From Streptomyces sp. GS7 (GTDB taxonomy: Bacteria; Actinomycetota; Actinomycetes; Streptomycetales; Streptomycetaceae), in contig NZ_CP047146.1 of assembly GCF_009834125.1 (NCBI RefSeq), forward strand, positions 2,349,501 to 2,413,500: a stretch of DNA of 64,000 bases, given 5' to 3'. A program made the translations under genes and the position numbers. Of this stretch, positions 1 to 64,000 are shown piece after piece. The notes below the pieces were generated by a model. It did no database searches and was not told where the DNA came from. It worked only from the letters and a program-made list of their open reading frames with translations. Every line of letters begins with the position of its first letter. Position 1 is the stretch's first letter.

Positions 1-1229
1 AGGACAAGGAAGGCCGCCTGATCCTCTCGAAGAAGCGCGCCCAGTACGAGCGTGCCTGGGGCACCATCGAGAAGATCAAGGAAGAGGACGGCATCGTCAC
101 CGGTACCGTCATCGAGGTCGTCAAGGGTGGTCTCATCCTCGACATCGGCCTCCGCGGCTTCCTCCCGGCCTCCCTGGTCGAGATGCGCCGCGTTCGCGAC
201 CTGCAGCCCTACGTGGGCAAGGAGCTCGAAGCCAAGATCATCGAGCTGGACAAGAACCGCAACAACGTGGTCCTGTCCCGCCGCGCCTGGCTGGAGCAGA
301 CCCAGAGCGAGGTCCGTCAGACCTTCCTCACCACCCTCCAGAAGGGCCAGGTGCGCTCCGGCGTCGTCTCCTCCATCGTCAACTTCGGTGCCTTCGTGGA
401 CCTGGGTGGCGTGGACGGCCTGGTGCACGTCTCCGAGCTCTCCTGGAAGCACATCGACCACCCCTCCGAGGTCGTCGAGGTCGGCCAGGAGGTCACCGTC
501 GAGGTCCTCGACGTCGACATGGACCGCGAGCGCGTCTCCCTGTCGCTCAAGGCCACCCAGGAAGACCCGTGGCAGCAGTTCGCCCGGACCCACCAGATCG
601 GTCAGGTCGTCCCGGGTAAGGTCACCAAGCTCGTCCCGTTCGGCGCGTTCGTCCGCGTCGACGAGGGCATCGAGGGCCTGGTCCACATCTCCGAGCTGGC
701 CGAGCGCCACGTCGAGATCCCGGAGCAGGTCGTCCAGGTCAACGACGAGATCTTCGTCAAGGTCATCGACATCGACCTGGAGCGCCGCCGCATCAGCCTC
801 TCGCTGAAGCAGGCCAACGAGTCCTTCGGCGCCGACCCGTCGGCCGTCGAGTTCGACCCGACCCTGTACGGCATGGCCGCGTCCTACGACGACCAGGGCA
901 ACTACATCTACCCCGAGGGCTTCGACCCGGAGACCAACGACTGGCTGGAGGGCTACGAGGCCCAGCGCGAGGCGTGGGAGCAGCAGTACGCCGAGGCGCA
1001 GCAGCGCTTCGAGCAGCACCAGGCCCAGGTCATCAAGTCCCGCGAGGCCGACGAGCAGGCCGCGGCCGAGGGCGCTGCGGCTCCCGCGGCGGCCGGTGGC
1101 GGCCAGGCCGGCGGCGGCAACGTCTCCGGTGGCTCGTACTCCTCGGAGTCGGCGGACAACTCCGGCGCCCTGGCGTCGGACGAGGCCCTCGCCGCGCTCC
1201 GCGAGAAGCTGGCCGGCGGCCAGAGCTGA
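1..1229 (+). CDS. rpsA: 30S ribosomal protein S1, 3' part
   Basis: Open at the window's left edge, so the N-terminus is missing. The reading frame enters inside the first S1 (OB-fold) domain and then shows about three complete S1 repeats. Each has the typical G-x-V-x3-x-x-GAFVDL / GLVHxSEL pattern (SIVNFGAFVDL with GLVHVSELSW, then LVPFGAFVRV with GLVHISELAE). The tail is acidic, then Ala/Gly/Ser-rich. S1 binds mRNA on the small ribosomal subunit and helps start-codon selection; four S1 domains and such a tail are normal for actinobacteria. Codon use is that of a highly expressed gene (almost only C/G third bases). A strong terminator follows 35 bp after the stop, so the gene ends its transcription unit. 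Confidence 0.97.
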   Translation, partial: DKEGRLILSKKRAQYERAWGTIEKIKEEDGIVTGTVIEVVKGGLILDIGLRGFLPASLVEMRRVRDLQPYVGKELEAKIIELDKNRNNVVLSRRAWLEQTQSEVRQTFLTTLQKGQVRSGVVSSIVNFGAFVDLGGVDGLVHVSELSWKHIDHPSEVVEVGQEVTVEVLDVDMDRERVSLSLKATQEDPWQQFARTHQIGQVVPGKVTKLVPFGAFVRVDEGIEGLVHISELAERHVEIPEQVVQVNDEIFVKVIDIDLERRRISLSLKQANESFGADPSAVEFDPTLYGMAASYDDQGNYIYPEGFDPETNDWLEGYEAQREAWEQQYAEAQQRFEQHQAQVIKSREADEQAAAEGAAAPAAAGGGQAGGGNVSGGSYSSESADNSGALASDEALAALREKLAGGQS

Positions 1230-1264
1230 CGCTCCACCCCGCTGCGCACTAGCTAGCTGAAGGG

Positions 1265-1298
1265 CGAAGGCCCGCTCCCTCCGGGGAGCGGGCCTTCG
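1265..1298 (+). terminator. rpsA terminator hairpin
   Basis: Perfect inverted repeat: arms of 14-15 bp (1265-1279 and 1284-1298) around a 4-nt loop, with no long T run, as usual for Streptomyces. It lies 35 bp after the rpsA stop. Confidence 0.85.
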
Positions 1299-2206
1299 TC
1301 GTATACGTCGCGCCGCAGGGTGGCACATCGCGGCGCACCGCCCTGCGGCGCACCGGCCAGGCTCCCTGCGGCCCACCAGAACGCCGGGCTGGAACGCCGG
1401 GCGGGAACGCCGGGATGGAACGCCGGGATGGAGCGCTGGGGAACGGGGGCGAACGCTGGGATCGGAATCTGCACGATGTCGCTCGTTGACCCTCTCGCCG
1501 GTCCTGCCGCCCGCACCGCCCGAGCTGCCCGTCCTGTCGATGTAGACCACCCTCACCCTTCCACGCCCTCCTGAGGCTCTGAGAGAAAGAGGCTCGAGAG
1601 GCGTCGTGGACGGCGGAGTTCTGGATGGCCCGCCCTTCCCGGAATCGCGAAAGTACACGCCCTCCGTGGCCAGGCCGCGAGCAGTGACCGCATCGAAATC
1701 GAAGACGACACCGGTCCGGACAGCCATCACGCTCCCCTCCCTACCGCTGGTAGGCGTTCCCCCTTGCCGGTCCAGTAGGCCGCCCTGTCCGGACGGACGT
1801 CGTGACGGTGCGGACGGTACCCGCTGCCAGGGACGGGCCGGCGGAGACTGCAGTCAGCGGCCGACCGGACACACATGTCAACTTCCCTTCCCTGCATGAA
1901 CGTTGGGCGGACATGCAATTCGCGAGGGACGTGGCGAGCTGCAGGTGCGGACCAATGGGCGTGTACCTCGGGGTGGTTGGTGCAGCGACAACTCCACTAA
2001 TTCACCCAGGTGTTGTGGGCGATCAGGGATGTGACCGGGACGAGGTGGGGATGAGGGTGGCCGGGGGAGCGGGGGTGGACGCGCGGCGTGGAAACGCGGG
2101 CGCCGAGGCGTGCGTCTTCGGACAGGCTTCGCTTGCGCGACGGGTCCGGGAATGCCGGGCCGGCCCCGGGCGTTCTTGCTCACGGACACGAGGAGGAGCG
2201 GTCACT
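1299..2206. other. intergenic region without a convincing gene
   Basis: About 900 bp between the rpsA terminator and the PAC2 gene. All frames here lack the codon bias of neighbouring genes and no ribosome binding site precedes a plausible start. A minus-strand frame from 1727 stays open through the rpsA antisense, but it is aligned with rpsA codons and is probably fortuitous. The region holds 13-bp tandem repeats (1380-1431) and a small palindrome, CCTACC-gct-GGTAGG, at 1740-1754 that could be an operator. Confidence 0.5.
1380..1431. repeat. 13-bp tandem repeat, four copies
   Basis: The unit AACGCCGGG(C/A)(T/G)GG occurs four times head to tail (1380, 1393, 1406, 1419), the last two identical. 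Degenerate copies continue to about 1460. Non-coding, function unknown. Confidence 0.8.
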
Positions 2207-3157
2207 GTGTTGGATCCCCAGGGGTTGTACGAATGGGAGCCGAGCGGGCTCGCGGCGGTTGAGGCGATCACCGCCAGGGACTCCGCCGGTCTTGTGCTGC
2301 TGTACCACTTCGACGGTTACATCGACGCCGGCGAAACCGGCGACCAGATCGTGGACCGGCTGCTGACCGGCCTGTCCCACCGGGTCGTCGCCCGTTTCGA
2401 CCACGACCGGCTGATCGACTACCGGGCCCGGCGCCCGCTGCTCACGTTCGAGAGCCACCGCTGGACCGCGTACGAGATCCCCGGCATCGAGTTGCGGCTG
2501 GTCGAGGACGCGACGGGCGCCCCCTTCCTGCTGCTGTCCGGCCTCGAACCGGATGTGGAATGGGAACGCTTCGCGGCGGCCGTCCGCCAGATAGTCGAGC
2601 GGCTCGGTGTATGGCTCTCGGTCAACTTCCACGGCATCCCGATGGGCGTGCCGCACACCCGCCCCGTGGGCCTCACCCCGCACGGCAACCGCACGGACCT
2701 GATGCCGGGGCACGGCAGCTTCTTCGACGAGGCCCAGGTGCCCGGCAGCGCCGAGGCACTGATCGAGTTCCGGCTGGCCGAGGCGGGGCACGACGTACTG
2801 GGCGTGGCGGCGCATGTGCCGCACTACATCGCCCGGTCCGCGTATCCGGACGCCGCGCTCACGGCCCTCGAAGCGGTGACCGCAGCGACCGGCCTGGTGC
2901 TGCCGAACGCGGCACATGCGCTGCGCACGGAGGCACTGCGCACGCAGGAGGAGATCGAGCGGCAGATCTCCGAGGGCGACGAGGAACTGGTCGCCCTGGT
3001 AAGCGGGCTGGAGCACCAGTACGACGCGGTGGCCGGGGCCGAGACCCGGGGCAATCTCGTCGCCGAGCCGGTGGAGCTGCCCACGGCCGACGAGATCGGC
3101 CGGGAATTCGAACGCTTCCTCGCGGAGCGCGAATCCGACGGGGGCGGCGGACTCTGA
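2207..3157 (+). CDS. PAC2 family protein
   Basis: 316 aa. The PAC2 fold is related to archaeal and eukaryotic proteasome-assembly chaperones (PAC2/PSMG2). In actinobacteria, which carry proteasomes, these proteins are widespread but biochemically undefined. The start is GTG 2207 (reads [10 protein letters not shown]), because AGGAGGAG lies at 2191-2198 about 9 nt upstream; the open frame reaches back to 1802, but that extension has no coding character. Family-typical segments are [20 protein letters not shown] near residue 30, the [11 protein letters not shown] motif near residue 145 and an acidic, helical C-terminus. It stands between rpsA and coaE, as in other Streptomyces. The exact role is not known. 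Confidence 0.88.
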
Positions 3158-3481
3158 GACCGGTGGGCGAGGGGCACAGCTGAAGGGAGGGGCAGGGCCG
3201 GAGGACAGCGACCGGGCGGGTGACCGAAGCTGAGGTGGCGGGCTCCGTGCCGGGCCGGGAGCCCGGGGACTTTACGGCCCGGCCCTTGAGGCCGGGACGG
3301 CGGGCCGTCGTACGCAGACAGCCTCGCGCTGCCCCGCCGAAGTATCGGCGTGGAGCGGTTCATGGCTGAGAGCCGGCCGGCGCGAGCATCAGCCGGCCCC
3401 GGACACCAGCCCATCCCGCGGGCCGCACACGGGGCGCCGCCCCGGCTCCGCGCTGCCCCACGGGCCGTATAGCGTGGGGCC
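3158..3481. other. PAC2-coaE intergenic region
   Basis: 324 bp without a supported gene. A 7-bp stem with 5-nt loop (3278-3296) could end PAC2 transcription. At the right end TAGCGT (3470-3475) lies 6 bp before the coaE ATG and looks like a -10 for a leaderless or near-leaderless coaE mRNA. Confidence 0.45.
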
Positions 3482-4072
3482 ATGGTGAAGGTGGGGCTGA
3501 CCGGCGGGATCGGTGCGGGCAAGAGTGAGGTTTCGCGACTGCTGGCGTCGTACGGCGCGGTGATCGTGGACGCGGACAAGATCGCACGCGAGGTCGTCGA
3601 GCCGGGTACGCCCGGACTCGCCGCGGTCGTCGAGGAGTTCGGGGAGGACGTACTCGCCCCGGACGGGACCCTGGACCGGCCGAAGCTGGGCGCGATCGTG
3701 TTCTCCGACCCGGAGAAGCTGAAGGCGCTGAACGCGATCGTGCACCCGCTGGTGGGCGCACGATCCGCCGAACTCGAAGCATCGGCCGGCCCGGACACGG
3801 TGGTGATCCACGATGTGCCGCTGCTCACCGAGAACGGCCTGGCACCGCTCTACGACAAGGTCGTCGTCATCGACGCCGCACCGCAGACCCAACTGGACCG
3901 GCTGGTGCGCCTGCGGGGGATGTCGGAGGACGAGGCGAAGTCGCGGATGGCGGCGCAGGCCACCCGTGAACAGCGGCTGGCCGTCGCGGACCTCGTGATC
4001 GACAACGACGGTCCGCTGGAGGCCCTGGAGCCCCAGGTCCGTGAGGTGTGGGAGCGTCTGCGGGATGCCTGA
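3482..4072 (+). CDS. coaE: dephospho-CoA kinase
   Basis: 196 aa. Catalyses the last step of coenzyme A synthesis, ATP-dependent phosphorylation of the 3'-OH of dephospho-CoA, in the cytoplasm. The Walker A loop GGIGAGKS is at residues 8-15, followed by the family's [12 protein letters not shown] segment (D33 as likely base), HPLVG and the [10 protein letters not shown] motif of the CoA-binding lid region. Length fits the bacterial monofunctional enzyme. The ATG has no good Shine-Dalgarno, but TAGCGT lies 6 bp upstream, suggesting a leaderless transcript. A separate cupin gene follows after 23 bp. Confidence 0.96.
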
Positions 4073-4095
4073 AGCCGGGGGATAGCCTCACCGCC

Positions 4096-4656
4096 ATGAC
4101 AACTGACGATCTTGAGCCCAGGACCGCCGACACCGAACCCGGTTCCGCCCACGACGGCTCCGGACCGGCTCCCGCCGGGGACGCGTCACGCGCGCCGTCC
4201 GCCTCCTGCGCACCCTCCGATTCGGTCACGCCGTCCATGCCTCCCGCGCATCCCGTGTCCTCTGCATCACCCGCGCCCTCTCCCGCCTCGACTCCCGCGC
4301 CCTCTCCCGCCTCGTTCGTTGTCAACATCCCGGGCATCGCGGACGCCGACCTGGAGCCCGAGCCCCTCGACCCCCAACAGGTCGTCTCGGGCGAGCCGGT
4401 GGTGACGGGCAAGGCGCTGTGGGAGTCTCCGGACGGCCGTCAGATCCGCGGAATCTGGCAGATCACACCGGGTGTGGTCACAGACACCGAGGCGAACGAA
4501 CTGTTCGTGGTCGTCAGCGGCAGAGCGACCATCGAGATCGAAGGCGGCCAGGTACTCGAAGTAGGACCGGGCGATGCCTGCGTCCTGCGCGAAGGCGACC
4601 GCACCCAGTGGACCGTGCACGAGACGTTGCGCAAGGCGTACCACATCAGCCTCTGA
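4096..4656 (+). CDS. cupin-domain protein with Pro/Ala/Ser-rich N-terminus
   Basis: 186 aa. Residues about 1-75 are low-complexity (runs of Pro, Ala, Ser, including a duplicated A-P-S-P-A-S segment at about 4267-4312). Residues about 95-180 form a single cupin beta-barrel of the cupin_3 type: G-K-A-L-W-E-S-P-D-G-R, then GVVTDTEANELFVVVSGRATIE and a second barrel motif ending in GPGDACVLREGD. Such small cupins are metal-binding or sugar-epimerase-like; no substrate can be inferred. ATG 4096 is chosen because TAGCCT (4083-4088) sits 7 nt upstream, the spacing of a leaderless start. The longer open frame from 4048 overlaps coaE and lacks a ribosome site. Confidence 0.8.
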   Translation: MTTDDLEPRTADTEPGSAHDGSGPAPAGDASRAPSASCAPSDSVTPSMPPAHPVSSASPAPSPASTPAPSPASFVVNIPGIADADLEPEPLDPQQVVSGEPVVTGKALWESPDGRQIRGIWQITPGVVTDTEANELFVVVSGRATIEIEGGQVLEVGPGDACVLREGDRTQWTVHETLRKAYHISL

Positions 4657-4678
4657 CCAGCCTCTGATGGCGAGTGCA

Positions 4679-4715
4679 CCGACGCCGGCGTCGGCGTGAG
4701 GGACCGACGTCGGTC
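4679..4715. repeat. pair of perfect palindromes
   Basis: CCGACGCCGGCGTCGG (4679-4694) and GACCGACGTCGGTC (4702-4715) lie 21 bp apart centre to centre in the cupin-TPR gap. They could be a weak terminator or a two-site operator; the sequence cannot decide. Confidence 0.5.
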
Positions 4716-4845
4716 GGGCGCGCGGGGATAGGACCGGCTCTGCCGGGGAATGCCGCGACAGACGCGAGTGTTGTGCCGCACGTACCACCGTACGGTGCAT
4801 GGTCGCCTGCGGCCCTGCACCGACGACAACGGAGAGGAGACGGCC

Positions 4846-5235
4846 GTGCCTGAGCGCAGTCCCGAGACGCACGTCATCGACTACCGCGCCGCGGAGCAAC
4901 TGCTGGCAGCCCGAGACCCGCGCGGTGCGATCCGGCTGCTGGATTCGGTCATCACCGCACACCCCGAGAACACCGCAGCCCGCTTGCTGCGCGCTCGCGC
5001 TTTCTTTCTCTCCGCTCAACTACGGCCCGCAGAGCTGGAATTCCAGATCGTACTGGAACGTGAACCGGACAACGCCTTCGCGCACTTCGCCCTCGGCCGC
5101 ACCCTGGAGCGCGCCAGCCGCCCCGATGAAGCACTTCGCCACTTCCGCCTCGCAGCGGCCTTGGAGCCACGCCCCGAATTCCTTGCGGCTGCCCGTTTCG
5201 CCTCCAATGGGGATAACGGGGGAAGTAAGGTGTAG
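4846..5235 (+). CDS. tetratricopeptide repeat protein
   Basis: 129 aa and entirely helical in outlook. Two to three TPR units occupy residues about 15-115 (A-R-D-P-R-G-A-I-R-L-L-D, then P-E-N-T-A-A-R-L-L-R-A-R-A, then P-D-N-A-F-A-H-F-A-L-G-R). TPRs are protein-interaction scaffolds and no catalytic residues are present. Start GTG 4846 follows GGAGAGGAG (4831-4839) at good spacing. The gene is part of the conserved core next to coaE in Streptomyces; its partner is unknown. It is the last core gene before the accessory block. Confidence 0.85.
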   Translation: MPERSPETHVIDYRAAEQLLAARDPRGAIRLLDSVITAHPENTAARLLRARAFFLSAQLRPAELEFQIVLEREPDNAFAHFALGRTLERASRPDEALRHFRLAAALEPRPEFLAAARFASNGDNGGSKV

Positions 5236-6009
5236 CGGGGGGTAGGTGGGTGGGGCTAGGGATGGTGGGGGAGTGGGGGCGGTTGCTGCTTGTTGTGAGC
5301 CTTTCCGCTCGTCCTCCCCGGGGGCCCGCCCCCGCCCCCCCCGCCCCCCCGCCCCCACCCCACCCCCGCGAACCCTCTCCACCCCTCCATCGCGCCCCCC
5401 ACCCCAACCTCACCTCGCGCACCTGTCGCTTGGCGCCCGTGTACTGTGCCTCGCTTCGGTCTACTTCGCTCCACGTGCCGTGGCCGGCCTGGGGCCCGCG
5501 TGTCTTGTGGAGTCGAACCGGGCGTGCACGCCCAGCTGTTGGCGGTCACCGGTAGTCGAACTCCGCGCGGCGGTCGACCTCCGGGCTTGACCTTGACTCT
5601 CTGCTGCTCCAGCGCACCTCGCCACCAGTCGCAACCAGCCCCCTCCGCGACGGTTTCCGTGCGTGATGTGCCGTGCATGATGTGCCGTGCGTGAACCGTT
5701 GGGCGTGAGCCGCGCAGGGAAGTGCGGGTGGTGTGAACGGATCAGCAGGGCAGGCACTGCGTTGCACGCGTGGATCGCCTCGCGCTCATGCATCACCTCC
5801 TGGGATGGGAATGCGTCGCTGTGAAGTCGTGCTCGACGCGCTGCGCACAGCGCGTCGTGTGTGAGGCGCATCGCATGGTGGTGTGCTTGGCGCCTCGCCA
5901 GGCCATCGGCGTATCGCCCGCGCTCGACGCGTGAGCTGTGGTTGGCGGCGTCAATCAGCGCGTCGCTCGTGGGTGATGTCCGCCCGGCGGGCGATCGGCC
6001 GGTGATCCG
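5236..6009. other. intergenic region with C-rich tract, no gene seen
   Basis: About 770 bp. A cytosine-rich tract (about 5325-5405) gives strong GC strand asymmetry and potential G-quadruplexes on the minus strand. The remainder to 6009 is less GC-rich than the surroundings and no frame shows Streptomyces codon bias. A perfect 10-bp stem with 4-nt loop lies at 5834-5857. TTCGACT T-loop-like strings on the minus strand near 5510 and 5555 do not fold into tRNA arms. Confidence 0.5.
5834..5857. repeat. perfect inverted repeat (hairpin)
   Basis: CGACGCGCTG (5834-5843) and its exact reverse complement (5848-5857) flank CGCA. No gene ends close by, so terminator or protein site is open. Confidence 0.6.
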
Positions 6010-6324
6010 CTACGGTCGTGAGCCGCGTCGGCGGCCCCGGTCGTTGCGCATGCCGAATACGTCGTTCCGGCCTCGGTCGGGCTCGTAGGGCGGTATGTCC
6101 CTGCCGGGCTGGTAGTGCGGTCCCTGGTGGATGTGGCGGATCACCATGGCCAGGTCCGTGACTGCTACCAATGCCAGGGCGGCGCAGGCTGCCGCCCATT
6201 GGGGACGGCCGACCATGACGAAGGCGACGGTCCCGGCGATGGCCCATAGCAGTCCCCACAACGCCAGCCCACACCGCATTCTCAGCGGGCTGCGTGCGTG
6301 CAAGGGCTCGTTTCCTGTGCGCAT
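6010..6324 (-). CDS. DUF6343-type small membrane protein
   Basis: 104 aa. The N-terminus M-R-T-G-N-E-P-L-H-A-R-S-P-L-R-M-R is followed by two hydrophobic segments (about residues 19-38 and 43-62). Next comes the motif R-H-I-H-Q-G-P-H-Y-Q-P-G-R, then a polar, Arg-rich tail. This matches the small two-helix membrane proteins annotated as DUF6343 in Streptomyces; the function is unknown. ATG 6324 gives the family's usual start, with a G-rich ribosome site (GGGAGGGGAG) 10-20 nt upstream; GTG 6330 is the alternative. It is followed by nothing on its strand and lies downstream of the helicase gene, 42 bp away. Confidence 0.75.
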   Translation of the reverse strand: MRTGNEPLHARSPLRMRCGLALWGLLWAIAGTVAFVMVGRPQWAAACAALALVAVTDLAMVIRHIHQGPHYQPGRDIPPYEPDRGRNDVFGMRNDRGRRRGSRP

Positions 6325-6366
6325 CGGCACCCATCTCCCCTCCCCAGCATCCTCCTGATCGACGCG

Positions 6367-7971
6367 TCAGTCACCTGTCCGCTGCGACCCGTCCTTTCCG
6401 CTCCTCCCGGTGGGTGGCCGTTGTCCGCCTCGCTTCGGCGGGCTCTCCGTGCGGTCCTTCTTCTTCTCCGACTCTGTGGGGCGTCCTGTGGGGCGCGGGT
6501 CGCCCGCCGGGTGGCTGTTGATCCAGGACAGGCCGCCGATGTCGAGCTGCGTTCGGGCGCGAGTCACCGCTACGTAGGCCAGGCGCGCCTCGTCGACGTC
6601 GATCGGGCCGGGGAGGGGCGTTCCGTCCTCGTCGGCCTCGTCGAGATCGTCGGGGCCGGTGAAGTCGTCCGCGACGCACACACTCGTCCACTCGCGGCCC
6701 TTGGCGCGATGGGCGGTGGACACCGTCACCTGGGCGGATTCTTCGGGGGACAGCCGGTCCAGGGCGTGCAGGACGGCTGCCGTGCCGTGCTCGTCGACCA
6801 GCTCCACCAAAGGCAGGAGATCACGCCCGGCCGGGTCGAACTCCGCGTACTCGCGGAGTTCCGCCCAGGACTCGAAGAGCATCAGCTCGGGGTGTGCGGT
6901 GCGCCGTCCCGATTCGAGGTCGTGGGCGGCGCGTGCCAGTGAGCGCAGTGCCTCGCCGCCGCCCGCGAGGGCGACCCGGTGGTTCGCTTCGAGCTGCCGT
7001 ATCACCGCGACCATCGCCCCGACGTTCGTCCGGCACAGGATCGCCTCCGGGGTGTGGAGGGGGCGCAGCTCGGTGGTGCGGTGGGGTGATCCTGAGAGGC
7101 GGATGGGGGCGTCGACGATCGCCAGCCAGCGGTTGGCCTCCGCTGCGAGCGCCGGCCCGAAGCGGAAGGAGTGGGAGAGGCTGAGCTGCGTGCCGTCGAA
7201 GCCGGTCATGACGTCGCGGGCGCCGCGCCAGCCGTAGATGGCCTGTGCGGAGTCTCCGACCAGCACCAGTTGGGCGTGGTCGCGCTGGGCTGTGAGGACC
7301 TGCTCGACCACGGGGTTGGTGTCCTGGGCTTCGTCGAGGAGCAGGAAGTCCGCCGGGATGACGGGTTCGCTGAGAGCCCACATTTTGAGGTAGTGGTCGT
7401 GTTCGAAGCGGACGACGCCGTGGTCCGGGTTCTGCAGGTCAGCCCAGGCTTTGCGTGCGTAGGGCAGCACGAGGTCGGCGAGTTGGGCGTGGAGGGGTTC
7501 GGATTCGGCTCCTCTCAGGGGCGGGACGTGGTGGTGGGCGATGTCTTTGTCGGCCGAGTGGCAGAAGCGGGTGACGGTTCGCAGGGCAGTGTGGGAAAGG
7601 GCCTTGTTGTTGACCTTGCGTGGTCCGATGCGTAAGTACATGCCGTCGTCGATGCCGAGTGCGGCACCTGTGCGCCAGCCCGCCTGCCGTGGGGCGTTCA
7701 TCCGTGCTTGGTAGTACCTGCCCACTGCGGCGTACGCGAGGGCGTGGGCGGTTCCGCAGGCGACTTCTGCGGGGAATGTGCGGGAGGCGTGGCGCGCGAC
7801 GGTTCTGTTGAAGGCGATGTACCGGCCGAGCCGGCCCATTCGCTGTGCGGAGTGCGCGAGCATCGCGAGGGTCGTGGTCTTGCCGGTGCCGGCACCGGCC
7901 TGGATCACGAGATGAGCGCCAGTGGGGAACGCGTCGGCCGCGGCGGTCTGTTCGGGGGTGGGAGTGTGCAT
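6367..7971 (-). CDS. UvrD/Rep-like superfamily I helicase
   Basis: 534 aa, shorter than UvrD/PcrA (about 700-750 aa). Motifs in order: Q-motif-like T-P-E-Q-T-A-A-A-D-A-F at residues 4-14; Walker A AGAGTGKTTT (25-34, K31); Walker B LLDEAQD (211-217); motif III GDSAQAIYGWRGA (239-251); LSHSFRFG; the motif V region VSTAHRAKGREW; and motif VI YVAVTRAR near residue 470. The last 40 residues are charged and disordered. The 1B/2B insertions look reduced, as in compact SF1A helicases of accessory and defence regions. Start ATG 7971 is set by GAGGAG 5-7 nt upstream; an upstream ATG at 7998 lacks a ribosome site. It probably acts in DNA repair or mobile-element control; the substrate is unknown. Confidence 0.88.
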   Translation of the reverse strand: MHTPTPEQTAAADAFPTGAHLVIQAGAGTGKTTTLAMLAHSAQRMGRLGRYIAFNRTVARHASRTFPAEVACGTAHALAYAAVGRYYQARMNAPRQAGWRTGAALGIDDGMYLRIGPRKVNNKALSHTALRTVTRFCHSADKDIAHHHVPPLRGAESEPLHAQLADLVLPYARKAWADLQNPDHGVVRFEHDHYLKMWALSEPVIPADFLLLDEAQDTNPVVEQVLTAQRDHAQLVLVGDSAQAIYGWRGARDVMTGFDGTQLSLSHSFRFGPALAAEANRWLAIVDAPIRLSGSPHRTTELRPLHTPEAILCRTNVGAMVAVIRQLEANHRVALAGGGEALRSLARAAHDLESGRRTAHPELMLFESWAELREYAEFDPAGRDLLPLVELVDEHGTAAVLHALDRLSPEESAQVTVSTAHRAKGREWTSVCVADDFTGPDDLDEADEDGTPLPGPIDVDEARLAYVAVTRARTQLDIGGLSWINSHPAGDPRPTGRPTESEKKKDRTESPPKRGGQRPPTGRSGKDGSQRTGD

Positions 7972-8020
7972 GAGGGCTCCTCGCCAAGAAAGGGTCATTA
8001 CGGAGAGTGATTTACATTGC

Positions 8021-8037
8021 TGACTGTAACTGACTGT
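8021..8037. promoter_or_regulatory. direct repeat TGACTGT, 10-bp spacing
   Basis: TGACTGTAACTGACTGT: two identical heptamers one helical turn apart, 50 bp upstream of the helicase ATG and next to TGTAAAT on the minus strand (8010-8016). The position fits an operator over the helicase promoter; the regulator is unknown. Confidence 0.5.
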
Positions 8038-8067
8038 CGGGGTGGGGAGGGAGGGGGTTCCGCGGCC

Positions 8068-8076
8068 TGTGGATAA
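8068..8076 (-). promoter_or_regulatory. single DnaA-box-like site
   Basis: Minus strand reads TTATCCACA, the perfect E. coli-type box; Streptomyces boxes more often read TTGTCCACA. It stands alone, so it is not an origin. Confidence 0.3.
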
Positions 8077-8192
8077 CTTTCTCGCGTGCCCGCGGTGTGA
8101 CAGCGCAGACCTTTCTGAGCTGGGGTTATGTGGCGTCGGCGCGCTTTCTCCCTCCCGCGTGCGGGGGCGGGCGGGGGTGCATCGCGGACGCA

Positions 8193-8215
8193 TTGTCAGT
8201 GGCGTCTGCTTCGAT
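8193..8215 (+). promoter_or_regulatory. weak RecA-NDp-like promoter for gene at 8284
   Basis: TTGTCAGTG matches the upstream element exactly, but after N8 the -10 is TTCGAT, one base off TANNNT. It lies 69 bp before the next start. Weaker than the six exact sites in this window. Confidence 0.45.
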
Positions 8216-8283
8216 CGGCATCACGCAGAGTTTCCGCGGCGCTAGTGCCGCGGACGGGCCGCGAGAGACGGGGGAGCGGACAG

Positions 8284-8952
8284 ATGGGGATCACGTCGGC
8301 ATGGGGCATCAGCCCGCACGACGACAGCGTCATCAGCGCGCTGGAGCCGCGTATGCGGCCGTTGATCGAGTCGGTCCGGGCCCTGCCGGAATCCCGCGAG
8401 CGATGGCAGCGCTGGGCGGCGGAGCCGCTGCCGGACTGGCGCGGCTGGTACGGGCGTGGCGGCGGGGCAGGCCGCGCTGCGATGCCGGAACGGGAGCGCG
8501 AGCGCATCGACGCGCTGATCGATTCGTTCCACGACCTCACGCGCGCGGGGCCGTTCGACGAGTTCTATGACGGCAGGGACGATGACGACGACTTCTCGAT
8601 CCTCAACGACGTCTGGAGTGACGACTTCGGAGAGCTCGTCCCCTTCCTCGCGGTGCACTCCAAGGACTATGCGGTCCCGGCCCTCTTCCATGCGATCGGC
8701 AGCCGACGGGCGGCGCTGATACCGGGCTGGATCGGCAACTTCGTGCTCTCTGCGGAGCAGGTGCGCCAGAGCTTGCCGCAGATCGAGGCGGCCTTCTCCT
8801 TCACGGCGAAGCAGCGCGCCGCCGCCGAGGACCAGCTCTGGCTCGATGAGCGCCCGGGGGAGGAGAGCGTGCTCGACGGGCCGCTCCGCTGCTGGCGTGA
8901 GGCCGCGGCGCACGGCCTGGGGCTGTGCGGCGCCGCCGTGCATGTCTGGTGA
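8284..8952 (+). CDS. hypothetical protein, mostly helical and acidic
   Basis: 222 aa, not recognised. It has an N-terminal helical part with an RERERIDALIDSF segment, an acidic run D-G-R-D-D-D-D-D-D-F around residue 100, and a C-terminal half with scattered Trp (G-W-I-G-N-F, D-Q-L-W-L-D, C-W-R-E). No signal peptide or membrane segment. Start ATG 8284 is supported by GGGGGAGCGGA (8269-8279); the longer open frame from 8128 is Arg-rich and unlikely. A partial DNA-damage-type promoter lies upstream, and it sits just ahead of the SNF2 gene on the same strand (58 bp). Co-transcription with the helicase cassette is possible but not shown. Confidence 0.65.
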   Translation: MGITSAWGISPHDDSVISALEPRMRPLIESVRALPESRERWQRWAAEPLPDWRGWYGRGGGAGRAAMPERERERIDALIDSFHDLTRAGPFDEFYDGRDDDDDFSILNDVWSDDFGELVPFLAVHSKDYAVPALFHAIGSRRAALIPGWIGNFVLSAEQVRQSLPQIEAAFSFTAKQRAAAEDQLWLDERPGEESVLDGPLRCWREAAAHGLGLCGAAVHVW

Positions 8953-9010
8953 TCCACTGGGCCGGCCTCCGGGGGGGAGGCACGGCCGTCTGAACGACGA
9001 GGGGGAGAGC

Positions 9011-12000
9011 GTGCGTACGACCGTAGACTCGCAGGCCGGGGATGTCAGGGAAGTGAGCCGGGCGCGGTGGGCCCGGCGGGCGCCGCGATCGGCGCGCAAG
9101 GATCCGGAAGCAGCAGGGGACGGCATGGTGAGGCAGCGGGAGGCGGCGGTAGGGGCGCCCCGACCGCCGGTCGCCTCGCCCGCCGTGCGCGCCTCGGCGG
9201 CGGGAGGTGACGCCGGACTTTCCGTGGCCGTGGCGGAGTGTGCCGCAGTGTTCCTGCCCGCCCTCCCGCCGCGCGCCGGGAAGGTCGCCTTCTGGCGGCC
9301 CGATGGCGGACTGCTCCCCGAGGTTGCGGAGGGTGCGGCCGGCGGTGACGGGGCGGAGCCGGACGGCGCGGGTCCGGGAGGCTCCGGCGCCGTGCCCGGG
9401 CAGCTGACCGTTGCGCGGCGCCACGGTAACGGCGCGCGCAGCCGTACCGTCCCGGCTCTGCTGCTCTCGCTGCCCGAGGCGGTTCCGCTGCTGGTCCGCG
9501 CCCGGCATGATCCCGCTGCCCACCCGGCCGCCGCCTGCTGGGGCGCGGCCGCACTCCAGGCTCTGCATCTCGTCGCGCGCGGCAGACTGCTGCCGGGGCT
9601 GACCGCCGAGGACACCGACGCCTGGCGCGCCGGACCCCTCGACCCCGACGACGTTGCGCACCTCCGGGCCGTCGCCGCCGCCATGCCCGCCGAGGCGTAT
9701 GCCGTGCCGCTCCCCGGCAGCCGACCGCTCCAGCTGCCTGATCCGTCCGATCTTGTGCGGCACTTCGTGGACGCCGTCGTCGACACCCTGCCGCGCACGC
9801 CCGCAGCCGAGCTGGTGGCCGGGGCTCCGTTCGCCGCGACCGCCCCGCAGTGCCTTCCCGGTGCCCGTGCGTGGGCCGCCGAGGTCGCGTCCGGTGTGGA
9901 CGCAGGGGTGCGGCTCTCGCTGCGCCTCGACCTCGCGCCCCATCAGCTCTTCGACACCCGGGAGGACGGCCAGCCCGTCGACGCCGGGGAGGACGGCCCA
10001 CCCGACGGCGATGACGACGGGTGGGGGCGGCCCCCCGGTGCGGCCGGAGCCGAGGAGCGCCGCGCGGCGGCGGCCGTGCTGCAGGTGCAGAGCCTCACCG
10101 ACCCGACCCTGGTGGCCGACGCCCGTCAGCTCTGGGAGGGCGAGGGGGCCGATCATTTCGGGCCGCGGTCCCGTGTCGACACCCTTCTCGCGCTGCGCCG
10201 CGCCGCCCGCGTCTGGGCCCCGCTCACCCGCCTCCTGGAGCGGCCGGTGCCCGACGTACTGCCGCTCGGTGAGGAGGAGTTGTACGAGCTGCTGGGGGAG
10301 GCCGCGCCGCGGCTGGGCGCCGCCGGTGTGGCCGTCCACTGGCCCAGGGAGCTGGCCCGGGGGCTGACCGCGGCGGCGGTGCTCCGGCCCGCGCCGGGCT
10401 CGGCCGCGGACGGCTTCGGATTCTTCGACGCCGGCGAACTGGCCCAGTTCCGCTGGCAGGTGGCGATGGACGGCGTCCCGCTCACCGAGGCGGAGATGGA
10501 CGCGCTGGCCGAGGCGCACCGCCCCGTCGTACGGCTGCGCGACCAGTGGGTTCTGGTCGACCCGGAGCTCGTCCGCAAGGCGCGCAAGCGCGAACTGGGC
10601 TACCTGGACCCGGCCGAAGCGCTTGCGGCGACGCTTGACGGCACCGCGGAGGTGGACGGCGAGGAGGTCGAAGTGGTGCCCCTGGGGGCCCTTGCCGCGC
10701 TGCGCGGGCGCCTCACCGCTCCGCCGGGCCCGCTGCCGCAGCCGCCCGGGCTGCGGGCGACGCTGCGCGACTACCAACTCCGCGGCATGGCCTGGCTCGA
10801 CACCATGGCCGCCACCGGCCTCGGCGGCTGTCTCGCCGACGACATGGGCCTGGGCAAGACCATCACCGTCATCGCGCTCCACCTGCACCGCCGGCCCACC
10901 GAGCCCGTCCTCGTCGTCTGCCCCGCCTCGCTGCTCGGCAACTGGCAGCGCGAGATCGAGCGGTTCGCCCCCGGCACTCCGGTGCGCCGCTTCCACGGCG
11001 CCGGCCGCAGCCTCGACGGCGTGGCCGGCGGCTTCGTGCTGACGACCTACGGGACGATGCGCAGCAGCGCCGCCCAACTGGCCGGCCTTTCCTGGGCATG
11101 GGTGGTCGCCGATGAGGCGCAGCACGTGAAGAACCCGCGGTCGTCGACCGCCAGGGCGCTGCGCGGCATCAAGGCCCCGGCGCGGATCGCCCTCACCGGC
11201 ACGCCCGTCGAGAACAACCTCTCCGAGTTGTGGGCCCTGCTGGATTGGACCACGCCTGGGCTCCTCGGCCCCCTGAAGACGTTCCGCGCGCTGCACGCCA
11301 GGGAGGTCGAGGGCGGCGAGGACCCGCAGGCGACGGAGCGACTGGCCAGGCTGGTGCGGCCGTTCATCCTGCGCCGCAAGAAATCCGACCCGGGCATCGC
11401 GCCCGAACTCCCGCCCAAGACCGAGACGGACCACCCGGTTCCGCTGGGCCGCGAACAGGCCGCGCTGTATCAGGCCGTCGTCCGCGAGACGCTCGCCCGG
11501 ATCGAGGCCGCCGAGGGCATCGCGCGGCGCGGCCTGGTCATGAAACTGCTCACCGCCCTCAAACAGATCTGCAACCACCCCGCGCAGTATCTGAAAGAGG
11601 CCGCCCCCGGGCTCGCGGCCCGCTCCGGGAAGCTCGAGCTCCTCGACGAACTCCTGGACACGATCGTCGCCGAGGGCGGCGCCACGTTGGTCTTCACCCA
11701 GTACGTGGGCATGGCGCGGCTGCTCGAACGCCATCTCACCACCCGCGGGATCTCCAGCCAACTCCTGCACGGCGGCACCCCGGTGGCCGAGCGGGAGAAG
11801 ATGGTCGACCGCTTCCAGGCGGGCCGGGTGCCGGTCTTCCTGCTGTCCCTGAAGGCGGCGGGCACCGGCCTGAACCTCACCCGCGCCGGACATGTGATCC
11901 ACTACGACCGCTGGTGGAACCCGGCGGTGGAGGAGCAGGCCACCGACCGCGCCTACCGCATCGGCCAGACCCAGCCCGTCCAGGTCCACCGGCTGATCGC

Positions 12001-12148
12001 CGAGGGCACCGTCGAGGACAACATCGCCCAACTCCTCGCCGCCAAGCGGGCGCTCGCGGACGCCGTGCTCTCCGGGAGCGAGAGCGCGCTCACCGAGCTG
12101 ACCGATGCCGAACTGGCCGATCTCGTGTCCTTGAGGAGGCCCGGATGA
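9011..12148 (+). CDS. SNF2/Rad54-family helicase-like ATPase
   Basis: About 1045 aa. The N-terminal half is the bacterial SNF2-associated region (roughly residues 50-560; the second part resembles DUF3670). The SWI2/SNF2 ATPase motor follows: Q-L-R-G-M-A-W-L-D; motif I LADDMGLGKT at about 608-617; motif II DEAQHVKN at about 701; TGTPVENNLSELWALLD; motif V LSLKAAGTGLNLT; and motif VI ATDRAYRIGQTQPVQVHR near 976. These motors translocate on double-stranded DNA. Start GTG 9011 follows GAGGGGGA at 8999; ATG 9125 is an alternative. The stop overlaps the next start (ATGA at 12145), so it is translationally coupled to the SWIM protein, a partner commonly found beside bacterial SNF2 proteins. Confidence 0.9.
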   Translation: MRTTVDSQAGDVREVSRARWARRAPRSARKDPEAAGDGMVRQREAAVGAPRPPVASPAVRASAAGGDAGLSVAVAECAAVFLPALPPRAGKVAFWRPDGGLLPEVAEGAAGGDGAEPDGAGPGGSGAVPGQLTVARRHGNGARSRTVPALLLSLPEAVPLLVRARHDPAAHPAAACWGAAALQALHLVARGRLLPGLTAEDTDAWRAGPLDPDDVAHLRAVAAAMPAEAYAVPLPGSRPLQLPDPSDLVRHFVDAVVDTLPRTPAAELVAGAPFAATAPQCLPGARAWAAEVASGVDAGVRLSLRLDLAPHQLFDTREDGQPVDAGEDGPPDGDDDGWGRPPGAAGAEERRAAAAVLQVQSLTDPTLVADARQLWEGEGADHFGPRSRVDTLLALRRAARVWAPLTRLLERPVPDVLPLGEEELYELLGEAAPRLGAAGVAVHWPRELARGLTAAAVLRPAPGSAADGFGFFDAGELAQFRWQVAMDGVPLTEAEMDALAEAHRPVVRLRDQWVLVDPELVRKARKRELGYLDPAEALAATLDGTAEVDGEEVEVVPLGALAALRGRLTAPPGPLPQPPGLRATLRDYQLRGMAWLDTMAATGLGGCLADDMGLGKTITVIALHLHRRPTEPVLVVCPASLLGNWQREIERFAPGTPVRRFHGAGRSLDGVAGGFVLTTYGTMRSSAAQLAGLSWAWVVADEAQHVKNPRSSTARALRGIKAPARIALTGTPVENNLSELWALLDWTTPGLLGPLKTFRALHAREVEGGEDPQATERLARLVRPFILRRKKSDPGIAPELPPKTETDHPVPLGREQAALYQAVVRETLARIEAAEGIARRGLVMKLLTALKQICNHPAQYLKEAAPGLAARSGKLELLDELLDTIVAEGGATLVFTQYVGMARLLERHLTTRGISSQLLHGGTPVAEREKMVDRFQAGRVPVFLLSLKAAGTGLNLTRAGHVIHYDRWWNPAVEEQATDRAYRIGQTQPVQVHRLIAEGTVEDNIAQLLAAKRALADAVLSGSESALTELTDAELADLVSLRRPG

Positions 12149-13656
12149 GTCCTGTCTTCCAGGGACGTCCCGGCGCCCCGCGGCGCACCGCCGCGGCGGA
12201 CCTGCCCGCCCGCGCGGACCGTTCGCGCACGTTCCCGCCGCTGCCGGACCGCACCGCTGCCGGGGAGCCGTTCGCCGTGTCCTGGTGGGGCGGCGCCTGG
12301 CTGGCGGCGCTGGAGAGCACCGCACTCGACGGTGCCCGGCTCGCCCGCGGCCGGACCTACGCCCAGGACGGCCATGTGGACACGATCAACATCACCCCGG
12401 GGCGCATCCTGGCGACCGTACGGGGCAGCCGGCCCCGGCCGTACAGTGCCGAGATCCGCCTGGGGACGCTCCCCGAAGCGGGCTGGGACGCCCTCCTGGA
12501 CGCCGTCGCCGCGGAGCCCGCGCACCTCACCGCCCTGCTGGCCAAGCAGCTGCCCCGCGCGCTGGCGGAGGCGGAGAAGGGGCTTCTCCCGGGGCCGGGC
12601 GACCTGGTGCCCCGGTGTTCCTGCCCCGACCACGGCAGGCCCTGCAAGCACGCAGCGGCGCTCTGCTTCCAGGTGGCCCGTCTGCTGGACGCCGACCCGT
12701 TCGTCCTGCTGCTGATGCGCGGCCGCGGCGAGCGGGAACTCCTCGACGAGCTCTCGCGCCGGCACACCGCCCACACCGCGCGGGAGAGCCGGACCCAGAC
12801 CGTCCTCATGGCGACGCCGCTGCCCGGAGGCGGTGCATCCGCTGCCGCTCGCTCAGCGGTGGGACCGGGGCCGGCGGCCGGCCGGACGGGGGCGGCCGGG
12901 CCTGCCGGCGCGGTGGTGCCGGGCCCGCTCCCCACGGCCACGGAGGAGGCCGGGCAGGCCGCAGCGGCGGCATCGGCACCCCGCGGTGTCCTCGCCCGGG
13001 AAGCCCTGGCGGACCGCCCCAGGCCGCCGCTCCCGCCGCCCCCGGCGGTGCCGTCGGACCCCGGCCAACCGCCGGCCCTCCCGGACGCCGACGGGCTCCC
13101 GTTCCACGCGGCCACCCTCGAATTCCTGGCCGCCGACGCCGTGGCCCGCGCCCATGCCTGCGTCACCGCCGCCGGAGCCCCGGCCGCCGGGGGCGCGCGC
13201 CCGACCGCCCCCGGCCCCTATCCGGCGCTGCCCCCGTGGGAGGACGCCGTCCGCCTGGCCGCGACCGCCCACCCCACCGCCGGACTGACCGCCACCACCC
13301 GGGCCCTCTACCGCGACCTCGCGGCGACGACCGGCCGTAAGCCCGCGGACGTCGCCCGCTCCGTCGCCGCCTGGCGGCAGGGCGGCCGTGCGGGCCTCGC
13401 CGTGCTGGAGGCCACCTGGAACCCCCCGGCAGGCGACTTCGACCGCGCCCGCAGCGCGCTGCTGTCCGCCGGCCTGCCCGCCCTGCGCCCGCGCCACAAC
13501 CACCTCACCGCCCCCGACCGCGGCATCCAGCTGCGCTTCGGCCACGACCACCGCTGGTACCCCTACGAATCCGAGCCCGGAGCCGAGGACTGGTGGCCCG
13601 CCGGGCCCGCGGACCCCGACCCCGTAGGCGCGCTGACCTCCCTGGTGGAGCGATGA
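12145..13656 (+). CDS. SWIM zinc-finger protein
   Basis: 503 aa. The SWIM motif C-S-C-P-D-H-G-R-P-C-K-H (CxCx6CxH), which binds zinc and mediates DNA or protein contacts, lies near residues 158-169. Before it is a globular region with the typical S-W-W-G-x-A-W and Y-A-x-x-G-x-V start. After it is a long Ala/Pro/Gly-rich linker (about 220-320), then a C-terminal domain ending R-F-G-H-D-H-R-W-Y-P-Y. SWIM proteins adjacent to SNF2 ATPases are a known bacterial pairing. Both ends are coupled: ATGA overlaps with the SNF2 gene (12145-12148) and with the next gene (13653-13656). Its own ribosome site is GAGGAGGCCCGG, within the SNF2 3' end. Confidence 0.87.
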   Translation: MSPVFQGRPGAPRRTAAADLPARADRSRTFPPLPDRTAAGEPFAVSWWGGAWLAALESTALDGARLARGRTYAQDGHVDTINITPGRILATVRGSRPRPYSAEIRLGTLPEAGWDALLDAVAAEPAHLTALLAKQLPRALAEAEKGLLPGPGDLVPRCSCPDHGRPCKHAAALCFQVARLLDADPFVLLLMRGRGERELLDELSRRHTAHTARESRTQTVLMATPLPGGGASAAARSAVGPGPAAGRTGAAGPAGAVVPGPLPTATEEAGQAAAAASAPRGVLAREALADRPRPPLPPPPAVPSDPGQPPALPDADGLPFHAATLEFLAADAVARAHACVTAAGAPAAGGARPTAPGPYPALPPWEDAVRLAATAHPTAGLTATTRALYRDLAATTGRKPADVARSVAAWRQGGRAGLAVLEATWNPPAGDFDRARSALLSAGLPALRPRHNHLTAPDRGIQLRFGHDHRWYPYESEPGAEDWWPAGPADPDPVGALTSLVER

Positions 13657-15602
13657 CTAACCTCAGGGCCGTGGAAGGTCTCGACACACTCACCCGATCC
13701 CTCGCGCAGCGCACCCCCGAGCAGCTCGCCGCACTCCTCACCCGCCACGCCGAGCCGCTCGCCCGCCGCCCGGCCCCCACCCAACTGCGTGGCCTGGCCA
13801 CCGCGTTGTGGTCGTACGAGACCCTTCACCACCTGGTGCTGCACCTCGACCACCCCCGCCTGCAGGTGCTCGCCACCACCGCCCGCATCAGCCAGGAGCG
13901 CGCCGGCCGTGACGCCCCCGCGCCCGCCGCCCCCGCCCCGGGTGCCGACTATCAGTCCCTGATGGCGCACCGGCTGTCCTTCCCGCAGCTGGCCACCGAA
14001 CCGGTTCCGCCTGAGGACGTGTACGCCGCGCTCGGGGCCGCCGCACCCGGCCCCGAGCGGAGCGCCGCCGAAGCCGCCCTCGAATCCCTCTACGCCGACG
14101 GGATCGCCGCGCCCGGCGAGGAGGGCGCCGTCGTCGTCCCGCCGCGCGTCGCGCAGCTCCTGGCCGCCCACGACCTGGGGCCGTTCGCCGCGCACGCCCC
14201 GATGCCGGTCCCCGACGACGCCCCCGGGCACCGCGACCGCCCCGGGGTGCCCGCCCCGCGGACCTCCCCGCACGACGAGTCCCAGACCGCCGCCGCACAC
14301 CTGGCCACCACCCTGGAGCGCCTCCTCGCCTCCCTGGCCGAGCAGCCCGCCGCACTGCGCAAATCAGGCGGCCTCACCCTCCGCGAGATCAAACGCCTGG
14401 CCAAGGCCGCCGGCACCACCGAACCGCACACCCGCCTCCTCCTCGACCTCGCCCTCGCCGCCGACCTGATCGCGCTGACCCGCAGCCCGTCAGGGATCAC
14501 CGCACTCCCCACCGGCGCCTACGACGACTGGCTCGGCAGCCCGCCGGGCGAACGCCTCGCTCCCGTACTGGCCGCCTGGTCCGGCCTCTGGGCCGTCCCC
14601 ACCCACACCCCGTTCGGCGAGACCCCGACGGCCCTGGTCCGCGGACACGACCGGCACGCCCCCGCCCTCCGGTACGCCCTCCTGGCAGCCCTCGCCGACG
14701 TCCCCCCGGGCGCCGGAGCCCCGCTGCCGCCCCTGCCGCCCACGGAATCCCCGGAGCAGGAGGACGCCCGCGCCGCGCTGCGGCATCTCCTGCGCGCGGC
14801 GGACTGGCACCGTCCGCTCGGCGTCACCGAGCAGCCGATGGCCGAGGAGCGCGCCGCCCACACCCTCCACGAAGCGGCCCACCTCGGGCTCATCGCCCAC
14901 GGCACCCTCACCCCCCTGGGCCGGGCCCTGCTCACCGACCCGCGGTCCCTCGAAGAGCCGCTGCGCGACCTGCTGCCGCCGCCCCTCGAACAGGCCCACT
15001 TCCAGGCCGATCTGACCGCCGTCGTCCCCGGCCGCCCCGCCGCCGCGCTCGCCGAACTGCTCGCCTCCGCGGCCGACATCGAGTCCGAAAGCCACGCCGT
15101 GACCTGGCGCTTCACCCCCGCCTCGGTACGCCGGGCACTGGACACCGGCCACACCGCCGACACCCTCGACGACGCCCTCACCACCGTCTCGGCGACCGGC
15201 ACCCTGCCCCAGCCCCTCGGCTACCTCCTCCAGGACACCGCCCGCACCCACGGCCGGATGCGGGTGCTGCCCGCCGCCTGCTGCATCCGCTCCGACGACG
15301 AAGCCCTGGTCGGCGAACTCGCCGCGCACCGCGCCCTGCGGCAGCTCGGGCTGCGCGCCATCGCCCCGACCGTGCTGGTCAGCAGCCGCCCCCCGGCCGC
15401 CACGCTGGACGCGTTGCGCGCCGCCGGCTACGCACCCGCCCTGGAATCCGACACCGGCACCACCACCGTCGAGCGACTGCCCAGACACCGCACCAAGGCA
15501 CCCTCCCCCACGCGCGATCCGGGCGCCCCGCTCCTCCTGGCCCGGCGGCTCCTGGGGCTCCCGGCGGAGCCCCAGGAGGCCGCCCGGACTGGAGGCGGCT
15601 GA
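13653..15602 (+). CDS. helicase-associated protein, XPB/Ssl2-like (Helicase_C_3)
   Basis: 649 aa. The C-terminal third fits the Helicase_C_3 / XPB-Ssl2 N-terminal-like family: F-Q-A-D-L-T-A-V-V-P-G-R near residue 450, V-T-W-R-F-T-P-A-S-V-R-R-A-L-D near 485, and L-P-Q-P-L-G-Y-L-L-Q-D near 525. There is no Walker A or DEAD-type motif, so it is not a helicase on its own and more likely a DNA-binding or regulatory partner of the SNF2 motor. The first 200 residues carry winged-helix-like segments (L-R-E-I-K-R-L-A-K-A-A near 255 is another). The start overlaps the SWIM stop by ATGA. A convergent RNA ligase gene begins 33 bp after its stop. Confidence 0.78.
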   Translation: MTNLRAVEGLDTLTRSLAQRTPEQLAALLTRHAEPLARRPAPTQLRGLATALWSYETLHHLVLHLDHPRLQVLATTARISQERAGRDAPAPAAPAPGADYQSLMAHRLSFPQLATEPVPPEDVYAALGAAAPGPERSAAEAALESLYADGIAAPGEEGAVVVPPRVAQLLAAHDLGPFAAHAPMPVPDDAPGHRDRPGVPAPRTSPHDESQTAAAHLATTLERLLASLAEQPAALRKSGGLTLREIKRLAKAAGTTEPHTRLLLDLALAADLIALTRSPSGITALPTGAYDDWLGSPPGERLAPVLAAWSGLWAVPTHTPFGETPTALVRGHDRHAPALRYALLAALADVPPGAGAPLPPLPPTESPEQEDARAALRHLLRAADWHRPLGVTEQPMAEERAAHTLHEAAHLGLIAHGTLTPLGRALLTDPRSLEEPLRDLLPPPLEQAHFQADLTAVVPGRPAAALAELLASAADIESESHAVTWRFTPASVRRALDTGHTADTLDDALTTVSATGTLPQPLGYLLQDTARTHGRMRVLPAACCIRSDDEALVGELAAHRALRQLGLRAIAPTVLVSSRPPAATLDALRAAGYAPALESDTGTTTVERLPRHRTKAPSPTRDPGAPLLLARRLLGLPAEPQEAARTGGG

Positions 15603-15635
15603 TCCGTTCCGCCCCGGGGGGCGCGGCCCGCGGGG

Positions 15636-16712
15636 CTACTCGTACTCCGTGCCGCCCTTGCGGGTCAGATACGCCCCGCCCACCACCTTGGCGATGGCCC
15701 GACCGCCCAACTCCGCGCTGTAGCGGTCCTCCAGCGTTCGGACCACCACACCCTCCCGGATGTGCACCGCCCGTCCCGACAGCGTCTCGCGGCCCTCGGC
15801 CAGCTCCATCACCCGCCGCGCGTCATACGGACCGCTGAACAGCGTCGGCACCACCGGAAGCCGGCCGTCCAGCACCGCCGTCAGCTCCTGCGGATCCAGC
15901 CAGCGCACCCGCCCACCGGTCTCCACCGCGACGTCGAAGACCGCGTACGCGGGCGTGCCACGGCGGCTGTCCGCGCCGTACCCGAGGTCCTGGACGCCGT
16001 CCCCGTACACCTCGCCGTAGACGCCGACCCGCGACGCCCCCAACTCCTGCGCGATGTCCGCCGCGACCCGGGCGACGCCGTGCCCGCGCACCGCCCGCCA
16101 GTACAGGTTCCCGGGATCCTCGGTCAGCGCCAGCCGCTGCGCACCCAGCCCCTTGGACGTCACCAGTACGCCGCCGTCCCCGGCGCGGTAGGTCAGGCAG
16201 CAGGCCGTACCGTGCACCTTCTCCGTCACCGCCACCGGCTCCCCCTCGGCAAACACCGCCGGATACCGCTTCAGGTTCTCGATATCGATCCACGGCAGCA
16301 GATCGGGCGCCGGCTCGACTGCCCCGCTCATCGAAATCGGCACCGGCGGCACCCACTTCACGATCCCGAGCCTCACCGCGAAATCGGTCCCGCTCCGGTG
16401 CGCCTGCGCCAGATCCACGCCCGCCAGCGCCCGGGGGCGGCAGACGACGCCCTGCGACAGCTCGCCGCGCAGCCGGATCGCCTTGACCCGGTTGGCCGCG
16501 GATCCGGCGAGCTTGCCGGTCAGGCCCAGTTCGGCCACCAGCTCCTCCGGAAGCACCGCCTGCTCGGGTACGTACACGGCGAAGTCGCCCGTCCGGTAGG
16601 CGCCCTTGGCGACGACCGCGCGGTACAGCCCCACCTGCGCCAACTCCAGCGCATCGGCATGGGGATGCTCGTGAATCGTCAGTTCCTCGACCGTGACGCG
16701 CAGCGTCGACAT
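15636..16712 (-). CDS. ATP-dependent RNA ligase, DraRnl (DRB0094 / Rnl5) family
   Basis: 358 aa. The N-terminal OB-like domain (residues 1-125; H-P-H-A-D-A-L-E-L-A and F-A-V-Y-V-P-E resemble tRNA-synthetase OB domains) is followed by a nucleotidyltransferase domain. The KxxG adenylation motif is E-K-V-H-G-T with the nucleophile at Lys165, the same number as in Deinococcus DraRnl. Further motifs are V-Y-G-E-V-Y-G near 235, Y-A-V-F-D-V (motif IIIa-like) and E-G-V-V-V-R (motif IV). This family seals 3'-OH/5'-PO4 RNA ends, preferring nicks in duplexes; in Deinococcus it is radiation-responsive. Start ATG 16712 follows an A/G-rich stretch. It is convergent with the SNF2-SWIM-XPB cassette and divergent from the NB-ARC gene. 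Confidence 0.9.
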   Translation of the reverse strand: MSTLRVTVEELTIHEHPHADALELAQVGLYRAVVAKGAYRTGDFAVYVPEQAVLPEELVAELGLTGKLAGSAANRVKAIRLRGELSQGVVCRPRALAGVDLAQAHRSGTDFAVRLGIVKWVPPVPISMSGAVEPAPDLLPWIDIENLKRYPAVFAEGEPVAVTEKVHGTACCLTYRAGDGGVLVTSKGLGAQRLALTEDPGNLYWRAVRGHGVARVAADIAQELGASRVGVYGEVYGDGVQDLGYGADSRRGTPAYAVFDVAVETGGRVRWLDPQELTAVLDGRLPVVPTLFSGPYDARRVMELAEGRETLSGRAVHIREGVVVRTLEDRYSAELGGRAIAKVVGGAYLTRKGGTEYE

Positions 16713-16798
16713 GCCCGTTCCCCGTTCCTGCGTACGGCATCGGGCGCCGCCCCGTGCGGCGCTCCGCCACCACCACTGTGATCGGGTCCCCATAACTC

Positions 16799-16827
16799 GG
16801 CGACCGAATTTCACTGTTGGCGACCGA
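16799..16827. promoter_or_regulatory. direct repeat GGCGACCGA, 20-bp spacing
   Basis: GGCGACCGA occurs at 16799-16807 and 16819-16827, two helical turns apart, 90-115 bp upstream of the RNA ligase start and 53 bp from the NB-ARC promoter. An operator for either divergent gene is plausible. Confidence 0.5.
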
Positions 16828-16879
16828 CCCTGACCGAGTGGCGGTCGGAGACGTGAGCGCCGCCGTCCGCCGCGTCGCG

Positions 16880-16902
16880 TTGTCAGTGGCGTCAAGTAGC
16901 GT
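16880..16902 (+). promoter_or_regulatory. RecA-NDp (PafBC-type) promoter of the NB-ARC/TPR gene
   Basis: TTGTCAGTG, 8 bp, TAGCGT: an exact match to TTGTCRGTG-N8-TANNNT. The -10 ends 5 nt before GTG 16908, which opens the receptor's frame, so a leaderless start there is possible. Predicts DNA-damage induction. Confidence 0.8.
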
Positions 16903-16997
16903 TTCGGGTGAGGCGTCGACACGGCCGGTACGGCGTCGGAAGGCTCCGCCGGCGGCAGGCCGCGGCGGAGGACGGGACCGAAGTGGGGGAGCACACG

Positions 16998-19151
16998 GTG
17001 GGAGACGACGGGGCGGGCGACAGCCGGGTACGGAACGATTTCGGCGGGACGGCACACGGGCCGGTGATACAGGCCGAGGTGATCGAGGGCGGTGTGCACA
17101 TCCAGACGGAGCGCCCCGCAACCCCGGTGCCACGGCAGGTGCCGACGGCTTCGGGGCAATTCGTCGACCGCGAGCCGGTCATGGCGGCCATCAACGGCTG
17201 GGTGGGCGACGGCGGCGGAGTGGCGGTGCTCAGCGGGCTGCCCGGAGTGGGCAAGAGCGCGGCCGTGCGGAAATGGGCACAGGAGGAGCGCGGGCGCTTC
17301 CCCGGGGGCGAGTTCTACGTCGACTTCGCCGAACTGCGCGCGCAGGCAGGAGGCGATGTCTCCGCCGGCGTGATCCGGTGCTTGCGGGCGCTCGGCGTCG
17401 AGGACTGCTATCTGCACGGGACGCTGGGCGAGTTGACCGCGATGCTCCGCACCAGGACGGCGGACAAACGGGTGCTCATGGTGCTGGACGATGTGACCGA
17501 GCCCGCGCAGGTCCGGGCACTCGTGCCGGGCGCCCCCGACAGCGTCGTGCTCGCCACGAGCCAGGCCGTGCTCGGCGAGCTGGTAGGGGCGGCCCACCTC
17601 ATGCCGGTCGAACCACTGGCACCGGAGCACGGACTGCAACTGCTCCGCCGGCTGTGCGGGGAGGAGCGCATCGCCGCGGCCGAGGAGGGCGCCGCCGAGC
17701 GGATCGTGGCGAGCTGCGGCGGGCTGCCGGTGGCACTGGAGGTCGCCGCCGCGCGCCTGGTGATGCATCCACGTTTGCCCGTCGCGGCACTGGCCGATGA
17801 ATTGGCAGATGACCGGCGCCGGTTGGACGCCCTGCGCCGGGGAAGGGAGCGCACCGTGTCCGCTGTGTTCGGGGTCGCCTACGCCGGACTGCCCGAGGAC
17901 GTCGCGCTGCTGTACCGGCTGCTGGGGCTGTATCCCGGACGTCGCTGGGACGCCGAGACGGCCGCCGCCGCAGCCGGGACGGAGGCCGCCGCGGCAGCCG
18001 AACGGCTCGACGTCCTGGAGTCCGCGAGCCTGGTCACGGTGGCGGCCGACGGACGCTACGAGTTCCACGACCTGGTCCGGCTGCACGCCCGCGAACAGGC
18101 CGCCCAGGACGTGTGCGAGGACGAGCGCACCGCGGTCGTCCGCCGCACCGTGGACCATCTGCTCACCCGCGCCGCCCAGGCCGACCTGGCCGTCATGGGC
18201 CGCCGGATGCGCATCGGCACCTACGTCGACCGGCTGGACGAGACGGACCGGACGACCGCCTTCGGCAGCCGGGAGGAGGCGCTGGACTGGCTCGACGTCT
18301 GGCGCGGCGAACTGCTGTCCGCGCAGCAGGCCGCCGCCGGCCACGCCTGGCACCGTCAGGTCGCGGAACTGGCCGAGGCCCTGACCGCGCTCTTCCTCAA
18401 CCGCAGATACCTCAACGACTGGGTCAAGAGCGGAGATCTGGGGGCCCGGCACGCCGCGGCGGACGGCAATCCGGCCGCCGAAGCCCGGCTGCGGGCGCTG
18501 CTGTCCCGCCCGCTGATGGACCGCGACGAACTGCGCCGCGCCCGCAAGGAACTGGACACGGCCGTCCAGCGTGCCGACGCGTCCGGGCACACGCTGCTGC
18601 GCGCATCCGTCCGCGAGTTCTCCGGCCGCTACTGGGACCGCTGCGATCCGGCCCGCGCCATCACCACCTACGAGGAGGCGATGACGTACTACCGCGCCGC
18701 GGGCGACGCACGCGGCATCGCCATCGGCCTGTATTTCATGGGCTGCGCACAGCACGCCGCCGGCCGCACCGACGAAGCGCACACCACCCTCCAGGACGCC
18801 CACGCCCGGTTCCTGGCCATCGACGACCGCCGGATGGGAGCGCGAGCGCTGGCCGCCCTCGGGGGCGTGCGACGCGACCTGGGGCGGGGCGAGGAGGCGG
18901 TGGCGGCGCTGGAGGAGGCCGTGCGCATGCTGCGGGAGCGCGGCGCCGTCCACTATGAGGCGCAGGTGTGCGAGACGCTGGCGGAACTGGCCGAGGAGCG
19001 CGGCGACCGGGCGCGGTGGCGGCGGTATGTGACGCGGGCGTGGGAGATATACGAGGCGGGCGGCGGGCCGCGCGCGGTGGAGCTGCGCCGCAGGCTGGCC
19101 GAGGCCGACGGCATGGATCCCGCGCAGGGGGGAGAGGAGGCGGGCGGCTAG
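16998..19151 (+). CDS. NB-ARC/TPR receptor (NLR-like STAND ATPase) with RHIM-like N-terminal motif
   Basis: About 717 aa from GTG 16998, chosen for GGGGAG 6 nt upstream; the frame opens at GTG 16908, a possible leaderless start adding 30 Arg-rich residues. Residues 13-34 carry N-D-F-G-G-T-A-H-G-P-V-I-Q-A then G-G-V-H, similar to RHIM-like amyloid signalling motifs. The NB-ARC domain follows: Walker A GLPGVGKSA (80-88, K86), Walker B VLMVLDD (159-165), and GLPVALE as the GLPL motif near 240. Next come a winged-helix segment (Y-E-F-H-D-L-V-R-L-H-A) and TPRs to the end. Such proteins are ATP-gated sensors that recruit an effector by their N-terminus. The Bell-like protein at 25681 carries the same motif. 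The promoter is of the DNA-damage type. Confidence 0.85.
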   Translation: MGDDGAGDSRVRNDFGGTAHGPVIQAEVIEGGVHIQTERPATPVPRQVPTASGQFVDREPVMAAINGWVGDGGGVAVLSGLPGVGKSAAVRKWAQEERGRFPGGEFYVDFAELRAQAGGDVSAGVIRCLRALGVEDCYLHGTLGELTAMLRTRTADKRVLMVLDDVTEPAQVRALVPGAPDSVVLATSQAVLGELVGAAHLMPVEPLAPEHGLQLLRRLCGEERIAAAEEGAAERIVASCGGLPVALEVAAARLVMHPRLPVAALADELADDRRRLDALRRGRERTVSAVFGVAYAGLPEDVALLYRLLGLYPGRRWDAETAAAAAGTEAAAAAERLDVLESASLVTVAADGRYEFHDLVRLHAREQAAQDVCEDERTAVVRRTVDHLLTRAAQADLAVMGRRMRIGTYVDRLDETDRTTAFGSREEALDWLDVWRGELLSAQQAAAGHAWHRQVAELAEALTALFLNRRYLNDWVKSGDLGARHAAADGNPAAEARLRALLSRPLMDRDELRRARKELDTAVQRADASGHTLLRASVREFSGRYWDRCDPARAITTYEEAMTYYRAAGDARGIAIGLYFMGCAQHAAGRTDEAHTTLQDAHARFLAIDDRRMGARALAALGGVRRDLGRGEEAVAALEEAVRMLRERGAVHYEAQVCETLAELAEERGDRARWRRYVTRAWEIYEAGGGPRAVELRRRLAEADGMDPAQGGEEAGG

Positions 19152-19159
19152 CGCCCGCC
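19139..19159 (+). terminator. candidate terminator overlapping the NB-ARC stop
   Basis: GGCGGGCG, gctag, CGCCCGCC: an 8-bp perfect stem whose loop contains the TAG stop. Short degenerate GGACAGGGCA repeats follow to about 19200. Moderate stability only. Confidence 0.45.
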
Positions 19160-19256
19160 CTCCCGGACAGTCCCTTGGGGACAGGGCAGGACAGGACAGG
19201 GCAAGGCCGGGCGGGAACCGGACCGGACTGCACTGCGGGTGTGGGGAGTTGACCCG

Positions 19257-21212
<1,956 letters not shown>

Positions 21213-21285
21213 TGCCCTGGGGAGGTCTCCCGGCGACCCACCGTAGTTCAGGGCCCGCGCGACGGGGCCGCCAGGTGCCCCGACC

Positions 21286-22941
21286 TCAGCCGCCGCCCGG
21301 CTTGCGCCGGCCCGCGCCGCCGATGCGCCGCCGCAGGCCGGTCGGCCCGAACCCGAGGGGACGGGGCAGCCTCCGGGGAGCCGGTTCGTCGCCGCTCACG
21401 GCGGCGGCCGACGGCTGCGCCGGGCCGGGCGCGGCGCCCCCGCGGGCCGCGGCAGCCGAAGCGGCCAGCATGGCCGAGACGGAGGACGGCGCCCCGGGAG
21501 TGCCCGAGCCCGGTGATCGCACCCCGGGCGGGGATGCGGCGGGGGATGGCACGGAAGCCGGGGCCACCGGGCGCGGCAGCCGGGCCACGGGAGCGGCGGG
21601 GGTCACCACATCGACGTAGGCGCGGCAGACCGGTGGCCGGCCGCCGGTGCCGCCCAGCACGCCGTGCAGGGCACCGCGTACGAAGCGGGAGGCCGGGGGC
21701 GGCGACGGCTCGCCGGTGCCGGAGGAGACGGCCTCGCCGGTGGCCAGGTCCCAGGGTGCCTGCACGATACGGCCGATGGCCTGCTGCACGCGGCGGGCGA
21801 GCGAGGGGTCGTCCATGCCGTATCGCCGCACCGCCTCGCGCAGCGCGGCGGCGCCGTGCGCGGCGACCGACAGCCCCTGGCCGCAGTCGGGGGTGACCGC
21901 GGCCACCGCGCCGCCCAGGGCGAGGAACCCGGTGGGCCAGCACGGCAGTTGCTCGTAGCGGTGGCGGCGGGCGGCGGTGTCGCGGGTCAGCCGTACCTCG
22001 CTCAGCGGCTCGGCGTCGGCGATGAGGTCACCGATGACCGAGTCCCCGATCGCACGGGCGAACGGCACGAACCGGTCGGCGCGTTCCGAGGGCCGTTCGC
22101 CGCCGGTGCCGCCACCGGTGAGGGTGACCAGCCAGCGGCCGTCCTCGATCGGCATCAGCGTCGCCGTCCGCGTCGGATACGGCCATTCCGGGGCCGGGCC
22201 GCCATGCTCACCGTCCAGTACGCGCGCGCCGTGGTCCGAACGGGCGGTGATCACCGGGATGTTGTCCGCTCCGGGAGGCGCGCGGAAGATGCGGGTCGCG
22301 GAGACGAGCCCGAAGTCCCGGACCTCCTCCGGGGCGGCCGGCAGGCCCAGGGCCGCCAGCCGGTCCGGAGTGGTGGAGCAGCGGCCGGTGGCGTCGACGA
22401 CCAGGTCGGCATCCAGACGATACGTTTCGCTTGTGGTCGTGGAGCGGACCTGCACCCCGGTGACATGCTCTCCGGTGCCCGTCAGCCGCTCCGCCTCCGT
22501 GCCGTCGAGCACCGTGACCCCGGGGAGCGCCGGCACCTGCCGGCGGATGACCCGGTCGAGCAGATCGCGGGAGCAGGCGAACACATACCGCGGGCGCGCC
22601 CGGCGGCCTAACCGGCCCTGCGCGGAGGACGCGGCGGGCTCCGGCGGCACCGCGATCCGGCGGGCTCCCTCGGCCAGCCATGCCTCGACCGTGCCGGGCA
22701 GCACACTCTCCACGACCCGGGCGCCCTCCGACGCCAGCAAATGGGCGTGCCGGGGCTGCGGAAGGTCCGTCGGCAGCGCGGGAGTCCGCGGCAGCCGGTC
22801 CCGCTCGACCACGATCACATCGGCGTGCTCGGACAGTGCCGCGGCGGCGAGCATGCCCGTGAAGCCGCCGCCGAGGACCACGGCGAGATGCGGGTGCGTG
22901 AACTGGAGTCCGGCGCTGCCGGTGCTGCTCGACGCGTTCAT
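21286..22941 (-). CDS. FAD-dependent oxidoreductase / aromatic-type monooxygenase
   Basis: 551 aa. The FAD-binding Rossmann motif V-V-L-G-G-G-F-T-G-M near residue 25 with E-R-D after it binds ADP. The second flavin motif appears as T-P-D-C-G-Q-G-L-S-V-A-A-H-G near residue 385, and a central substrate domain carries the beta-sheet pattern of the PHBH class. The final 120 residues (Pro/Ala-rich, ending R-R-I-G-G-A-G-R-R-K-P-G-G-G) look disordered. ATG 22941 follows AAGGGGA at good spacing. Its ATG overlaps the stop of the small upstream ORF (ATGA), indicating coupling. The substrate is unknown; oxidoreductase and IclR genes lie divergently, which hints at a small catabolic or detoxification locus. 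Confidence 0.82.
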   Translation of the reverse strand: MNASSSTGSAGLQFTHPHLAVVLGGGFTGMLAAAALSEHADVIVVERDRLPRTPALPTDLPQPRHAHLLASEGARVVESVLPGTVEAWLAEGARRIAVPPEPAASSAQGRLGRRARPRYVFACSRDLLDRVIRRQVPALPGVTVLDGTEAERLTGTGEHVTGVQVRSTTTSETYRLDADLVVDATGRCSTTPDRLAALGLPAAPEEVRDFGLVSATRIFRAPPGADNIPVITARSDHGARVLDGEHGGPAPEWPYPTRTATLMPIEDGRWLVTLTGGGTGGERPSERADRFVPFARAIGDSVIGDLIADAEPLSEVRLTRDTAARRHRYEQLPCWPTGFLALGGAVAAVTPDCGQGLSVAAHGAAALREAVRRYGMDDPSLARRVQQAIGRIVQAPWDLATGEAVSSGTGEPSPPPASRFVRGALHGVLGGTGGRPPVCRAYVDVVTPAAPVARLPRPVAPASVPSPAASPPGVRSPGSGTPGAPSSVSAMLAASAAAARGGAAPGPAQPSAAAVSGDEPAPRRLPRPLGFGPTGLRRRIGGAGRRKPGGG

Positions 22942-23213
22942 GGGCAGTCCCCTTCTCGGCGGTGGCGCGCGATTCCCGGGTGGGACCGGGCCGCGTCCAG
23001 AAAGGGCGGTGCGGCATACGGCCGGGAGCGGCGGCGGCGCGCGGCGGCGATGACGGCGTCGGTGGCGGCGGTGAAGTGCGCCGTCAGCGACGGCAGGGAA
23101 GCGGACGCGGTCCGCAACATGCGCAGCGGTGCCGGTGGAAGCGGCAGAACTCTCTGTAGGTCCCGGCAGGCCGGCGCGAACGCCGGCCTGCCGCCCCCCG
23201 ATTTCCCCATCAT
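22938..23213 (-). CDS. small hypothetical protein coupled to the monooxygenase
   Basis: 91 aa, not recognised. A strong ribosome site GAGGGGGA sits directly before two adjacent ATGs (23213, 23210), and the stop overlaps the next start by ATGA. These are good signs of a real coding unit although codon bias is moderate. Composition is Ala/Arg/Pro-rich with a helical middle (L-R-M-L-R-T-A-S-A-S-L-P) and no membrane segment. A perfect 12-bp hairpin (23165-23192) lies within its first 20 codons. It could instead be a leader ORF controlling the monooxygenase. Confidence 0.5.
   Translation of the reverse strand: MMGKSGGGRPAFAPACRDLQRVLPLPPAPLRMLRTASASLPSLTAHFTAATDAVIAAARRRRSRPYAAPPFLDAARSHPGIARHRREGDCP
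23165..23192. repeat. perfect 12-bp hairpin inside the small ORF
   Basis: GGCAGGCCGGCG, CGAA, CGCCGGCCTGCC. On the transcribed strand the loop is UUCG. It lies 20-50 nt into the leader ORF, where it could act as an attenuator. Confidence 0.6.
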
Positions 23214-23667
23214 GATTCCCCCTCAGGCCGTGTCCGCCCCGCCACCTGCCCGGCCACGCCCTCCGCCACTCCCCGCCCGGAAGACCGGGTGGGGTGGGTG
23301 AGCACCACTGCCTCGCGCAATGCGCTCCGCCCCGGGGAACGCAGCCGTCACATCTGGTCAACGGCGGACACACGACCGGATCGTAGGCGGCGGCGATCAC
23401 TTCCGGTACCCGAATGCGAGTGAGGGATGTGTGGGAGCCATCCGCCGTATACCGCTGGGTAGATCCGAAGCAAAACGGCGTAATGGGAGGAAAACGCCTC
23501 GCTCTTTTCTCGCGACGCGAGAAAGCCGATCGCAATGAGGCAGAAGGCGAACGACATTGGTCCGAGAAAGTCCGGATGGTTGGCGCGAAATGATCGGGTG
23601 GCCGCGGTCCGGTGGACGCCGTGCCTACCCTGTGCGAGCACCGCACTGGAGAACCCGAGGGAGAGTC
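23214..23667. other. divergent regulatory region
   Basis: 454 bp between the monooxygenase unit and the oxidoreductase gene, locally AT-richer (23390-23590) than its flanks. It holds a 19-bp palindrome at 23506-23524 and a possible -10 TACCCT near 23627. No gene is supported. Confidence 0.5.
23506..23524. promoter_or_regulatory. palindromic operator candidate
   Basis: TTTCTCGCGACGCGAGAAA, two perfect 9-bp arms around one base, in the shared promoter region. A natural candidate regulator is the IclR-type protein encoded at 24700. Confidence 0.65.
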
Positions 23668-24612
23668 GTGCGCGCGATCGTGATGCGAGAATTCGGCGGC
23701 CCGGACGTGCTGCGGCTGGAGGACGTCCCCGAGCCGGAGCCCCGCGGCGGGCACACGCCGGTCGACGTGACCCTGGCCGGCATCAACTACGCGGACGTGC
23801 ACGTACGCGGCGACTCCTACCTCGCGCCGGTCGAGCTGCCGTACATCCCCGGCAACGAGGTCGTCGGGACGACGGACGGCGGACGCCGCGTCGTCGGGCT
23901 CACCCGCGGCGGCGGATACGCGGAACGGGCGCTGCTGCACCGCCGCGTCACCTGGGACGTGCCCGACGCCGTCACCGACGCCCAGGCCGTCGCGCTGGCC
24001 CTGCAGGGCAACAGCGCCTGGCATCTGCTGTTCACCGCGTTGCGCGTCACCGCGGGCGAGACCGTCGTCGTACCGGCCGCGGCCGGCGGGGTCGGCTCGC
24101 TGGCCGTCCAACTCGCCGCGCGCGCCGGCGCGAAGGTCATCGGCCTCGCCGGCTCCGCCGAGAAGCGCAGGCTGGTGGAGGAACTGGGCGCCCACGCCGT
24201 GGTCGACTCGACCGCCGCCGACCTGACGGAACGCATCCTGGAAGCGGCCGGCGGTCCCGTCGAGACGGCCCTGGAGATGACCGGCGGCGCCACCTTCGCC
24301 CGGACCCTGGCCGCCGTCGCCCCACGCGGCCGACTGGCCGTCTACGGCTTCGCCGGCGGCGAACTGGCGAGCGTGTCCACCCGGGACCTGATGGAGCGCT
24401 CCATCACCGTCTCCGGCTTCTGGCTGCCCCAGCTCTACGCGGACCGCACCGCACTGCCCACCTCCATGCGGGCGCTGTTCGACGCCGCCGCCGACGGCTC
24501 CCTCAAGCCGCTGACCGGCACCACCTACGCCCTCGGGGACGCGGCACGGGCGCACCACGACCTCGCCGCCCGCACCCCGACCGGGAAACTCGCCCTCGAC
24601 GTCGCCCGATAG
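23668..24612 (+). CDS. quinone oxidoreductase-like zinc-less alcohol dehydrogenase (MDR family)
   Basis: 314 aa. N-terminal GroES-like domain (M-R-A-I-V-M-R-E-F-G-G-P-D-V-L, then A-G-I-N-Y-A-D-V and P-G-N-E-V-V-G) and a C-terminal Rossmann domain with A-A-A-G-G-V-G-S-L-A near residue 150 for NADPH binding. The zinc-binding Cys and catalytic His-Glu set is absent, as in quinone oxidoreductases (QOR). It likely reduces quinones or enones in the cytoplasm. Start GTG 23668 follows GAGGGAGA; upstream residues in the open frame are not coding-like. The IclR gene follows after 87 bp. Confidence 0.9.
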   Translation: MRAIVMREFGGPDVLRLEDVPEPEPRGGHTPVDVTLAGINYADVHVRGDSYLAPVELPYIPGNEVVGTTDGGRRVVGLTRGGGYAERALLHRRVTWDVPDAVTDAQAVALALQGNSAWHLLFTALRVTAGETVVVPAAAGGVGSLAVQLAARAGAKVIGLAGSAEKRRLVEELGAHAVVDSTAADLTERILEAAGGPVETALEMTGGATFARTLAAVAPRGRLAVYGFAGGELASVSTRDLMERSITVSGFWLPQLYADRTALPTSMRALFDAAADGSLKPLTGTTYALGDAARAHHDLAARTPTGKLALDVAR

Positions 24613-24699
24613 CCCCCGCGACAGGGGCCGCGGGGCGGCCCGCACCGCACATGCCGCGCGCCTTCGGGCGCGGACCACTGCCAGGGGAGAGAGCACACG

Positions 24700-25581
24700 A
24701 TGGGCCGTCGCATCACGGCAGCGCAGTCCACGGCTCCGGACGCCGCGCCACACGCCGGCCGGTCCGGGAACACGCCGTCCACCGGTTCCCGGACGTCCGG
24801 ATCCAGCCATGCCGAGCGGGTCTTCCTCGTCCAGGCGGCCTTCGCCGAACTCGGCGGATCCGCCCACGGACCGGGGGAGATCGCCGAGGTCACCGGCCTG
24901 GACGACTCCGTCGTCTACCGGATCCTGCAGTCCGGGATCTACCAGCGGATCTTCGAGCGGGTGGACCGCGGCCTCTACCGGCTGCGGACCTCCGCCGCCC
25001 AACTCGCCTTCACCGCCCTCGACCACCGCCTCGACGGCGCCCAGACGGTGCTCCGCGAACTGCGCGCGGCCACCGCCAACGGGCTGGTCTTCCTCTACAT
25101 GGTGGCGCCGTTCTCCGGCGCGCAGCGGCAGTGCGTCGACATGGCCGTCGGCGATTCCGACCTGGCCGAACTGGGCATGACGCCGCGCGACGTGCTGTCC
25201 GTGACCCGCTCCCTGCGCACCGGCGCCTCCGGGCGGACGATCCTCGCCTACCTGCCGGCGGTCCTGCAGCAGCGGGTGCTCGCCGAACCCGTCCCCGAAC
25301 AGGCCGGCCCCGGCGTCTACCGGGACAACGACGCCCTGCTGGCCTCCCTGGCGGAGGTCCGCGACCTCGGCTACGCGCTCGGCTACGAGGAGTGCATGGC
25401 CGGCTGGAACTCCTGCGCGGCGCCCATCATGTGGGACGGCTCGATCATGGGAGCGGTGCTGCTGCTCAAGCTCAAGTCCGTCATGCCGGTGGCTCCCGAC
25501 AGCGTGATCGAGGCGACGAAGGAGGCGGCGGCCGAACTCAGCCGCTACGGAGCGGCCCGCCCGGCCGCGGACGACGCCTGA
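24700..25581 (+). CDS. IclR-type transcriptional regulator
   Basis: 293 aa. A disordered N-terminus (1-38) precedes a winged helix-turn-helix (about 40-95: H-G-P-G-E-I-A-E-V-T-G-L, then S-V-V-Y-R-I-L-Q-S-G, and G-L-Y-R-L). The effector-binding GAF-like domain spans about 110-280, with R-T-G-A-S-G-R-T-I-L-A-Y-L and the closing G-A-V-L-L-L-K. IclR proteins bind short palindromes and respond to small aromatic or organic acids. The start is ATG 24700 after AGGGGAGAG. It probably controls the neighbouring oxidoreductases through the palindrome at 23506. Confidence 0.8.
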   Translation: MGRRITAAQSTAPDAAPHAGRSGNTPSTGSRTSGSSHAERVFLVQAAFAELGGSAHGPGEIAEVTGLDDSVVYRILQSGIYQRIFERVDRGLYRLRTSAAQLAFTALDHRLDGAQTVLRELRAATANGLVFLYMVAPFSGAQRQCVDMAVGDSDLAELGMTPRDVLSVTRSLRTGASGRTILAYLPAVLQQRVLAEPVPEQAGPGVYRDNDALLASLAEVRDLGYALGYEECMAGWNSCAAPIMWDGSIMGAVLLLKLKSVMPVAPDSVIEATKEAAAELSRYGAARPAADDA

Positions 25582-25611
25582 ACCGCGCCGCCCGGCCCAC
25601 CGGCTGTTCAT

Positions 25612-25626
25612 GAGGCGGCCCGCCTC
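25612..25626. promoter_or_regulatory. 7-bp inverted repeat in the Bell-protein promoter
   Basis: GAGGCGG-C-CCGCCTC lies directly before TACCGT (25630-25635), a likely -10, and after TTCATG; it would occupy the promoter spacer, about 50 bp before the start. Confidence 0.45.
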
Positions 25627-25680
25627 TCTACCGTGGCACCGGCAGCAGGACCACGCACACACCACGTACAAGGGGGTCTG

Positions 25681-26118
25681 ATGGAAGCGGAATTGGTGGC
25701 GCTCGCCACGGCGGGGGCGACGACGCTGGTGCAGCAGATGGCCACGGAGGGCTGGGCGACGGTCCGCCGGCGGATGGCGGCCTTCCTCGCCAGGCGCCGG
25801 GGCACGGACGACGACGCGGCCCTGGAGGAGCAGTTGGAGGCGGCGAGCACCGATGTGGCCATCGCCCGCCAGGACGGCGACGAGGCCGTGGTGACGGGGG
25901 TGACCGCGGTCTGGCAGGCGCGGCTGCGGCGGCTGCTGAGCGAGGACCCCGAAGCGGCGGCCGAACTGCGGGCCCTGCTCGACGAGGTGGCCCCTCGGTG
26001 GGAGGGCGTCACGCTGCGGGACGTCCACAACACCATCAGCGGCGGTGAGATGCACGGACCGGTGATCCAGGCCGGTGTCATCCTCGGCACGTCGGGTAAC
26101 CGGCCGCCCTCCGGCTGA
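25681..26118 (+). CDS. Bell-like helical protein with C-terminal RHIM-like motif
   Basis: 145 aa. The start M-E-A-E-L-V-A-L-A-T-A-G-A-T-T-L-V resembles Bell domains, small helical cell-death-like domains in Actinobacteria. Residues 20-110 are helical (V-W-Q-A-R-L-R-R-L-L, A-A-E-L-R-A-L-L). The tail (residues 116-136) reads H-N-T-I-S-G-G-E-M-H-G-P-V-I-Q-A-G-V-I-L-G, a G-x-V-I-Q-A-G core like RHIM-type amyloid signalling motifs. The same HGPVIQA core occurs in the NB-ARC/TPR protein at 16998. In such systems the NLR oligomerises and templates amyloid folding of the effector's motif, and the Bell domain then attacks the membrane. ATG 25681 is set by AAGGGGG. The assignment rests on pattern memory rather than an alignment. 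Confidence 0.7.
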   Translation: MEAELVALATAGATTLVQQMATEGWATVRRRMAAFLARRRGTDDDAALEEQLEAASTDVAIARQDGDEAVVTGVTAVWQARLRRLLSEDPEAAAELRALLDEVAPRWEGVTLRDVHNTISGGEMHGPVIQAGVILGTSGNRPPSG

Positions 26119-26159
26119 CCCCGCGCGCCCGGCACCCGGCGGCCGGGCAGAATGGCCGG

Positions 26160-26801
26160 GTGCGGCTCGAAGCGATCACCTGGGAACGGCTGACCGAAGC
26201 GCTCGCCGGGCGCATCGCCGCGACGACGGCGAAGGACGGGAGTCCCTGGCTGCGGGTGGCGGTCGACGGGGCTCCCGCCGCGTCCCCCGGAGACATGGCC
26301 GGGCGGCTCGCCGAGGCGTTGCGGCTCCGGGGGCGGCCGGTGCACAAGGCCGACGCCCACGGCTTTCTGCGCCCCGCCTCGCTCCGGCTGGAATACGGGC
26401 GAGAGGACCCGGACGCCTACCACGACGAGTGGTTCGACCGGCAGGCCCTGTGGCGCGAGGTGTTCCAGCCGTTGGATCCGGGCGGCACCGGGCGGGTGCT
26501 GCCGGATCTGTGGGATCCGGTGGCGGACCGCGCGACGCGCAGTGCGTACGTCGAACTGCCGCCCGGTGGCGTGCTGTTGCTGCACGGTCCGCTGCTGCTC
26601 GGACATTGGTTTCCCTTCGATCTCTCCGTGCACCTGAAGCTGTCGCCGGCCGCGCTCGCCCGCCGCACCCCCGAGGGCGAACGGTGGACACTGCCGGCGT
26701 TCGCGCGCTACGACGCCGAGACCCGGCCCGAGGAAGCGGCGGATGTCGTCGTACGGGCCGACGATCCGCTCCGGCTGGCCTGGAGCGGCCCGGCCGGCTG
26801 A
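26160..26801 (+). CDS. uridine-kinase-like P-loop protein, degenerate
   Basis: 213 aa. Overall layout resembles actinobacterial proteins annotated as uridine kinase: W-L-R-V-A-V-D-G then a loop, H-G-F-L-R-P-A-S, D-A-Y-H-D-E-W-F-D (as D-G-F-x-R and Y-D-x-x-F-D in real kinases) and V-L-L-L-H-G-P-L-L-L. The Walker A position reads D-G-A-P-A-A-S-P-G-D-M-A, lacking the Gly-Lys-Ser/Thr, so phosphotransfer in the usual way is doubtful. GTG 26160 directly follows C-A-G-A-A-T (-10-like) by 6 nt, suggesting a leaderless mRNA. Convergent with the WGR gene, 10 bp apart. Confidence 0.68.
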   Translation: MRLEAITWERLTEALAGRIAATTAKDGSPWLRVAVDGAPAASPGDMAGRLAEALRLRGRPVHKADAHGFLRPASLRLEYGREDPDAYHDEWFDRQALWREVFQPLDPGGTGRVLPDLWDPVADRATRSAYVELPPGGVLLLHGPLLLGHWFPFDLSVHLKLSPAALARRTPEGERWTLPAFARYDAETRPEEAADVVVRADDPLRLAWSGPAG

Positions 26802-26811
26802 CCGGGCGGCC

Positions 26812-28242
26812 TCAGCGGAGCTGCCGGATCTCGCCCCGCACGCGGTAGAACCCGCCCGAGGCGGGGGACAGCCCCTCGACGACGTACCGCACCCCGGGCC
26901 GGCGTATGTGGCGCGGGAACTGGACGTTCCAGGACGGCTCGTAGCCCTCGGAGACCACATGCACCCGCAGGCGGCCGCCCTCCTGCACGCACTCCACGAC
27001 GATCCCCGAGGCCGAGGCGTGCGTCACCGTCTCGACCGTCGCGGACGGGGTGTAAGTGGGCAGCGCGGCGGCCGACTTCACATCCCGGGCGACCGGGACG
27101 GTGCCCGCGCGGGCGGCGGCGACGGCCGCGTCGCCCGCGTCCACGCACACCAGGGAGCCGTCGGTGGTGACCAGATACAGCTTCTCGTCCAGATACTGCA
27201 TCGACAGCGCCGATCCGCCGCCGGTGCCCAGCTTCCACAGGCGGGTGCCGTCCGCGGCGAAGCAGTACACGGAGGAGGCCGAGTCGCCGGCGAAGACATA
27301 CCGGCCGCCCGGGGCGGTGGCGCACGCGTACACGACCGCGTCGCAGCGGTAGGTGGCCTCCAGCGCCCCGCCGCCCTTCGCCAGCCGCTGCACGACGCGC
27401 CGGTCGGTGCCCGCGTAGACGGCGTCGTCCTCCTGCCAGCCGAACAGCACGGCGCCGGTGGTCGGGGTGTGCCACAACTCGCCGCTGCCGTCCGCCGCGT
27501 ACGCCGTCACGCCGCGGTGGTGGCCGTGGTAGACGGCGTGCTCGTCGCGCCGGACCATCCAGGCGTCGGTACCGCTGCTGCGGCGCGACCACTGGTACTC
27601 GTCCTCGTGGTCGATCACCGTCAGCGTGCCGTTGCGGTCGGCGACGTTGAGGACGCCCTCGCGGATGTCCAGCCAGAAGATGTCGGTGTCCCGGTCGATG
27701 ACGTAGGCGGCGAACGGGAGCTTGGAGGAGAGGTCGTAGACCGTCCCGTCGTCGCAGCCGGCGTAGATCCAGAAGTCGTCCGCCACCAGGCACTTGACGC
27801 CGTCCGGGAGCTGATAGCGGGCCAGCACCTCGCCGTCGTGGCCGAGCGTGAAGACCTCGCCGTTCTGATTGCCCACCCAGCAGCGGTCCTCCGCGACATG
27901 GATGCCGAACGCGGCGGCGCCCGTACGGAACCGCCACAGCACCGGCGCGACCGCCCGCGCCGTCGACGGCGCCGACCCGACCTGGCGGCGCGTCACCGGC
28001 CGGGCGGTGCGCTGCCCTTGGACGGCCGGCGCATAGCCCTTGCGGATCTTCTCGCCGATCTTCCTGGCTGCCGCGGCCTGCGCCTTCTCCCGCGTCGGGA
28101 ACGCCGAGGTCTGCGACTGACCGGCCGCGCCGATGCGTCCGTAGCGCACCGAGACGACGGTGTCGTGCACCGCTACCTCATAGAACTTGTGCGCTCCGCC
28201 GCCCTCTTGGGACAGCTCCAGATACGTCGTGGTCTCGGACAT
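26812..28242 (-). CDS. WGR-domain protein with beta-propeller repeats
   Basis: 476 aa. Residues 1-75 form a WGR domain (T-Y-L-E-L-S-Q, K-F-Y-E-V-A-V, then R-Y-G-R-I-G, and R-E-K-A-Q-A-A-A-A-R-K-I-G-E-K-I-R-K-G-Y). This DNA-break-binding fold is known from PARP1-3 and bacterial proteins. Residues 120-400 are repeated blades (V-Y-A-G-T-D, G-R-Y-V-F-A-G-D-S-A-S-S-V-Y-C-F, K-L-Y-L-V-T-T-D-G-S-L-V-C-V) typical of PQQ/WD40-like propellers. No signal peptide. Start ATG 28242 follows GGGAGGGA. The promoter is an exact RecA-NDp match, so a role in DNA-damage sensing or repair is a reasonable inference. Confidence 0.82.
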   Translation of the reverse strand: MSETTTYLELSQEGGGAHKFYEVAVHDTVVSVRYGRIGAAGQSQTSAFPTREKAQAAAARKIGEKIRKGYAPAVQGQRTARPVTRRQVGSAPSTARAVAPVLWRFRTGAAAFGIHVAEDRCWVGNQNGEVFTLGHDGEVLARYQLPDGVKCLVADDFWIYAGCDDGTVYDLSSKLPFAAYVIDRDTDIFWLDIREGVLNVADRNGTLTVIDHEDEYQWSRRSSGTDAWMVRRDEHAVYHGHHRGVTAYAADGSGELWHTPTTGAVLFGWQEDDAVYAGTDRRVVQRLAKGGGALEATYRCDAVVYACATAPGGRYVFAGDSASSVYCFAADGTRLWKLGTGGGSALSMQYLDEKLYLVTTDGSLVCVDAGDAAVAAARAGTVPVARDVKSAAALPTYTPSATVETVTHASASGIVVECVQEGGRLRVHVVSEGYEPSWNVQFPRHIRRPGVRYVVEGLSPASGGFYRVRGEIRQLR

Positions 28243-28289
28243 GGCGCTCCCTCCCGGGCGGTCGCAGCGACCGCCCCCCGTTGTGAAAA

Positions 28290-28312
28290 ACCGTACGGGC
28301 GACCACTGACAA
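28290..28312 (-). promoter_or_regulatory. RecA-NDp (PafBC-type) promoter of the WGR gene
   Basis: On the minus strand TTGTCAGTG, 8 bp, TACGGT: an exact match. The -10 ends 47 nt before the start codon, giving a roughly 40-nt leader with a normal ribosome site, unlike the leaderless uvr genes. Confidence 0.85.
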
Positions 28313-28378
28313 TCGACCGCGAGCGGCCGAACGCACGCCGCTGAACAGCGGGTTCGGCGAGGCGGCTAGCGTGAGGGG

Positions 28379-28852
28379 GTGACTGCATCCAACTCGCTCC
28401 ACTCACCCTCGGCCGGCGGCGTACACCCGCCGCCCGGCAGCCAGGGCCCCACCGCGACCGTGGAGGCCCGGCCACGCGCCGTCGGCGCCGTGACGATGAC
28501 CTACGCCCCCGACCCGGACGGCGCCCCGGACCCCGGCGAGATCGTCTGGACCTGGGTCCCCTACGAGGAGAACGACGGCCGGGGCAAGGACCGGCCGGTA
28601 CTGGTCGTGGCCCGGGAGGCCGCCGGGACACTGCTGGCCGTGCAGCTGTCCAGCAAGCGGCACAACGACGACCGGGACTGGGTGGCCATCGGCTCCGGCC
28701 CCTGGGACCGCGAGGGGCGCGACTCCTGGATCGCCGTGGACCGGGTGCTGCGGGTGCACCCGGCGGGGATGCGCCGTGAGGCGTGCGCACTGGACCGGGG
28801 GCGCTTCCACCTCGTCACCAACCGGCTGCGCGAGGTCTACGGCTGGCGCTGA
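28379..28852 (+). CDS. PemK/MazF-like protein, no partner antitoxin visible
   Basis: 157 aa. After a disordered 45-residue N-terminus comes a PemK/MazF-type barrel: P-G-E-I-V-W-T-W-V-P-Y, then K-D-R-P-V-L-V-V-A-R-E, L-L-A-V-Q-L-S-S-K-R and S-W-I-A-V-D-R-V-L-R-V. In MazF toxins this fold is a sequence-specific endoribonuclease. The R-P-V-L-V-V strand and a later Ser/Thr are kept, but activity cannot be judged. No small ORF adjacent on the same strand resembles an antitoxin. GTG 28379 lies 6 nt after TAGCGT (28367-28372), so it is probably leaderless. It diverges from the WGR gene. Confidence 0.75.
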   Translation: MTASNSLHSPSAGGVHPPPGSQGPTATVEARPRAVGAVTMTYAPDPDGAPDPGEIVWTWVPYEENDGRGKDRPVLVVAREAAGTLLAVQLSSKRHNDDRDWVAIGSGPWDREGRDSWIAVDRVLRVHPAGMRREACALDRGRFHLVTNRLREVYGWR

Positions 28853-28939
28853 GGGACCGCCGAGGCGCCGTACCGGGGCCGCTCCCGCACTCCGCGGCCG
28901 GCCCCGGGACGCGCGCCCGGGGAACGGGCGCCGGCCGGG

Positions 28940-29482
28940 TCAGGCGTCGGCCAGCGCGAGGATCCTGGTGACGGTGTTCCAGTTGCGCGCCGTGGCCGTC
29001 ACCCCGAGCCGTGCGCGGCCCACCGCCTCGGCCAGCTTGGAGCGGCCGACGCCATCGGGGCACCACAGGAACAGCTCGCGTCCGACCAGCCGGAACCGGT
29101 CCGGAGCGAAGGCGGTGGGGTCGAGCGCGTCCAGCCTGGCCGTGTCGGACGGCACCGCCGACAGAAACGTCACATGCAGGCTCTTGGGCTCCGGAACAGC
29201 CAGCGGGAAGGGGTTCGCGGCGACCGCGGCGGCCAGCTCGTCGCGGGTCCGCACGACCACCGGCACGGACAGGCCCAGCTCGGCGGAGATCCGCGCCTCG
29301 ATCGCCCGGGCCGTCTCCTCGGGCGTTGTGCCGGGGTCGGCGAAGACGATGTTCCCGGTCTGCAGCAGCACCTGGACGTCCTCGAAGCCCAGGGACCGCG
29401 CCAGCTCCAGCTGGCGGGCCTTGGGGAAGGAATTGTGGCCCCCCACGTTGATGCCGCGGAGCAGGGCGATCTGACGGGACAT
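28940..29482 (-). CDS. DUF1697 family protein
   Basis: 180 aa. Opens with the family signature R-Q-I-A-L-L-R-G-I-N-V-G-G-H-N and continues L-G-F-E-D-V-Q-V-L-L-Q-T-G-N-I-V-F, both typical of DUF1697, and ends with N-W-N-T-V-T-R-I-L. Function is unknown; some structures suggest a nucleic-acid or small-molecule-binding ferredoxin-like fold. ATG 29482 is preferred over ATG 29497 because AAGGG sits 7 nt upstream of it. Downstream of the ogt-like gene on the same strand (103 bp), so possibly co-transcribed from the damage-type promoter. Confidence 0.85.
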   Translation of the reverse strand: MSRQIALLRGINVGGHNSFPKARQLELARSLGFEDVQVLLQTGNIVFADPGTTPEETARAIEARISAELGLSVPVVVRTRDELAAAVAANPFPLAVPEPKSLHVTFLSAVPSDTARLDALDPTAFAPDRFRLVGRELFLWCPDGVGRSKLAEAVGRARLGVTATARNWNTVTRILALADA

Positions 29483-29585
29483 GGCACGGCCCTTCATGGA
29501 GCGGTTTTCGGCTCACGGAACGGTCTCCGCGAGGAACGGGCGGGATCAGGAGGGGGCGGAATTGATCGGAAGAGAGGAGAAGGGG

Positions 29586-30185
29586 TCAGAAGAGGGGGGC
29601 CGGGAGGACGCCCTCCAGGGCCAGCAGCAGCCGCTTGGTCTCCAGACCCCCGCCGAAGCCGCCGATACCGCCGTCGCTGGCCACCACACGATGGCACGGG
29701 ACGACCACCGGGAGCGGATTGGAGCCCATAGCCGCACCCACCGCACGGGCGGCGCCCGGCTCCCCGACCCGGTCGGCGAGGTCCTGGTAGCCGACCACGC
29801 TGCCGTAGGGGACGCCGTCGGCCAGTGCGTGCAGCACCCGTGCGTGGAACCCGGAGGACAGCGACCAGTCCAGCGGGACGGTGAAGGCCCGCAGCTCACC
29901 GGCGAAGTACGCGCCGAGCTCGGCGGCGGCCGTCGCCAGATGGGGTATCCCCGAGGCCGGCGGCCCGCCGAAGGCGTGCTCCAGGCGGGCCTGCGCGCGC
30001 CGGGCCACGCGCTCGTCGGCATGGAACACGACCTGGGCCAGCCCCTCCCGGGTCGCCGCCAGCAGCAGCGGCCCGATGGGGGTCTCGACGCGTTTCCAGC
30101 CCCAGTCGCGGCGGGCCGGGCGGGCCGCCTCCGGACCCGTGTCCGGCGACGTCGCCGGGGCTGGAACCTGCTCTGAGTTCGTCAC
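29586..30185 (-). CDS. ogt: methylated-DNA-[protein]-cysteine S-methyltransferase
   Basis: 199 aa. Suicide repair enzyme that moves the methyl group from O6-methylguanine (and O4-methylthymine) to its own cysteine. The active-site motif is P-V-V-V-P-C-H-R-V, acceptor Cys164. The helix-turn-helix Arg finger region is V-P-Y-G-S-V-V-G-Y-Q-D-L-A (127-139), followed by A-A-R-A-V-G-A-A-M-G-S-N-P. An N-terminal 30-residue extension is Pro/Ala-rich. The start GTG 30185 lies 6 nt behind a perfect RecA-NDp -10 and has no Shine-Dalgarno, so the mRNA should be leaderless. The symbol ogt is by family; Ada-type N-terminal domains are absent. Confidence 0.92.
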   Translation of the reverse strand: MTNSEQVPAPATSPDTGPEAARPARRDWGWKRVETPIGPLLLAATREGLAQVVFHADERVARRAQARLEHAFGGPPASGIPHLATAAAELGAYFAGELRAFTVPLDWSLSSGFHARVLHALADGVPYGSVVGYQDLADRVGEPGAARAVGAAMGSNPLPVVVPCHRVVASDGGIGGFGGGLETKRLLLALEGVLPAPLF

Positions 30186-30191
30186 GTGATC

Positions 30192-30214
30192 AGGGTAGGG
30201 CGCGCCACCGACAA
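30192..30214 (-). promoter_or_regulatory. RecA-NDp (PafBC-type) promoter of ogt
   Basis: On the minus strand TTGTCGGTG, 8 bp, TACCCT: an exact match using the G variant of TTGTCRGTG. The GTG start lies 6 nt after the -10. Confidence 0.85.
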
Positions 30215-30254
30215 CGCGGCCGGGAACGGACCGGCGGCCGGCGCCCCGGCGCGC

Positions 30255-31139
30255 TCAGTCGTCGCCGTCGTCCAGCGCGTCGCGCACCACGTCGGGCTTG
30301 TTGCTGATGATCCCGTCGACACCCAGGTCGGCGTATTTGAGGGTGGACGGGCGGTCGTCGACGGTCCAGGCGAAGAGGTCCAGACGGTAGCGGTGCGGGC
30401 CCCTCAGCGCGTGCACGGCGTGCACGTACTGGTGGGTGACGGCCGTGTGCGGAGGGTTGATCTGGTCGCAGAACTTCGCGTACTTGGGGAGGTCGGCCAC
30501 CGGGGGGCTGCCGAGGAAGCCCGTGGTGAGGGCCGGGTTCAACTGGTGGACCTTCTTGAGGCTGTCGGCGTTGAAGCTCTGGACGATCAGACGGTGCTTG
30601 ATGTGCCGCCGGTCCAGCCAGCCGTCGTGGCGCAGCTCCTGGAGGGCCTGGCGCTCGATGCCCGGGTAGAGCTCCGGGTTCTTGAGCTCCATCAGCAGCC
30701 TCTGCCTGTTGTGGTCGACCTCGTTCAGGTACTTCCTGAGGGTGGGCACCCGCACGCCCTTGAACTTCGCGCCGAACCAGCTGCCCGCGTCCAGTTTCTC
30801 GATCTCGCGGAGCGTGAAGGTACCGACGTTCCACGGGGAGCGGCGCGGGAACAGCTTCCTGACGTTGGTCGTCCTGGCCAGCGAGGTGTCGTGCAGGACG
30901 ACCAGCTGTCCGTCTTTGGTGCGCTGGACGTCGTTCTCGACCCAGGTGATGCCGAGCCGGCGGGCCGTGTCGATCGAGGCGAGGGTGTTCTCGGGCGCGT
31001 ACGCCGCGGCGCCGCGGTGGCCGACCACCACCGGCGGGTGCCCATGGGACGCGGCCTGGGCATCGGCCGGCAAGAGGACGAGCGCGGACAGACCCATGAG
31101 CGCACCGGTGGCAACGGTGGTGACGGGGCGAATACGCAT
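30255..31139 (-). CDS. secreted glycerophosphodiester phosphodiesterase
   Basis: 294 aa. Sec signal peptide: basic start M-R-I-R-P-V, hydrophobic G-A-L-M-G-L-S-A-L-V-L-L, probable cleavage after A-Q-A. The catalytic GDPD motif is V-V-G-H-R-G-A-A-A-Y-A-P-E-N-T with H-R and P-E-N; then E-N-D-V-Q-R-T-K-D-G and V-L-H-D (metal and acid/base residues), and W-T-V-D-D near the end. It hydrolyses glycerophosphodiesters to glycerol-3-phosphate outside the membrane, usually for phosphate or carbon scavenging. ATG 31139 follows GAGGAG by 5 nt. No Pho box was recognised upstream. Confidence 0.92.
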   Translation of the reverse strand: MRIRPVTTVATGALMGLSALVLLPADAQAASHGHPPVVVGHRGAAAYAPENTLASIDTARRLGITWVENDVQRTKDGQLVVLHDTSLARTTNVRKLFPRRSPWNVGTFTLREIEKLDAGSWFGAKFKGVRVPTLRKYLNEVDHNRQRLLMELKNPELYPGIERQALQELRHDGWLDRRHIKHRLIVQSFNADSLKKVHQLNPALTTGFLGSPPVADLPKYAKFCDQINPPHTAVTHQYVHAVHALRGPHRYRLDLFAWTVDDRPSTLKYADLGVDGIISNKPDVVRDALDDGDD

Positions 31140-31645
31140 ACGGACTCCTCGTGACGTCGTGGAAGTGAGCTGACGTGAAGTGAGGTGAACGGGGGCGGAC
31201 GGATGGAGGCTCGCAGCCGGGCCGAAGCGGGGGAGTCGGGCGGTGGCCGGGCGCTGAACGAGAAGTGGCCGGTGTTCCGTGCGGGGCGCCGTAGTCGCAG
31301 GATGCCCGGAATGACCGTGCAGCTGACGTACGCCCCGACGTCGTCCAACTTGCCGGAGCCGCGGCATCCGCGCATCTCGGCCGACAGATCGTCACCCTTC
31401 GCGCACTTGAATGGTTTTACCCGTCGCACCGATGGCGTAGCGCGCCGGCCGGATGCGGCGGCGGGGGCCCTGCCGGCTCCGTGGCCGGTCGTGCCGTGAC
31501 CGGGCGTGCGGGTCCGGCGGCGGATCGGCCGGGGCGACCGGGAGCGGGAACCGGCGGCGCCCCGGCCGGCCGGCGCGCCGCCGCAGCTCGCCTCTGCCCG
31601 TCATCCCCCTCACAAAAACGCAGGTCAGAGCATGTGTGACGCCGA
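31140..31645. other. intergenic region upstream of uvrB
   Basis: About 500 bp between divergent genes. Open frames here lack codon bias and ribosome sites. Apart from the uvrB promoter at the right end nothing specific is seen. Confidence 0.5.
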
Positions 31646-31668
31646 TTGTCAGTGGCGGGTCGTACGGT
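31646..31668 (+). promoter_or_regulatory. RecA-NDp (PafBC-type) promoter of uvrB
   Basis: TTGTCAGTG, 8 bp, TACGGT: an exact match; 7 nt separate the -10 from the uvrB ATG, predicting a leaderless transcript. Confidence 0.9.
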
Positions 31669-31675
31669 GGACCCC

Positions 31676-33817
31676 ATGCGGCCTGTATCAAAGATCGAAC
31701 GCACGGTGGCGCCTTTCGAGGTCGTCAGCTCGTACCAGCCCAGTGGTGACCAGCCGGCGGCCATCGCCGAGCTGGAGCGGCGCGTCCGCGGGGGTGAGAA
31801 GGACGTCGTCCTGCTGGGTGCGACCGGCACCGGCAAGTCGGCGACCACCGCGTGGATGATCGAGAAGCTGCAGCGCCCCACCCTCGTGATGGCGCCCAAC
31901 AAGACCCTCGCGGCGCAGCTCGCCAACGAATTCCGCGAGCTGCTCCCGAACAACGCCGTCGAGTACTTCGTCTCCTACTACGACTACTACCAGCCCGAGG
32001 CGTACGTCCCCCAGTCCGATACGTACATCGAGAAGGACTCCTCCATCAACGAGGAGGTCGAACGGCTGCGCCACTCCGCGACGAACTCGCTGCTCACCCG
32101 GCGCGACGTCGTCGTGGTCGCGTCGGTGTCCTGCATCTACGGCCTGGGCACGCCGCAGGAGTACGTCGACCGGATGGTGCCCCTGAAGGTCGGCGACGAG
32201 ATCGACCGCGACCAGCTGCTGCGCCGCTTCGTCGACATCCAGTACACCCGCAACGACATGGCGTTCACCCGCGGCACGTTCCGGGTCCGCGGCGACACCA
32301 TCGAGATCTTCCCGGTCTACGAGGAGCTGGCCGTACGGATCGAGATGTTCGGCGACGAGATCGAGGCGCTGTCCACCCTCCACCCGCTGACCGGCGAGGT
32401 CATCAGCGACGACCAGCAGCTCTACATCTTCCCCGCCAGCCACTACATCGCGGGCCCCGAGCGCATGGAGAGGGCCGTCGCCGGGATCGAGGCGGAGCTG
32501 GCGGACCGGCTCGCCACCCTGGAGAAGCAGGGCAAGCTGCTGGAGGCCCAGCGGCTGCGGATGCGCACCACCTACGACATCGAGATGATGCGCCAGATCG
32601 GCTCCTGCTCGGGCATCGAGAACTACTCGATGCACATGGACGGCCGCGAACCGGGCTCCGCGCCCAACACCCTCATCGACTACTTCCCGGACGACTTCCT
32701 GCTGGTCATCGACGAGTCGCATGTCACCGTCCCGCAGATCGGCGCCATGTACGAGGGCGACGCCTCCCGCAAGCGGACCCTCGTCGAGCACGGCTTCCGA
32801 CTCCCGTCCGCCCTGGACAACCGACCGCTGAAGTGGGAGGAGTTCCTGGAGCGCATCGGCCAGACCGTCTATCTGTCCGCGACGCCCGGCCCCTACGAGC
32901 TCGCCCGCGGCGACGGCTTCGTGGAGCAGATCATCCGGCCGACCGGCCTGGTCGACCCGGAGGTGGTCGTCAAGCCCACCGACGGGCAGATCGACGACCT
33001 GGTGCACGAGATCCGCAAGCGCACCGAGAAGGACGAGCGCGTCCTCGTCACCACCCTCACCAAGAAGATGGCCGAGGACCTGACGGACTACTTCCTGGAG
33101 CTCGGCATCCAGGTCCGCTATCTGCACAGCGATGTGGACACCCTGCGGCGCGTGGAGCTGCTGCGCGAGCTGCGGGCGGGGGAGTACGACGTCCTGGTGG
33201 GCATCAACCTCCTCCGGGAGGGACTGGACCTGCCCGAGGTCTCCCTGGTGGCCATCCTGGACGCCGACAAGGAGGGCTTCCTGCGGTCCGGTTCGGCACT
33301 GATCCAGACGATCGGCCGCGCGGCGCGGAACGTCTCCGGCCAGGTGCACATGTACGCCGACAAGGTCACCCCGGCGATGGAGAAGGCCATCGAGGAGACC
33401 AACCGCCGCCGCGAGAAGCAGCTCGCGTACAACAAGGCGAACGGCATCGACCCGCAGCCGCTCCGCAAGAAGATCGGCGACATCGTCGCCACCATCGCCC
33501 GCGAGGAGATCGACACCCAGGAGCTGCTGGGCTCCGGCTACCGCAAGGGCGCCGACGCCAAGGACGGCAAGACCAAGGCACCCGTCCCGGCGCTCGGCGG
33601 GAAGGCCGGCAAGGCGGCGAAGGGCAAGGGCGGCAAGGCCGCCGCGCCCCTGACGGACCGCCCCGCCGCCGAACTCGCCGAGATGATCGAGGAGATGACG
33701 GAGCGGATGCGGGCCGCCGCGGCCGAGCTGCAGTTCGAGGTCGCCGCCCGGCTCCGTGACGAGGTGGGCGAACTGAAGAAGGAGCTGCGGCAGATGAGGG
33801 AGGCCGGAGTGAAGTAG
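31676..33817 (+). CDS. uvrB: excinuclease ABC subunit B
   Basis: 713 aa. Damage-verifying helicase-like subunit of nucleotide excision repair; receives DNA from UvrA and recruits UvrC. Walker [14 protein letters not shown] lies near residue 45, and the beta-hairpin with the Tyr-rich [10 protein letters not shown] near residue 100 clamps DNA. Further motifs are D-E-S-H-V-T near 345, S-A-T-P-G-P-Y-E, and Q-T-I-G-R-A-A-R-N motif VI. The C-terminal UVR coiled coil ([12 protein letters not shown], residues about 665-705) contacts UvrC. A Lys/Gly/Ala-rich linker (about 625-655) precedes it, typical of Streptomyces. ATG 31676 gives the usual [10 protein letters not shown] start, 7 nt behind a damage-type -10. 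Confidence 0.97.
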
Positions 33818-34296
33818 GGGGCAAGGGGGCACGCCCGCCGGCTGCCACGGCCGGCCACGCTCTGGGCGCTGGCGCGGCCCGGCGGGCGGGTCTGCGCCAG
33901 ATGGCGGTGCGCCCTCGCGCCGCGGACGCGCTGGCGCCGGATGGCGATCCAGGCGCGCGTCCGCTGATCGTCCATGGCTCCCGCACGGCTTCGACGACCG
34001 TGCGCCGACCTGGCGGCCGTCCGGCTGATGGGGCCCGCCGCCCGATGGGGGGCCTGCCGACGGGGTCCGTCCTCGGGGCGCACCCCCGAGGACGGCACCG
34101 GCACCCGTGCCGGCTCTGATGACGGCACCCGTACCTGTCCGGGCAGGGAACCCTGCCCACCGCACCCCACTTGAACAGGTGTTTTGGGTTTTCCTTTACT
34201 GTCTCATGGCTTTCCTTTACTCTTCTTTGTGCGAGGGGCCCGAGACCCCCGGCAGCGACGACGCTGTGTGTGCCGTACGACCATGCCGGAGGAGCA
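33818..34296. other. uvrB-TerC intergenic region
   Basis: 479 bp without a supported gene. A perfect hairpin GGGCAGGG-aa-CCCTGCCC is at 34141-34158. After it the DNA is unusually T-rich: TTGAAC (34171-34176), 18 bp, TTTACT (34195-34200) could be a promoter. The 11-mer TTTCCTTTACT is duplicated at 21-bp spacing. No yybP-ykoY riboswitch signature was recognised. Confidence 0.5.
34190..34221 (+). promoter_or_regulatory. duplicated TTTCCTTTACT upstream of the TerC-like gene
   Basis: Identical 11-mers at 34190-34200 and 34211-34221 (two helical turns apart), about 75-105 bp before the start codon, in a locally T-rich stretch. Suggests a tandem regulator site overlapping the promoter. Confidence 0.55.
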
Positions 34297-35307
34297 GTGG
34301 ACGTTTCCCTGACCCTGTGGGTGCTGACCTTCCTCGGTCTGGGTGCCCTGATCGCCGTCGATTTCTTCATCGGCGGACGCAGACCCCATGAGGTCTCCCT
34401 CAAGGAGGCCGGAATCTGGACCGCGGTCTGGGTCGCGCTCGCCGCGCTGTTCGGGCTCGGCCTGCTGGTGTTCGGCGGGGGCGCGCCGGCCGGCGAGTTC
34501 TTCGCGGGCTTCATCACCGAGAAGTCGCTGAGCGTCGACAACCTCTTCGTCTTCGTCCTGATCATGGGCAAGTTCGCGGTGCCGGCGATCTACCAGCAGC
34601 GGGTGCTGATGGTCGGCGTGCTGATCGCCCTCGTACTGCGGGCCGGCTTCATCGGCGCGGGCGCCGCGATCATCGCCAACTTCTCGTGGGTGTTCTACCT
34701 CTTCGGCGCGTTCCTCATCTGGACCGCGTGGAAGCTCATCCAGGAGGCGCGCGCCGGGGAGGAGGACGAGGAGTTCGAGGAGAACCGCTTCCTGAAGGCG
34801 GTCGAGCGGCGCTTCCCGTCGACCGACCGCTACCACGGCACCAAGCTGTTCGTGGTCGAGAACGGCCGCCGGCTGATGACGCCGATGCTGATCGTCATGC
34901 TGGCGATCGGCACCACCGATGTGCTGTTCGCGCTGGACTCCATCCCGGCGATCTTCGGCCTCACCCAGGACCCGTACATCGTCTTCACGGCCAACGCCTT
35001 CGCCCTGATGGGCCTGCGGCAGCTGTACTTCCTGATCGGCGGGCTGTTGAAGAAGCTGGTCCACCTCTCGTACGGCCTGTCGGTCATCCTGGGGTTCATC
35101 GGCGTCAAGCTGGTGTTGCACGCCCTGCACGAGTCCGGGGTGGCCGTCCCGGAGATCAGCATCCCGGTCTCGCTGGGCGTCATCTGCGCGGTGCTGGTCG
35201 TCACGACCGTCACCAGCCTGCGGGCCTCGAAGCGGCAGGCGGCGGCCGATGCGGCGGCCGGGCAGGACCCGGCGGCCGTGGCGGCCGGCGAGCAGGTCCG
35301 CGGCTGA
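34297..35307 (+). CDS. TerC family integral membrane protein
   Basis: 336 aa with about eight membrane segments. Family hallmarks: F-I-T-E-K-S-L-S-V-D-N-L-F-V-F in the second/third helix, V-L-L-R-type region (I-A-L-V-L-R-A-G-F-I), and the second acidic helix G-T-T-D-V-L-F-A-L-D-S-I-P-A-I-F. The conserved Asp residues are thought to bind metal. TerC/Alx-type proteins export or load manganese and other divalent metals; tellurite resistance is the historical name. The cytosolic loop (A-R-A-G-E-E-D-E-E-F-E-E) is acidic and the tail Ala-rich. GTG 34297 follows GGAGGAG. No other ter genes are adjacent. Confidence 0.92.
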   Translation: MDVSLTLWVLTFLGLGALIAVDFFIGGRRPHEVSLKEAGIWTAVWVALAALFGLGLLVFGGGAPAGEFFAGFITEKSLSVDNLFVFVLIMGKFAVPAIYQQRVLMVGVLIALVLRAGFIGAGAAIIANFSWVFYLFGAFLIWTAWKLIQEARAGEEDEEFEENRFLKAVERRFPSTDRYHGTKLFVVENGRRLMTPMLIVMLAIGTTDVLFALDSIPAIFGLTQDPYIVFTANAFALMGLRQLYFLIGGLLKKLVHLSYGLSVILGFIGVKLVLHALHESGVAVPEISIPVSLGVICAVLVVTTVTSLRASKRQAAADAAAGQDPAAVAAGEQVRG

Positions 35308-35311
35308 CGCA

Positions 35312-35348
35312 CCGGGCCCGCCGGCCGGATTTCCGCCGTCGGGCCCGG
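35312..35348. terminator. bidirectional terminator candidate, TerC / MBL
   Basis: CCGGGCCCG and CGGGCCCGG (9-bp perfect arms) around a 19-nt loop between two convergent genes. Confidence 0.55.
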
Positions 35349-35365
35349 AATTGCGGGCTCCGCCG

Positions 35366-36022
35366 CTACCAGCCGCGCTCGCGCCACTCCACGAGATGCG
35401 GCCGTTCGGCGCCGAGCGTGGTGTCGGCGCCGTGGCCCGGATAGACCCAGGTCTCGTCCGGCAGCCGGTCGAAGAGCTTGGTCTCCACGTCGTCGAGCAG
35501 GCTGGTGAACCGCTCGGCGCTGCCCCAGGTGTTGCCGACGCCGCCGGGGAACAGGCAGTCCCCGGTGAACAGGTGCGGAGCGCCGTGCGGGTCGTCGTAG
35601 ACCAGCGCGACGCTGCCCGGGGTGTGCCCGGCCAGATGGCGCGCGGTCAGCGTGACGCGGCCCACCGTGACCGTGTCGCCGTCGTCGAGCAGGACGTCCG
35701 TGGGGACCGGGATCCCCTCGGCGTCGTACCGCCCCGCGTACGTCCGCGCACCCGTCGCATCGACCACCTCGCGCAGCGCGCCCCAGTGGTCGCCGTGCTG
35801 ATGCGTGGTGACCACGGACGCGAGGCCGCTGTCGCCGATCAGGGTGAGGAGGGTGTGCGGTTCGGCGGCGGCGTCGATCAGCAGCTGCTCGTCGGTCGCA
35901 CGGCACCGCAGCACATAGGCGTTGTTGTTCATCGGACCGACCGCGACCTTCGAGATCATCAGGTCGGATAGCTCATGCACGTCGGCCGGTCCGCCGACCT
36001 TCACTGCTCCGCTGTAACCCAT
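35366..36022 (-). CDS. MBL-fold metallohydrolase, glyoxalase II-like
   Basis: 218 aa. Metallo-beta-lactamase signature T-T-H-Q-H-G-D-H-W-G near residue 75 (HxHxDH), then H-L-A-G-H-T-P-G-S near 130, F-T-G-D-C-L-F-P near 150 and Y-P-G-H-G near 195, giving the full two-metal site. Such short proteins hydrolyse thioesters (hydroxyacylglutathione or mycothiol/bacillithiol analogues). The neighbouring mycothiol-dependent-type gene makes a low-molecular-weight thiol substrate plausible. ATG 36022 is probably leaderless: TAGAGT (minus strand, 36035-36030) lies 7 nt upstream. This promoter is immediately downstream of the stop of the preceding gene. Confidence 0.88.
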   Translation of the reverse strand: MGYSGAVKVGGPADVHELSDLMISKVAVGPMNNNAYVLRCRATDEQLLIDAAAEPHTLLTLIGDSGLASVVTTHQHGDHWGALREVVDATGARTYAGRYDAEGIPVPTDVLLDDGDTVTVGRVTLTARHLAGHTPGSVALVYDDPHGAPHLFTGDCLFPGGVGNTWGSAERFTSLLDDVETKLFDRLPDETWVYPGHGADTTLGAERPHLVEWRERGW

Positions 36023-36032
36023 GGGATCAACT

Positions 36033-36761
36033 CTAGAGCGGCGGGACGACCGGCAACGGCGAGCCCTGGGTGTCCAGTCCTGCACCGTCGGCACGCCCCG
36101 TCAGCCAGCCGACCAGGGAGGCGGCCGGGCCGGTCACCACCACGGGCGCGGCCTCGGTGCCGTCACCGGAGCCGGTGCGCCAGGTGCGGCCGTCGCCGGT
36201 CCGCAGCTCCAGGGCGGGCAGTGCCGGATGCCCGGCGAATTTCACGGCGGCCAGGAAGTCCAGCTCGCTGTCCAGGAAGGCGGGCGGCAGCTGCTCCACG
36301 GCGTAGCCGACACCGAGGTCGACGTGGTGCAGCTCGACCTCTGCCAGCCGGCGCAGCGCCAGCCGGTCGGCCCGCTCGACCACGCCGTTGCGCATCTCGA
36401 CCCGGAACGCCCGGCGCTCTTCCGGAAGCGCCTGCGCCGCCGCCGCGAACCGGGCCGCGCTCTCCCGCAGGTCCTCCAGATGGGCCGCCAGCGGGCGGTC
36501 GGCGTCCCGCTCGATATCGCCGTCGCGCGCCGCCGCGCTGGCGTACATCGGGGTGCGGACGTCCGTACGGGCCCAGGTCAGGAGGTTGACCAGCGCGTCC
36601 GCGTTGCGTGCCAGATGGGCCAGGACATGGCCGCGGGTCCAGCCGGGCAGCAGGGACGGTTCGCCGATCGCGTCGTCGTCGAGCTTGCTCAGCGAGATCA
36701 GGAGCCGGTCGGTGGCCTCGTGGACAGCGGCCACATCGCGTGGGAAGTCAGGGGTGGTCAT
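36033..36761 (-). CDS. maleylpyruvate isomerase family mycothiol-dependent enzyme
   Basis: 242 aa. DinB-like four-helix N-terminal domain with W-T-R-G-H-V-L-A-H-L-A-R-N-A-D near residue 40, E-V-E-L-H-H-V-D-L-G near 145 (the His residues forming the metal site) and a C-terminal MDMPI domain with V-T-G-P-A-A-S-L-V-G-W-L-T-G-R. These enzymes use mycothiol for isomerisation or thiol transfer; the substrate of this copy is unknown. The ATG is 6 nt after TAGCGT (minus strand) with a weak CGGAG ribosome site. Upstream of and probably partly co-transcribed with the MBL gene (10 bp gap). Confidence 0.88.
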   Translation of the reverse strand: MTTPDFPRDVAAVHEATDRLLISLSKLDDDAIGEPSLLPGWTRGHVLAHLARNADALVNLLTWARTDVRTPMYASAAARDGDIERDADRPLAAHLEDLRESAARFAAAAQALPEERRAFRVEMRNGVVERADRLALRRLAEVELHHVDLGVGYAVEQLPPAFLDSELDFLAAVKFAGHPALPALELRTGDGRTWRTGSGDGTEAAPVVVTGPAASLVGWLTGRADGAGLDTQGSPLPVVPPL

Positions 36762-36981
36762 GCTCCGACGCTAGCGCCAGGAAGGCGAGTTCGGGAGTCG
36801 GCCGGCGGCGGTCCGGGCGGATGCGGGGTGGTGCCGGCGGCGCGGGTGGTGCGCAGGGCGCGGAAGCGGCGGGCGGGGCGCCGCCCCCGTGGTGCGATGC
36901 CCAGGGGGCCGTCCGAAGCCCCCGGGCCCCCTCCCGCCGGGGCGCCGCGCCCCGCACCGGCCCCGCCGGCGCCCGTTTCCC

Positions 36982-38532
36982 TCAGGCCACCGCGCCGTCG
37001 GGCACGCCGAACCACCGCCGCAGTGCCGCGTCCAGCTCGTCGTACGCCCCCGGGGCGCCGGCGGCCCAGGCGGTGCAGCCGTCCGGACGCACCAGCAGGC
37101 CGGCCAGCTCCGGCCGCTGCGGGCAGTCGGCCGTCAGGACCCGCACCCGGCGGCCGTAGCCCGTCGCGCGCTTGGGCAGGTCGGGGTCGCCGGTCAGGTC
37201 GAGCAACAGGCCCTGGCCGCCGTGCAGGTGGTCCGCGAGCCGGCTGCCGTCGGACAGCTCCAGGTCGGGGGCGGTCCGGCCGGTCAGCGGATGGCTGCCG
37301 GGCAGGTCGTAGCGCTGCCAGACGCCGGAGATCTTCTTGGCGAAGAAGGTGGTGGCGGCGCTGGTCAGCGACAGTTCCGCGATCACCTCGCGCAGCGCCC
37401 GGGCGTGGGATTCGGGCCGCATCAGCGCCACTTGGGCCCGGGTCCACTCCAGCACCCAGGCGCCTATGGGGTGCCGCTCGGCGGTGTACGTGTCGAGCAG
37501 CCCCTCCGGAGCCCAGCCGTGCACCGTGGCGGCCAGCTTCCAGCCGAGGTTCATCGCGTCGCCGATGCCGAGGTTGAGGCCCTGGCCGCCGAACGGCGAG
37601 TGGACATGCGCCGCGTCGCCGGCCAGCAGCACCCGGCCGCGCCGGTACTCGGGCACCTGGCGGGCGTTGTCGGTGAAGCGGGTGGCCGTGTGCACCTTGG
37701 TGATCGTGACGTCCTGGACGCCGGAGACGTGGCGCAGCGAGGTCTGCAACTCCTCGGCGGTGATGGGCGCGTCACGGTCCGCGGGCGGTCCGTCGAACTC
37801 CACGGTGAGGATCCGGCCGGGCGTCGGCCCGTGGACGTAGGTGCCGGTCTCGGTCCAGTTCCAGCCGGCGCCCAGGGCTTCGGAGCCGGTCATCTCCACG
37901 ACGGCCTGATGGCCGGTGATCTCCGGGTCCGTACCGGGGAACGGGAATCCGGCGAGCCGGCGCACCGTGCTGCGACCGCCGTCGCAGCCCACCAGCCAGC
38001 CGGTGCGCAGCGACCCCTCCGAGGTGTGGACGGTGACACCGTCCTCCTCGGTGTCGAAGCCGGTCAGCGTCACCCCGCGGCGCAGGGTGACGCCCGACTC
38101 GGCGGCGCGGGCGGCGAGCACGCGCTCCAGGGCGTCCTGGGGGATGAGGCCGACCTCGGCGGCGGGACCGGGCGTGCCGAAGTCCGGGTCGGACTCGTCC
38201 AGGAGGTCGCCGCGCAGCATGATGCCCGCGAAGTGCCCGGCGAACCGGGGCGCCGGCGTCACCCCGGAGACGCCGGCGGCCTGCCGCTGCCGCATGAAGG
38301 AGCTGAACCGCTCCATCGCGGCGTCCTGCACCTCCCGGAGGGCGGGCAGCAGCCCGCGCCGGTAGAAGGCTTCCGCGCTGGGGGAGTTGATGGCCCCCGC
38401 CTTGATCGTCGGGTCCACGTCGGTCAGCCGTTCCAGGACGGTGACCCGGACATCTGCCAGTGCCAGTTCGCAGGCGAGCATCAGCCCCACCGGGCCGCCC
38501 CCCACCACGACTACGTCTGCGTCATGTGTCAT
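36982..38532 (-). CDS. FAD-dependent aromatic hydroxylase (rifampicin/tetracycline monooxygenase-like)
   Basis: 516 aa, class A flavoprotein monooxygenase. FAD motif V-V-V-G-G-G-P-V-G-L (residues 8-17), the middle motif L-V-G-C-D-G-G-R-S-T-V-R near 180, and the second FAD motif R-V-L-L-A-G-D-A-A-H-V-H-S-P-F-G-G-Q-G-L near 300. The C-terminal thioredoxin-like domain typical of phenol hydroxylase/Rox-type enzymes follows. It hydroxylates phenolic compounds using NAD(P)H and O2; candidates are antibiotics or plant phenolics. It is divergent from a TetR gene, with an AT-rich operator between, the usual arrangement for an inducible resistance or degradation enzyme. Confidence 0.88.
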   Translation of the reverse strand: MTHDADVVVVGGGPVGLMLACELALADVRVTVLERLTDVDPTIKAGAINSPSAEAFYRRGLLPALREVQDAAMERFSSFMRQRQAAGVSGVTPAPRFAGHFAGIMLRGDLLDESDPDFGTPGPAAEVGLIPQDALERVLAARAAESGVTLRRGVTLTGFDTEEDGVTVHTSEGSLRTGWLVGCDGGRSTVRRLAGFPFPGTDPEITGHQAVVEMTGSEALGAGWNWTETGTYVHGPTPGRILTVEFDGPPADRDAPITAEELQTSLRHVSGVQDVTITKVHTATRFTDNARQVPEYRRGRVLLAGDAAHVHSPFGGQGLNLGIGDAMNLGWKLAATVHGWAPEGLLDTYTAERHPIGAWVLEWTRAQVALMRPESHARALREVIAELSLTSAATTFFAKKISGVWQRYDLPGSHPLTGRTAPDLELSDGSRLADHLHGGQGLLLDLTGDPDLPKRATGYGRRVRVLTADCPQRPELAGLLVRPDGCTAWAAGAPGAYDELDAALRRWFGVPDGAVA

Positions 38533-38550
38533 GAGCGTCAGTGTAGTGAC

Positions 38551-38578
38551 TAAAAATTTGTTCCGGCTACAATTTTTC
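38551..38578. promoter_or_regulatory. AT-rich imperfect palindrome, TetR operator candidate
   Basis: TAAAAATTTG, 9 bp, ACAATTTTTC (38551-38560 and 38569-38578) stands out in a roughly 72% GC surrounding. It lies 19 bp upstream of the monooxygenase start (minus strand) and about 30 bp upstream of the TetR start. Confidence 0.65.
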
Positions 38579-38609
38579 GGGAACGGTTCCTCGGCAGGTG
38601 GGAGGCTTG

Positions 38610-39344
38610 GTGGCGGAGAACGAGCGGGGCGGCGGTGCGGCGGCCGGTGCCGGGCCGGAGGCCGGGTGCGCGGAGGAGAACGGCCGGCTGACGCTGCGCG
38701 AGCGCAAGAAGCTGCGCACCCGGCAGCGGATCTCCGGGGAGGCGACGCTGCTCTTCATCGAGCGCGGCTTCGACAACGTCACCGTGGCCGAGGTCGCCCG
38801 CGCCGCCGAGGTGTCCACGATGACGGTCTTCAATTACTTCCCGCGGAAGGAGGACCTCTTCCTCGACCGGATCCCGGAGGCCGTGGAGCTGATCGTCCGC
38901 GCGGTCCGCGGGCGCGGCGCGGACGAGTCGCCGCTGGCCGCGCTGCGCCGGCTGCTGCTCGACCTGCTGGCGCGGCGGCATCCGCTGGGTGCGGTGGGGG
39001 AGGGGTTCGAGTACTTCTGGCGCACGGTGCTGGACGCGCCGGCGCTCCGGGCGCGGGCGCGTGAGGCGGTCGAGGAGATCGAGGGCACGCTGGCCGGGCT
39101 GCTGGCCGAGGCCGCCGGGGGCGATGCCGAACGGCCCGGGTACGACCACCGGCTGGCCGCGGCGCTGATCATCGCCGGGTGCCGGGCGGCGTACACGCAA
39201 GCCGCGGCCCGGGCGCTGGCGGGTGACTCCGCGGACGCGGTGGCCGTTGACCAGGAGGCGGTGATCCGGCGCGCCTTCGACGCGCTGGAGCGGGCGCTGC
39301 CGGAGGGCGCCGGGGGTGGGTCCGCCGGGAGTCGGATGGCGTAA
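38610..39344 (+). CDS. TetR family transcriptional repressor
   Basis: 244 aa. N-terminal helix-turn-helix (about residues 28-75: R-T-R-Q-R-I-S-G-E-A, F-D-N-V-T-V-A-E-V-A-R-A-A-E-V-S-T-M-T-V-F-N-Y-F, then K-E-D-L-F) and an all-helical ligand-binding C-terminus. GTG 38610 is preferred because GGAGG (38601-38605) precedes it; GTG 38598 is the longest option. It is divergent from the monooxygenase and probably represses it and itself through the AT-rich palindrome between them. The inducer is presumably the hydroxylase substrate. Confidence 0.87.
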   Translation: MAENERGGGAAAGAGPEAGCAEENGRLTLRERKKLRTRQRISGEATLLFIERGFDNVTVAEVARAAEVSTMTVFNYFPRKEDLFLDRIPEAVELIVRAVRGRGADESPLAALRRLLLDLLARRHPLGAVGEGFEYFWRTVLDAPALRARAREAVEEIEGTLAGLLAEAAGGDAERPGYDHRLAAALIIAGCRAAYTQAAARALAGDSADAVAVDQEAVIRRAFDALERALPEGAGGGSAGSRMA

Positions 39345-39587
39345 CGCCTGGTCGGAGGGGCGGGAAGGGTACGGGGTCGCCACACGTTTGGGTGAAGAGG
39401 GCTTGCGAGGCCCGTAAATCGAATGCGCGTGCTATAGGCTCGTGTATGGCATCACACAGACACTGCCGTGGAGGCCCCCCTACCCTTGGTCGGGGGCCCC
39501 GCTCCGCTCCGCCGCCTCTGCTCATTCACCGTGCGGCGGACGCAGCCCCGCGGCTCCCGCCCCTCTCCAAGAAAGGTGCCGACCGGC

Positions 39588-42500
39588 GTGGCCGACCGTC
39601 TCATCGTCCGTGGCGCTCGCGAGCACAACCTCCGCAACGTCTCGCTCGACCTCCCCCGCGACTCCCTCATCGTCTTCACGGGGCTCTCCGGGTCGGGCAA
39701 GTCCTCGCTCGCCTTCGACACGATCTTCGCCGAGGGGCAGCGGCGCTATGTCGAGTCGCTCTCCTCCTACGCCCGGCAGTTCCTCGGGCAGATGGACAAG
39801 CCCGATGTGGACTTCATCGAGGGCCTGTCCCCCGCGGTCTCGATCGACCAGAAGTCGACGTCGCGCAACCCGCGCTCGACGGTCGGCACGATCACCGAGG
39901 TCTACGACTACCTCCGGCTGCTCTTCGCCCGTATCGGCAAGCCGCACTGCCCCGAGTGCGGGCGGCCGATCGCCCGGCAGTCGCCGCAGGCCATCGTCGA
40001 CAAGGTCCTGGAGCTCCCCGAGGGCAGCCGGTTCCAGGTGCTCTCCCCGCTGGTGCGCGAGCGCAAGGGCGAGTTCGTCGACCTCTTCTCCGACCTCCAG
40101 ACCAAGGGCTACAGCCGCGCCCGCGTCGACGGGGAGACGATCCATCTCGCCGAGCCGCCGAAGCTGAAGAAGCAGGAGAAGCACACCATCGAGGTGGTCG
40201 TCGACCGCCTCACGGTCAAGGAGAGCGCCAAGCGGCGGCTCACCGACTCCGTCGAGACCGCCCTCGGGCTCTCCGGCGGCATGGTCATCCTGGACTTCGT
40301 CGACCTGGACGCCGACGACCCGCAGCGCGAGCGGATGTACTCCGAGCACCTCTACTGCACCTACGACGACCTCTCCTTCGAGGAGCTGGAGCCGCGCTCC
40401 TTCTCGTTCAACTCGCCCTTCGGCGCCTGCCCGGACTGCACCGGCATCGGCACGCGCATGGAGGTCGACCCCGAGCTGATCATCCCCGACGAGGACCGCT
40501 CTCTGGACGAGGGCGCCATCCACCCCTGGTCCGGCGGCCACACCAAGGACTACTTCGGCCGGCTGGTCGGCGCGCTCGCCGACGCCCTCGGATTCCGTAC
40601 GGACATCCCGTGGGCCGGGCTGCCGCAGCGCGCCAAGAAGGCCCTGCTGTACGGCCACAAGACCCAGATCGAGGTGCGCTACCGCAACCGCTACGGCCGC
40701 GAGCGGGCGTACACCACCGCCTTCGAGGGCGCCGTGCCGTTCGTCAAGCGGCGGCACAGCGAAGCGGAGAGCGACAGCAGCCGGGAGCGCTTCGAGGGCT
40801 ATATGCGCGAGGTGCCCTGCCCGACGTGCGAGGGGACGCGGCTCAAGCCGATCGTGCTCGCCGTGACGGTCCAGGAGAAGTCGATCGCCGAGGTCGCGGC
40901 CATGTCGATCAGCGACTGCGCCGACTTCCTGCGCTCGATGAAGCTGAACGCCCGCGAGAAGACCATCGCCGAGCGGGTCCTCAAGGAGGTCAACGAGCGG
41001 CTGAAGTTCCTGGTCGACGTCGGCCTCGACTACCTCTCGCTGAACCGCGCGGCCGGCACCCTCTCCGGCGGCGAGGCCCAGCGCATCCGCCTCGCCACCC
41101 AGATCGGCTCCGGCCTGGTGGGCGTGCTCTACGTCCTCGACGAGCCGTCGATCGGCCTGCACCAGCGCGACAACCACCGGCTGATCGAGACCCTGGTGCG
41201 GCTGCGCGACATGGGCAACACCCTGATCGTCGTGGAGCACGACGAGGACACCATCAAGGTCGCGGACTGGGTCGTCGACATCGGCCCGGGCGCCGGCGAG
41301 CACGGCGGCAAGGTCGTCCACAGCGGCCCGATGAAGCAGCTGCTGGCCAACAAGGAGTCGATCACCGGCCAGTATCTGTCCGGCAAGAAGGCCATCGCGA
41401 CGCCCGACATCCGCCGCCCCGCCGACCCGGCCCGGCAGCTGACGGTCCACGGCGCGAAGGAGAACAACCTCCGCGACATCGACGTCTCCTTCCCGCTCGG
41501 AGTGCTCTCCGCCGTCACCGGCGTCTCCGGATCCGGCAAGTCGACGCTGGTCAACGACATCCTGTACACCCACCTCGCGCGCGAGCTCAACGGCGCCAAG
41601 TCGGTGCCCGGCCGGCACACACGGGTCGCCGGCGACGACCTGGTCGACAAGGTCGTCCATGTCGACCAGTCGCCGATCGGCCGCACCCCGCGCTCCAACC
41701 CGGCGACCTACACCGGCGTCTTCGACCACGTCCGCAAGCTCTTCGCGGAGACGATGGAGGCGAAGGTCCGCGGCTATCTGCCGGGTCGCTTCTCCTTCAA
41801 CGTCAAGGGCGGCCGCTGCGAGAACTGCTCCGGCGACGGCACGATCAAGATCGAGATGAACTTCCTGCCGGATGTGTACGTACCGTGCGAGGTCTGCCAC
41901 GGCGCGCGCTACAACCGCGAGACGCTGGAGGTCCACTACAAGGGCAAGTCCATCGCCGAGGTGCTGGACATGCCCATCGAGGAGGCGCTGAGCTTCTTCG
42001 AGGCGGTGCCGACCATCGCCCGGCATCTCAGGACGCTCCATGAGGTCGGCCTCGGCTACGTCCGGCTCGGCCAGTCCGCGCCGACCCTCTCCGGCGGTGA
42101 GGCGCAGCGCGTCAAACTGGCCAGCGAGCTCCAGAAGCGCTCCACCGGCAGCACCGTCTACGTCCTCGACGAGCCGACCACCGGTCTGCACTTCGACGAC
42201 ATCAGCAAGCTCATCAAGGTGCTGTCCGGGCTGGTCGACAAGGGCAACACGGTCATCGTCATCGAGCACAACCTCGATGTGATCAAGACCGCGGACTGGG
42301 TCATCGACATGGGCCCCGAGGGCGGCAACGGCGGCGGCACGGTCGTCGCCGAGGGCACCCCGGAGCAGATCGCCTCGATCCCGGCCAGCCACACCGGCAA
42401 GTTCCTGCGGGAGATCCTCGGCGACCGGGTCAGCGACGCGGCGCCGGTGACCGGGACGGCCAAGAAGCCGGCCGCCCGGAAGCCCGCCGCGAAGAAGACG

Positions 42501-42629
42501 GTGGCCGCGAACGCCGCGGCGAAGAAGACCGTGACCAGGTCGGCCGCCGCCGGGGCCGCCGCGTCCAAGCCGGCGGCGAAGAAGGCCGCCGCCAAGAAGA
42601 CGACGACGCGGGCCCGCAGGGAATCCTGA
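39588..42629 (+). CDS. uvrA: excinuclease ABC subunit A
   Basis: 1013 aa. DNA-damage recognition ATPase of nucleotide excision repair. It has two ABC modules: Walker [12 protein letters not shown] near residue 33 and [10 protein letters not shown] near 645, ABC signatures L-S-G-G-E-A-Q-R-I (near 490) and L-S-G-G-E-A-Q-R-V (near 830). Two zinc-finger regions carry C-P-E-C-G and C-P-T-C-E-G / C-E-N-C-S-G-D-G. The last 65 residues are Lys/Ala-rich (A-A-K-K-T repeats), as often in Streptomyces. Start GTG 39588 (V-A-D-R-L-I-V-R-G) has AAAGGTG 9 nt upstream. No RecA-NDp motif or SOS box was found in its 240-bp upstream region, unlike uvrB and uvrC. Confidence 0.97.
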
Positions 42630-42641
42630 CGCACCGTCAGT

Positions 42642-42682
42642 CACGGGGGCGGAGCCGGGCAGGACCCGGCTCCACCCCCGTG
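42642..42682. terminator. bidirectional terminator between uvrA and the pfkB gene
   Basis: 18-bp stem (one mismatch) with 5-nt loop, arms 42642-42659 and 42665-42682, between two convergent genes. Confidence 0.85.
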
Positions 42683-42713
42683 GCGCGTCCCGGGCCCGCC
42701 CGTCGGGCCGCCG

Positions 42714-43685
42714 CTACGCCGCCAGCTCCGCGGCGAACGGCGGCTCCGCCCCCGCCCGCGAGCAGGTGACTGCGGCGGCGCGGGCGGCGAAGCGGAGGAC
42801 GTCCTCCCAGGCGTCGGCGGCGAGGTAGGCGAGCGGGCCGTACGCCAGCGCGTCATGGGCCGCCAGCCGGTGCAGCAGCGCCGCGTTGACGGTGTCGCCC
42901 GCGCCGATGGTGTCGACGACGGCGACCCGCTCACCGGGCACCGTCAGCACCTCGTGGCCCTGCGTCACCACCGCGAGCCCGTCGCCGCCCCGGGTGATCA
43001 CGACCGCCGCGGGCCCCGCGTACAGCCACCGCCGGGCGGCAGCGGTGACCGCGGCCCGGTCCGCGTCCCGGCCGGCGCCGGTCTCCGCCCCCGCCAGCCA
43101 CAGCGCGTCCTCCTCGGACAGCTTGAGCAGCGAGAGGTGGGGCAGCCAGGAGTGGAAGCGGGCCCGGTAGGCGTCCGGATCGAGGATCAGACCGGGCCGG
43201 ACATTGGGATCCAGCGCGGTGAACACCCCGCGCCGCGCCTCCCGTTGGAGCAGCGCCTCGTACGCGCTCGCGCCCGGCTCCAGCACCAGTGAGCAGGTGC
43301 CCAGCGAGAGCGCCCGGACCGTTTCGGGCAGCGCGGGCGGCAGAGTGAAGAGCCGGTCGGCGGTGCCGTCGGCGTAGAAGCCGTAACCGGCCGAGCCGTC
43401 CGCGCTGATGTCCGCGACGGCGAGCGTGGTCGGCTCCGGGCCGCGCTGCACCAGCGAGGTGTCCACCCCGCTGCCGCGCAGCCCGTGCAGCAGCGACTCC
43501 CCGAAGGCGTCGGTCGAGACCCGCGAGCAGAACGCGGTGGGCGAGCCCAGCCGCCCCAGTGCGATCGCGGTGTTGTACGGACCGCCGCCGCGCCGCGGCA
43601 GCAGCGCCGGCAACTGGCCTTGCGGGGAAGGTTCCTGCTGGCTGGGTACGAGGTCGATCAGCGCCTCGCCGGCGACGACGATCAC
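42714..43685 (-). CDS. PfkB-family carbohydrate kinase (fructokinase-like)
   Basis: 323 aa. Ribokinase fold: N-terminal I-V-V-A-G-E-A-L-I-D-L-V, the first PfkB signature G-G-G-P-Y-N-T-A-I-A-L-G-R-L-G near residue 35, and the C-terminal signature V-D-T-I-G-A-G-D-T-V-N-A near 250 with catalytic Asp. D-P-N-V-R-P and K-L-S-E-E-D fit fructokinases. It phosphorylates a sugar, most likely fructose, in the cytoplasm. GTG 43685 overlaps the stop of the LacI gene (GTGA), so the two are translationally coupled. Confidence 0.9.
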   Translation of the reverse strand: MIVVAGEALIDLVPSQQEPSPQGQLPALLPRRGGGPYNTAIALGRLGSPTAFCSRVSTDAFGESLLHGLRGSGVDTSLVQRGPEPTTLAVADISADGSAGYGFYADGTADRLFTLPPALPETVRALSLGTCSLVLEPGASAYEALLQREARRGVFTALDPNVRPGLILDPDAYRARFHSWLPHLSLLKLSEEDALWLAGAETGAGRDADRAAVTAAARRWLYAGPAAVVITRGGDGLAVVTQGHEVLTVPGERVAVVDTIGAGDTVNAALLHRLAAHDALAYGPLAYLAADAWEDVLRFAARAAAVTCSRAGAEPPFAAELAA

Positions 43686-44743
43686 GGGGTGCGGGTCCTT
43701 TCCTCAGCGGCCGGGGAGCCGGCCGGGGGCATGGCGGACGGAGCGGGTTCGGGGCAGCCGCACGACGTGCGGTGCACGAACGCGCAGGGCAGGCGGACGG
43801 TACGGGGCGGCCGGTCCGGGTCGTCCAGACGTGCCAGCAGCAGTCGGACCGCCGCGGCCCCCAGCTCCTTGCTGGGCTGGGCGATCGCGGTCAGCCGGGG
43901 CGTGAAGAGATCCGCCCAGGAGAAGTCGTCGAAGCAGGCCAGGGCGATGTCGCGGGGCACCTCCAGGCCCAGGTCGTGCAGGGCCTGGAGGGCGCCGATC
44001 GTCATCGCGTTGTTGGCGGTGATGATCGCGGTGGGTGGTTGCGATGAGGCGAGCAGCCGGCGGGTGGCGTCCTGGGCGCCCGCCGCCTCGGAGTTGCCGC
44101 CGGCCAGCAGCTCGGGCACGAACGGCAGCCCGCGGGCGCGCAGCCCCTCGCGGTAGCCCCGGACCCGCTCGGTGGTGGTGCTCAGGCCGGGCAGCCCGGC
44201 GACCAGGCCGATCCGGGTGTGCCCCAAGTCGGCGAGGTGCTCGACGAGTTGGCGCACCGGGCCGGTGCTCTCGGCGCAGACCTGGTCGTGGCCGTCGCCG
44301 ACCAGCCGGTCGAGGAACACGGTGGGCACCTTGCGCCGGGCCAGGTACCCGACCATCTCGGCGGGTTCCGCGGACGGCGCGACGATCATGCCGTCCACCC
44401 GCCGCTCGTGCAGCAGCCGGACGACCGTGCGCTCGTGCCGCGGATCGTCGTGCGGATCGGCGATCAGCAGACTGTGGCCGGCCTCCAGGGCGCCGGCCTC
44501 GACGCCCTGGAGGATCTCGGTGAAGTACGGGTTGCTGATCGCGGACACCGCAAGGCCGATGGAGCGGGTGCGGGAGGTGACCAGCGAGCGGGCGAGGGTG
44601 TTGTGGGTGTAGCCGAGTTCGTCGATGGCGGCCAGCACCGCGGCCCGGGTGCCGGGGCGCACCGGCCGGGTGTCGTTCAGCACGTGCGAGACCGTGGCGA
44701 CGGAGACGCCCGCGCACCGTGCCACATCCACCATCGTCGTCAT
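43682..44743 (-). CDS. LacI family transcriptional regulator
   Basis: 353 aa. LacI helix-turn-helix at the N-terminus (M-V-D-V-A-R-C-A-G-V-S-V-A-T-V-S-H-V-L-N) with hinge helix (N-T-L-A-R-S-L), followed by the periplasmic-binding-protein-like effector domain (I-G-L-A-V-S-A-I-S-N-P-Y-F, D-G-M-I-V-A-P, T-A-I-I-T-A-N-N). ATG 44743 follows GGGGAGGGA. A 42-bp perfect palindrome 83-124 bp upstream should be its operator; it likely represses its own operon with the sugar kinase until the sugar or its phosphate is present. Confidence 0.92.
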   Translation of the reverse strand: MTTMVDVARCAGVSVATVSHVLNDTRPVRPGTRAAVLAAIDELGYTHNTLARSLVTSRTRSIGLAVSAISNPYFTEILQGVEAGALEAGHSLLIADPHDDPRHERTVVRLLHERRVDGMIVAPSAEPAEMVGYLARRKVPTVFLDRLVGDGHDQVCAESTGPVRQLVEHLADLGHTRIGLVAGLPGLSTTTERVRGYREGLRARGLPFVPELLAGGNSEAAGAQDATRRLLASSQPPTAIITANNAMTIGALQALHDLGLEVPRDIALACFDDFSWADLFTPRLTAIAQPSKELGAAAVRLLLARLDDPDRPPRTVRLPCAFVHRTSCGCPEPAPSAMPPAGSPAAEERTRTP

Positions 44744-45081
44744 CCGGCTCTTCCCTCCCCGACTCGGAGCGGACGGCACACAGGTCGCGTCCGCCGGCCG
44801 AAGTCCCTCACAGTACGTCCGTCGGAGACCAAACGTAAACGCTTGCGTAAGCGTTTACGTTTGGTCTGGTTCCTCTACAGCCCGCGCCGGTCGGTGGGAA
44901 CGCGGCGCAGCGCGGAGACCCGCACGGTGCCGACCCGGCTGCGCGGCGACACCGCGGCGTCGGGGGAGGAGCCGCTCGGCGGGCGCCGGGGCCCCGCGGA
45001 GGCGGGGGAGTCCGTGCCGGTATCGTCGGGGACCGGAATCCACTGACGGCAGCCGCCGCCCCGCGCCCTCCTGGAGCAGCC
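44744..45081. other. LacI / Rieske divergent region
   Basis: 338 bp between divergent genes. Apart from the large LacI palindrome and a ribosome site (CTGGAG) before 45082 nothing else is seen. Confidence 0.5.
44826..44867. promoter_or_regulatory. 42-bp perfect palindrome, LacI operator
   Basis: Two exact 19-bp arms (44826-44844 and 44849-44867) around GCGT. Each arm carries GTAAACG/CGTTTAC cores typical of LacI-family sites; nested overlapping operators are possible. It lies upstream of the LacI-PfkB operon. Confidence 0.85.
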
Positions 45082-45495
45082 ATGAGCCAGCCCCCCGCCC
45101 GCCGAACCGTACTGCGCGGGGCCGCGCTCGCCGGTGCCGCCGGCTTCGGGCTGGCGGCCTGCTCGTCGGGGGGCTCGGGCGCGGACGCGTCGGCGGTGCC
45201 CACCAAGCCGGTCGATCTGGGGGCCGCCGCCGATGTCCCGGTCGGCGGCGCCAAGCTCTACCGCGAGGACCGGCTGGTCGTTTCGCAGCCCGCCAAGGGC
45301 GAGTTCAAGTGCTTCAGCGCCAAGTGCACCCACGCCGGCTGCATCCTGTCCGAGGTCCAGAAGAAGGAGGGCAGCTGCCCCTGCCACGGCAGCCGCTTCG
45401 ACGTGACCACCGGCCAGGTCATCCAGGGCCCGGCGGCCGAGCCGCTGCCGGAGGTGCCGGTCAAGGCCCAGGGCGGCAAGCTGATCGCCGGCTGA
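45082..45495 (+). CDS. Rieske 2Fe-2S lipoprotein (Tat-exported)
   Basis: 137 aa. The N-terminus A-R-R-T-V-L-R-G-A-A-L-A-G is a twin-arginine signal, ending at a lipobox G-L-A-A-C, so it is an exported lipoprotein. The Rieske cluster ligands are C-T-H-A-G-C near residue 84 and C-P-C-H-G-S near 107 (Cys-His pairs). It transfers electrons; small stand-alone Rieske lipoproteins are common in Streptomyces and their partners are unknown. Start ATG 45082 follows TGGAG. Single gene, convergent with the HTH regulator. Confidence 0.92.
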   Translation: MSQPPARRTVLRGAALAGAAGFGLAACSSGGSGADASAVPTKPVDLGAAADVPVGGAKLYREDRLVVSQPAKGEFKCFSAKCTHAGCILSEVQKKEGSCPCHGSRFDVTTGQVIQGPAAEPLPEVPVKAQGGKLIAG

Positions 45496-45522
45496 GCGGC
45501 CGTACGGGGCGCGCCGCCCGGC

Positions 45523-46503
45523 TCACCTCCAGTCCCAGGCGATCCCCACGATTCCGGGCCGCACGCCCTGCTCCACCACGTGGACGGCGTGGTGCCGCCC
45601 GCTGAGCGTCAGCTCCTGCCGGCCGCCGCGCGGGGCGCCGGCCGACGCCTGGGTGAAGCGGTGGCAGCGCACCGGCAGCGCCGCCTCGTCGAAGCGCACC
45701 TGGAGGACGTACTGGCCGCCGGCAAAGCTGAAACCGCGCACGTACTCGGCGCTCGGGCCGCCGCTGCCGTCCTCGAAGGCGTAGCCGAAGACATGGGTGT
45801 CCCCGGCGCGCAGCCGGGTGTCGAAGAGCAGCTCGGCGACCACCACCCCGGTCTCCGCGTCGCCGCGCACCCGCCCCAGCCGGCAGTTGTCCGCGGCCCG
45901 CACCCGCACCCGGGCCGGATCGCAGCCCGCGTCGCCGCGGTGGATGGCGATGTAGCGGTCGACACCGTCCCGGTGGGCGCGCACCACCTGGAGCGACTCC
46001 CGTTCGCTCAGCTCGCGGTGTGCCCCGATCCGTACCCGCTCGTGGTGCCCCACGGTGTGCAGTCCGCCGTCCGCCGGGGTCCCCAGCTCGGCGAACAGCT
46101 GCTGGAGGGAGCCGGCCGGCGCCACCAGCGAGCGGTAGGTGCGGGCGGCCGGCCGCCCGGCCTCCGGGTGGGTGCCGTCCTCGGGCACCAGGAGGCGGTG
46201 CAGCGACCGTGCGGGCAGCCCGAGGACCTCCTCCAGGGCGCGCACCGCCCGCAGTGACTCGGGGCGCTGCGGCCGGCGTGCGCCCTGCTGCCAGTAACTG
46301 AGGCTGGTCACTCCGATGTTGATCCCGCGCTGGGCGAGCTTGTGCTGGACGCGGGTGAGCGCGAGACCGCGTGCGGTGAGCGCGCTGCGCAGGGCCAGAT
46401 GGAACGGACCGGTACGCAGCAGTTGTGCCAGTTCGGCCGATTCGGGGGTGTTGTGTGCGATATCGGGAGTGTTCTGTGCGATGTCGGGAGTGTTTTGTGC
46501 CAT
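45523..46503 (-). CDS. XRE-like helix-turn-helix regulator with N-terminal repeat
   Basis: 326 aa. Residues 2-22 are three copies of a heptapeptide A-Q-N-T-P-D-I (21-bp DNA repeats). An HTH follows (about 38-85: L-T-R-V-Q-H-K-L-A-Q-R-G-I-N-I-G-V-T-S-L-S-Y-W as helices, R-P-Q-R-P-E-S-L-R-A-V-R-A-L-E), resembling XRE family DNA-binding domains. The remaining 240 residues are a beta-rich domain without recognised family. ATG 46503 is first in frame; the repeats leave several weak alternatives. It diverges from the secreted protease pair and may control it through GTTCAC repeats. Confidence 0.7.
   Translation of the reverse strand: MAQNTPDIAQNTPDIAHNTPESAELAQLLRTGPFHLALRSALTARGLALTRVQHKLAQRGINIGVTSLSYWQQGARRPQRPESLRAVRALEEVLGLPARSLHRLLVPEDGTHPEAGRPAARTYRSLVAPAGSLQQLFAELGTPADGGLHTVGHHERVRIGAHRELSERESLQVVRAHRDGVDRYIAIHRGDAGCDPARVRVRAADNCRLGRVRGDAETGVVVAELLFDTRLRAGDTHVFGYAFEDGSGGPSAEYVRGFSFAGGQYVLQVRFDEAALPVRCHRFTQASAGAPRGGRQELTLSGRHHAVHVVEQGVRPGIVGIAWDWR
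46438..46500. repeat. 21-bp tandem repeat, three copies
   Basis: Three near-identical 21-bp units, each coding A-(Q/H)-N-T-P-(D/E)-x, at the extreme N-terminus of the HTH gene. In-frame, so copy-number change would vary length only. Confidence 0.85.
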
Positions 46504-46526
46504 TGCCTCGATCCTCCGGCGCGCGG

Positions 46527-46605
46527 GTGAACGTTCACAACCGGTTCACACGGCGCGCGCTCTCCCTACCGTTTCACTGCAGTACGCCGGGCACCGGCCG
46601 TTCAC
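46527..46605. promoter_or_regulatory. GTGAAC/GTTCAC operator array and protease promoter
   Basis: Palindrome GTGAACGTTCAC (46527-46538), then GTTCAC at 46544-46549 and again at 46600-46605. A likely -10 TACCGT (46567-46572) lies 17 bp after the third half-site, so the repeats overlap the -35 of the protease operon and the start region of the divergent HTH gene. Confidence 0.6.
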
Positions 46606-46741
46606 ACCCAGGCCCGTTCGTCCACACCCCCATGTCACCTCGCATTGAAGCGTGTTGACCTGCCTGCGACAACACCCGATGCTCCTCAGCAGCATCCGGA
46701 TGCGCTCCTCTCCCCCTCACCCCACGTTCGGGAGGAACGCC

Positions 46742-47332
46742 ATGACCCGTGCACCCCTCGTCCGCCGTTCGCGCCGCAGATGGCTGTCGGCCGCGGCGCT
46801 CACCGCGGCGGCGCTGGCCGCGCTCCCCGGGACGGCGGCCGCCGCTCCGCAGGCCGCCAACCGCCTCGACATCAGCATGCAGGCCCAGCAGAAGACCAAC
46901 TGGTGCTGGGCCGGATCCGGCAACACCATCGCGTCCTGGTTCGGCCGGAACTACAGCCAGACCCAGTTCTGCAACGCCGCCTTCGACCGTCAGCAGGGCA
47001 CCGACTGCCCCAACAACCAGGCCACGCTCGGAAATGTGCAGACCGCATTCGACTGGATGGGCATCAATTCTGGCTCGTATGTGACCGGCTATCTCCGCTA
47101 CGGCACCGTGCAAAACGAGATCAACGCCAACCGCCCCATCGAGACCCGCATCCAGTGGTCCTCCGGCGGCGGCCACATGCACGTCCTCTACGGCTACGAC
47201 ACGTCGAGGAACTGGGTGTACTGGGGCGACCCATGGGCCTCCAACAACCGGTACAACTGGGGCGACTTCGACTACTACGTGAACGGCAGCTCCTTCTCCT
47301 GGACGCACTCCCTCTACCGGATAGGAGCCTGA
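46742..47332 (+). CDS. secreted papain-like cysteine protease (AvrRpt2/C39-like)
   Basis: 196 aa. Sec signal (R-R-S-R-R-R-W then A-A-A-L-T-A-A-A-L-A-A-L, cut after T-A-A-A-A). The mature protein begins with the papain-fold catalytic motif Q-Q-K-T-N-W-C-W-A-G-S-G-N; the His motif is G-G-G-H-M-H-V-L-Y-G-Y and the Asp/Asn region W-G-D-P-W. Extra Cys residues (F-C-N-A-A-F, D-C-P-N) suggest a disulfide. This type is found in AvrRpt2-like and other extracellular cysteine proteases. ATG 46742 follows GGGAGGAA. A membrane-anchored gene starts 4 bp after its stop. Confidence 0.85.
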   Translation: MTRAPLVRRSRRRWLSAAALTAAALAALPGTAAAAPQAANRLDISMQAQQKTNWCWAGSGNTIASWFGRNYSQTQFCNAAFDRQQGTDCPNNQATLGNVQTAFDWMGINSGSYVTGYLRYGTVQNEINANRPIETRIQWSSGGGHMHVLYGYDTSRNWVYWGDPWASNNRYNWGDFDYYVNGSSFSWTHSLYRIGA

Positions 47333-47336
47333 GGCC

Positions 47337-48218
47337 ATGACGAAGCGCATCGCCGTACGTGCCGCCGCCACGGGGACGCTCGCCGCCGCCCTCGTCGGCC
47401 TCGCCCCGTGCACCGCGCTGGCCGCCCAGGTGCCCGCCCCGCCGGTCCCGGTCCGCGCGAGCGTGGCCGCCGCCCACGATGTGGCCGCCGCCCCCGCGAC
47501 CGTGGCGGAGCTTACCCGCTTCTTCGCCGCCGACAAGGCCCGCGGCGGCTCTCGCGCCGCGGTGCCCGCGCGCACCGCCCCGCACATCGAGGGCGCCACC
47601 GTCCCGGTCTACGTCCTGTCGCCGGACTTCGTCCGCGGCAAGGCCGACGCCCCCGTCGCCCGCCTGGAGTTCCTCGCCAGCAAGGCGGTCGCCGGTGACG
47701 GCCGCACGGCGTCCGTGTGGACCGTGCAGCGGGGTACCGCGTGGACGGTCGTCAACATCGCCAGCGGCGACGACGAGACCCGCTACGCCGCGGCCGGGGC
47801 CGCCCGGGACGCCGCGGGAACGGTTTTCCACGAGCCGCAGATCGACGCCTGGTACGTCCAGCGCGGCGACCGCATCGAGCCCCTGGACGCGGCGGCCCGC
47901 AAGGCCGTGGGCGACCGCGGAACCACCGTCGCGGCCTACCGGAAGCGCGTCGAGAAGGCGTACGGCGACAAGCTCCCCGGCTCCGCGTACGACAAGCGGG
48001 GCGAGGCGGGCGGCTACGGCCCGAAGGCCGCGCAGGGCCCCGCAGCGGATGCCGCCGCCCGGGCCGCGGGCAGCCCCGGCGCGCCCGTCGAGGCCGACAC
48101 CGTGGCCGGCGACAGCATCCCGGTCGCCGCCGCCTCCACTGTGGCGGGCGTCGCGGCCCTGCTCGCCCTGGGCCTGTCGGGCGCTGCGGCCCTGCGGCGG
48201 CGCAGGGAGGAGCGCTGA
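47337..48218 (+). CDS. secreted membrane-anchored protein of the protease operon
   Basis: 293 aa, no known family. A signal peptide (M-T-K-R-I-A-V-R, A-A-L-V-G-L-A-P-C-T-A-L-A-A) precedes an exported domain of about 190 residues. The C-terminus has a hydrophobic segment (A-A-S-T-V-A-G-V-A-A-L-L-A-L-G-L-S-G-A-A-A-L) followed by R-R-R-R-E-E-R, so it is anchored in the membrane with its body outside. The ATG is 4 bp after the protease stop, so the two are translated together. It could be a substrate, inhibitor or anchor of the protease. Confidence 0.72.
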   Translation: MTKRIAVRAAATGTLAAALVGLAPCTALAAQVPAPPVPVRASVAAAHDVAAAPATVAELTRFFAADKARGGSRAAVPARTAPHIEGATVPVYVLSPDFVRGKADAPVARLEFLASKAVAGDGRTASVWTVQRGTAWTVVNIASGDDETRYAAAGAARDAAGTVFHEPQIDAWYVQRGDRIEPLDAAARKAVGDRGTTVAAYRKRVEKAYGDKLPGSAYDKRGEAGGYGPKAAQGPAADAAARAAGSPGAPVEADTVAGDSIPVAAASTVAGVAALLALGLSGAAALRRRREER

Positions 48219-48508
48219 GGGGGGTCGGAGAAGCGCTGAGGCGCTGCTGAGGCGCCGTTGAAGGGGGGCGGCGGGGGCGGGAGGCCGGCCGCTCGGCCAC
48301 CGGCCGGATTCTTCCCCCGCCCCCTCCCCCTCCTCCCCCTTCGGGGGGAGGGGGCGGGGGGTGGGTTCGGGGGTGGGGGGACCCGAGCCCGCCCCGAACC
48401 CACCACCCGCCCCACCACAATCCCCACCCCACCCCGCCCCCGAACCCCCTCCTCCTCCCCCTCCGCCCCTCCCCATCCCACCCCCACCCCCGCCGACTGG
48501 CGCCGTGA
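48219..48508. other. protease operon / uvrC intergenic region
   Basis: 290 bp of extreme C/G asymmetry (long C runs 48420-48495) with the terminator above and no gene. The uvrC promoter follows directly. Confidence 0.55.
48314..48360. terminator. G/C-run terminator hairpin
   Basis: 16-bp perfect stem of C/G runs (48314-48329, 48345-48360) with a 15-nt loop, behind the protease operon. The runs could also form G-quadruplexes; further C-rich DNA continues to about 48490. Confidence 0.65.
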
Positions 48509-48531
48509 TTGTCAGTGGCGGTCAGTAGGGT
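48509..48531 (+). promoter_or_regulatory. RecA-NDp (PafBC-type) promoter of uvrC
   Basis: TTGTCAGTG, 8 bp, TAGGGT: an exact match; 7 nt to the uvrC ATG, the same geometry as uvrB. Confidence 0.9.
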
Positions 48532-48538
48532 GGTGGGC

Positions 48539-50683
48539 ATGGCAGACCCCAGCAGCTACCGACCCAAGCCGGGACAGATCCCCGACTCGCCGGGGGTCTA
48601 TAAATTCCGCGACGAGCACGGCCGGGTCATCTACGTCGGCAAGGCCAAGAGCCTGCGCCAGCGCCTGGCCAACTACTTCCAGGACCTGGCCGGCCTCCAT
48701 CCGCGTACGCGCACGATGGTCACCACCGCCGCGTCCGTCGAGTGGACCGTGGTCTCCACCGAGGTCGAGGCGCTCCAGCTCGAATACACCTGGATCAAGG
48801 AGTTCGACCCCCGGTTCAACGTCAAGTACCGCGATGACAAGAGCTATCCGTATCTCGCGGTGACGCTCAACGAAGAGTTCCCCCGCGTCCAGGTGATGCG
48901 CGGCGCCAAGAAGAAGGGCGTGCGCTATTTCGGCCCGTACGGGCACGCCTGGGCCATCCGCGAGACCGTCGACCTGATGCTGCGCGTCTTCCCCGTAAGG
49001 ACGTGCTCCGCGGGCGTCTTCAAGCGCTCCGCCCAGATCGGCCGCCCCTGCCTGCTCGGCTACATCGGCAAGTGCTCGGCCCCCTGCGTCGGCCGGATCT
49101 CTCCTGAGGAGCACCGCGAACTCGCCGAGGAGTTCTGCGACTTCATGGCCGGCCGCACCGGCGCGTACCTCCGTCGCCTGGAGCGCCGGATGCAGGAGGC
49201 GGCCGAGGAGATGGAGTACGAGCGCGCCGCCCGGCTGCGGGACGACATAGGCGCGCTCCGGCGGGCGATGGAGAAGAGCGCCGTGGTGCTCGCCGACGCC
49301 ACCGACGCCGACCTGATCGCCGTCGCCGAGGACGAACTCGAAGCCGCCGTCCAGATCTTCCACGTCCGCGGCGGCCGGGTGCGCGGCCAGCGCGGCTGGG
49401 TCACCGACAAGGTCGAGGCCGTCACCACCGCCGGCCTCGTGGAGCACGCCCTCCAGCAGCTGTACGGGGAGGAGCAGGGCGACGCGGTTCCGAAGGAGGT
49501 GCTGGTCCCGGCGCTGCCCGAGCCGGTCGAGCCGATCGCCCAGTGGCTCTCCCAGCGCCGCGGCTCCCTGGTCTCGCTGCGCATCCCGCAGCGCGGTGAC
49601 AAGAAGGACCTGATGGCCACGGTCGGGCGCAACGCCGAGCAGGCGCTCGCCCTGCACAAGACCAAGCGCGCCTCCGACCTGACCACCCGCTCCCGCGCCC
49701 TGGAGGAGATCGCCCAGGCCCTCGGCCTGGACACGGTCCCGCTGCGTATCGAGTGCTTCGACATCTCGCACCTCCAGGGCGATGACGTCGTCGCCTCGAT
49801 GGTGGTGTTCGAGGACGGTCTCGCCCGGAAGAGCGAATACCGCCGCTTCCAGATCAAGGGCTTCGCGGGTCAGGACGATGTGCGCTCCATGCACGAGGTC
49901 ATCGGCCGCCGCTTCAGGCGCTACCTCCAGGAGAAGCAGAAGTCGGGGGAGTGGACGCAGGAGCCGTCCGACGGCGCCCCCACGGAGGCCGACGGCGTCC
50001 CCACGGAAGCCGGCGCCCCCGCCGAGACCGGCGCCCCCGCCGAGACCGGCGCCCCCGCCGAGACCGGCCTCCCCACGGAGGTCGATGGCGCCCCGGACGC
50101 CGTGGACGGCCGCCTCACCGACGACGACGGCCGCCCCAAGCGGTTCGCCTATCCGCCCCAGCTCGTGGTCGTCGACGGCGGCGCCCCCCAGGTGGCGGCG
50201 GCCCGCCGCGCCATGGACGAGCTCGGGATCGACGATGTCGCGGTCTGCGGCCTGGCCAAGCGCCTCGAAGAGGTCTGGCTGCCCGATGAGGACGACCCGG
50301 TCGTGCTGCCGCGCAGCAGCGAGGGGCTCTATCTGCTCCAGCGGGTCCGCGACGAGGCGCACCGCTTCGCGATCACGTACCAGCGCAGCAAGCGCACCAA
50401 GCGGCTGAAGGCGTCCCCGCTCGACGCCGTCGCGGGGCTGGGCGAGACCCGCCGCCAGGCACTCCTGAAGCATTTCGGTTCGTTGAAGAAGCTGCGGGCC
50501 GCGACGGTCGACGAGATCTGCGAGGTGCCGGGGGTCGGCCGCAAGACCGCCGAGACGGTCGCCGCGGCGCTGGCCGCGGCGGCGCCGTCCGCCCCGGCGG
50601 TGAACACCGCCACAGGAGAGATCATTGAAGATGACGAGGCCCCGCCGGCCGCGTTGTCAGCAGAACGGGGGCAGGACCGATGA
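48539..50683 (+). CDS. uvrC: excinuclease ABC subunit C
   Basis: 714 aa. Dual-incision nuclease of nucleotide excision repair. N-terminal GIY-YIG domain ([16 protein letters not shown]), UVR coiled coil ([12 protein letters not shown] near residue 225), RNase H-like domain ([10 protein letters not shown] near 400, catalytic Asp) and two C-terminal helix-hairpin-helix motifs. An acidic Pro/Glu/Thr-rich insert of about 50 residues (near 475-525, containing three 18-bp repeats at 50012) interrupts the RNase H-like domain. ATG 48539 is leaderless behind the damage-type promoter. The stop overlaps rapZ (ATGA). Confidence 0.97.
50012..50065. repeat. 18-bp tandem repeat in uvrC, three copies
   Basis: GGCGCCCCCGCCGAGACC three times, coding G-A-P-A-E-T, inside the uvrC insert. 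In frame; a site of likely length variation. Confidence 0.9.
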
Positions 50684-51666
50684 GCAGCACACCGCACGAC
50701 ATGCAAGAACCCGAGCGATCCGAGAGATCCGAGAGAGATTCCGAGAGAGATGGTGCACAGGTGAGTACGGGCACGATGCGCGAAGCCGACCAGGGCGAGA
50801 GCGCCGCGATCCCCGAGCTGGTGATCATCTCCGGCATGTCCGGCGCCGGCCGCAGCACGGCCGCGAAGTGCCTGGAGGACCTCGGCTGGTTCGTCGTCGA
50901 CAACATCCCGCCCGAGCTGATCCCGCCGATGGTAGAGCTGGGCGCCCGCTCGCAGGGCAACGTCGCCAAGATCGCCGTCGTCGTCGACGTCCGCGGCCGT
51001 CGCTTCTTCGCCAACCTCAAGGCATCCCTGGCCACCCTCGACGCGCAGAACGTCAAGCGCCGCATCGTCTTCCTGGAGTCCTCCGACGAGGCCCTGGTGC
51101 GCCGCTTCGAGTCGGTCCGCCGCCCGCACCCCCTCCAGGGCGACGGCCGGATCGTCGACGGCATCGCCGCCGAGCGCGATCTGCTGCGCGAACTGCGCGG
51201 TGACGCCGACCTGGTCATCGACACCTCCAGCCTGAACGTCCACGAGCTCCGCGCCAAGCTGGACGCCCAGTTCGCCGGCGAGGAGGTCCCCGAACTCCGC
51301 GCCACGGTCATGTCGTTCGGCTTCAAGTACGGCCTCCCGGTCGACGCCGACATGGTCGTCGACTGCCGCTTCATCCCCAACCCGCACTGGGTCCCCGAGC
51401 TGCGCCCCTTCACGGGCCTGAACGAGGAGGTCTCGAACTACGTCTTCAACCAGCCGGGTTCCAAGGAGTTCCTGGACGGGTACGCCGAACTGCTGCGGCT
51501 GGTCGCCGAGGGCTACCGCCGCGAGGGCAAGCGCTATGTGACCATCGCCGTGGGCTGCACCGGCGGCAAGCACCGCAGCGTCGCGATGTCCGAGAAGCTG
51601 GCCCGCCGGCTGGTGTCCGAAGGCGTCGAAACGGTCGTCGTCCACCGGGACATGGGGCGCGAGTGA
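50680..51666 (+). CDS. rapZ: RNase adapter protein RapZ
   Basis: 328 aa. P-loop protein; Walker A is G-M-S-G-A-G-R-S-T at residues 52-60, with Arg where most RapZ have Lys, as seems usual in Streptomyces. Other motifs are D-N-I-P-P-E-L, F-L-E-S-S-D-E and the C-terminal [10 protein letters not shown] that binds the RNA or sugar phosphate in Gram-negative RapZ. Its target in actinobacteria is not established. An acidic/Arg repeat ([11 protein letters not shown]) extends the N-terminus. ATGA overlap with uvrC and GTGA overlap with yvcK give a tightly coupled operon. Confidence 0.93.
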
Positions 51667-52724
51667 CCGCCCGTACGCCGCGGCTGCGCAGGGTCCGCCG
51701 CTTCGTCCCCAGCGGCCGTACGTCGAAGGGAGCCACCCCGAAGGTGGTGGCGCTCGGCGGCGGTATGGGCCTGTCCGCCTCGCTGGCCGCCCTGCGCCGC
51801 ATCACCGGGGACCTGACCGCCGTGGTCACCGTCGCCGACGACGGTGGCTCCAGCGGCCGGCTCCGCGACGAGCTGGGGGTGCTGCCGCCCGGCGATCTGC
51901 GCAAGGCGCTGGCCGCGCTGTGCGGTGACGACGACTGGGGCCAGACCTGGGCCCGGGTGATCCAGCACCGCTTCACGAGCGAGGGCGAACTCCACGACCA
52001 CGCGGTCGGCAATCTGCTGATCGTCGCCCTGTGGGAGCAGCTCGGCGACCACGTCCAGGCGCTGGACCTGGTCGGCAAGCTGCTGGGCGCGCACGGCCGG
52101 GTCCTGCCGATGTCGGCGGTGCCGCTGGAGCTCCAGGCCCAGGTCAAGGGCCTGGAGCCGGAGCACCCGGATGCGATCTCCACGGTCCGCGGCCAGGCCA
52201 CCGTCGCGCTCACCCGCGGCGAGGTGCAGTCCGTCCACGTCGTCCCCGAGGATCCGCCGGCCGTCCCCGAGGCGGTCGCCGCGGTGCGCGACGCCGACTG
52301 GGTGGTGCTGGGCCCCGGTTCGTGGTTCTCCTCGGTCATCCCGCATCTGCTGGTGCCCGAACTGCGCGAGGCCCTGGAGGAGACCAAGGCCCGGAAGGTG
52401 CTCTCGCTCAACCTCGCGCCGCAGCCCGGCGAAACCGATGGCTTCTCCCCGCAGCGTCATTTGGAGGTTTTGGCCCGACACGCCCCTAAACTCGCCTTCG
52501 ACGTGGTGTTGGCCGACAAGGCCGCGGTGCCCGACATCGACGGTCTGACGGTTGCCGCCAAGCAGCTGGTGGGCAGCGAGGTCGAGCTGGCCGTGGTCGC
52601 CGCGCAAGGAGACGACGCCCGGCCCGGTGCCGGCGGAGCTCCCGACCGGCACGACCCGGAACTGCTGGCAGCCGCGTACGACCGTATTTTTCGGATGCAT
52701 GGAAGGATCGGCCCATGGCGATGA
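51663..52724 (+). CDS. yvcK: gluconeogenesis factor YvcK/CofD-like
   Basis: 353 aa. CofD/YvcK fold binding UDP-sugars: [11 protein letters not shown] near residue 30, [12 protein letters not shown] near 60, P-P-G-D-L-R-K-A-L near 80 and H-A-V-G-N-L-L near 120. YvcK supports growth on gluconeogenic carbon and shape in Bacillus and Mycobacterium. Start GTG 51663 overlaps the rapZ stop. Its end overlaps whiA by 10 bp, the conserved rapZ-yvcK-whiA trio of Gram-positives. Confidence 0.93.
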
Positions 52725-53704
52725 CGGCTGCGGTGAAGGACGAAATCTCCCGGCTTCCCGTCACCCGGACCTGCTGCCGGAAGTCGGAGGTCTCGTCGAT
52801 CCTGCGGTTCGCGGGTGGTCTGCACCTGGTCAGTGGCCGCATTGTGATCGAGGCGGAGCTGGACACGGGCATCGCCGCCCGGCGGCTGCGCAAGGACATC
52901 CTGGAGATCTTCGGGCACTCCTCCGACCTGGTGGTGATGGCCCCCGGCGGGCTGCGGCGCGGCAGCCGCTATGTCGTCCGCGTGGTGGCCGGCGGCGACC
53001 AGCTGGCCCGGCAGACCGGCCTGGTCGACGGCCGCGGACGTCCCATCCGGGGCCTGCCCCCGCAGGTGGTCTCCGGCGCGACCTGCGACGCCGAGGCCGC
53101 GTGGCGCGGCGCCTTCCTGGCGCACGGTTCGCTGACCGAGCCGGGCCGCTCCTCCTCCCTGGAGGTCACCTGCCCCGGTCCCGAGGCCGCCCTCGCGCTG
53201 GTCGGCGCGGCCCGCCGGCTCGGCATCGGCGCCAAGGCCCGCGAGGTGCGTGGAGTGGACCGCGTCGTCGTCCGTGACGGTGATGCGATCGGCGCGCTGC
53301 TGACCCGGCTCGGCGCCCACGAGTCGGTGCTCGCCTGGGAGGAGCGGCGGATGCGCCGCGAGGTCCGGGCCACCGCCAACCGCCTCGCCAACTTCGACGA
53401 CGCCAACCTCCGCCGCTCCGCGCGCGCCGCGGTCGCCGCCGGCGCCCGGGTCCAGCGGGCCCTGGAGATCCTCGGCGAAGAGGTCCCCGAGCACCTCGCG
53501 GCGGCCGGCCGGCTGCGCATGGAGCACAAGCAGGCGTCGCTGGAGGAGCTGGGCGCCCTGGCCGATCCGCCGCTGACCAAGGACGCGGTCGCCGGGCGGA
53601 TCCGCAGGCTGCTGGCGATGGCCGACAAGCGCGCCCAGGACCTCGGTATCCCGGGCACCGAATCGAACCTCAGCGAGGAGCTCGCCGACGGGATGGTCGG
53701 CTGA
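52715..53704 (+). CDS. whiA: sporulation/cell division regulator WhiA
   Basis: 329 aa. A DOD homing-endonuclease-like N-terminal part ([22 protein letters not shown]) and a C-terminal HTH (residues about 255-320; [24 protein letters not shown]). In Streptomyces WhiA acts with WhiB to stop aerial growth and start sporulation septation. Catalytic LAGLIDADG acids are lost in this family. Start ATG 52715 lies inside the 3' end of yvcK. A 17-bp terminator follows. Confidence 0.95.
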
Positions 53705-53725
53705 CCCGGAGCGCCCCTCGTCCCC

Positions 53726-53764
53726 ACGCGCCCCCGGCACCCGCATTGGGTGCCGGGGGCGCGT
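53726..53764 (+). terminator. whiA operon terminator
   Basis: 17-bp perfect stem (53726-53742, 53748-53764) with loop GCATT, 20 bp after the whiA stop. Confidence 0.9.
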
Positions 53765-53878
53765 GCGTGCGGACGCCCTGGGGCGGCGCGTGTGCGCGCA
53801 CGACAGAGGGGCTCGAAGCCGCTCACCTGAGCATCTTTGGGCGCCGATGTCAATGTCACGTACGTCTCTTCCAGGGGG

Positions 53879-53884
53879 TAGGGT
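53879..53884 (+). promoter_or_regulatory. possible gap promoter -10
   Basis: TAGGGT about 73 bp before the gap start, after a locally AT-richer stretch (53825-53870). The -35 is not clear. Confidence 0.4.
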
Positions 53885-53923
53885 CGTAGGCGGTCGGGGA
53901 CAGCCCATACAGCTCGCCGGTAA

Positions 53924-54961
<1,038 letters not shown>

Positions 54962-54997
54962 CCCTGCCCGACGGCGGGCACGGCACCGGAATGTGAG

Positions 54998-55041
54998 GAC
55001 GGGGTCCGTAGGGCGCGAGAACGCGTCGTACGGGCCCCGTC
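54998..55041 (+). terminator. hairpin between gap and pgk
   Basis: 13-bp stem with one G-T pair (54998-55010, 55029-55041). May attenuate or stabilise rather than end transcription, since pgk follows 48 bp later. Confidence 0.6.
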
Positions 55042-55088
55042 CCATGGCGGATAAAGTCCCTTGACGGACTACAACGGAGTCACTTCAC

Positions 55089-56300
55089 ATGAAGACGATC
55101 GACGATCTCGCCAAGGAGGGCGTTGCGGGCAAGCGGGTCTTCGTCCGCGCCGACCTCAACGTCCCCTTGGACGGCACGACCATCACCGACGACGGCCGGA
55201 TCCGCGCCGTCGCCCCGACGATCGCCAAGCTCAGCGCGCTGGGCGCCAAGGTGATCGTCGCCTCCCACCTGGGCCGTCCCAAGGGCGCCCCGGACCCCGC
55301 GTTCTCGCTGGCCCCCGCGGCCGAGCGGCTCGGTGAAATCCTCGGCACGAACGTGGCGTTCGCGACCGACACGGTCGGAGAGTCCGCCCGGGAGGTGACC
55401 GCGGGACTGGCCGACGGCCAGGTGGCGGTCCTGGAGAACCTCCGCTTCAACGCGGGTGAGACCAGCAAGGACGACGCCGAGCGCGGTGCCTTCGCCGACC
55501 GGCTCGCCGAACTCGCCGACCTCTACGTCGGCGACGGCTTCGGTGCCGTGCACCGTAAGCACGCCTCGGTCTTCGACCTCCCCCAGCGGCTGCCGCACGC
55601 CGCCGGCGACCTGATCGCCACCGAGGTCGGTGTCCTGAAGAAGCTCACCGAGGAGGTCAAGCGCCCCTACGTGGTGGTGCTCGGCGGCGCCAAGGTCTCC
55701 GACAAGCTGGCCGTCATCGACAACCTGCTCAAGAAGGCCGACCGCATCCTGGTCGGCGGCGGCATGGCGTACACCTTCCTGGCGGCCAAGGGCCACGAGG
55801 TCGGCATCTCGCTGCTCCAGAAGGACCAGATCCCGGTCTGCCTGGAGTACCTGGCGGAGGCCGAGAAGCGCGGTGTGGAGTTCGTGCTCCCCGTCGACGT
55901 ACTGGTTTCGGCCGAATTCCCGGACCTGAAGACCAAGGCCCCGGCCGACTGGGCGGTCGTCGCCGCGGACGCCATCCCGGCCGACAAGGAGGGCCTGGAC
56001 ATCGGCCCGAAGACCCGCGAGCTCTACGCCGCGAAGCTCGCCGACGCGGGCACCGTCTTCTGGAACGGCCCGATGGGCGTCTTCGAGCACCCCGACTACG
56101 CGGGCGGCACCCAGGCCGTCGCGCAGGGGCTGCTGGACTCGTCGGCCTTCACCGTCGTCGGCGGCGGCGACTCGGCCGCCGCGGTGCGCCTGCTCGGCTT
56201 CGACGAGAATGCTTTCGGCCACATTTCGACCGGCGGCGGCGCCAGCCTCGAGTACCTCGAGGGCAAGACGCTCCCCGGCCTCGCCGCTCTGGAGGACTGA
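55089..56300 (+). CDS. pgk: phosphoglycerate kinase
   Basis: 403 aa. Makes ATP and 3-phosphoglycerate from 1,3-bisphosphoglycerate. N-terminal F-V-R-A-D-L-N-V-P-L-D substrate motif, S-H-L-G-R-P near residue 60, V-V-L-G-G-A-K-V-S-D-K near 200, and the ATP-site G-G-G-D-S-A-A-A near 355. ATG 55089 follows AACGGAG. Two genes of glycolysis flank it on the same strand. Confidence 0.98.
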   Translation: MKTIDDLAKEGVAGKRVFVRADLNVPLDGTTITDDGRIRAVAPTIAKLSALGAKVIVASHLGRPKGAPDPAFSLAPAAERLGEILGTNVAFATDTVGESAREVTAGLADGQVAVLENLRFNAGETSKDDAERGAFADRLAELADLYVGDGFGAVHRKHASVFDLPQRLPHAAGDLIATEVGVLKKLTEEVKRPYVVVLGGAKVSDKLAVIDNLLKKADRILVGGGMAYTFLAAKGHEVGISLLQKDQIPVCLEYLAEAEKRGVEFVLPVDVLVSAEFPDLKTKAPADWAVVAADAIPADKEGLDIGPKTRELYAAKLADAGTVFWNGPMGVFEHPDYAGGTQAVAQGLLDSSAFTVVGGGDSAAAVRLLGFDENAFGHISTGGGASLEYLEGKTLPGLAALED

Positions 56301-56306
56301 ACAACC

Positions 56307-57083
56307 GTGAGTGACCGCACCCCGCTGATGGCGGGCAACTGGAAGATGAACCTCAACCACCTGGAGGCCATCGCCCACGTCCAGAAGCTCGCCTTCGCCC
56401 TCAACGACAAGGACTTCGACGCCGTGGAGGTCGCGGTCCTGCCGCCCTTCACCGACCTGCGCTCGGTGCAGACCCTGGTCGACGGCGACAAGCTCAAGAT
56501 CAAGTACGGCGCTCAGGACCTGTCGGCGCACGACTCCGGTGCGTACACCGGTGAGATCTCCGGCGCGATGCTGGCCAAGCTCAAGTGCACGTACGTGGCC
56601 GTCGGCCACAGCGAGCGCCGCCAGTACCACGGCGAGGACGAGGAGATCTGCAACGCCAAGGTCAAGGCTGCCTTCAAGCACGGTCTGACCCCGATCCTGT
56701 GCGTCGGCGAGGGCTTGGACGTCCGCAAGGCCGGCAACCAGGTCGCGTACACCCTCGCCCAGCTCGACGGCGGCCTGAAGGACGTGCCCGCCGCGCAGGC
56801 CGAGACGATCGTGATCGCCTACGAGCCGGTGTGGGCCATCGGTACCGGCGAGGTCGCCACGCCCGAGGACGCGCAGGAGGTCTGCGGTGCCATCCGCGGC
56901 CGCCTCGCCGAGCTGTACAGCCAGGAGCTGGCCGACAAGGTCCGCATCCAGTACGGCGGCTCGGTCAAGTCCGGCAACGTCGCGGCGATCATGGCGCAGC
57001 CGGATGTCGACGGCGCCCTGATCGGCGGCGCGGCGCTGGACGCGGACGAATTCGTGAAGATCGTCCGCTTCCGCGATCAGTAG
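56307..57083 (+). CDS. tpiA: triosephosphate isomerase
   Basis: 258 aa. TIM barrel that interconverts dihydroxyacetone phosphate and glyceraldehyde-3-phosphate. G-N-W-K-M-N near residue 9 (catalytic Lys), V-G-H-S-E-R-R near 100 (electrophilic His) and the base-containing [11 protein letters not shown] near 172; phosphate loop Y-G-G-S-V near 218. GTG 56307 starts 6 bp after the pgk stop with GGAGGAC inside pgk as ribosome site, so it is co-translated. Confidence 0.98.
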
Positions 57084-57090
57084 CAGCTAT

Positions 57091-57159
57091 GACGACGGGC
57101 CCGGCCCGTCGTACCCTGTCGGGGCCGGGTCCGGCGTCTTGAGCGCCGCTCCCGGCCCC
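57091..57159 (+). terminator. double hairpin after tpiA
   Basis: ACGACGGGCC and its complement (57092-57112), then GGGGCCGGG and CCCGGCCCC (57121-57129, 57151-57159) with inner pairing. Ends the glycolytic unit. Confidence 0.75.
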
Positions 57160-57225
57160 GCACCATTGGTCTTCGGTGGAAGACCGGCACGTTCCGTCCG
57201 TCAGTCCTAGAGAGTTGGTCCAGCC

Positions 57226-57462
57226 GTGGTCATCGGATTCTCGATCGCCCTCATCATCTTCAGCGTGCTGCTGATGATGCTGGTGCTCATGCACAAGGGG
57301 AAGGGCGGCGGCCTGTCCGACATGTTCGGTGGCGGTATGCAGTCCTCCGTCGGCGGCTCCTCGGTCGCAGAGCGGAACCTCGACCGCATCACCATCGTGA
57401 TCGGTCTGCTCTGGTTCGCGTGCATTGTCGTGCTCGGCGTCCTGATGAAGCTCGGCAGCTGA
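57226..57462 (+). CDS. secG: protein translocase subunit SecG
   Basis: 78 aa. Two membrane helices (about 3-22 and 55-74) separated by the conserved loop K-G-K-G-G-G-L-S-D-M-F-G-G-G. Part of the SecYEG channel in the cytoplasmic membrane, helping SecA-driven export. GTG 57226 has only a weak ribosome site. Position behind tpiA is conserved in actinobacteria. Confidence 0.95.
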   Translation: MVIGFSIALIIFSVLLMMLVLMHKGKGGGLSDMFGGGMQSSVGGSSVAERNLDRITIVIGLLWFACIVVLGVLMKLGS

Positions 57463-57525
57463 CATACCGTCGGAGACGCGGCCTATCATGAAAGGCAGCG
57501 TCCTGGGACGGGTAACTCGTGTCAC

Positions 57526-57553
57526 TGGACGCGCGTTGGGCCTTACGTAGACT
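57526..57553 (+). promoter_or_regulatory. rbpA promoter candidate
   Basis: TGGACG, 16 bp, TAGACT: resembles a vegetative (HrdB-type) promoter, 64 nt before the start. In S. coelicolor rbpA is also under sigma-R; no clean GGAAT-N18-GTT was found here. Confidence 0.5.
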
Positions 57554-57616
57554 GGGGCGCCCGCAGCGCGCGGCTGTGAGAGGCATTGCAGCACCATTAC
57601 GCAGGGAGTTACGACC

Positions 57617-57952
57617 GTGGCAAGTGGCAACGCGATCCGAGGAAGTCGGGTCGGGGCGGGGCCGATGGGGGAGGCCGAGCGTGGCGAGTCCGCGCCGCGC
57701 ATCCGCATCTCCTTCTGGTGCTCCAACGGGCACGAGACGCAGCCCAGCTTCGCCGGCGATGCGCAGGTTCCGGACACCTGGGACTGCCCGCGCTGTGGTT
57801 TCCCGGCCGGCAAGGACCGGGACAGCCCGCCGGACCCGCCGCGCACCGAGCCGTACAAGACCCACCTCGCCTACGTCCGGGAGCGCCGCAGCGACGCCGA
57901 CGGCGAGGCGATCCTGGCGGAGGCGCTCGCCAAGCTCCGCGGCGAGATCTGA
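57617..57952 (+). CDS. rbpA: RNA polymerase-binding protein RbpA
   Basis: 111 aa. Actinobacterial transcription factor that binds RNA polymerase and the primary sigma factor and stabilises open complexes. The N-terminal tail and the Zn-binding core show W-C-S-N-G-H-E near residue 35 and C-P-R-C-G-F-P near 57; the sigma-interacting C-terminus is Y-K-T-H-L-A-Y-V-R-E-R-R-S near 80. Length is close to known RbpA. GTG 57617 is preceded by AGGGAG. A very stable terminator follows. Confidence 0.95.
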   Translation: MASGNAIRGSRVGAGPMGEAERGESAPRIRISFWCSNGHETQPSFAGDAQVPDTWDCPRCGFPAGKDRDSPPDPPRTEPYKTHLAYVRERRSDADGEAILAEALAKLRGEI

Positions 57953-57980
57953 CGGACGGCAGCGGACGAGAACGCACCAC

Positions 57981-58023
57981 GAACGGCCCGGCCGGAGGGA
58001 CACCCCCTCCGGCCGGGCCGTTC
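57981..58023 (+). terminator. rbpA terminator
   Basis: 19-bp perfect stem (57981-57999, 58005-58023) with 5-nt loop. Confidence 0.92.
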
Positions 58024-58128
58024 GCGTGGTCCGCACCGGTCAAGCCCCCTGGGCGAGGCGCCGTCAGGGCGCCGCCGGGCGCCCGCGGACGTTCTGAGGC
58101 AGCGGATCGGGAAGGTGCCCGAGGCCCG

Positions 58129-58151
58129 TTGTCAGTGCTCGCCCGTACGGT
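58129..58151 (+). promoter_or_regulatory. RecA-NDp (PafBC-type) promoter of the MFS transporter
   Basis: TTGTCAGTG, 8 bp, TACGGT: an exact match, 69 bp before the start, so the mRNA should have a leader of about 62 nt. Confidence 0.85.
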
Positions 58152-58163
58152 TTTTCGTAGGCG

Positions 58164-58201
58164 CTGCTGCCGCGGATCCGCAGGCGGTTCCGCGGCAGCA
58201 G
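58164..58201 (+). promoter_or_regulatory. hairpin in the MFS mRNA leader
   Basis: CTGCTGCCGCGG and CCGCGGCAGCAG (12-bp perfect stem, 14-nt loop) right before a GGAGG sequence (58201-58205). Could affect mRNA stability or ribosome access. Confidence 0.6.
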
Positions 58202-58220
58202 GAGGCGTACGGGGGGTGGC

Positions 58221-59495
58221 ATGACGGGCACGGAAGCGGGCGGTGCGGCGGGAGTTGGGGCGCTCGCCTGGCGGGGCGGGTTCGGGCGGCTGTGGAGCGC
58301 GGCGGCCGTCTCCCGCTTCGGCGACGCGCTGCGCGGCACGGCGCTGCCGCTGCTCGCCTACGGGCTCACGGATTCGCCGCTGCTGATCTCGCTGGTCACC
58401 GTCTGCGGCTTCCTGCCCTGGCTGTTCTTCGGGCTGATGGGCGGCGCGGTCGCCGACCGGGTCGACCAGCGGCGGGCGATGTGGGCGGTCGATGTGCTCC
58501 GCGGGCTGCTGGTGGCCGGGTTCGCGCTGGCGGTGGCGCTCGGCCGGGCCCGGATCGGCCTGCTGCTGGCGCTTGCGTTCGCGCTGACGACCCTCCAGAC
58601 GCTCTTCGACAACGCCGCCACGGCCCTGCTGCCGTCGGTGGTGCCCAAGGAGTCGCTGGGGACCGCCAACGCCCGTCTGATGACCGGCCAGGAGCTGGTC
58701 GGCCGGTTCGTCGGCGGGCCGGTGGCGCCGGCGCTGATCGGGTCGGCCGCCGCGCTGCCCTTCGCGGCCGACGCGGCGACCTATCTCGTCGCCGCCGCCC
58801 TGGTGGCCTCGCTGCGGACCGCCGCGCCGCCCCGGCCGCGGGCCGCCGCCGGGCGCACCCTCCGGCGCGAAATCGCCGACGGCATACGGGCGTTGTGGCG
58901 CGACCGGGTGCTGCGTGTGTTCTGCCTGTCCGTGGCGCTGGGCAACATCGGCATCGGCGCGCTGATCGCGACGCTCGTCGTGATCGTCAGGGGCTGGCTG
59001 GGCGCCGGGGACGTCGGCTATGCCGTGGTGACGACCGGATACGGCGCCGGGACGGTGCTCGGCGGGCTGCTGGCCGGCCGAGTGGTCGCCGCGGCGGGCG
59101 GCCGGGCCCGCACGCTGCTTCTCGCCGGGCTGCTGCAGAGCGCGGTGCTGGTGTCCTTCGGGACGGTGCGCGCGCTGTGGCCCGCGGCCCTGGCGCTGGG
59201 CCTGTTCGGCTTCGCCGGCGCCGTGTGGAACGTCCTGGAGACGACGGTGGTCCAGCAGGGCAGCCCGGACGGGATGCTGGGCCGGATCGGGTCCGCGTTC
59301 CGCACGGTCTCCATCGCCGGGACGCCGCTGGGCGCGCTGCTCGGCGGTGCGGTCGCCGCGGCCCTGGGAGCCAACGCCCCGGCGCTGCTGGCCGCCGCGC
59401 TGGTGGGGCTGGGCACCCTCGTGCTGATACCGGCTGTTCGGGCCGGCGACAGCACTTCGTCCGACAGCGGACAGATACCTCATACCGTGCCCTGA
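58221..59495 (+). CDS. major facilitator superfamily transporter
   Basis: 424 aa with about 12 hydrophobic helices. Motif A-like G-G-A-V-A-D-R-V-D-Q-R-R between helices 2 and 3, and D-N-A-A-T-A-L-L-P and N-A-R-L-M-T segments typical of DHA1-like exporters (MdfA/enterobactin-exporter type). The second half has E-T-T-V-V-Q-Q-G-S-P. Probable drug or metabolite exporter. ATG 58221 follows GGGGGGTGG. The damage-type promoter suggests export of a genotoxic compound or a stress role; it is a lone gene between rbpA and pgi. Confidence 0.85.
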   Translation: MTGTEAGGAAGVGALAWRGGFGRLWSAAAVSRFGDALRGTALPLLAYGLTDSPLLISLVTVCGFLPWLFFGLMGGAVADRVDQRRAMWAVDVLRGLLVAGFALAVALGRARIGLLLALAFALTTLQTLFDNAATALLPSVVPKESLGTANARLMTGQELVGRFVGGPVAPALIGSAAALPFAADAATYLVAAALVASLRTAAPPRPRAAAGRTLRREIADGIRALWRDRVLRVFCLSVALGNIGIGALIATLVVIVRGWLGAGDVGYAVVTTGYGAGTVLGGLLAGRVVAAAGGRARTLLLAGLLQSAVLVSFGTVRALWPAALALGLFGFAGAVWNVLETTVVQQGSPDGMLGRIGSAFRTVSIAGTPLGALLGGAVAAALGANAPALLAAALVGLGTLVLIPAVRAGDSTSSDSGQIPHTVP

Positions 59496-59543
59496 TCAAT
59501 TAGGTTGGAGGATGGCGGGGCCGCTACGAGACGAAGAAGGCTG

Positions 59544-61208
59544 ATGTCCGAGATGAACGCAGAAGGCCGCAGCAGGCTCGACCAGTTGCCCGAGTGGACC
59601 GCGTTGCGCAAGCACCGCGAGCAGCTGGGGGAGGTGCACCTGCGCGAGCTGTTCGCCAAGGATCCCGACCGCGCCCGGCGGTTCACCCTCCAGGTCGGCG
59701 ATCTGCACCTGGACTTCTCCAAGCACCTGGTCACCGACGAGACGCTGCGGCTGCTGCGCGAGCTGGCCGCGGCGACCGGGGTGGCCGAGCTGCGGGACGC
59801 CATGTTCCGCGGCGAGAAGATCAACATCACCGAGAACCGCTCCGTGCTGCACACCGCGCTGCGCGCGCCCGGCTCGGCCGTCATCACGTCCGACGGCGTC
59901 AACGTCGTCCCCGCGGTGCACTCCGTCCTGACGAAGATGGCCACCTTCGCCGACCGGGTGCGCTCGGGTGACTGGAAGGGCCACACCGGCCGGCGCATCA
60001 AAACGGTCGTCAACATCGGTATCGGCGGCTCGGATCTGGGCCCGGCGATGGCGTACGAGGCGCTGCGCGCCTACACCCACCGGGACATGCAGTTCCGCTT
60101 CGTGTCCAACGTGGACGGCGCCGACCTGCACGAGGCGGTGCGCGATCTGGACCCGGCGGAGACGCTGTTCGTCATCGCCTCGAAGACCTTCACCACCATC
60201 GAGACGATCACCAACGCCACCTCCGCCCGCGACTGGTTGCTCAGCGGCCTGGGCGCCGGTGGCGAAAATGCCGTCGCCAAGCACTTCGTGGCGCTGTCGA
60301 CCAACGCCGAGAAGGTCGCGGAGTTCGGCATCGACACGGTCAACATGTTCGAGTTCTGGGACTGGGTCGGCGGTCGCTATTCGTACGACTCCGCGATCGG
60401 CCTGTCGCTGATGATCGCGATCGGCCCGGAGCGGTTCCGCGAGATGCTGGCCGGCTTCCACCTCGTCGACGAGCACTTCCAGTCCGCCCCGCCGGAGGAG
60501 AACGTCCCGCTGCTGCTGGGCCTGCTGGGGATCTGGTACGGCAACTTCTGGGACGCCCAGTCGCACGCGGTGCTGCCGTACAGCCACTACCTCTCCAAGT
60601 TCACCGCCTACCTCCAGCAGCTGGACATGGAGTCCAACGGCAAGTCCGTCGACCGCCAGGGCCATCAGGTCAACTGGCAGACCGGCCCGGTCGTCTGGGG
60701 CACGCCCGGCACGAACGGCCAGCACGCCTACTACCAGCTGCTCCACCAGGGCACGAAGGTGATCCCGGCCGACCTCATCGGCTTCGCCCGGCCGGTCGAC
60801 GACCTCCGGCCCGGCCTGGTCGCCCAGCACGACCTGCTGATGGCCAACCTCTTCGCGCAGGGCCAGGCGCTGGCGTTCGGCAAGACGCCGGACGAGGTGC
60901 GCGCCGAGGGTGTGGCCGAGGAGCTGGTGCCGCACCGGACGTTCCGCGGCAACCACCCCACCAGCACGATCCTGGCGTCCGAGCTCACCCCGTCCGTACT
61001 GGGCCAGTTGATCGCGCTCTACGAGCACAAGGTGTTCGTCCAGGGCGCGGTGTGGAACATCGACTCCTTCGACCAGTGGGGCGTCGAGCTGGGCAAGGTG
61101 CTCGCCAGGCGCGTCGAGCCGGCGCTGACCGAGGGCGCCGACGTGCCGGGCCTGGACGCGTCCACCGCCGGACTGGTCGCCAAGTACCGTGAGCTGCGCG
61201 GGCGTTGA
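59544..61208 (+). CDS. pgi: glucose-6-phosphate isomerase
   Basis: 554 aa. Interconverts glucose-6- and fructose-6-phosphate. SIS-domain signature regions are [10 protein letters not shown] near residue 155, [15 protein letters not shown] near 215, V-G-G-R-Y-S near 275, and the PGI signatures [10 protein letters not shown] near 395 and [11 protein letters not shown] near 510. ATG 59544 is preferred (AGAAGG just upstream); ATG 59553 and TTG 59505 are alternatives. Faces the zwf-opcA-pgl operon, so the two carbon routes out of glucose-6-phosphate are encoded side by side. Confidence 0.97.
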
Positions 61209-61218
61209 TCCCGTACGC

Positions 61219-61255
61219 CGACGGCCCCACACCCGCGGAGGGTGTGGGGCCGTCG
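61219..61255. terminator. bidirectional terminator between pgi and pgl
   Basis: 16-bp perfect stem (61219-61234, 61240-61255), loop GCGGA, between two convergent genes. Confidence 0.93.
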
Positions 61256-61268
61256 GTGTGTCAGCGGC

Positions 61269-62051
61269 TCAGGACGACGCCGGCGGGTAGAGGCTGCGCG
61301 GCAGTTGGGAGGCCGCCGCCTCGTCCAGCAGCCACAGCGTCCGGCTGCGACCCCGCGCACCGGCCGCCGGTGCCTGGACCTCCCCGGCACCGGAGAGCGC
61401 GATCGCCGCGGCCCCGGCCTTGTCCTCGCCGGCCGCCAGCAGCCACACCTCGCGTGCCGCGCGGATCGCCGGCAGGGTCAGCGTGATCCGGGTCGGCGGC
61501 GGCTTGGGCGCGCCGTGCACACCCACCACCGTCCGGTCCCGCTCGTAGACCGCGGGCAGTTCGGGGAACAGCGAGGCGACATGGGTGTCCGGGCCGACGC
61601 CCAGCAGCAGCACGTCGAAGGACGGCACCGGACCGTGGTCCTCCGGCCCGGCGGCGGCGGCGAGTTCGAGGGCGTACTCCTCGGCCGCCGCGTCCGCGTC
61701 GTTGCCGAAGCGGCCACCGGCCGGCTCCATCGGGTGCACCCGCGCCGGGTCCAGCGGGACGCCGTCCAGCAGCGCCGCGCGGGCCTGGGTGTAGTTGCGC
61801 TCCGGGTCCCCGTCCGGCAGGAACCGCTCATCGCCCCACCACAGGTCCAGCCGGGACCAGTCGACGGCGTCCCGGGCGGGCGCCTCGGCGAGGGCCGCGA
61901 GCAGCCCGTTGCCGTTGCGCCCGCCGGTCAGCACGACGGAGGCGGAGCCGCGGGCCGCCTGGGCGTCCACGATCTTGGTGATCAGCCGGGCCGCCGCGGC
62001 CTTGGCCATCAGCTCCTTGTCCCGGTGGACGACGACCTGCGGAGTGCTCAC
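61269..62051 (-). CDS. pgl: 6-phosphogluconolactonase
   Basis: 260 aa. Second step of the oxidative pentose phosphate pathway: opens 6-phosphogluconolactone. Isomerase-like fold with V-V-L-T-G-G-R-N-G near residue 45, L-W-W-G-D-E-R-F near 75, E-R-N-Y-T-Q-A-R, and G-V-G-P-D-T-H-V-A-S-L-F-P near 150. GTG 62051 overlaps the opcA stop (GTGA). Confidence 0.95.
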   Translation of the reverse strand: MSTPQVVVHRDKELMAKAAAARLITKIVDAQAARGSASVVLTGGRNGNGLLAALAEAPARDAVDWSRLDLWWGDERFLPDGDPERNYTQARAALLDGVPLDPARVHPMEPAGGRFGNDADAAAEEYALELAAAAGPEDHGPVPSFDVLLLGVGPDTHVASLFPELPAVYERDRTVVGVHGAPKPPPTRITLTLPAIRAAREVWLLAAGEDKAGAAAIALSGAGEVQAPAAGARGRSRTLWLLDEAAASQLPRSLYPPASS

Positions 62052-63112
62052 TTGGCGGCTGCCTTCTTGGCGGGCGCCTTCTTCGCCGCCGCCTTGGCCG
62101 GGGTGGTGCCCGCGTCCGCGGACGTGCCGGCCGCCGGTGCCGCCTGCCGGTCCGCCGCGGCCGGTGCCGCCGGCTGCCCGTCCGGCTGGCCGATCCGCTC
62201 CACGCCGTACTTCAGCGCGGCGGCGTAGATGTCGTCCGGGTCGAGCCGGCGCAGCTCCTCGGCGAGCAGCTCGGAGGTCTCCCGGCGCTTGAGCGCCACC
62301 GCGCGGTCGGGCTGGCCGCGCATGGAGAGGGTGGCCAGCGAACCGTCCGGGCGGTCCAGGACGATCGTTCCGCTGCCGCTGGACTCCAGCCGTACCGCGG
62401 TGAGCCCGGGGCCCGCCGAGACGGTGCGCTGTACCGGCACGTCCAGCCTGCTGGCGAGCCACATGGCGAGCAGCTCGCAGCTCGGGTTGAACTCCTCGCC
62501 CTCGACCACGGCCGAGGTGACCGTGCACGGCGACTGGTCGAGCGCCGCCGCCAGCATCGAGCGCCAGGGCGTGATCCGGGTCCAGGACAGATCCGTGTCA
62601 CCCGGGGTGTACGTGTCGGCGCGCGCGGACAGCTCCCGGATGGGCTCCTCGGAGGCGTAGGCGTCGGTGACCCTGCGCTGCGCCAGCGCGCCGAGCGGGT
62701 CCTTGGCCGGGTCCAGCGGGGCGTTGACGGCCCACCAGACCACCACCGGGGCGTCCGGCAGCAGCAGCGGCAGCACCACGGACTGGGCGTGGTCGATCGC
62801 CTCGCCGTACAGCCGCAGCACCACCGTCTCGCCGGTGCCGGCGTCCGTGCCGACCCGCACCTCGGCGTCCAGGCGTGCCTTGGCGCGGTCGCGCGGCGAC
62901 CGGCTGACCCGCTTGACGACGACCAGGGTGCGCGAAGGGTGTTCGCGGGACGCCTCGTTGGCCGCCTTCAGGGCGTCGTAGGCGTTCTCCTCGTCGGTGA
63001 CGATGACGAGGGTGAGCACCATGCCGATGGCCGGGGTCCCGACCGCGCGGCGGCCCTGGACCAGCGCCTTGTTGATCTTGCTGGCCGTGGTTTCCGTCAG
63101 ATCGATCTTCAT
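62048..63112 (-). CDS. opcA: glucose-6-phosphate dehydrogenase assembly protein OpcA
   Basis: 354 aa. Needed for active oligomeric glucose-6-phosphate dehydrogenase. Conserved start M-K-I-D-L-T-E-T-T-A-S-K-I-N-K-A-L, V-V-W-W-A near residue 130 and S-C-E-L-L-A-M-W-L-A near 225. The last 45 residues are Ala/Lys/Pro-rich (K-A-A-A-K-K-A-P-A-K-K). ATG 63112 overlaps the zwf stop (ATGA), so zwf-opcA-pgl are translated as a coupled operon. Confidence 0.95.
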   Translation of the reverse strand: MKIDLTETTASKINKALVQGRRAVGTPAIGMVLTLVIVTDEENAYDALKAANEASREHPSRTLVVVKRVSRSPRDRAKARLDAEVRVGTDAGTGETVVLRLYGEAIDHAQSVVLPLLLPDAPVVVWWAVNAPLDPAKDPLGALAQRRVTDAYASEEPIRELSARADTYTPGDTDLSWTRITPWRSMLAAALDQSPCTVTSAVVEGEEFNPSCELLAMWLASRLDVPVQRTVSAGPGLTAVRLESSGSGTIVLDRPDGSLATLSMRGQPDRAVALKRRETSELLAEELRRLDPDDIYAAALKYGVERIGQPDGQPAAPAAADRQAAPAAGTSADAGTTPAKAAAKKAPAKKAAAK

Positions 63113-64000
63113 GGCCGACGCCAGCTCCGTCCGTCTCGTGCGAGCATTTCGTCCGCCTCGTCGGGGCCCCAGGTGCCCGCCGGGTACTGCGCGGGCTTGC
63201 CGTGCTTGTCCCAGTACGTCTCGATCGGGTCGAGGATCTTCCAGGAGAGCTCGACCTCCTCCAGGCGCGGGAAGAGGTTGGCGTCGCCGAGCAGCACATC
63301 GAGGATCAGCCGCTCGTACGCCTCGGGGCTGGACTCCGTGAAGGACTCGCCGTACGCGAAGTCCATCGACACGTCGCGCACCTCCATCGAGGTGCCGGGC
63401 ACCTTGGAGCCGAACCGCACGGTCACGCCCTCGTCCGGCTGCACCCGGATGACCAGGGCGTTCTGCCCCAGCTCCTCGGTGGCGGTGTGGTCGAACGGGG
63501 AGTGCGGGGCGCGCTGGAAGACCACCGCGATCTCGGTGACCCGACGGCCCAGGCGCTTGCCGGTCCGCAGGTAGAAGGGGACGCCCGCCCAGCGGCGGTT
63601 GTCGATCCCGACCTTGATCGCGGCGTAGGTGTCGGTCTTCGACTTCGGGTCGATGCCGTCTTCCTCGGCGTAGCCGACGACCTTCTCGCCGCCCTGCCAG
63701 CCGGCCGTGTACTGCGCCCGGACGGTCTCCTTGCCGAGGTCCCTGGGCAGCCGGACGGCCCCCAGCACCTTGGTCTTCTCGGCGACCAGCGCGTCCGCCT
63801 CGAAGGAGGCGGGCTCCTCCATGGCGGTCAGCGCGAGCAGCTGGAGGAGGTGGTTCTGGATGACGTCGCGGGCGGCGCCGATGCCGTCGTAGTAGCCGGC
63901 CCGGCCGCCGATGCCGATGTCCTCGGCCATGGTGATCTGGACGTGGTCGACATAGCCGCGGTTCCACAGCGGCTCGAACATCGTGTTGGCGAACCGCAGC
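63109..64000 (-). CDS. zwf: glucose-6-phosphate 1-dehydrogenase, C-terminal part
   Basis: Runs off the right edge; about 297 C-terminal residues are visible. The frame upstream of M-F-E-P reads L-R-F-A-N-T, so this Met is internal: the segment L-R-F-A-N-T-M-F-E-P-L-W-N-R is conserved in G6PDH. D-H-V-Q-I-T, K-T-D-T-Y-A-A-I-K and F-Y-L-R-T-G-K-R-L complete the substrate-site signatures. First enzyme of the oxidative pentose phosphate pathway, making NADPH. Coupled to opcA by ATGA. Confidence 0.96.
   Translation of the reverse strand, partial: LRFANTMFEPLWNRGYVDHVQITMAEDIGIGGRAGYYDGIGAARDVIQNHLLQLLALTAMEEPASFEADALVAEKTKVLGAVRLPRDLGKETVRAQYTAGWQGGEKVVGYAEEDGIDPKSKTDTYAAIKVGIDNRRWAGVPFYLRTGKRLGRRVTEIAVVFQRAPHSPFDHTATEELGQNALVIRVQPDEGVTVRFGSKVPGTSMEVRDVSMDFAYGESFTESSPEAYERLILDVLLGDANLFPRLEEVELSWKILDPIETYWDKHGKPAQYPAGTWGPDEADEMLARDGRSWRRP

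Follow-up and report, generated by a model that had tools for sequence, protein, structure and literature searches.

Predicted PafBC-type (RecA-NDp) promoters of Streptomyces sp. GS7 and their conserved repair and unexpected target genes

Six exact copies of the motif TTGTCRGTG-N8-TANNNT lie upstream of uvrB, uvrC, ogt, a WGR gene, an NB-ARC/TPR gene and an MFS exporter gene in the window, the whole 64,000-nucleotide stretch of the Streptomyces sp. GS7 chromosome analysed here. With a probability of about 0.88 we read them as the PafBC-type (RecA-NDp) promoters of a Streptomyces, for which we infer induction by DNA damage and dependence on PafBC. Genome-wide targets and conservation in relatives support the earlier note's reading of a real regulon that has unexpected members. 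The putative regulon spans nucleotide-excision, base-excision, alkylation and recombination repair genes, and its predicted non-classical conserved members are the WGR/beta-propeller protein, the MFS exporter and a MoxR-DUF5682-VWA / SWIM-DUF5691 module. These comparisons suggest that one repair programme is common to the genus and extends its control to little-studied genes.

Motif sites in the window

Both strands were searched for TTGTCRGTG-N8-TANNNT, and the same pattern read backwards served as control. The pattern scan of the window returned all six promoters claimed in the earlier note as exact matches, at the coordinates and on the strands given there, as compared to 0.00 matches expected by shuffling. 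Each motif is oriented towards the gene start, as in RecA-NDp/PafBC-type promoters. The sites and their genes are as follows.

16880..16902, + strand: promoter motif of the NB-ARC/TPR gene, exact match
16998..19151, + strand: NB-ARC/TPR (STAND-type) gene (Pfam NB-ARC, TPR_12)
28290..28312, − strand: promoter motif of the WGR gene, exact match; 47 nt from motif end to start codon
26812..28242, − strand: WGR and beta-propeller protein, 476 aa (Pfam WGR, 60.8 bits; structure model with propeller matches)
30192..30214, − strand: promoter motif of ogt, exact match; start codon 6 nt on
29586..30185, − strand: ogt, O6-methylguanine-DNA methyltransferase (Pfam PF01035)
31646..31668, + strand: promoter motif of uvrB, exact match; ATG 7 nt on
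31676..33817, + strand: uvrB (Pfam UvrB, UvrB_inter)
48509..48531, + strand: promoter motif of uvrC, exact match; ATG 7 nt on
48539..50683, + strand: uvrC (Pfam UvrC_RNaseH, GIY-YIG)
58129..58151, + strand: promoter motif of the MFS gene, exact match; 69 nt from motif end to start codon
58221..59495, + strand: MFS exporter, H+ antiporter type (Pfam MFS_3/MFS_1; NCBIfam TIGR00900 below its cut-off)

All six motifs had been placed 5-70 bp before a start codon. This distance holds for five genes (6-69 nt) and not for the NB-ARC gene, whose better start probably lies about 80-95 nt from the motif. Upstream of the uvrA gene of the window the closest near-motif has 5 mismatches.

Abundance and distribution of the motif

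The genome-wide scan proposed in the earlier note found 39 exact copies of the motif on the 9,067,183-base chromosome, as compared to one copy of the backwards control; with one mismatch allowed there were 127 motif matches and 5 control matches. The window spans chromosome positions 2,349,501-2,413,500, and a seventh exact copy lies 4.3 kb before its start. Seven of the 39 copies fall inside 62.5 kb. Such clustering is far from random: 2 of 20,000 random placements were as dense at any point of the chromosome, for a width that was picked after seeing the data.

Four genomes were read fully for exact sites (39, 21, 33 and 19 sites; n = 112). Positions deep in genes account for 23/112 motifs, as compared to 1,653/2,240 random positions at the same loci, so the alternative raised earlier, that the motif is equally frequent inside genes, does not hold. 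The 23/112 figure is probably a maximum, since ORFs called from their first possible start extend over some promoters, among them the uvrB promoter of one genome.

All 61 genus genomes (60 sampled plus GS7) carry the motif, with 1,514 copies in total (11-44 each) and 7 copies of the control. Twelve named Streptomyces contain 382 exact copies (7-46 per genome) and 3 control copies. Streptomyces toxytricini has just 7 exact copies, and its ogt and uvrB promoters have two mismatches. Of 296 genomes sampled across the phylum, 74 carry one or more copies: 12/12 in the genus, 16/23 among other members of the class and 46/261 outside the class, where the 0-3 copies per genome are near the control's 0-2. 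The PafC helix-turn-helix domain HTH_PafC (PF19187) was matched in 236 of the 296 genomes, in 192 of them above the cut-off. PafC-like proteins thus have a wider distribution than the exact motif. HTH_PafC is found in all 23 other class members sampled and PafC presence alone does not predict the exact motif, since 7 of these 23 have none.

Targets of the putative regulon

Judged by their Pfam domains and as a plain count, at least 15 of the 39 GS7 targets belong to repair, recombination or replication. With gene names assigned by us from those domains, they are recA, ruvC, rarA, ung, uvrB, uvrC, ogt, AlkZ-like and mfd-like genes, dnaX, pcrA, and genes for a UvrD-PDDEXK protein, a PDDEXK nuclease, an SF2 helicase and a RecD2-HHH protein. 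Such a set, rich in repair genes, is characteristic of RecA-NDp/PafBC-type promoters. One further GS7 target is a DarG-like macrodomain gene of the SCO6735 type (NCBIfam and PADLOC, weak scores).

Targeted in all four fully read genomes are recA, ruvC, ung and ogt, together with the SWIM gene and UvrD-type helicases, the latter counted as one cluster into which two families were merged; uvrB is targeted in three of the four, in a cluster that includes the mfd-like gene too. Targets in the other genomes include uvrA, polA, RecD2, a DinG-like helicase (our own name, from Pfam helicase domains), a DSHCT helicase, an SNF2 helicase and a GmrSD_N protein, as well as rpsF followed by ssb in our reading of the translations.

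A jetA-like target lies outside the window, with JetA3 and JetC3 homologues present. We considered a Wadjet type III system for this locus and rejected it: PADLOC matches neither of the next two genes, the first of which encodes a GDSL lipase. No JetD nuclease is adjacent, and therefore we assign the locus to a JetABC/MukBEF-like complex and not to Wadjet.

Conservation of individual promoters

Conservation was counted upstream of relatives' genes as the exact motif, then as the motif with at most one mismatch. For the WGR promoter, scored at named loci of the closest 80 of 382 relatives, 64 loci are exact and all 80 are within one mismatch. For uvrB the counts are 23 and 33 of 34 loci, and for ogt 11 and 20 of 31. 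Three of the remaining ogt loci have two mismatches, one lies at an edge and seven have 4-5 mismatches; we suppose that these seven are a distant paralogue or have a wrong start. The MFS promoter is exact at 18 and within one mismatch at 19 of the best 20 loci (GS7 included), and an MFS relative was found in 23 of the 61 genus genomes. Of the three genomes fully read besides GS7, one (G039) has the exact motif at uvrC. Outside the window, the SWIM promoter is exact at 30/30 of the best 30 loci, and the SWIM gene is present in 56/61 genomes. The jetA-like gene is present in 60/61 genomes, with a motif that has degenerated in some members of the genus (14 exact, 18 within one and 27 within two mismatches, of the best 30 loci). 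Gene-internal control windows mostly have 4-6 mismatches, with a best of 2.

By these comparisons, five of the six window promoters appear at the same gene in other species, and the NB-ARC promoter appears sporadically. Half of the sites in the four fully read genomes (56/112) have no partner site in another genome at the threshold used; these are 54 singletons and one within-genome pair.

Motif refinement and predicted leaderless mRNAs

Among the 35 one-mismatch promoters of the WGR gene, ogt and uvrB, 33 deviate at the first T. On the MoxR side of the SWIM module, 27/30 loci have one mismatch, which in the seven inspected is CA for TA in the −10 element. The variable first T and the CA in the −10 element therefore make NTGTCRGTG-N8-YANNNT a better working pattern. 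The R position is A in 77% of the 112 sites, whereas the other class members listed have mostly G (by eye).

An ATG or GTG stands 6 or 7 nt past the motif at 52/112 sites, as compared to about 6.6 expected from a background of 3.3 per single offset. Where a gene was called (104 sites; the other 8 have none), 58 have an in-frame start at 5-9 nt. The genus-wide count of such close starts is 713/1,514, and related sites enter these counts several times across species and are not independent events. The genes uvrB, uvrC, ogt and the SWIM gene are of this close-start type; some starts are uncertain, such as that of recA, which is either a GTG at 7 nt or an ATG 36 nt later. In about half of the promoters the start codon lies where transcription should begin, and we therefore predict leaderless mRNAs and widespread leaderless translation of damage genes. 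A hairpin in the WGR leaders was also considered: a perfect stem of at least 6 occurs in 26/80 leaders and in 45/400 shuffles, and we do not claim a structure so weakly above the shuffles.

The proposed activator of the promoters

The available part of PMC11804915 describes activation of PafBC by single-stranded DNA and sigma adaptation in mycobacteria, and that of PMC8223512 states that the PafBC motif resembles RecA-NDp, which extends beyond mycobacteria to other Actinobacteria. On this mycobacterial model, DNA damage would yield single-stranded DNA, PafBC would bind it through its WYL domains, and the housekeeping RNA polymerase would then be able to start at promoters with TTGTCRGTG on the −35 side and TANNNT at −10, independently of LexA. 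GS7 has in common with the mycobacterial RecA-NDp/PafBC regulon the motif, its spacing, targets of the recA/uvr/ruv/ung type and pafBC beside pafA: pafB (WYL and WCX domains) and pafC (HTH_PafC, WYL and WCX domains) lie directly downstream of pafA.

The promoters could be real and yet depend on a different activator, or on RNA polymerase with no activator at all. Streptomyces have several PafC-like and WYL-domain regulators (13 HTH_PafC matches in the GS7 genome), the class members that have HTH_PafC and no exact motif fit such a reading as well, and dependence on PafBC is something that we infer. We nevertheless consider this unlikely, given a motif and N8 spacing identical to the RecA-NDp consensus, the position of pafB and pafC next to pafA, and repair genes as the largest recognisable target group. 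Control by LexA and the SOS response, with the motif incidental to the gene set, is very improbable. It would account for recA as a target in every fully read genome, and one recA region has two LexA-like boxes; a LexA-like box (one mismatch allowed), however, lies near just 3/112 sites (0/112 control stretches) and near none of the six window sites. At the level of sequence the SOS reading is thus mostly refuted, and activation by PafBC remains the preferred reading for the six promoters.

Relation to promoters described in Streptomyces

This promoter class is already known in Streptomyces for single genes. The available part of PMC5087735 cites work of 2002 on a RecA-NDp promoter of Streptomyces rimosus recA, and those of PMC5087735 and PMC9411070 describe SCO6735 as having a RecA-NDp promoter and being UV-inducible. 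Both are of the same promoter class and genus as the sites reported here, and are single genes where we find a genome-wide set. According to the available part of PMC9380542 (2022), a study of the SOS response of Streptomyces venezuelae, an initial search suggested that the Mycobacterium smegmatis motif is not conserved in this species, and the existence of a LexA-independent damage response in Streptomyces was left open. Drift of the motif may explain the negative result, as a hypothesis, because the first T is variable and exact copies are scarce in at least one species, S. toxytricini. The presence of the motif in 61/61 genus genomes makes this doubted second, LexA-independent damage response in antibiotic producers directly testable.

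What we add, and did not find in the literature searched (mostly by title), is the set of targets across the genus, the pattern of leaderless starts and the membership of the WGR gene and the SWIM module. Within the literature on the WGR domain and Streptomyces no title concerns a WGR/beta-propeller protein, and the text of PMC7159879 contains none of WGR, SWIM, bpMoxR, DUF5682 and DUF5691.

The WGR protein and the SWIM module

The WGR/propeller protein, the SWIM module and the MFS exporter are members that we take to differ from the targets of the mycobacterial regulon. WGR domains bind DNA breaks in PARP1. The Pfam WGR domain of the GS7 protein covers residues 5-75. In the structure model of the protein, of mean pLDDT 73.8, residues 6-67 form four strands and one helix, with uneven confidence; residues 101-388 contribute 29 strands, and a beta domain follows at the C terminus. 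The closest solved structures to the model are propellers.

The SWIM gene belongs to a divergent operon pair, SWIM-DUF5691 and MoxR-DUF5682-VWA_CoxE, with promoter-like sites in both directions; on the MoxR side 29/30 sites are within two mismatches. MoxR, DUF5682, VWA_CoxE and SWIM proteins are thus encoded together, as in a yeh-type module. The homologues in Escherichia coli K-12 are yehL, yehM and yehP, and the same region holds the SWIM gene yehQ and the WGR gene yehF, which is about 7.3 kb from the MoxR, DUF5682, VWA_CoxE and SWIM genes. Identity between the E. coli and Streptomyces proteins is 39% for MoxR, 37% for VWA and 24% for DUF5682, whereas the SWIM proteins have the Pfam domain alone in common. 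Unlike yehF, the Streptomyces WGR gene encodes a propeller and lies at another locus than the module. We know of no damage promoter for the yeh genes.

Since the genes of the WGR protein and the module have the promoter in common in one phylum and are neighbours in another, we suggest that the two function jointly in DNA damage. We tentatively propose, at well below even odds, that the PafBC regulon includes a damage-response machine in which a break-recognising WGR/propeller protein acts with the MoxR-VWA-SWIM-DUF5682-DUF5691 module, and in which leaderless mRNAs would allow quick translation. If so, parts that are encoded apart in Streptomyces are tied by the same promoter type and are neighbours in E. 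coli (yehF, yehL-M-P-Q), and the uncharacterised proteins, those of the E. coli yeh cluster included, gain candidate roles.

The NB-ARC promoter

The NB-ARC gene is the weakest of the six window members. Its ORF is open from GTG 16908, 5 nt past the motif; a start at GTG 16983 or 16998 fits ribosome-site spacing better and is the likely one. That this promoter is a chance match or a strain-specific acquisition, outside the conserved regulon, has somewhat less than an even chance of being correct. In favour of this reading, the flanks retrieved for six relatives (45-50% identity) contain no motif with one mismatch or fewer; the GS7 motif is nevertheless exact, and exact motifs also precede STAND-type relatives in two other genomes. 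In G008 the exact motif lies about 0.5 kb upstream of a seventh NB-ARC relative (46% and 51% identity over two parts), and in G036 about 0.7 kb upstream of a STAND-type gene (30% identity). These motifs near STAND genes indicate that the link between promoter and STAND gene recurs, though sporadically. A small ORF separates the motif from the STAND gene in both genomes, with 48% identity between the two ORFs over 117 residues.

Putative damage promoter sites

Among the 112 exact copies of TTGTCRGTG-N8-TANNNT in four fully read genomes, a purine precedes the first T in 91% and the first spacer base is G in 77%; the conserved bases of these sites reach beyond the pattern itself.

Genes downstream of the motif

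Two exporter genes of the GS7 chromosome start 6-8 nt 3' of exact motifs:
L008:1530-3023, MFS gene like tetracenomycin exporters, scoring below the NCBIfam cut-off
L033:5032-7152, ABC exporter gene

Since both of these also lie behind exact motifs, drug exporters are recurrent in the motif target set. The start of a TnpB/Cas12f-like transposase gene (L001:1556-2758) is located 32 nt past an exact motif. At one locus of genome G013 (L166) a pair of exact motifs is spaced by 1.3 kb, and one of the two lies before a putative second beta clamp of DNA polymerase, as judged from the N-terminal sequence of that protein.

A putative damage promoter is followed by a JetA3-JetC3 SMC-type operon (L022 and L312; 3239854 onward in the GS7 chromosome). 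At these loci no gene for JetD, the nuclease expected in Wadjet, adjoins the operon. The jetA-like gene is present in 60 of 61 Streptomyces genomes and its promoter has decayed in part of the genus.

In the window the motif lies directly 5' of the NB-ARC gene, whereas in G036 (L182:1596-4717) and G008 (L240:313-2289) an exact motif is followed by a small ORF and then a STAND-type gene. The two small ORFs are 48% identical to each other over 117 residues.

Leaders of the WGR gene were covered in the window and in relatives:
window 28243-28289 (-), WGR gene leader
L043-L122, WGR loci of relatives

A GC-rich hairpin of variable sequence is frequent in these leaders, at a frequency only slightly above that in shuffles.
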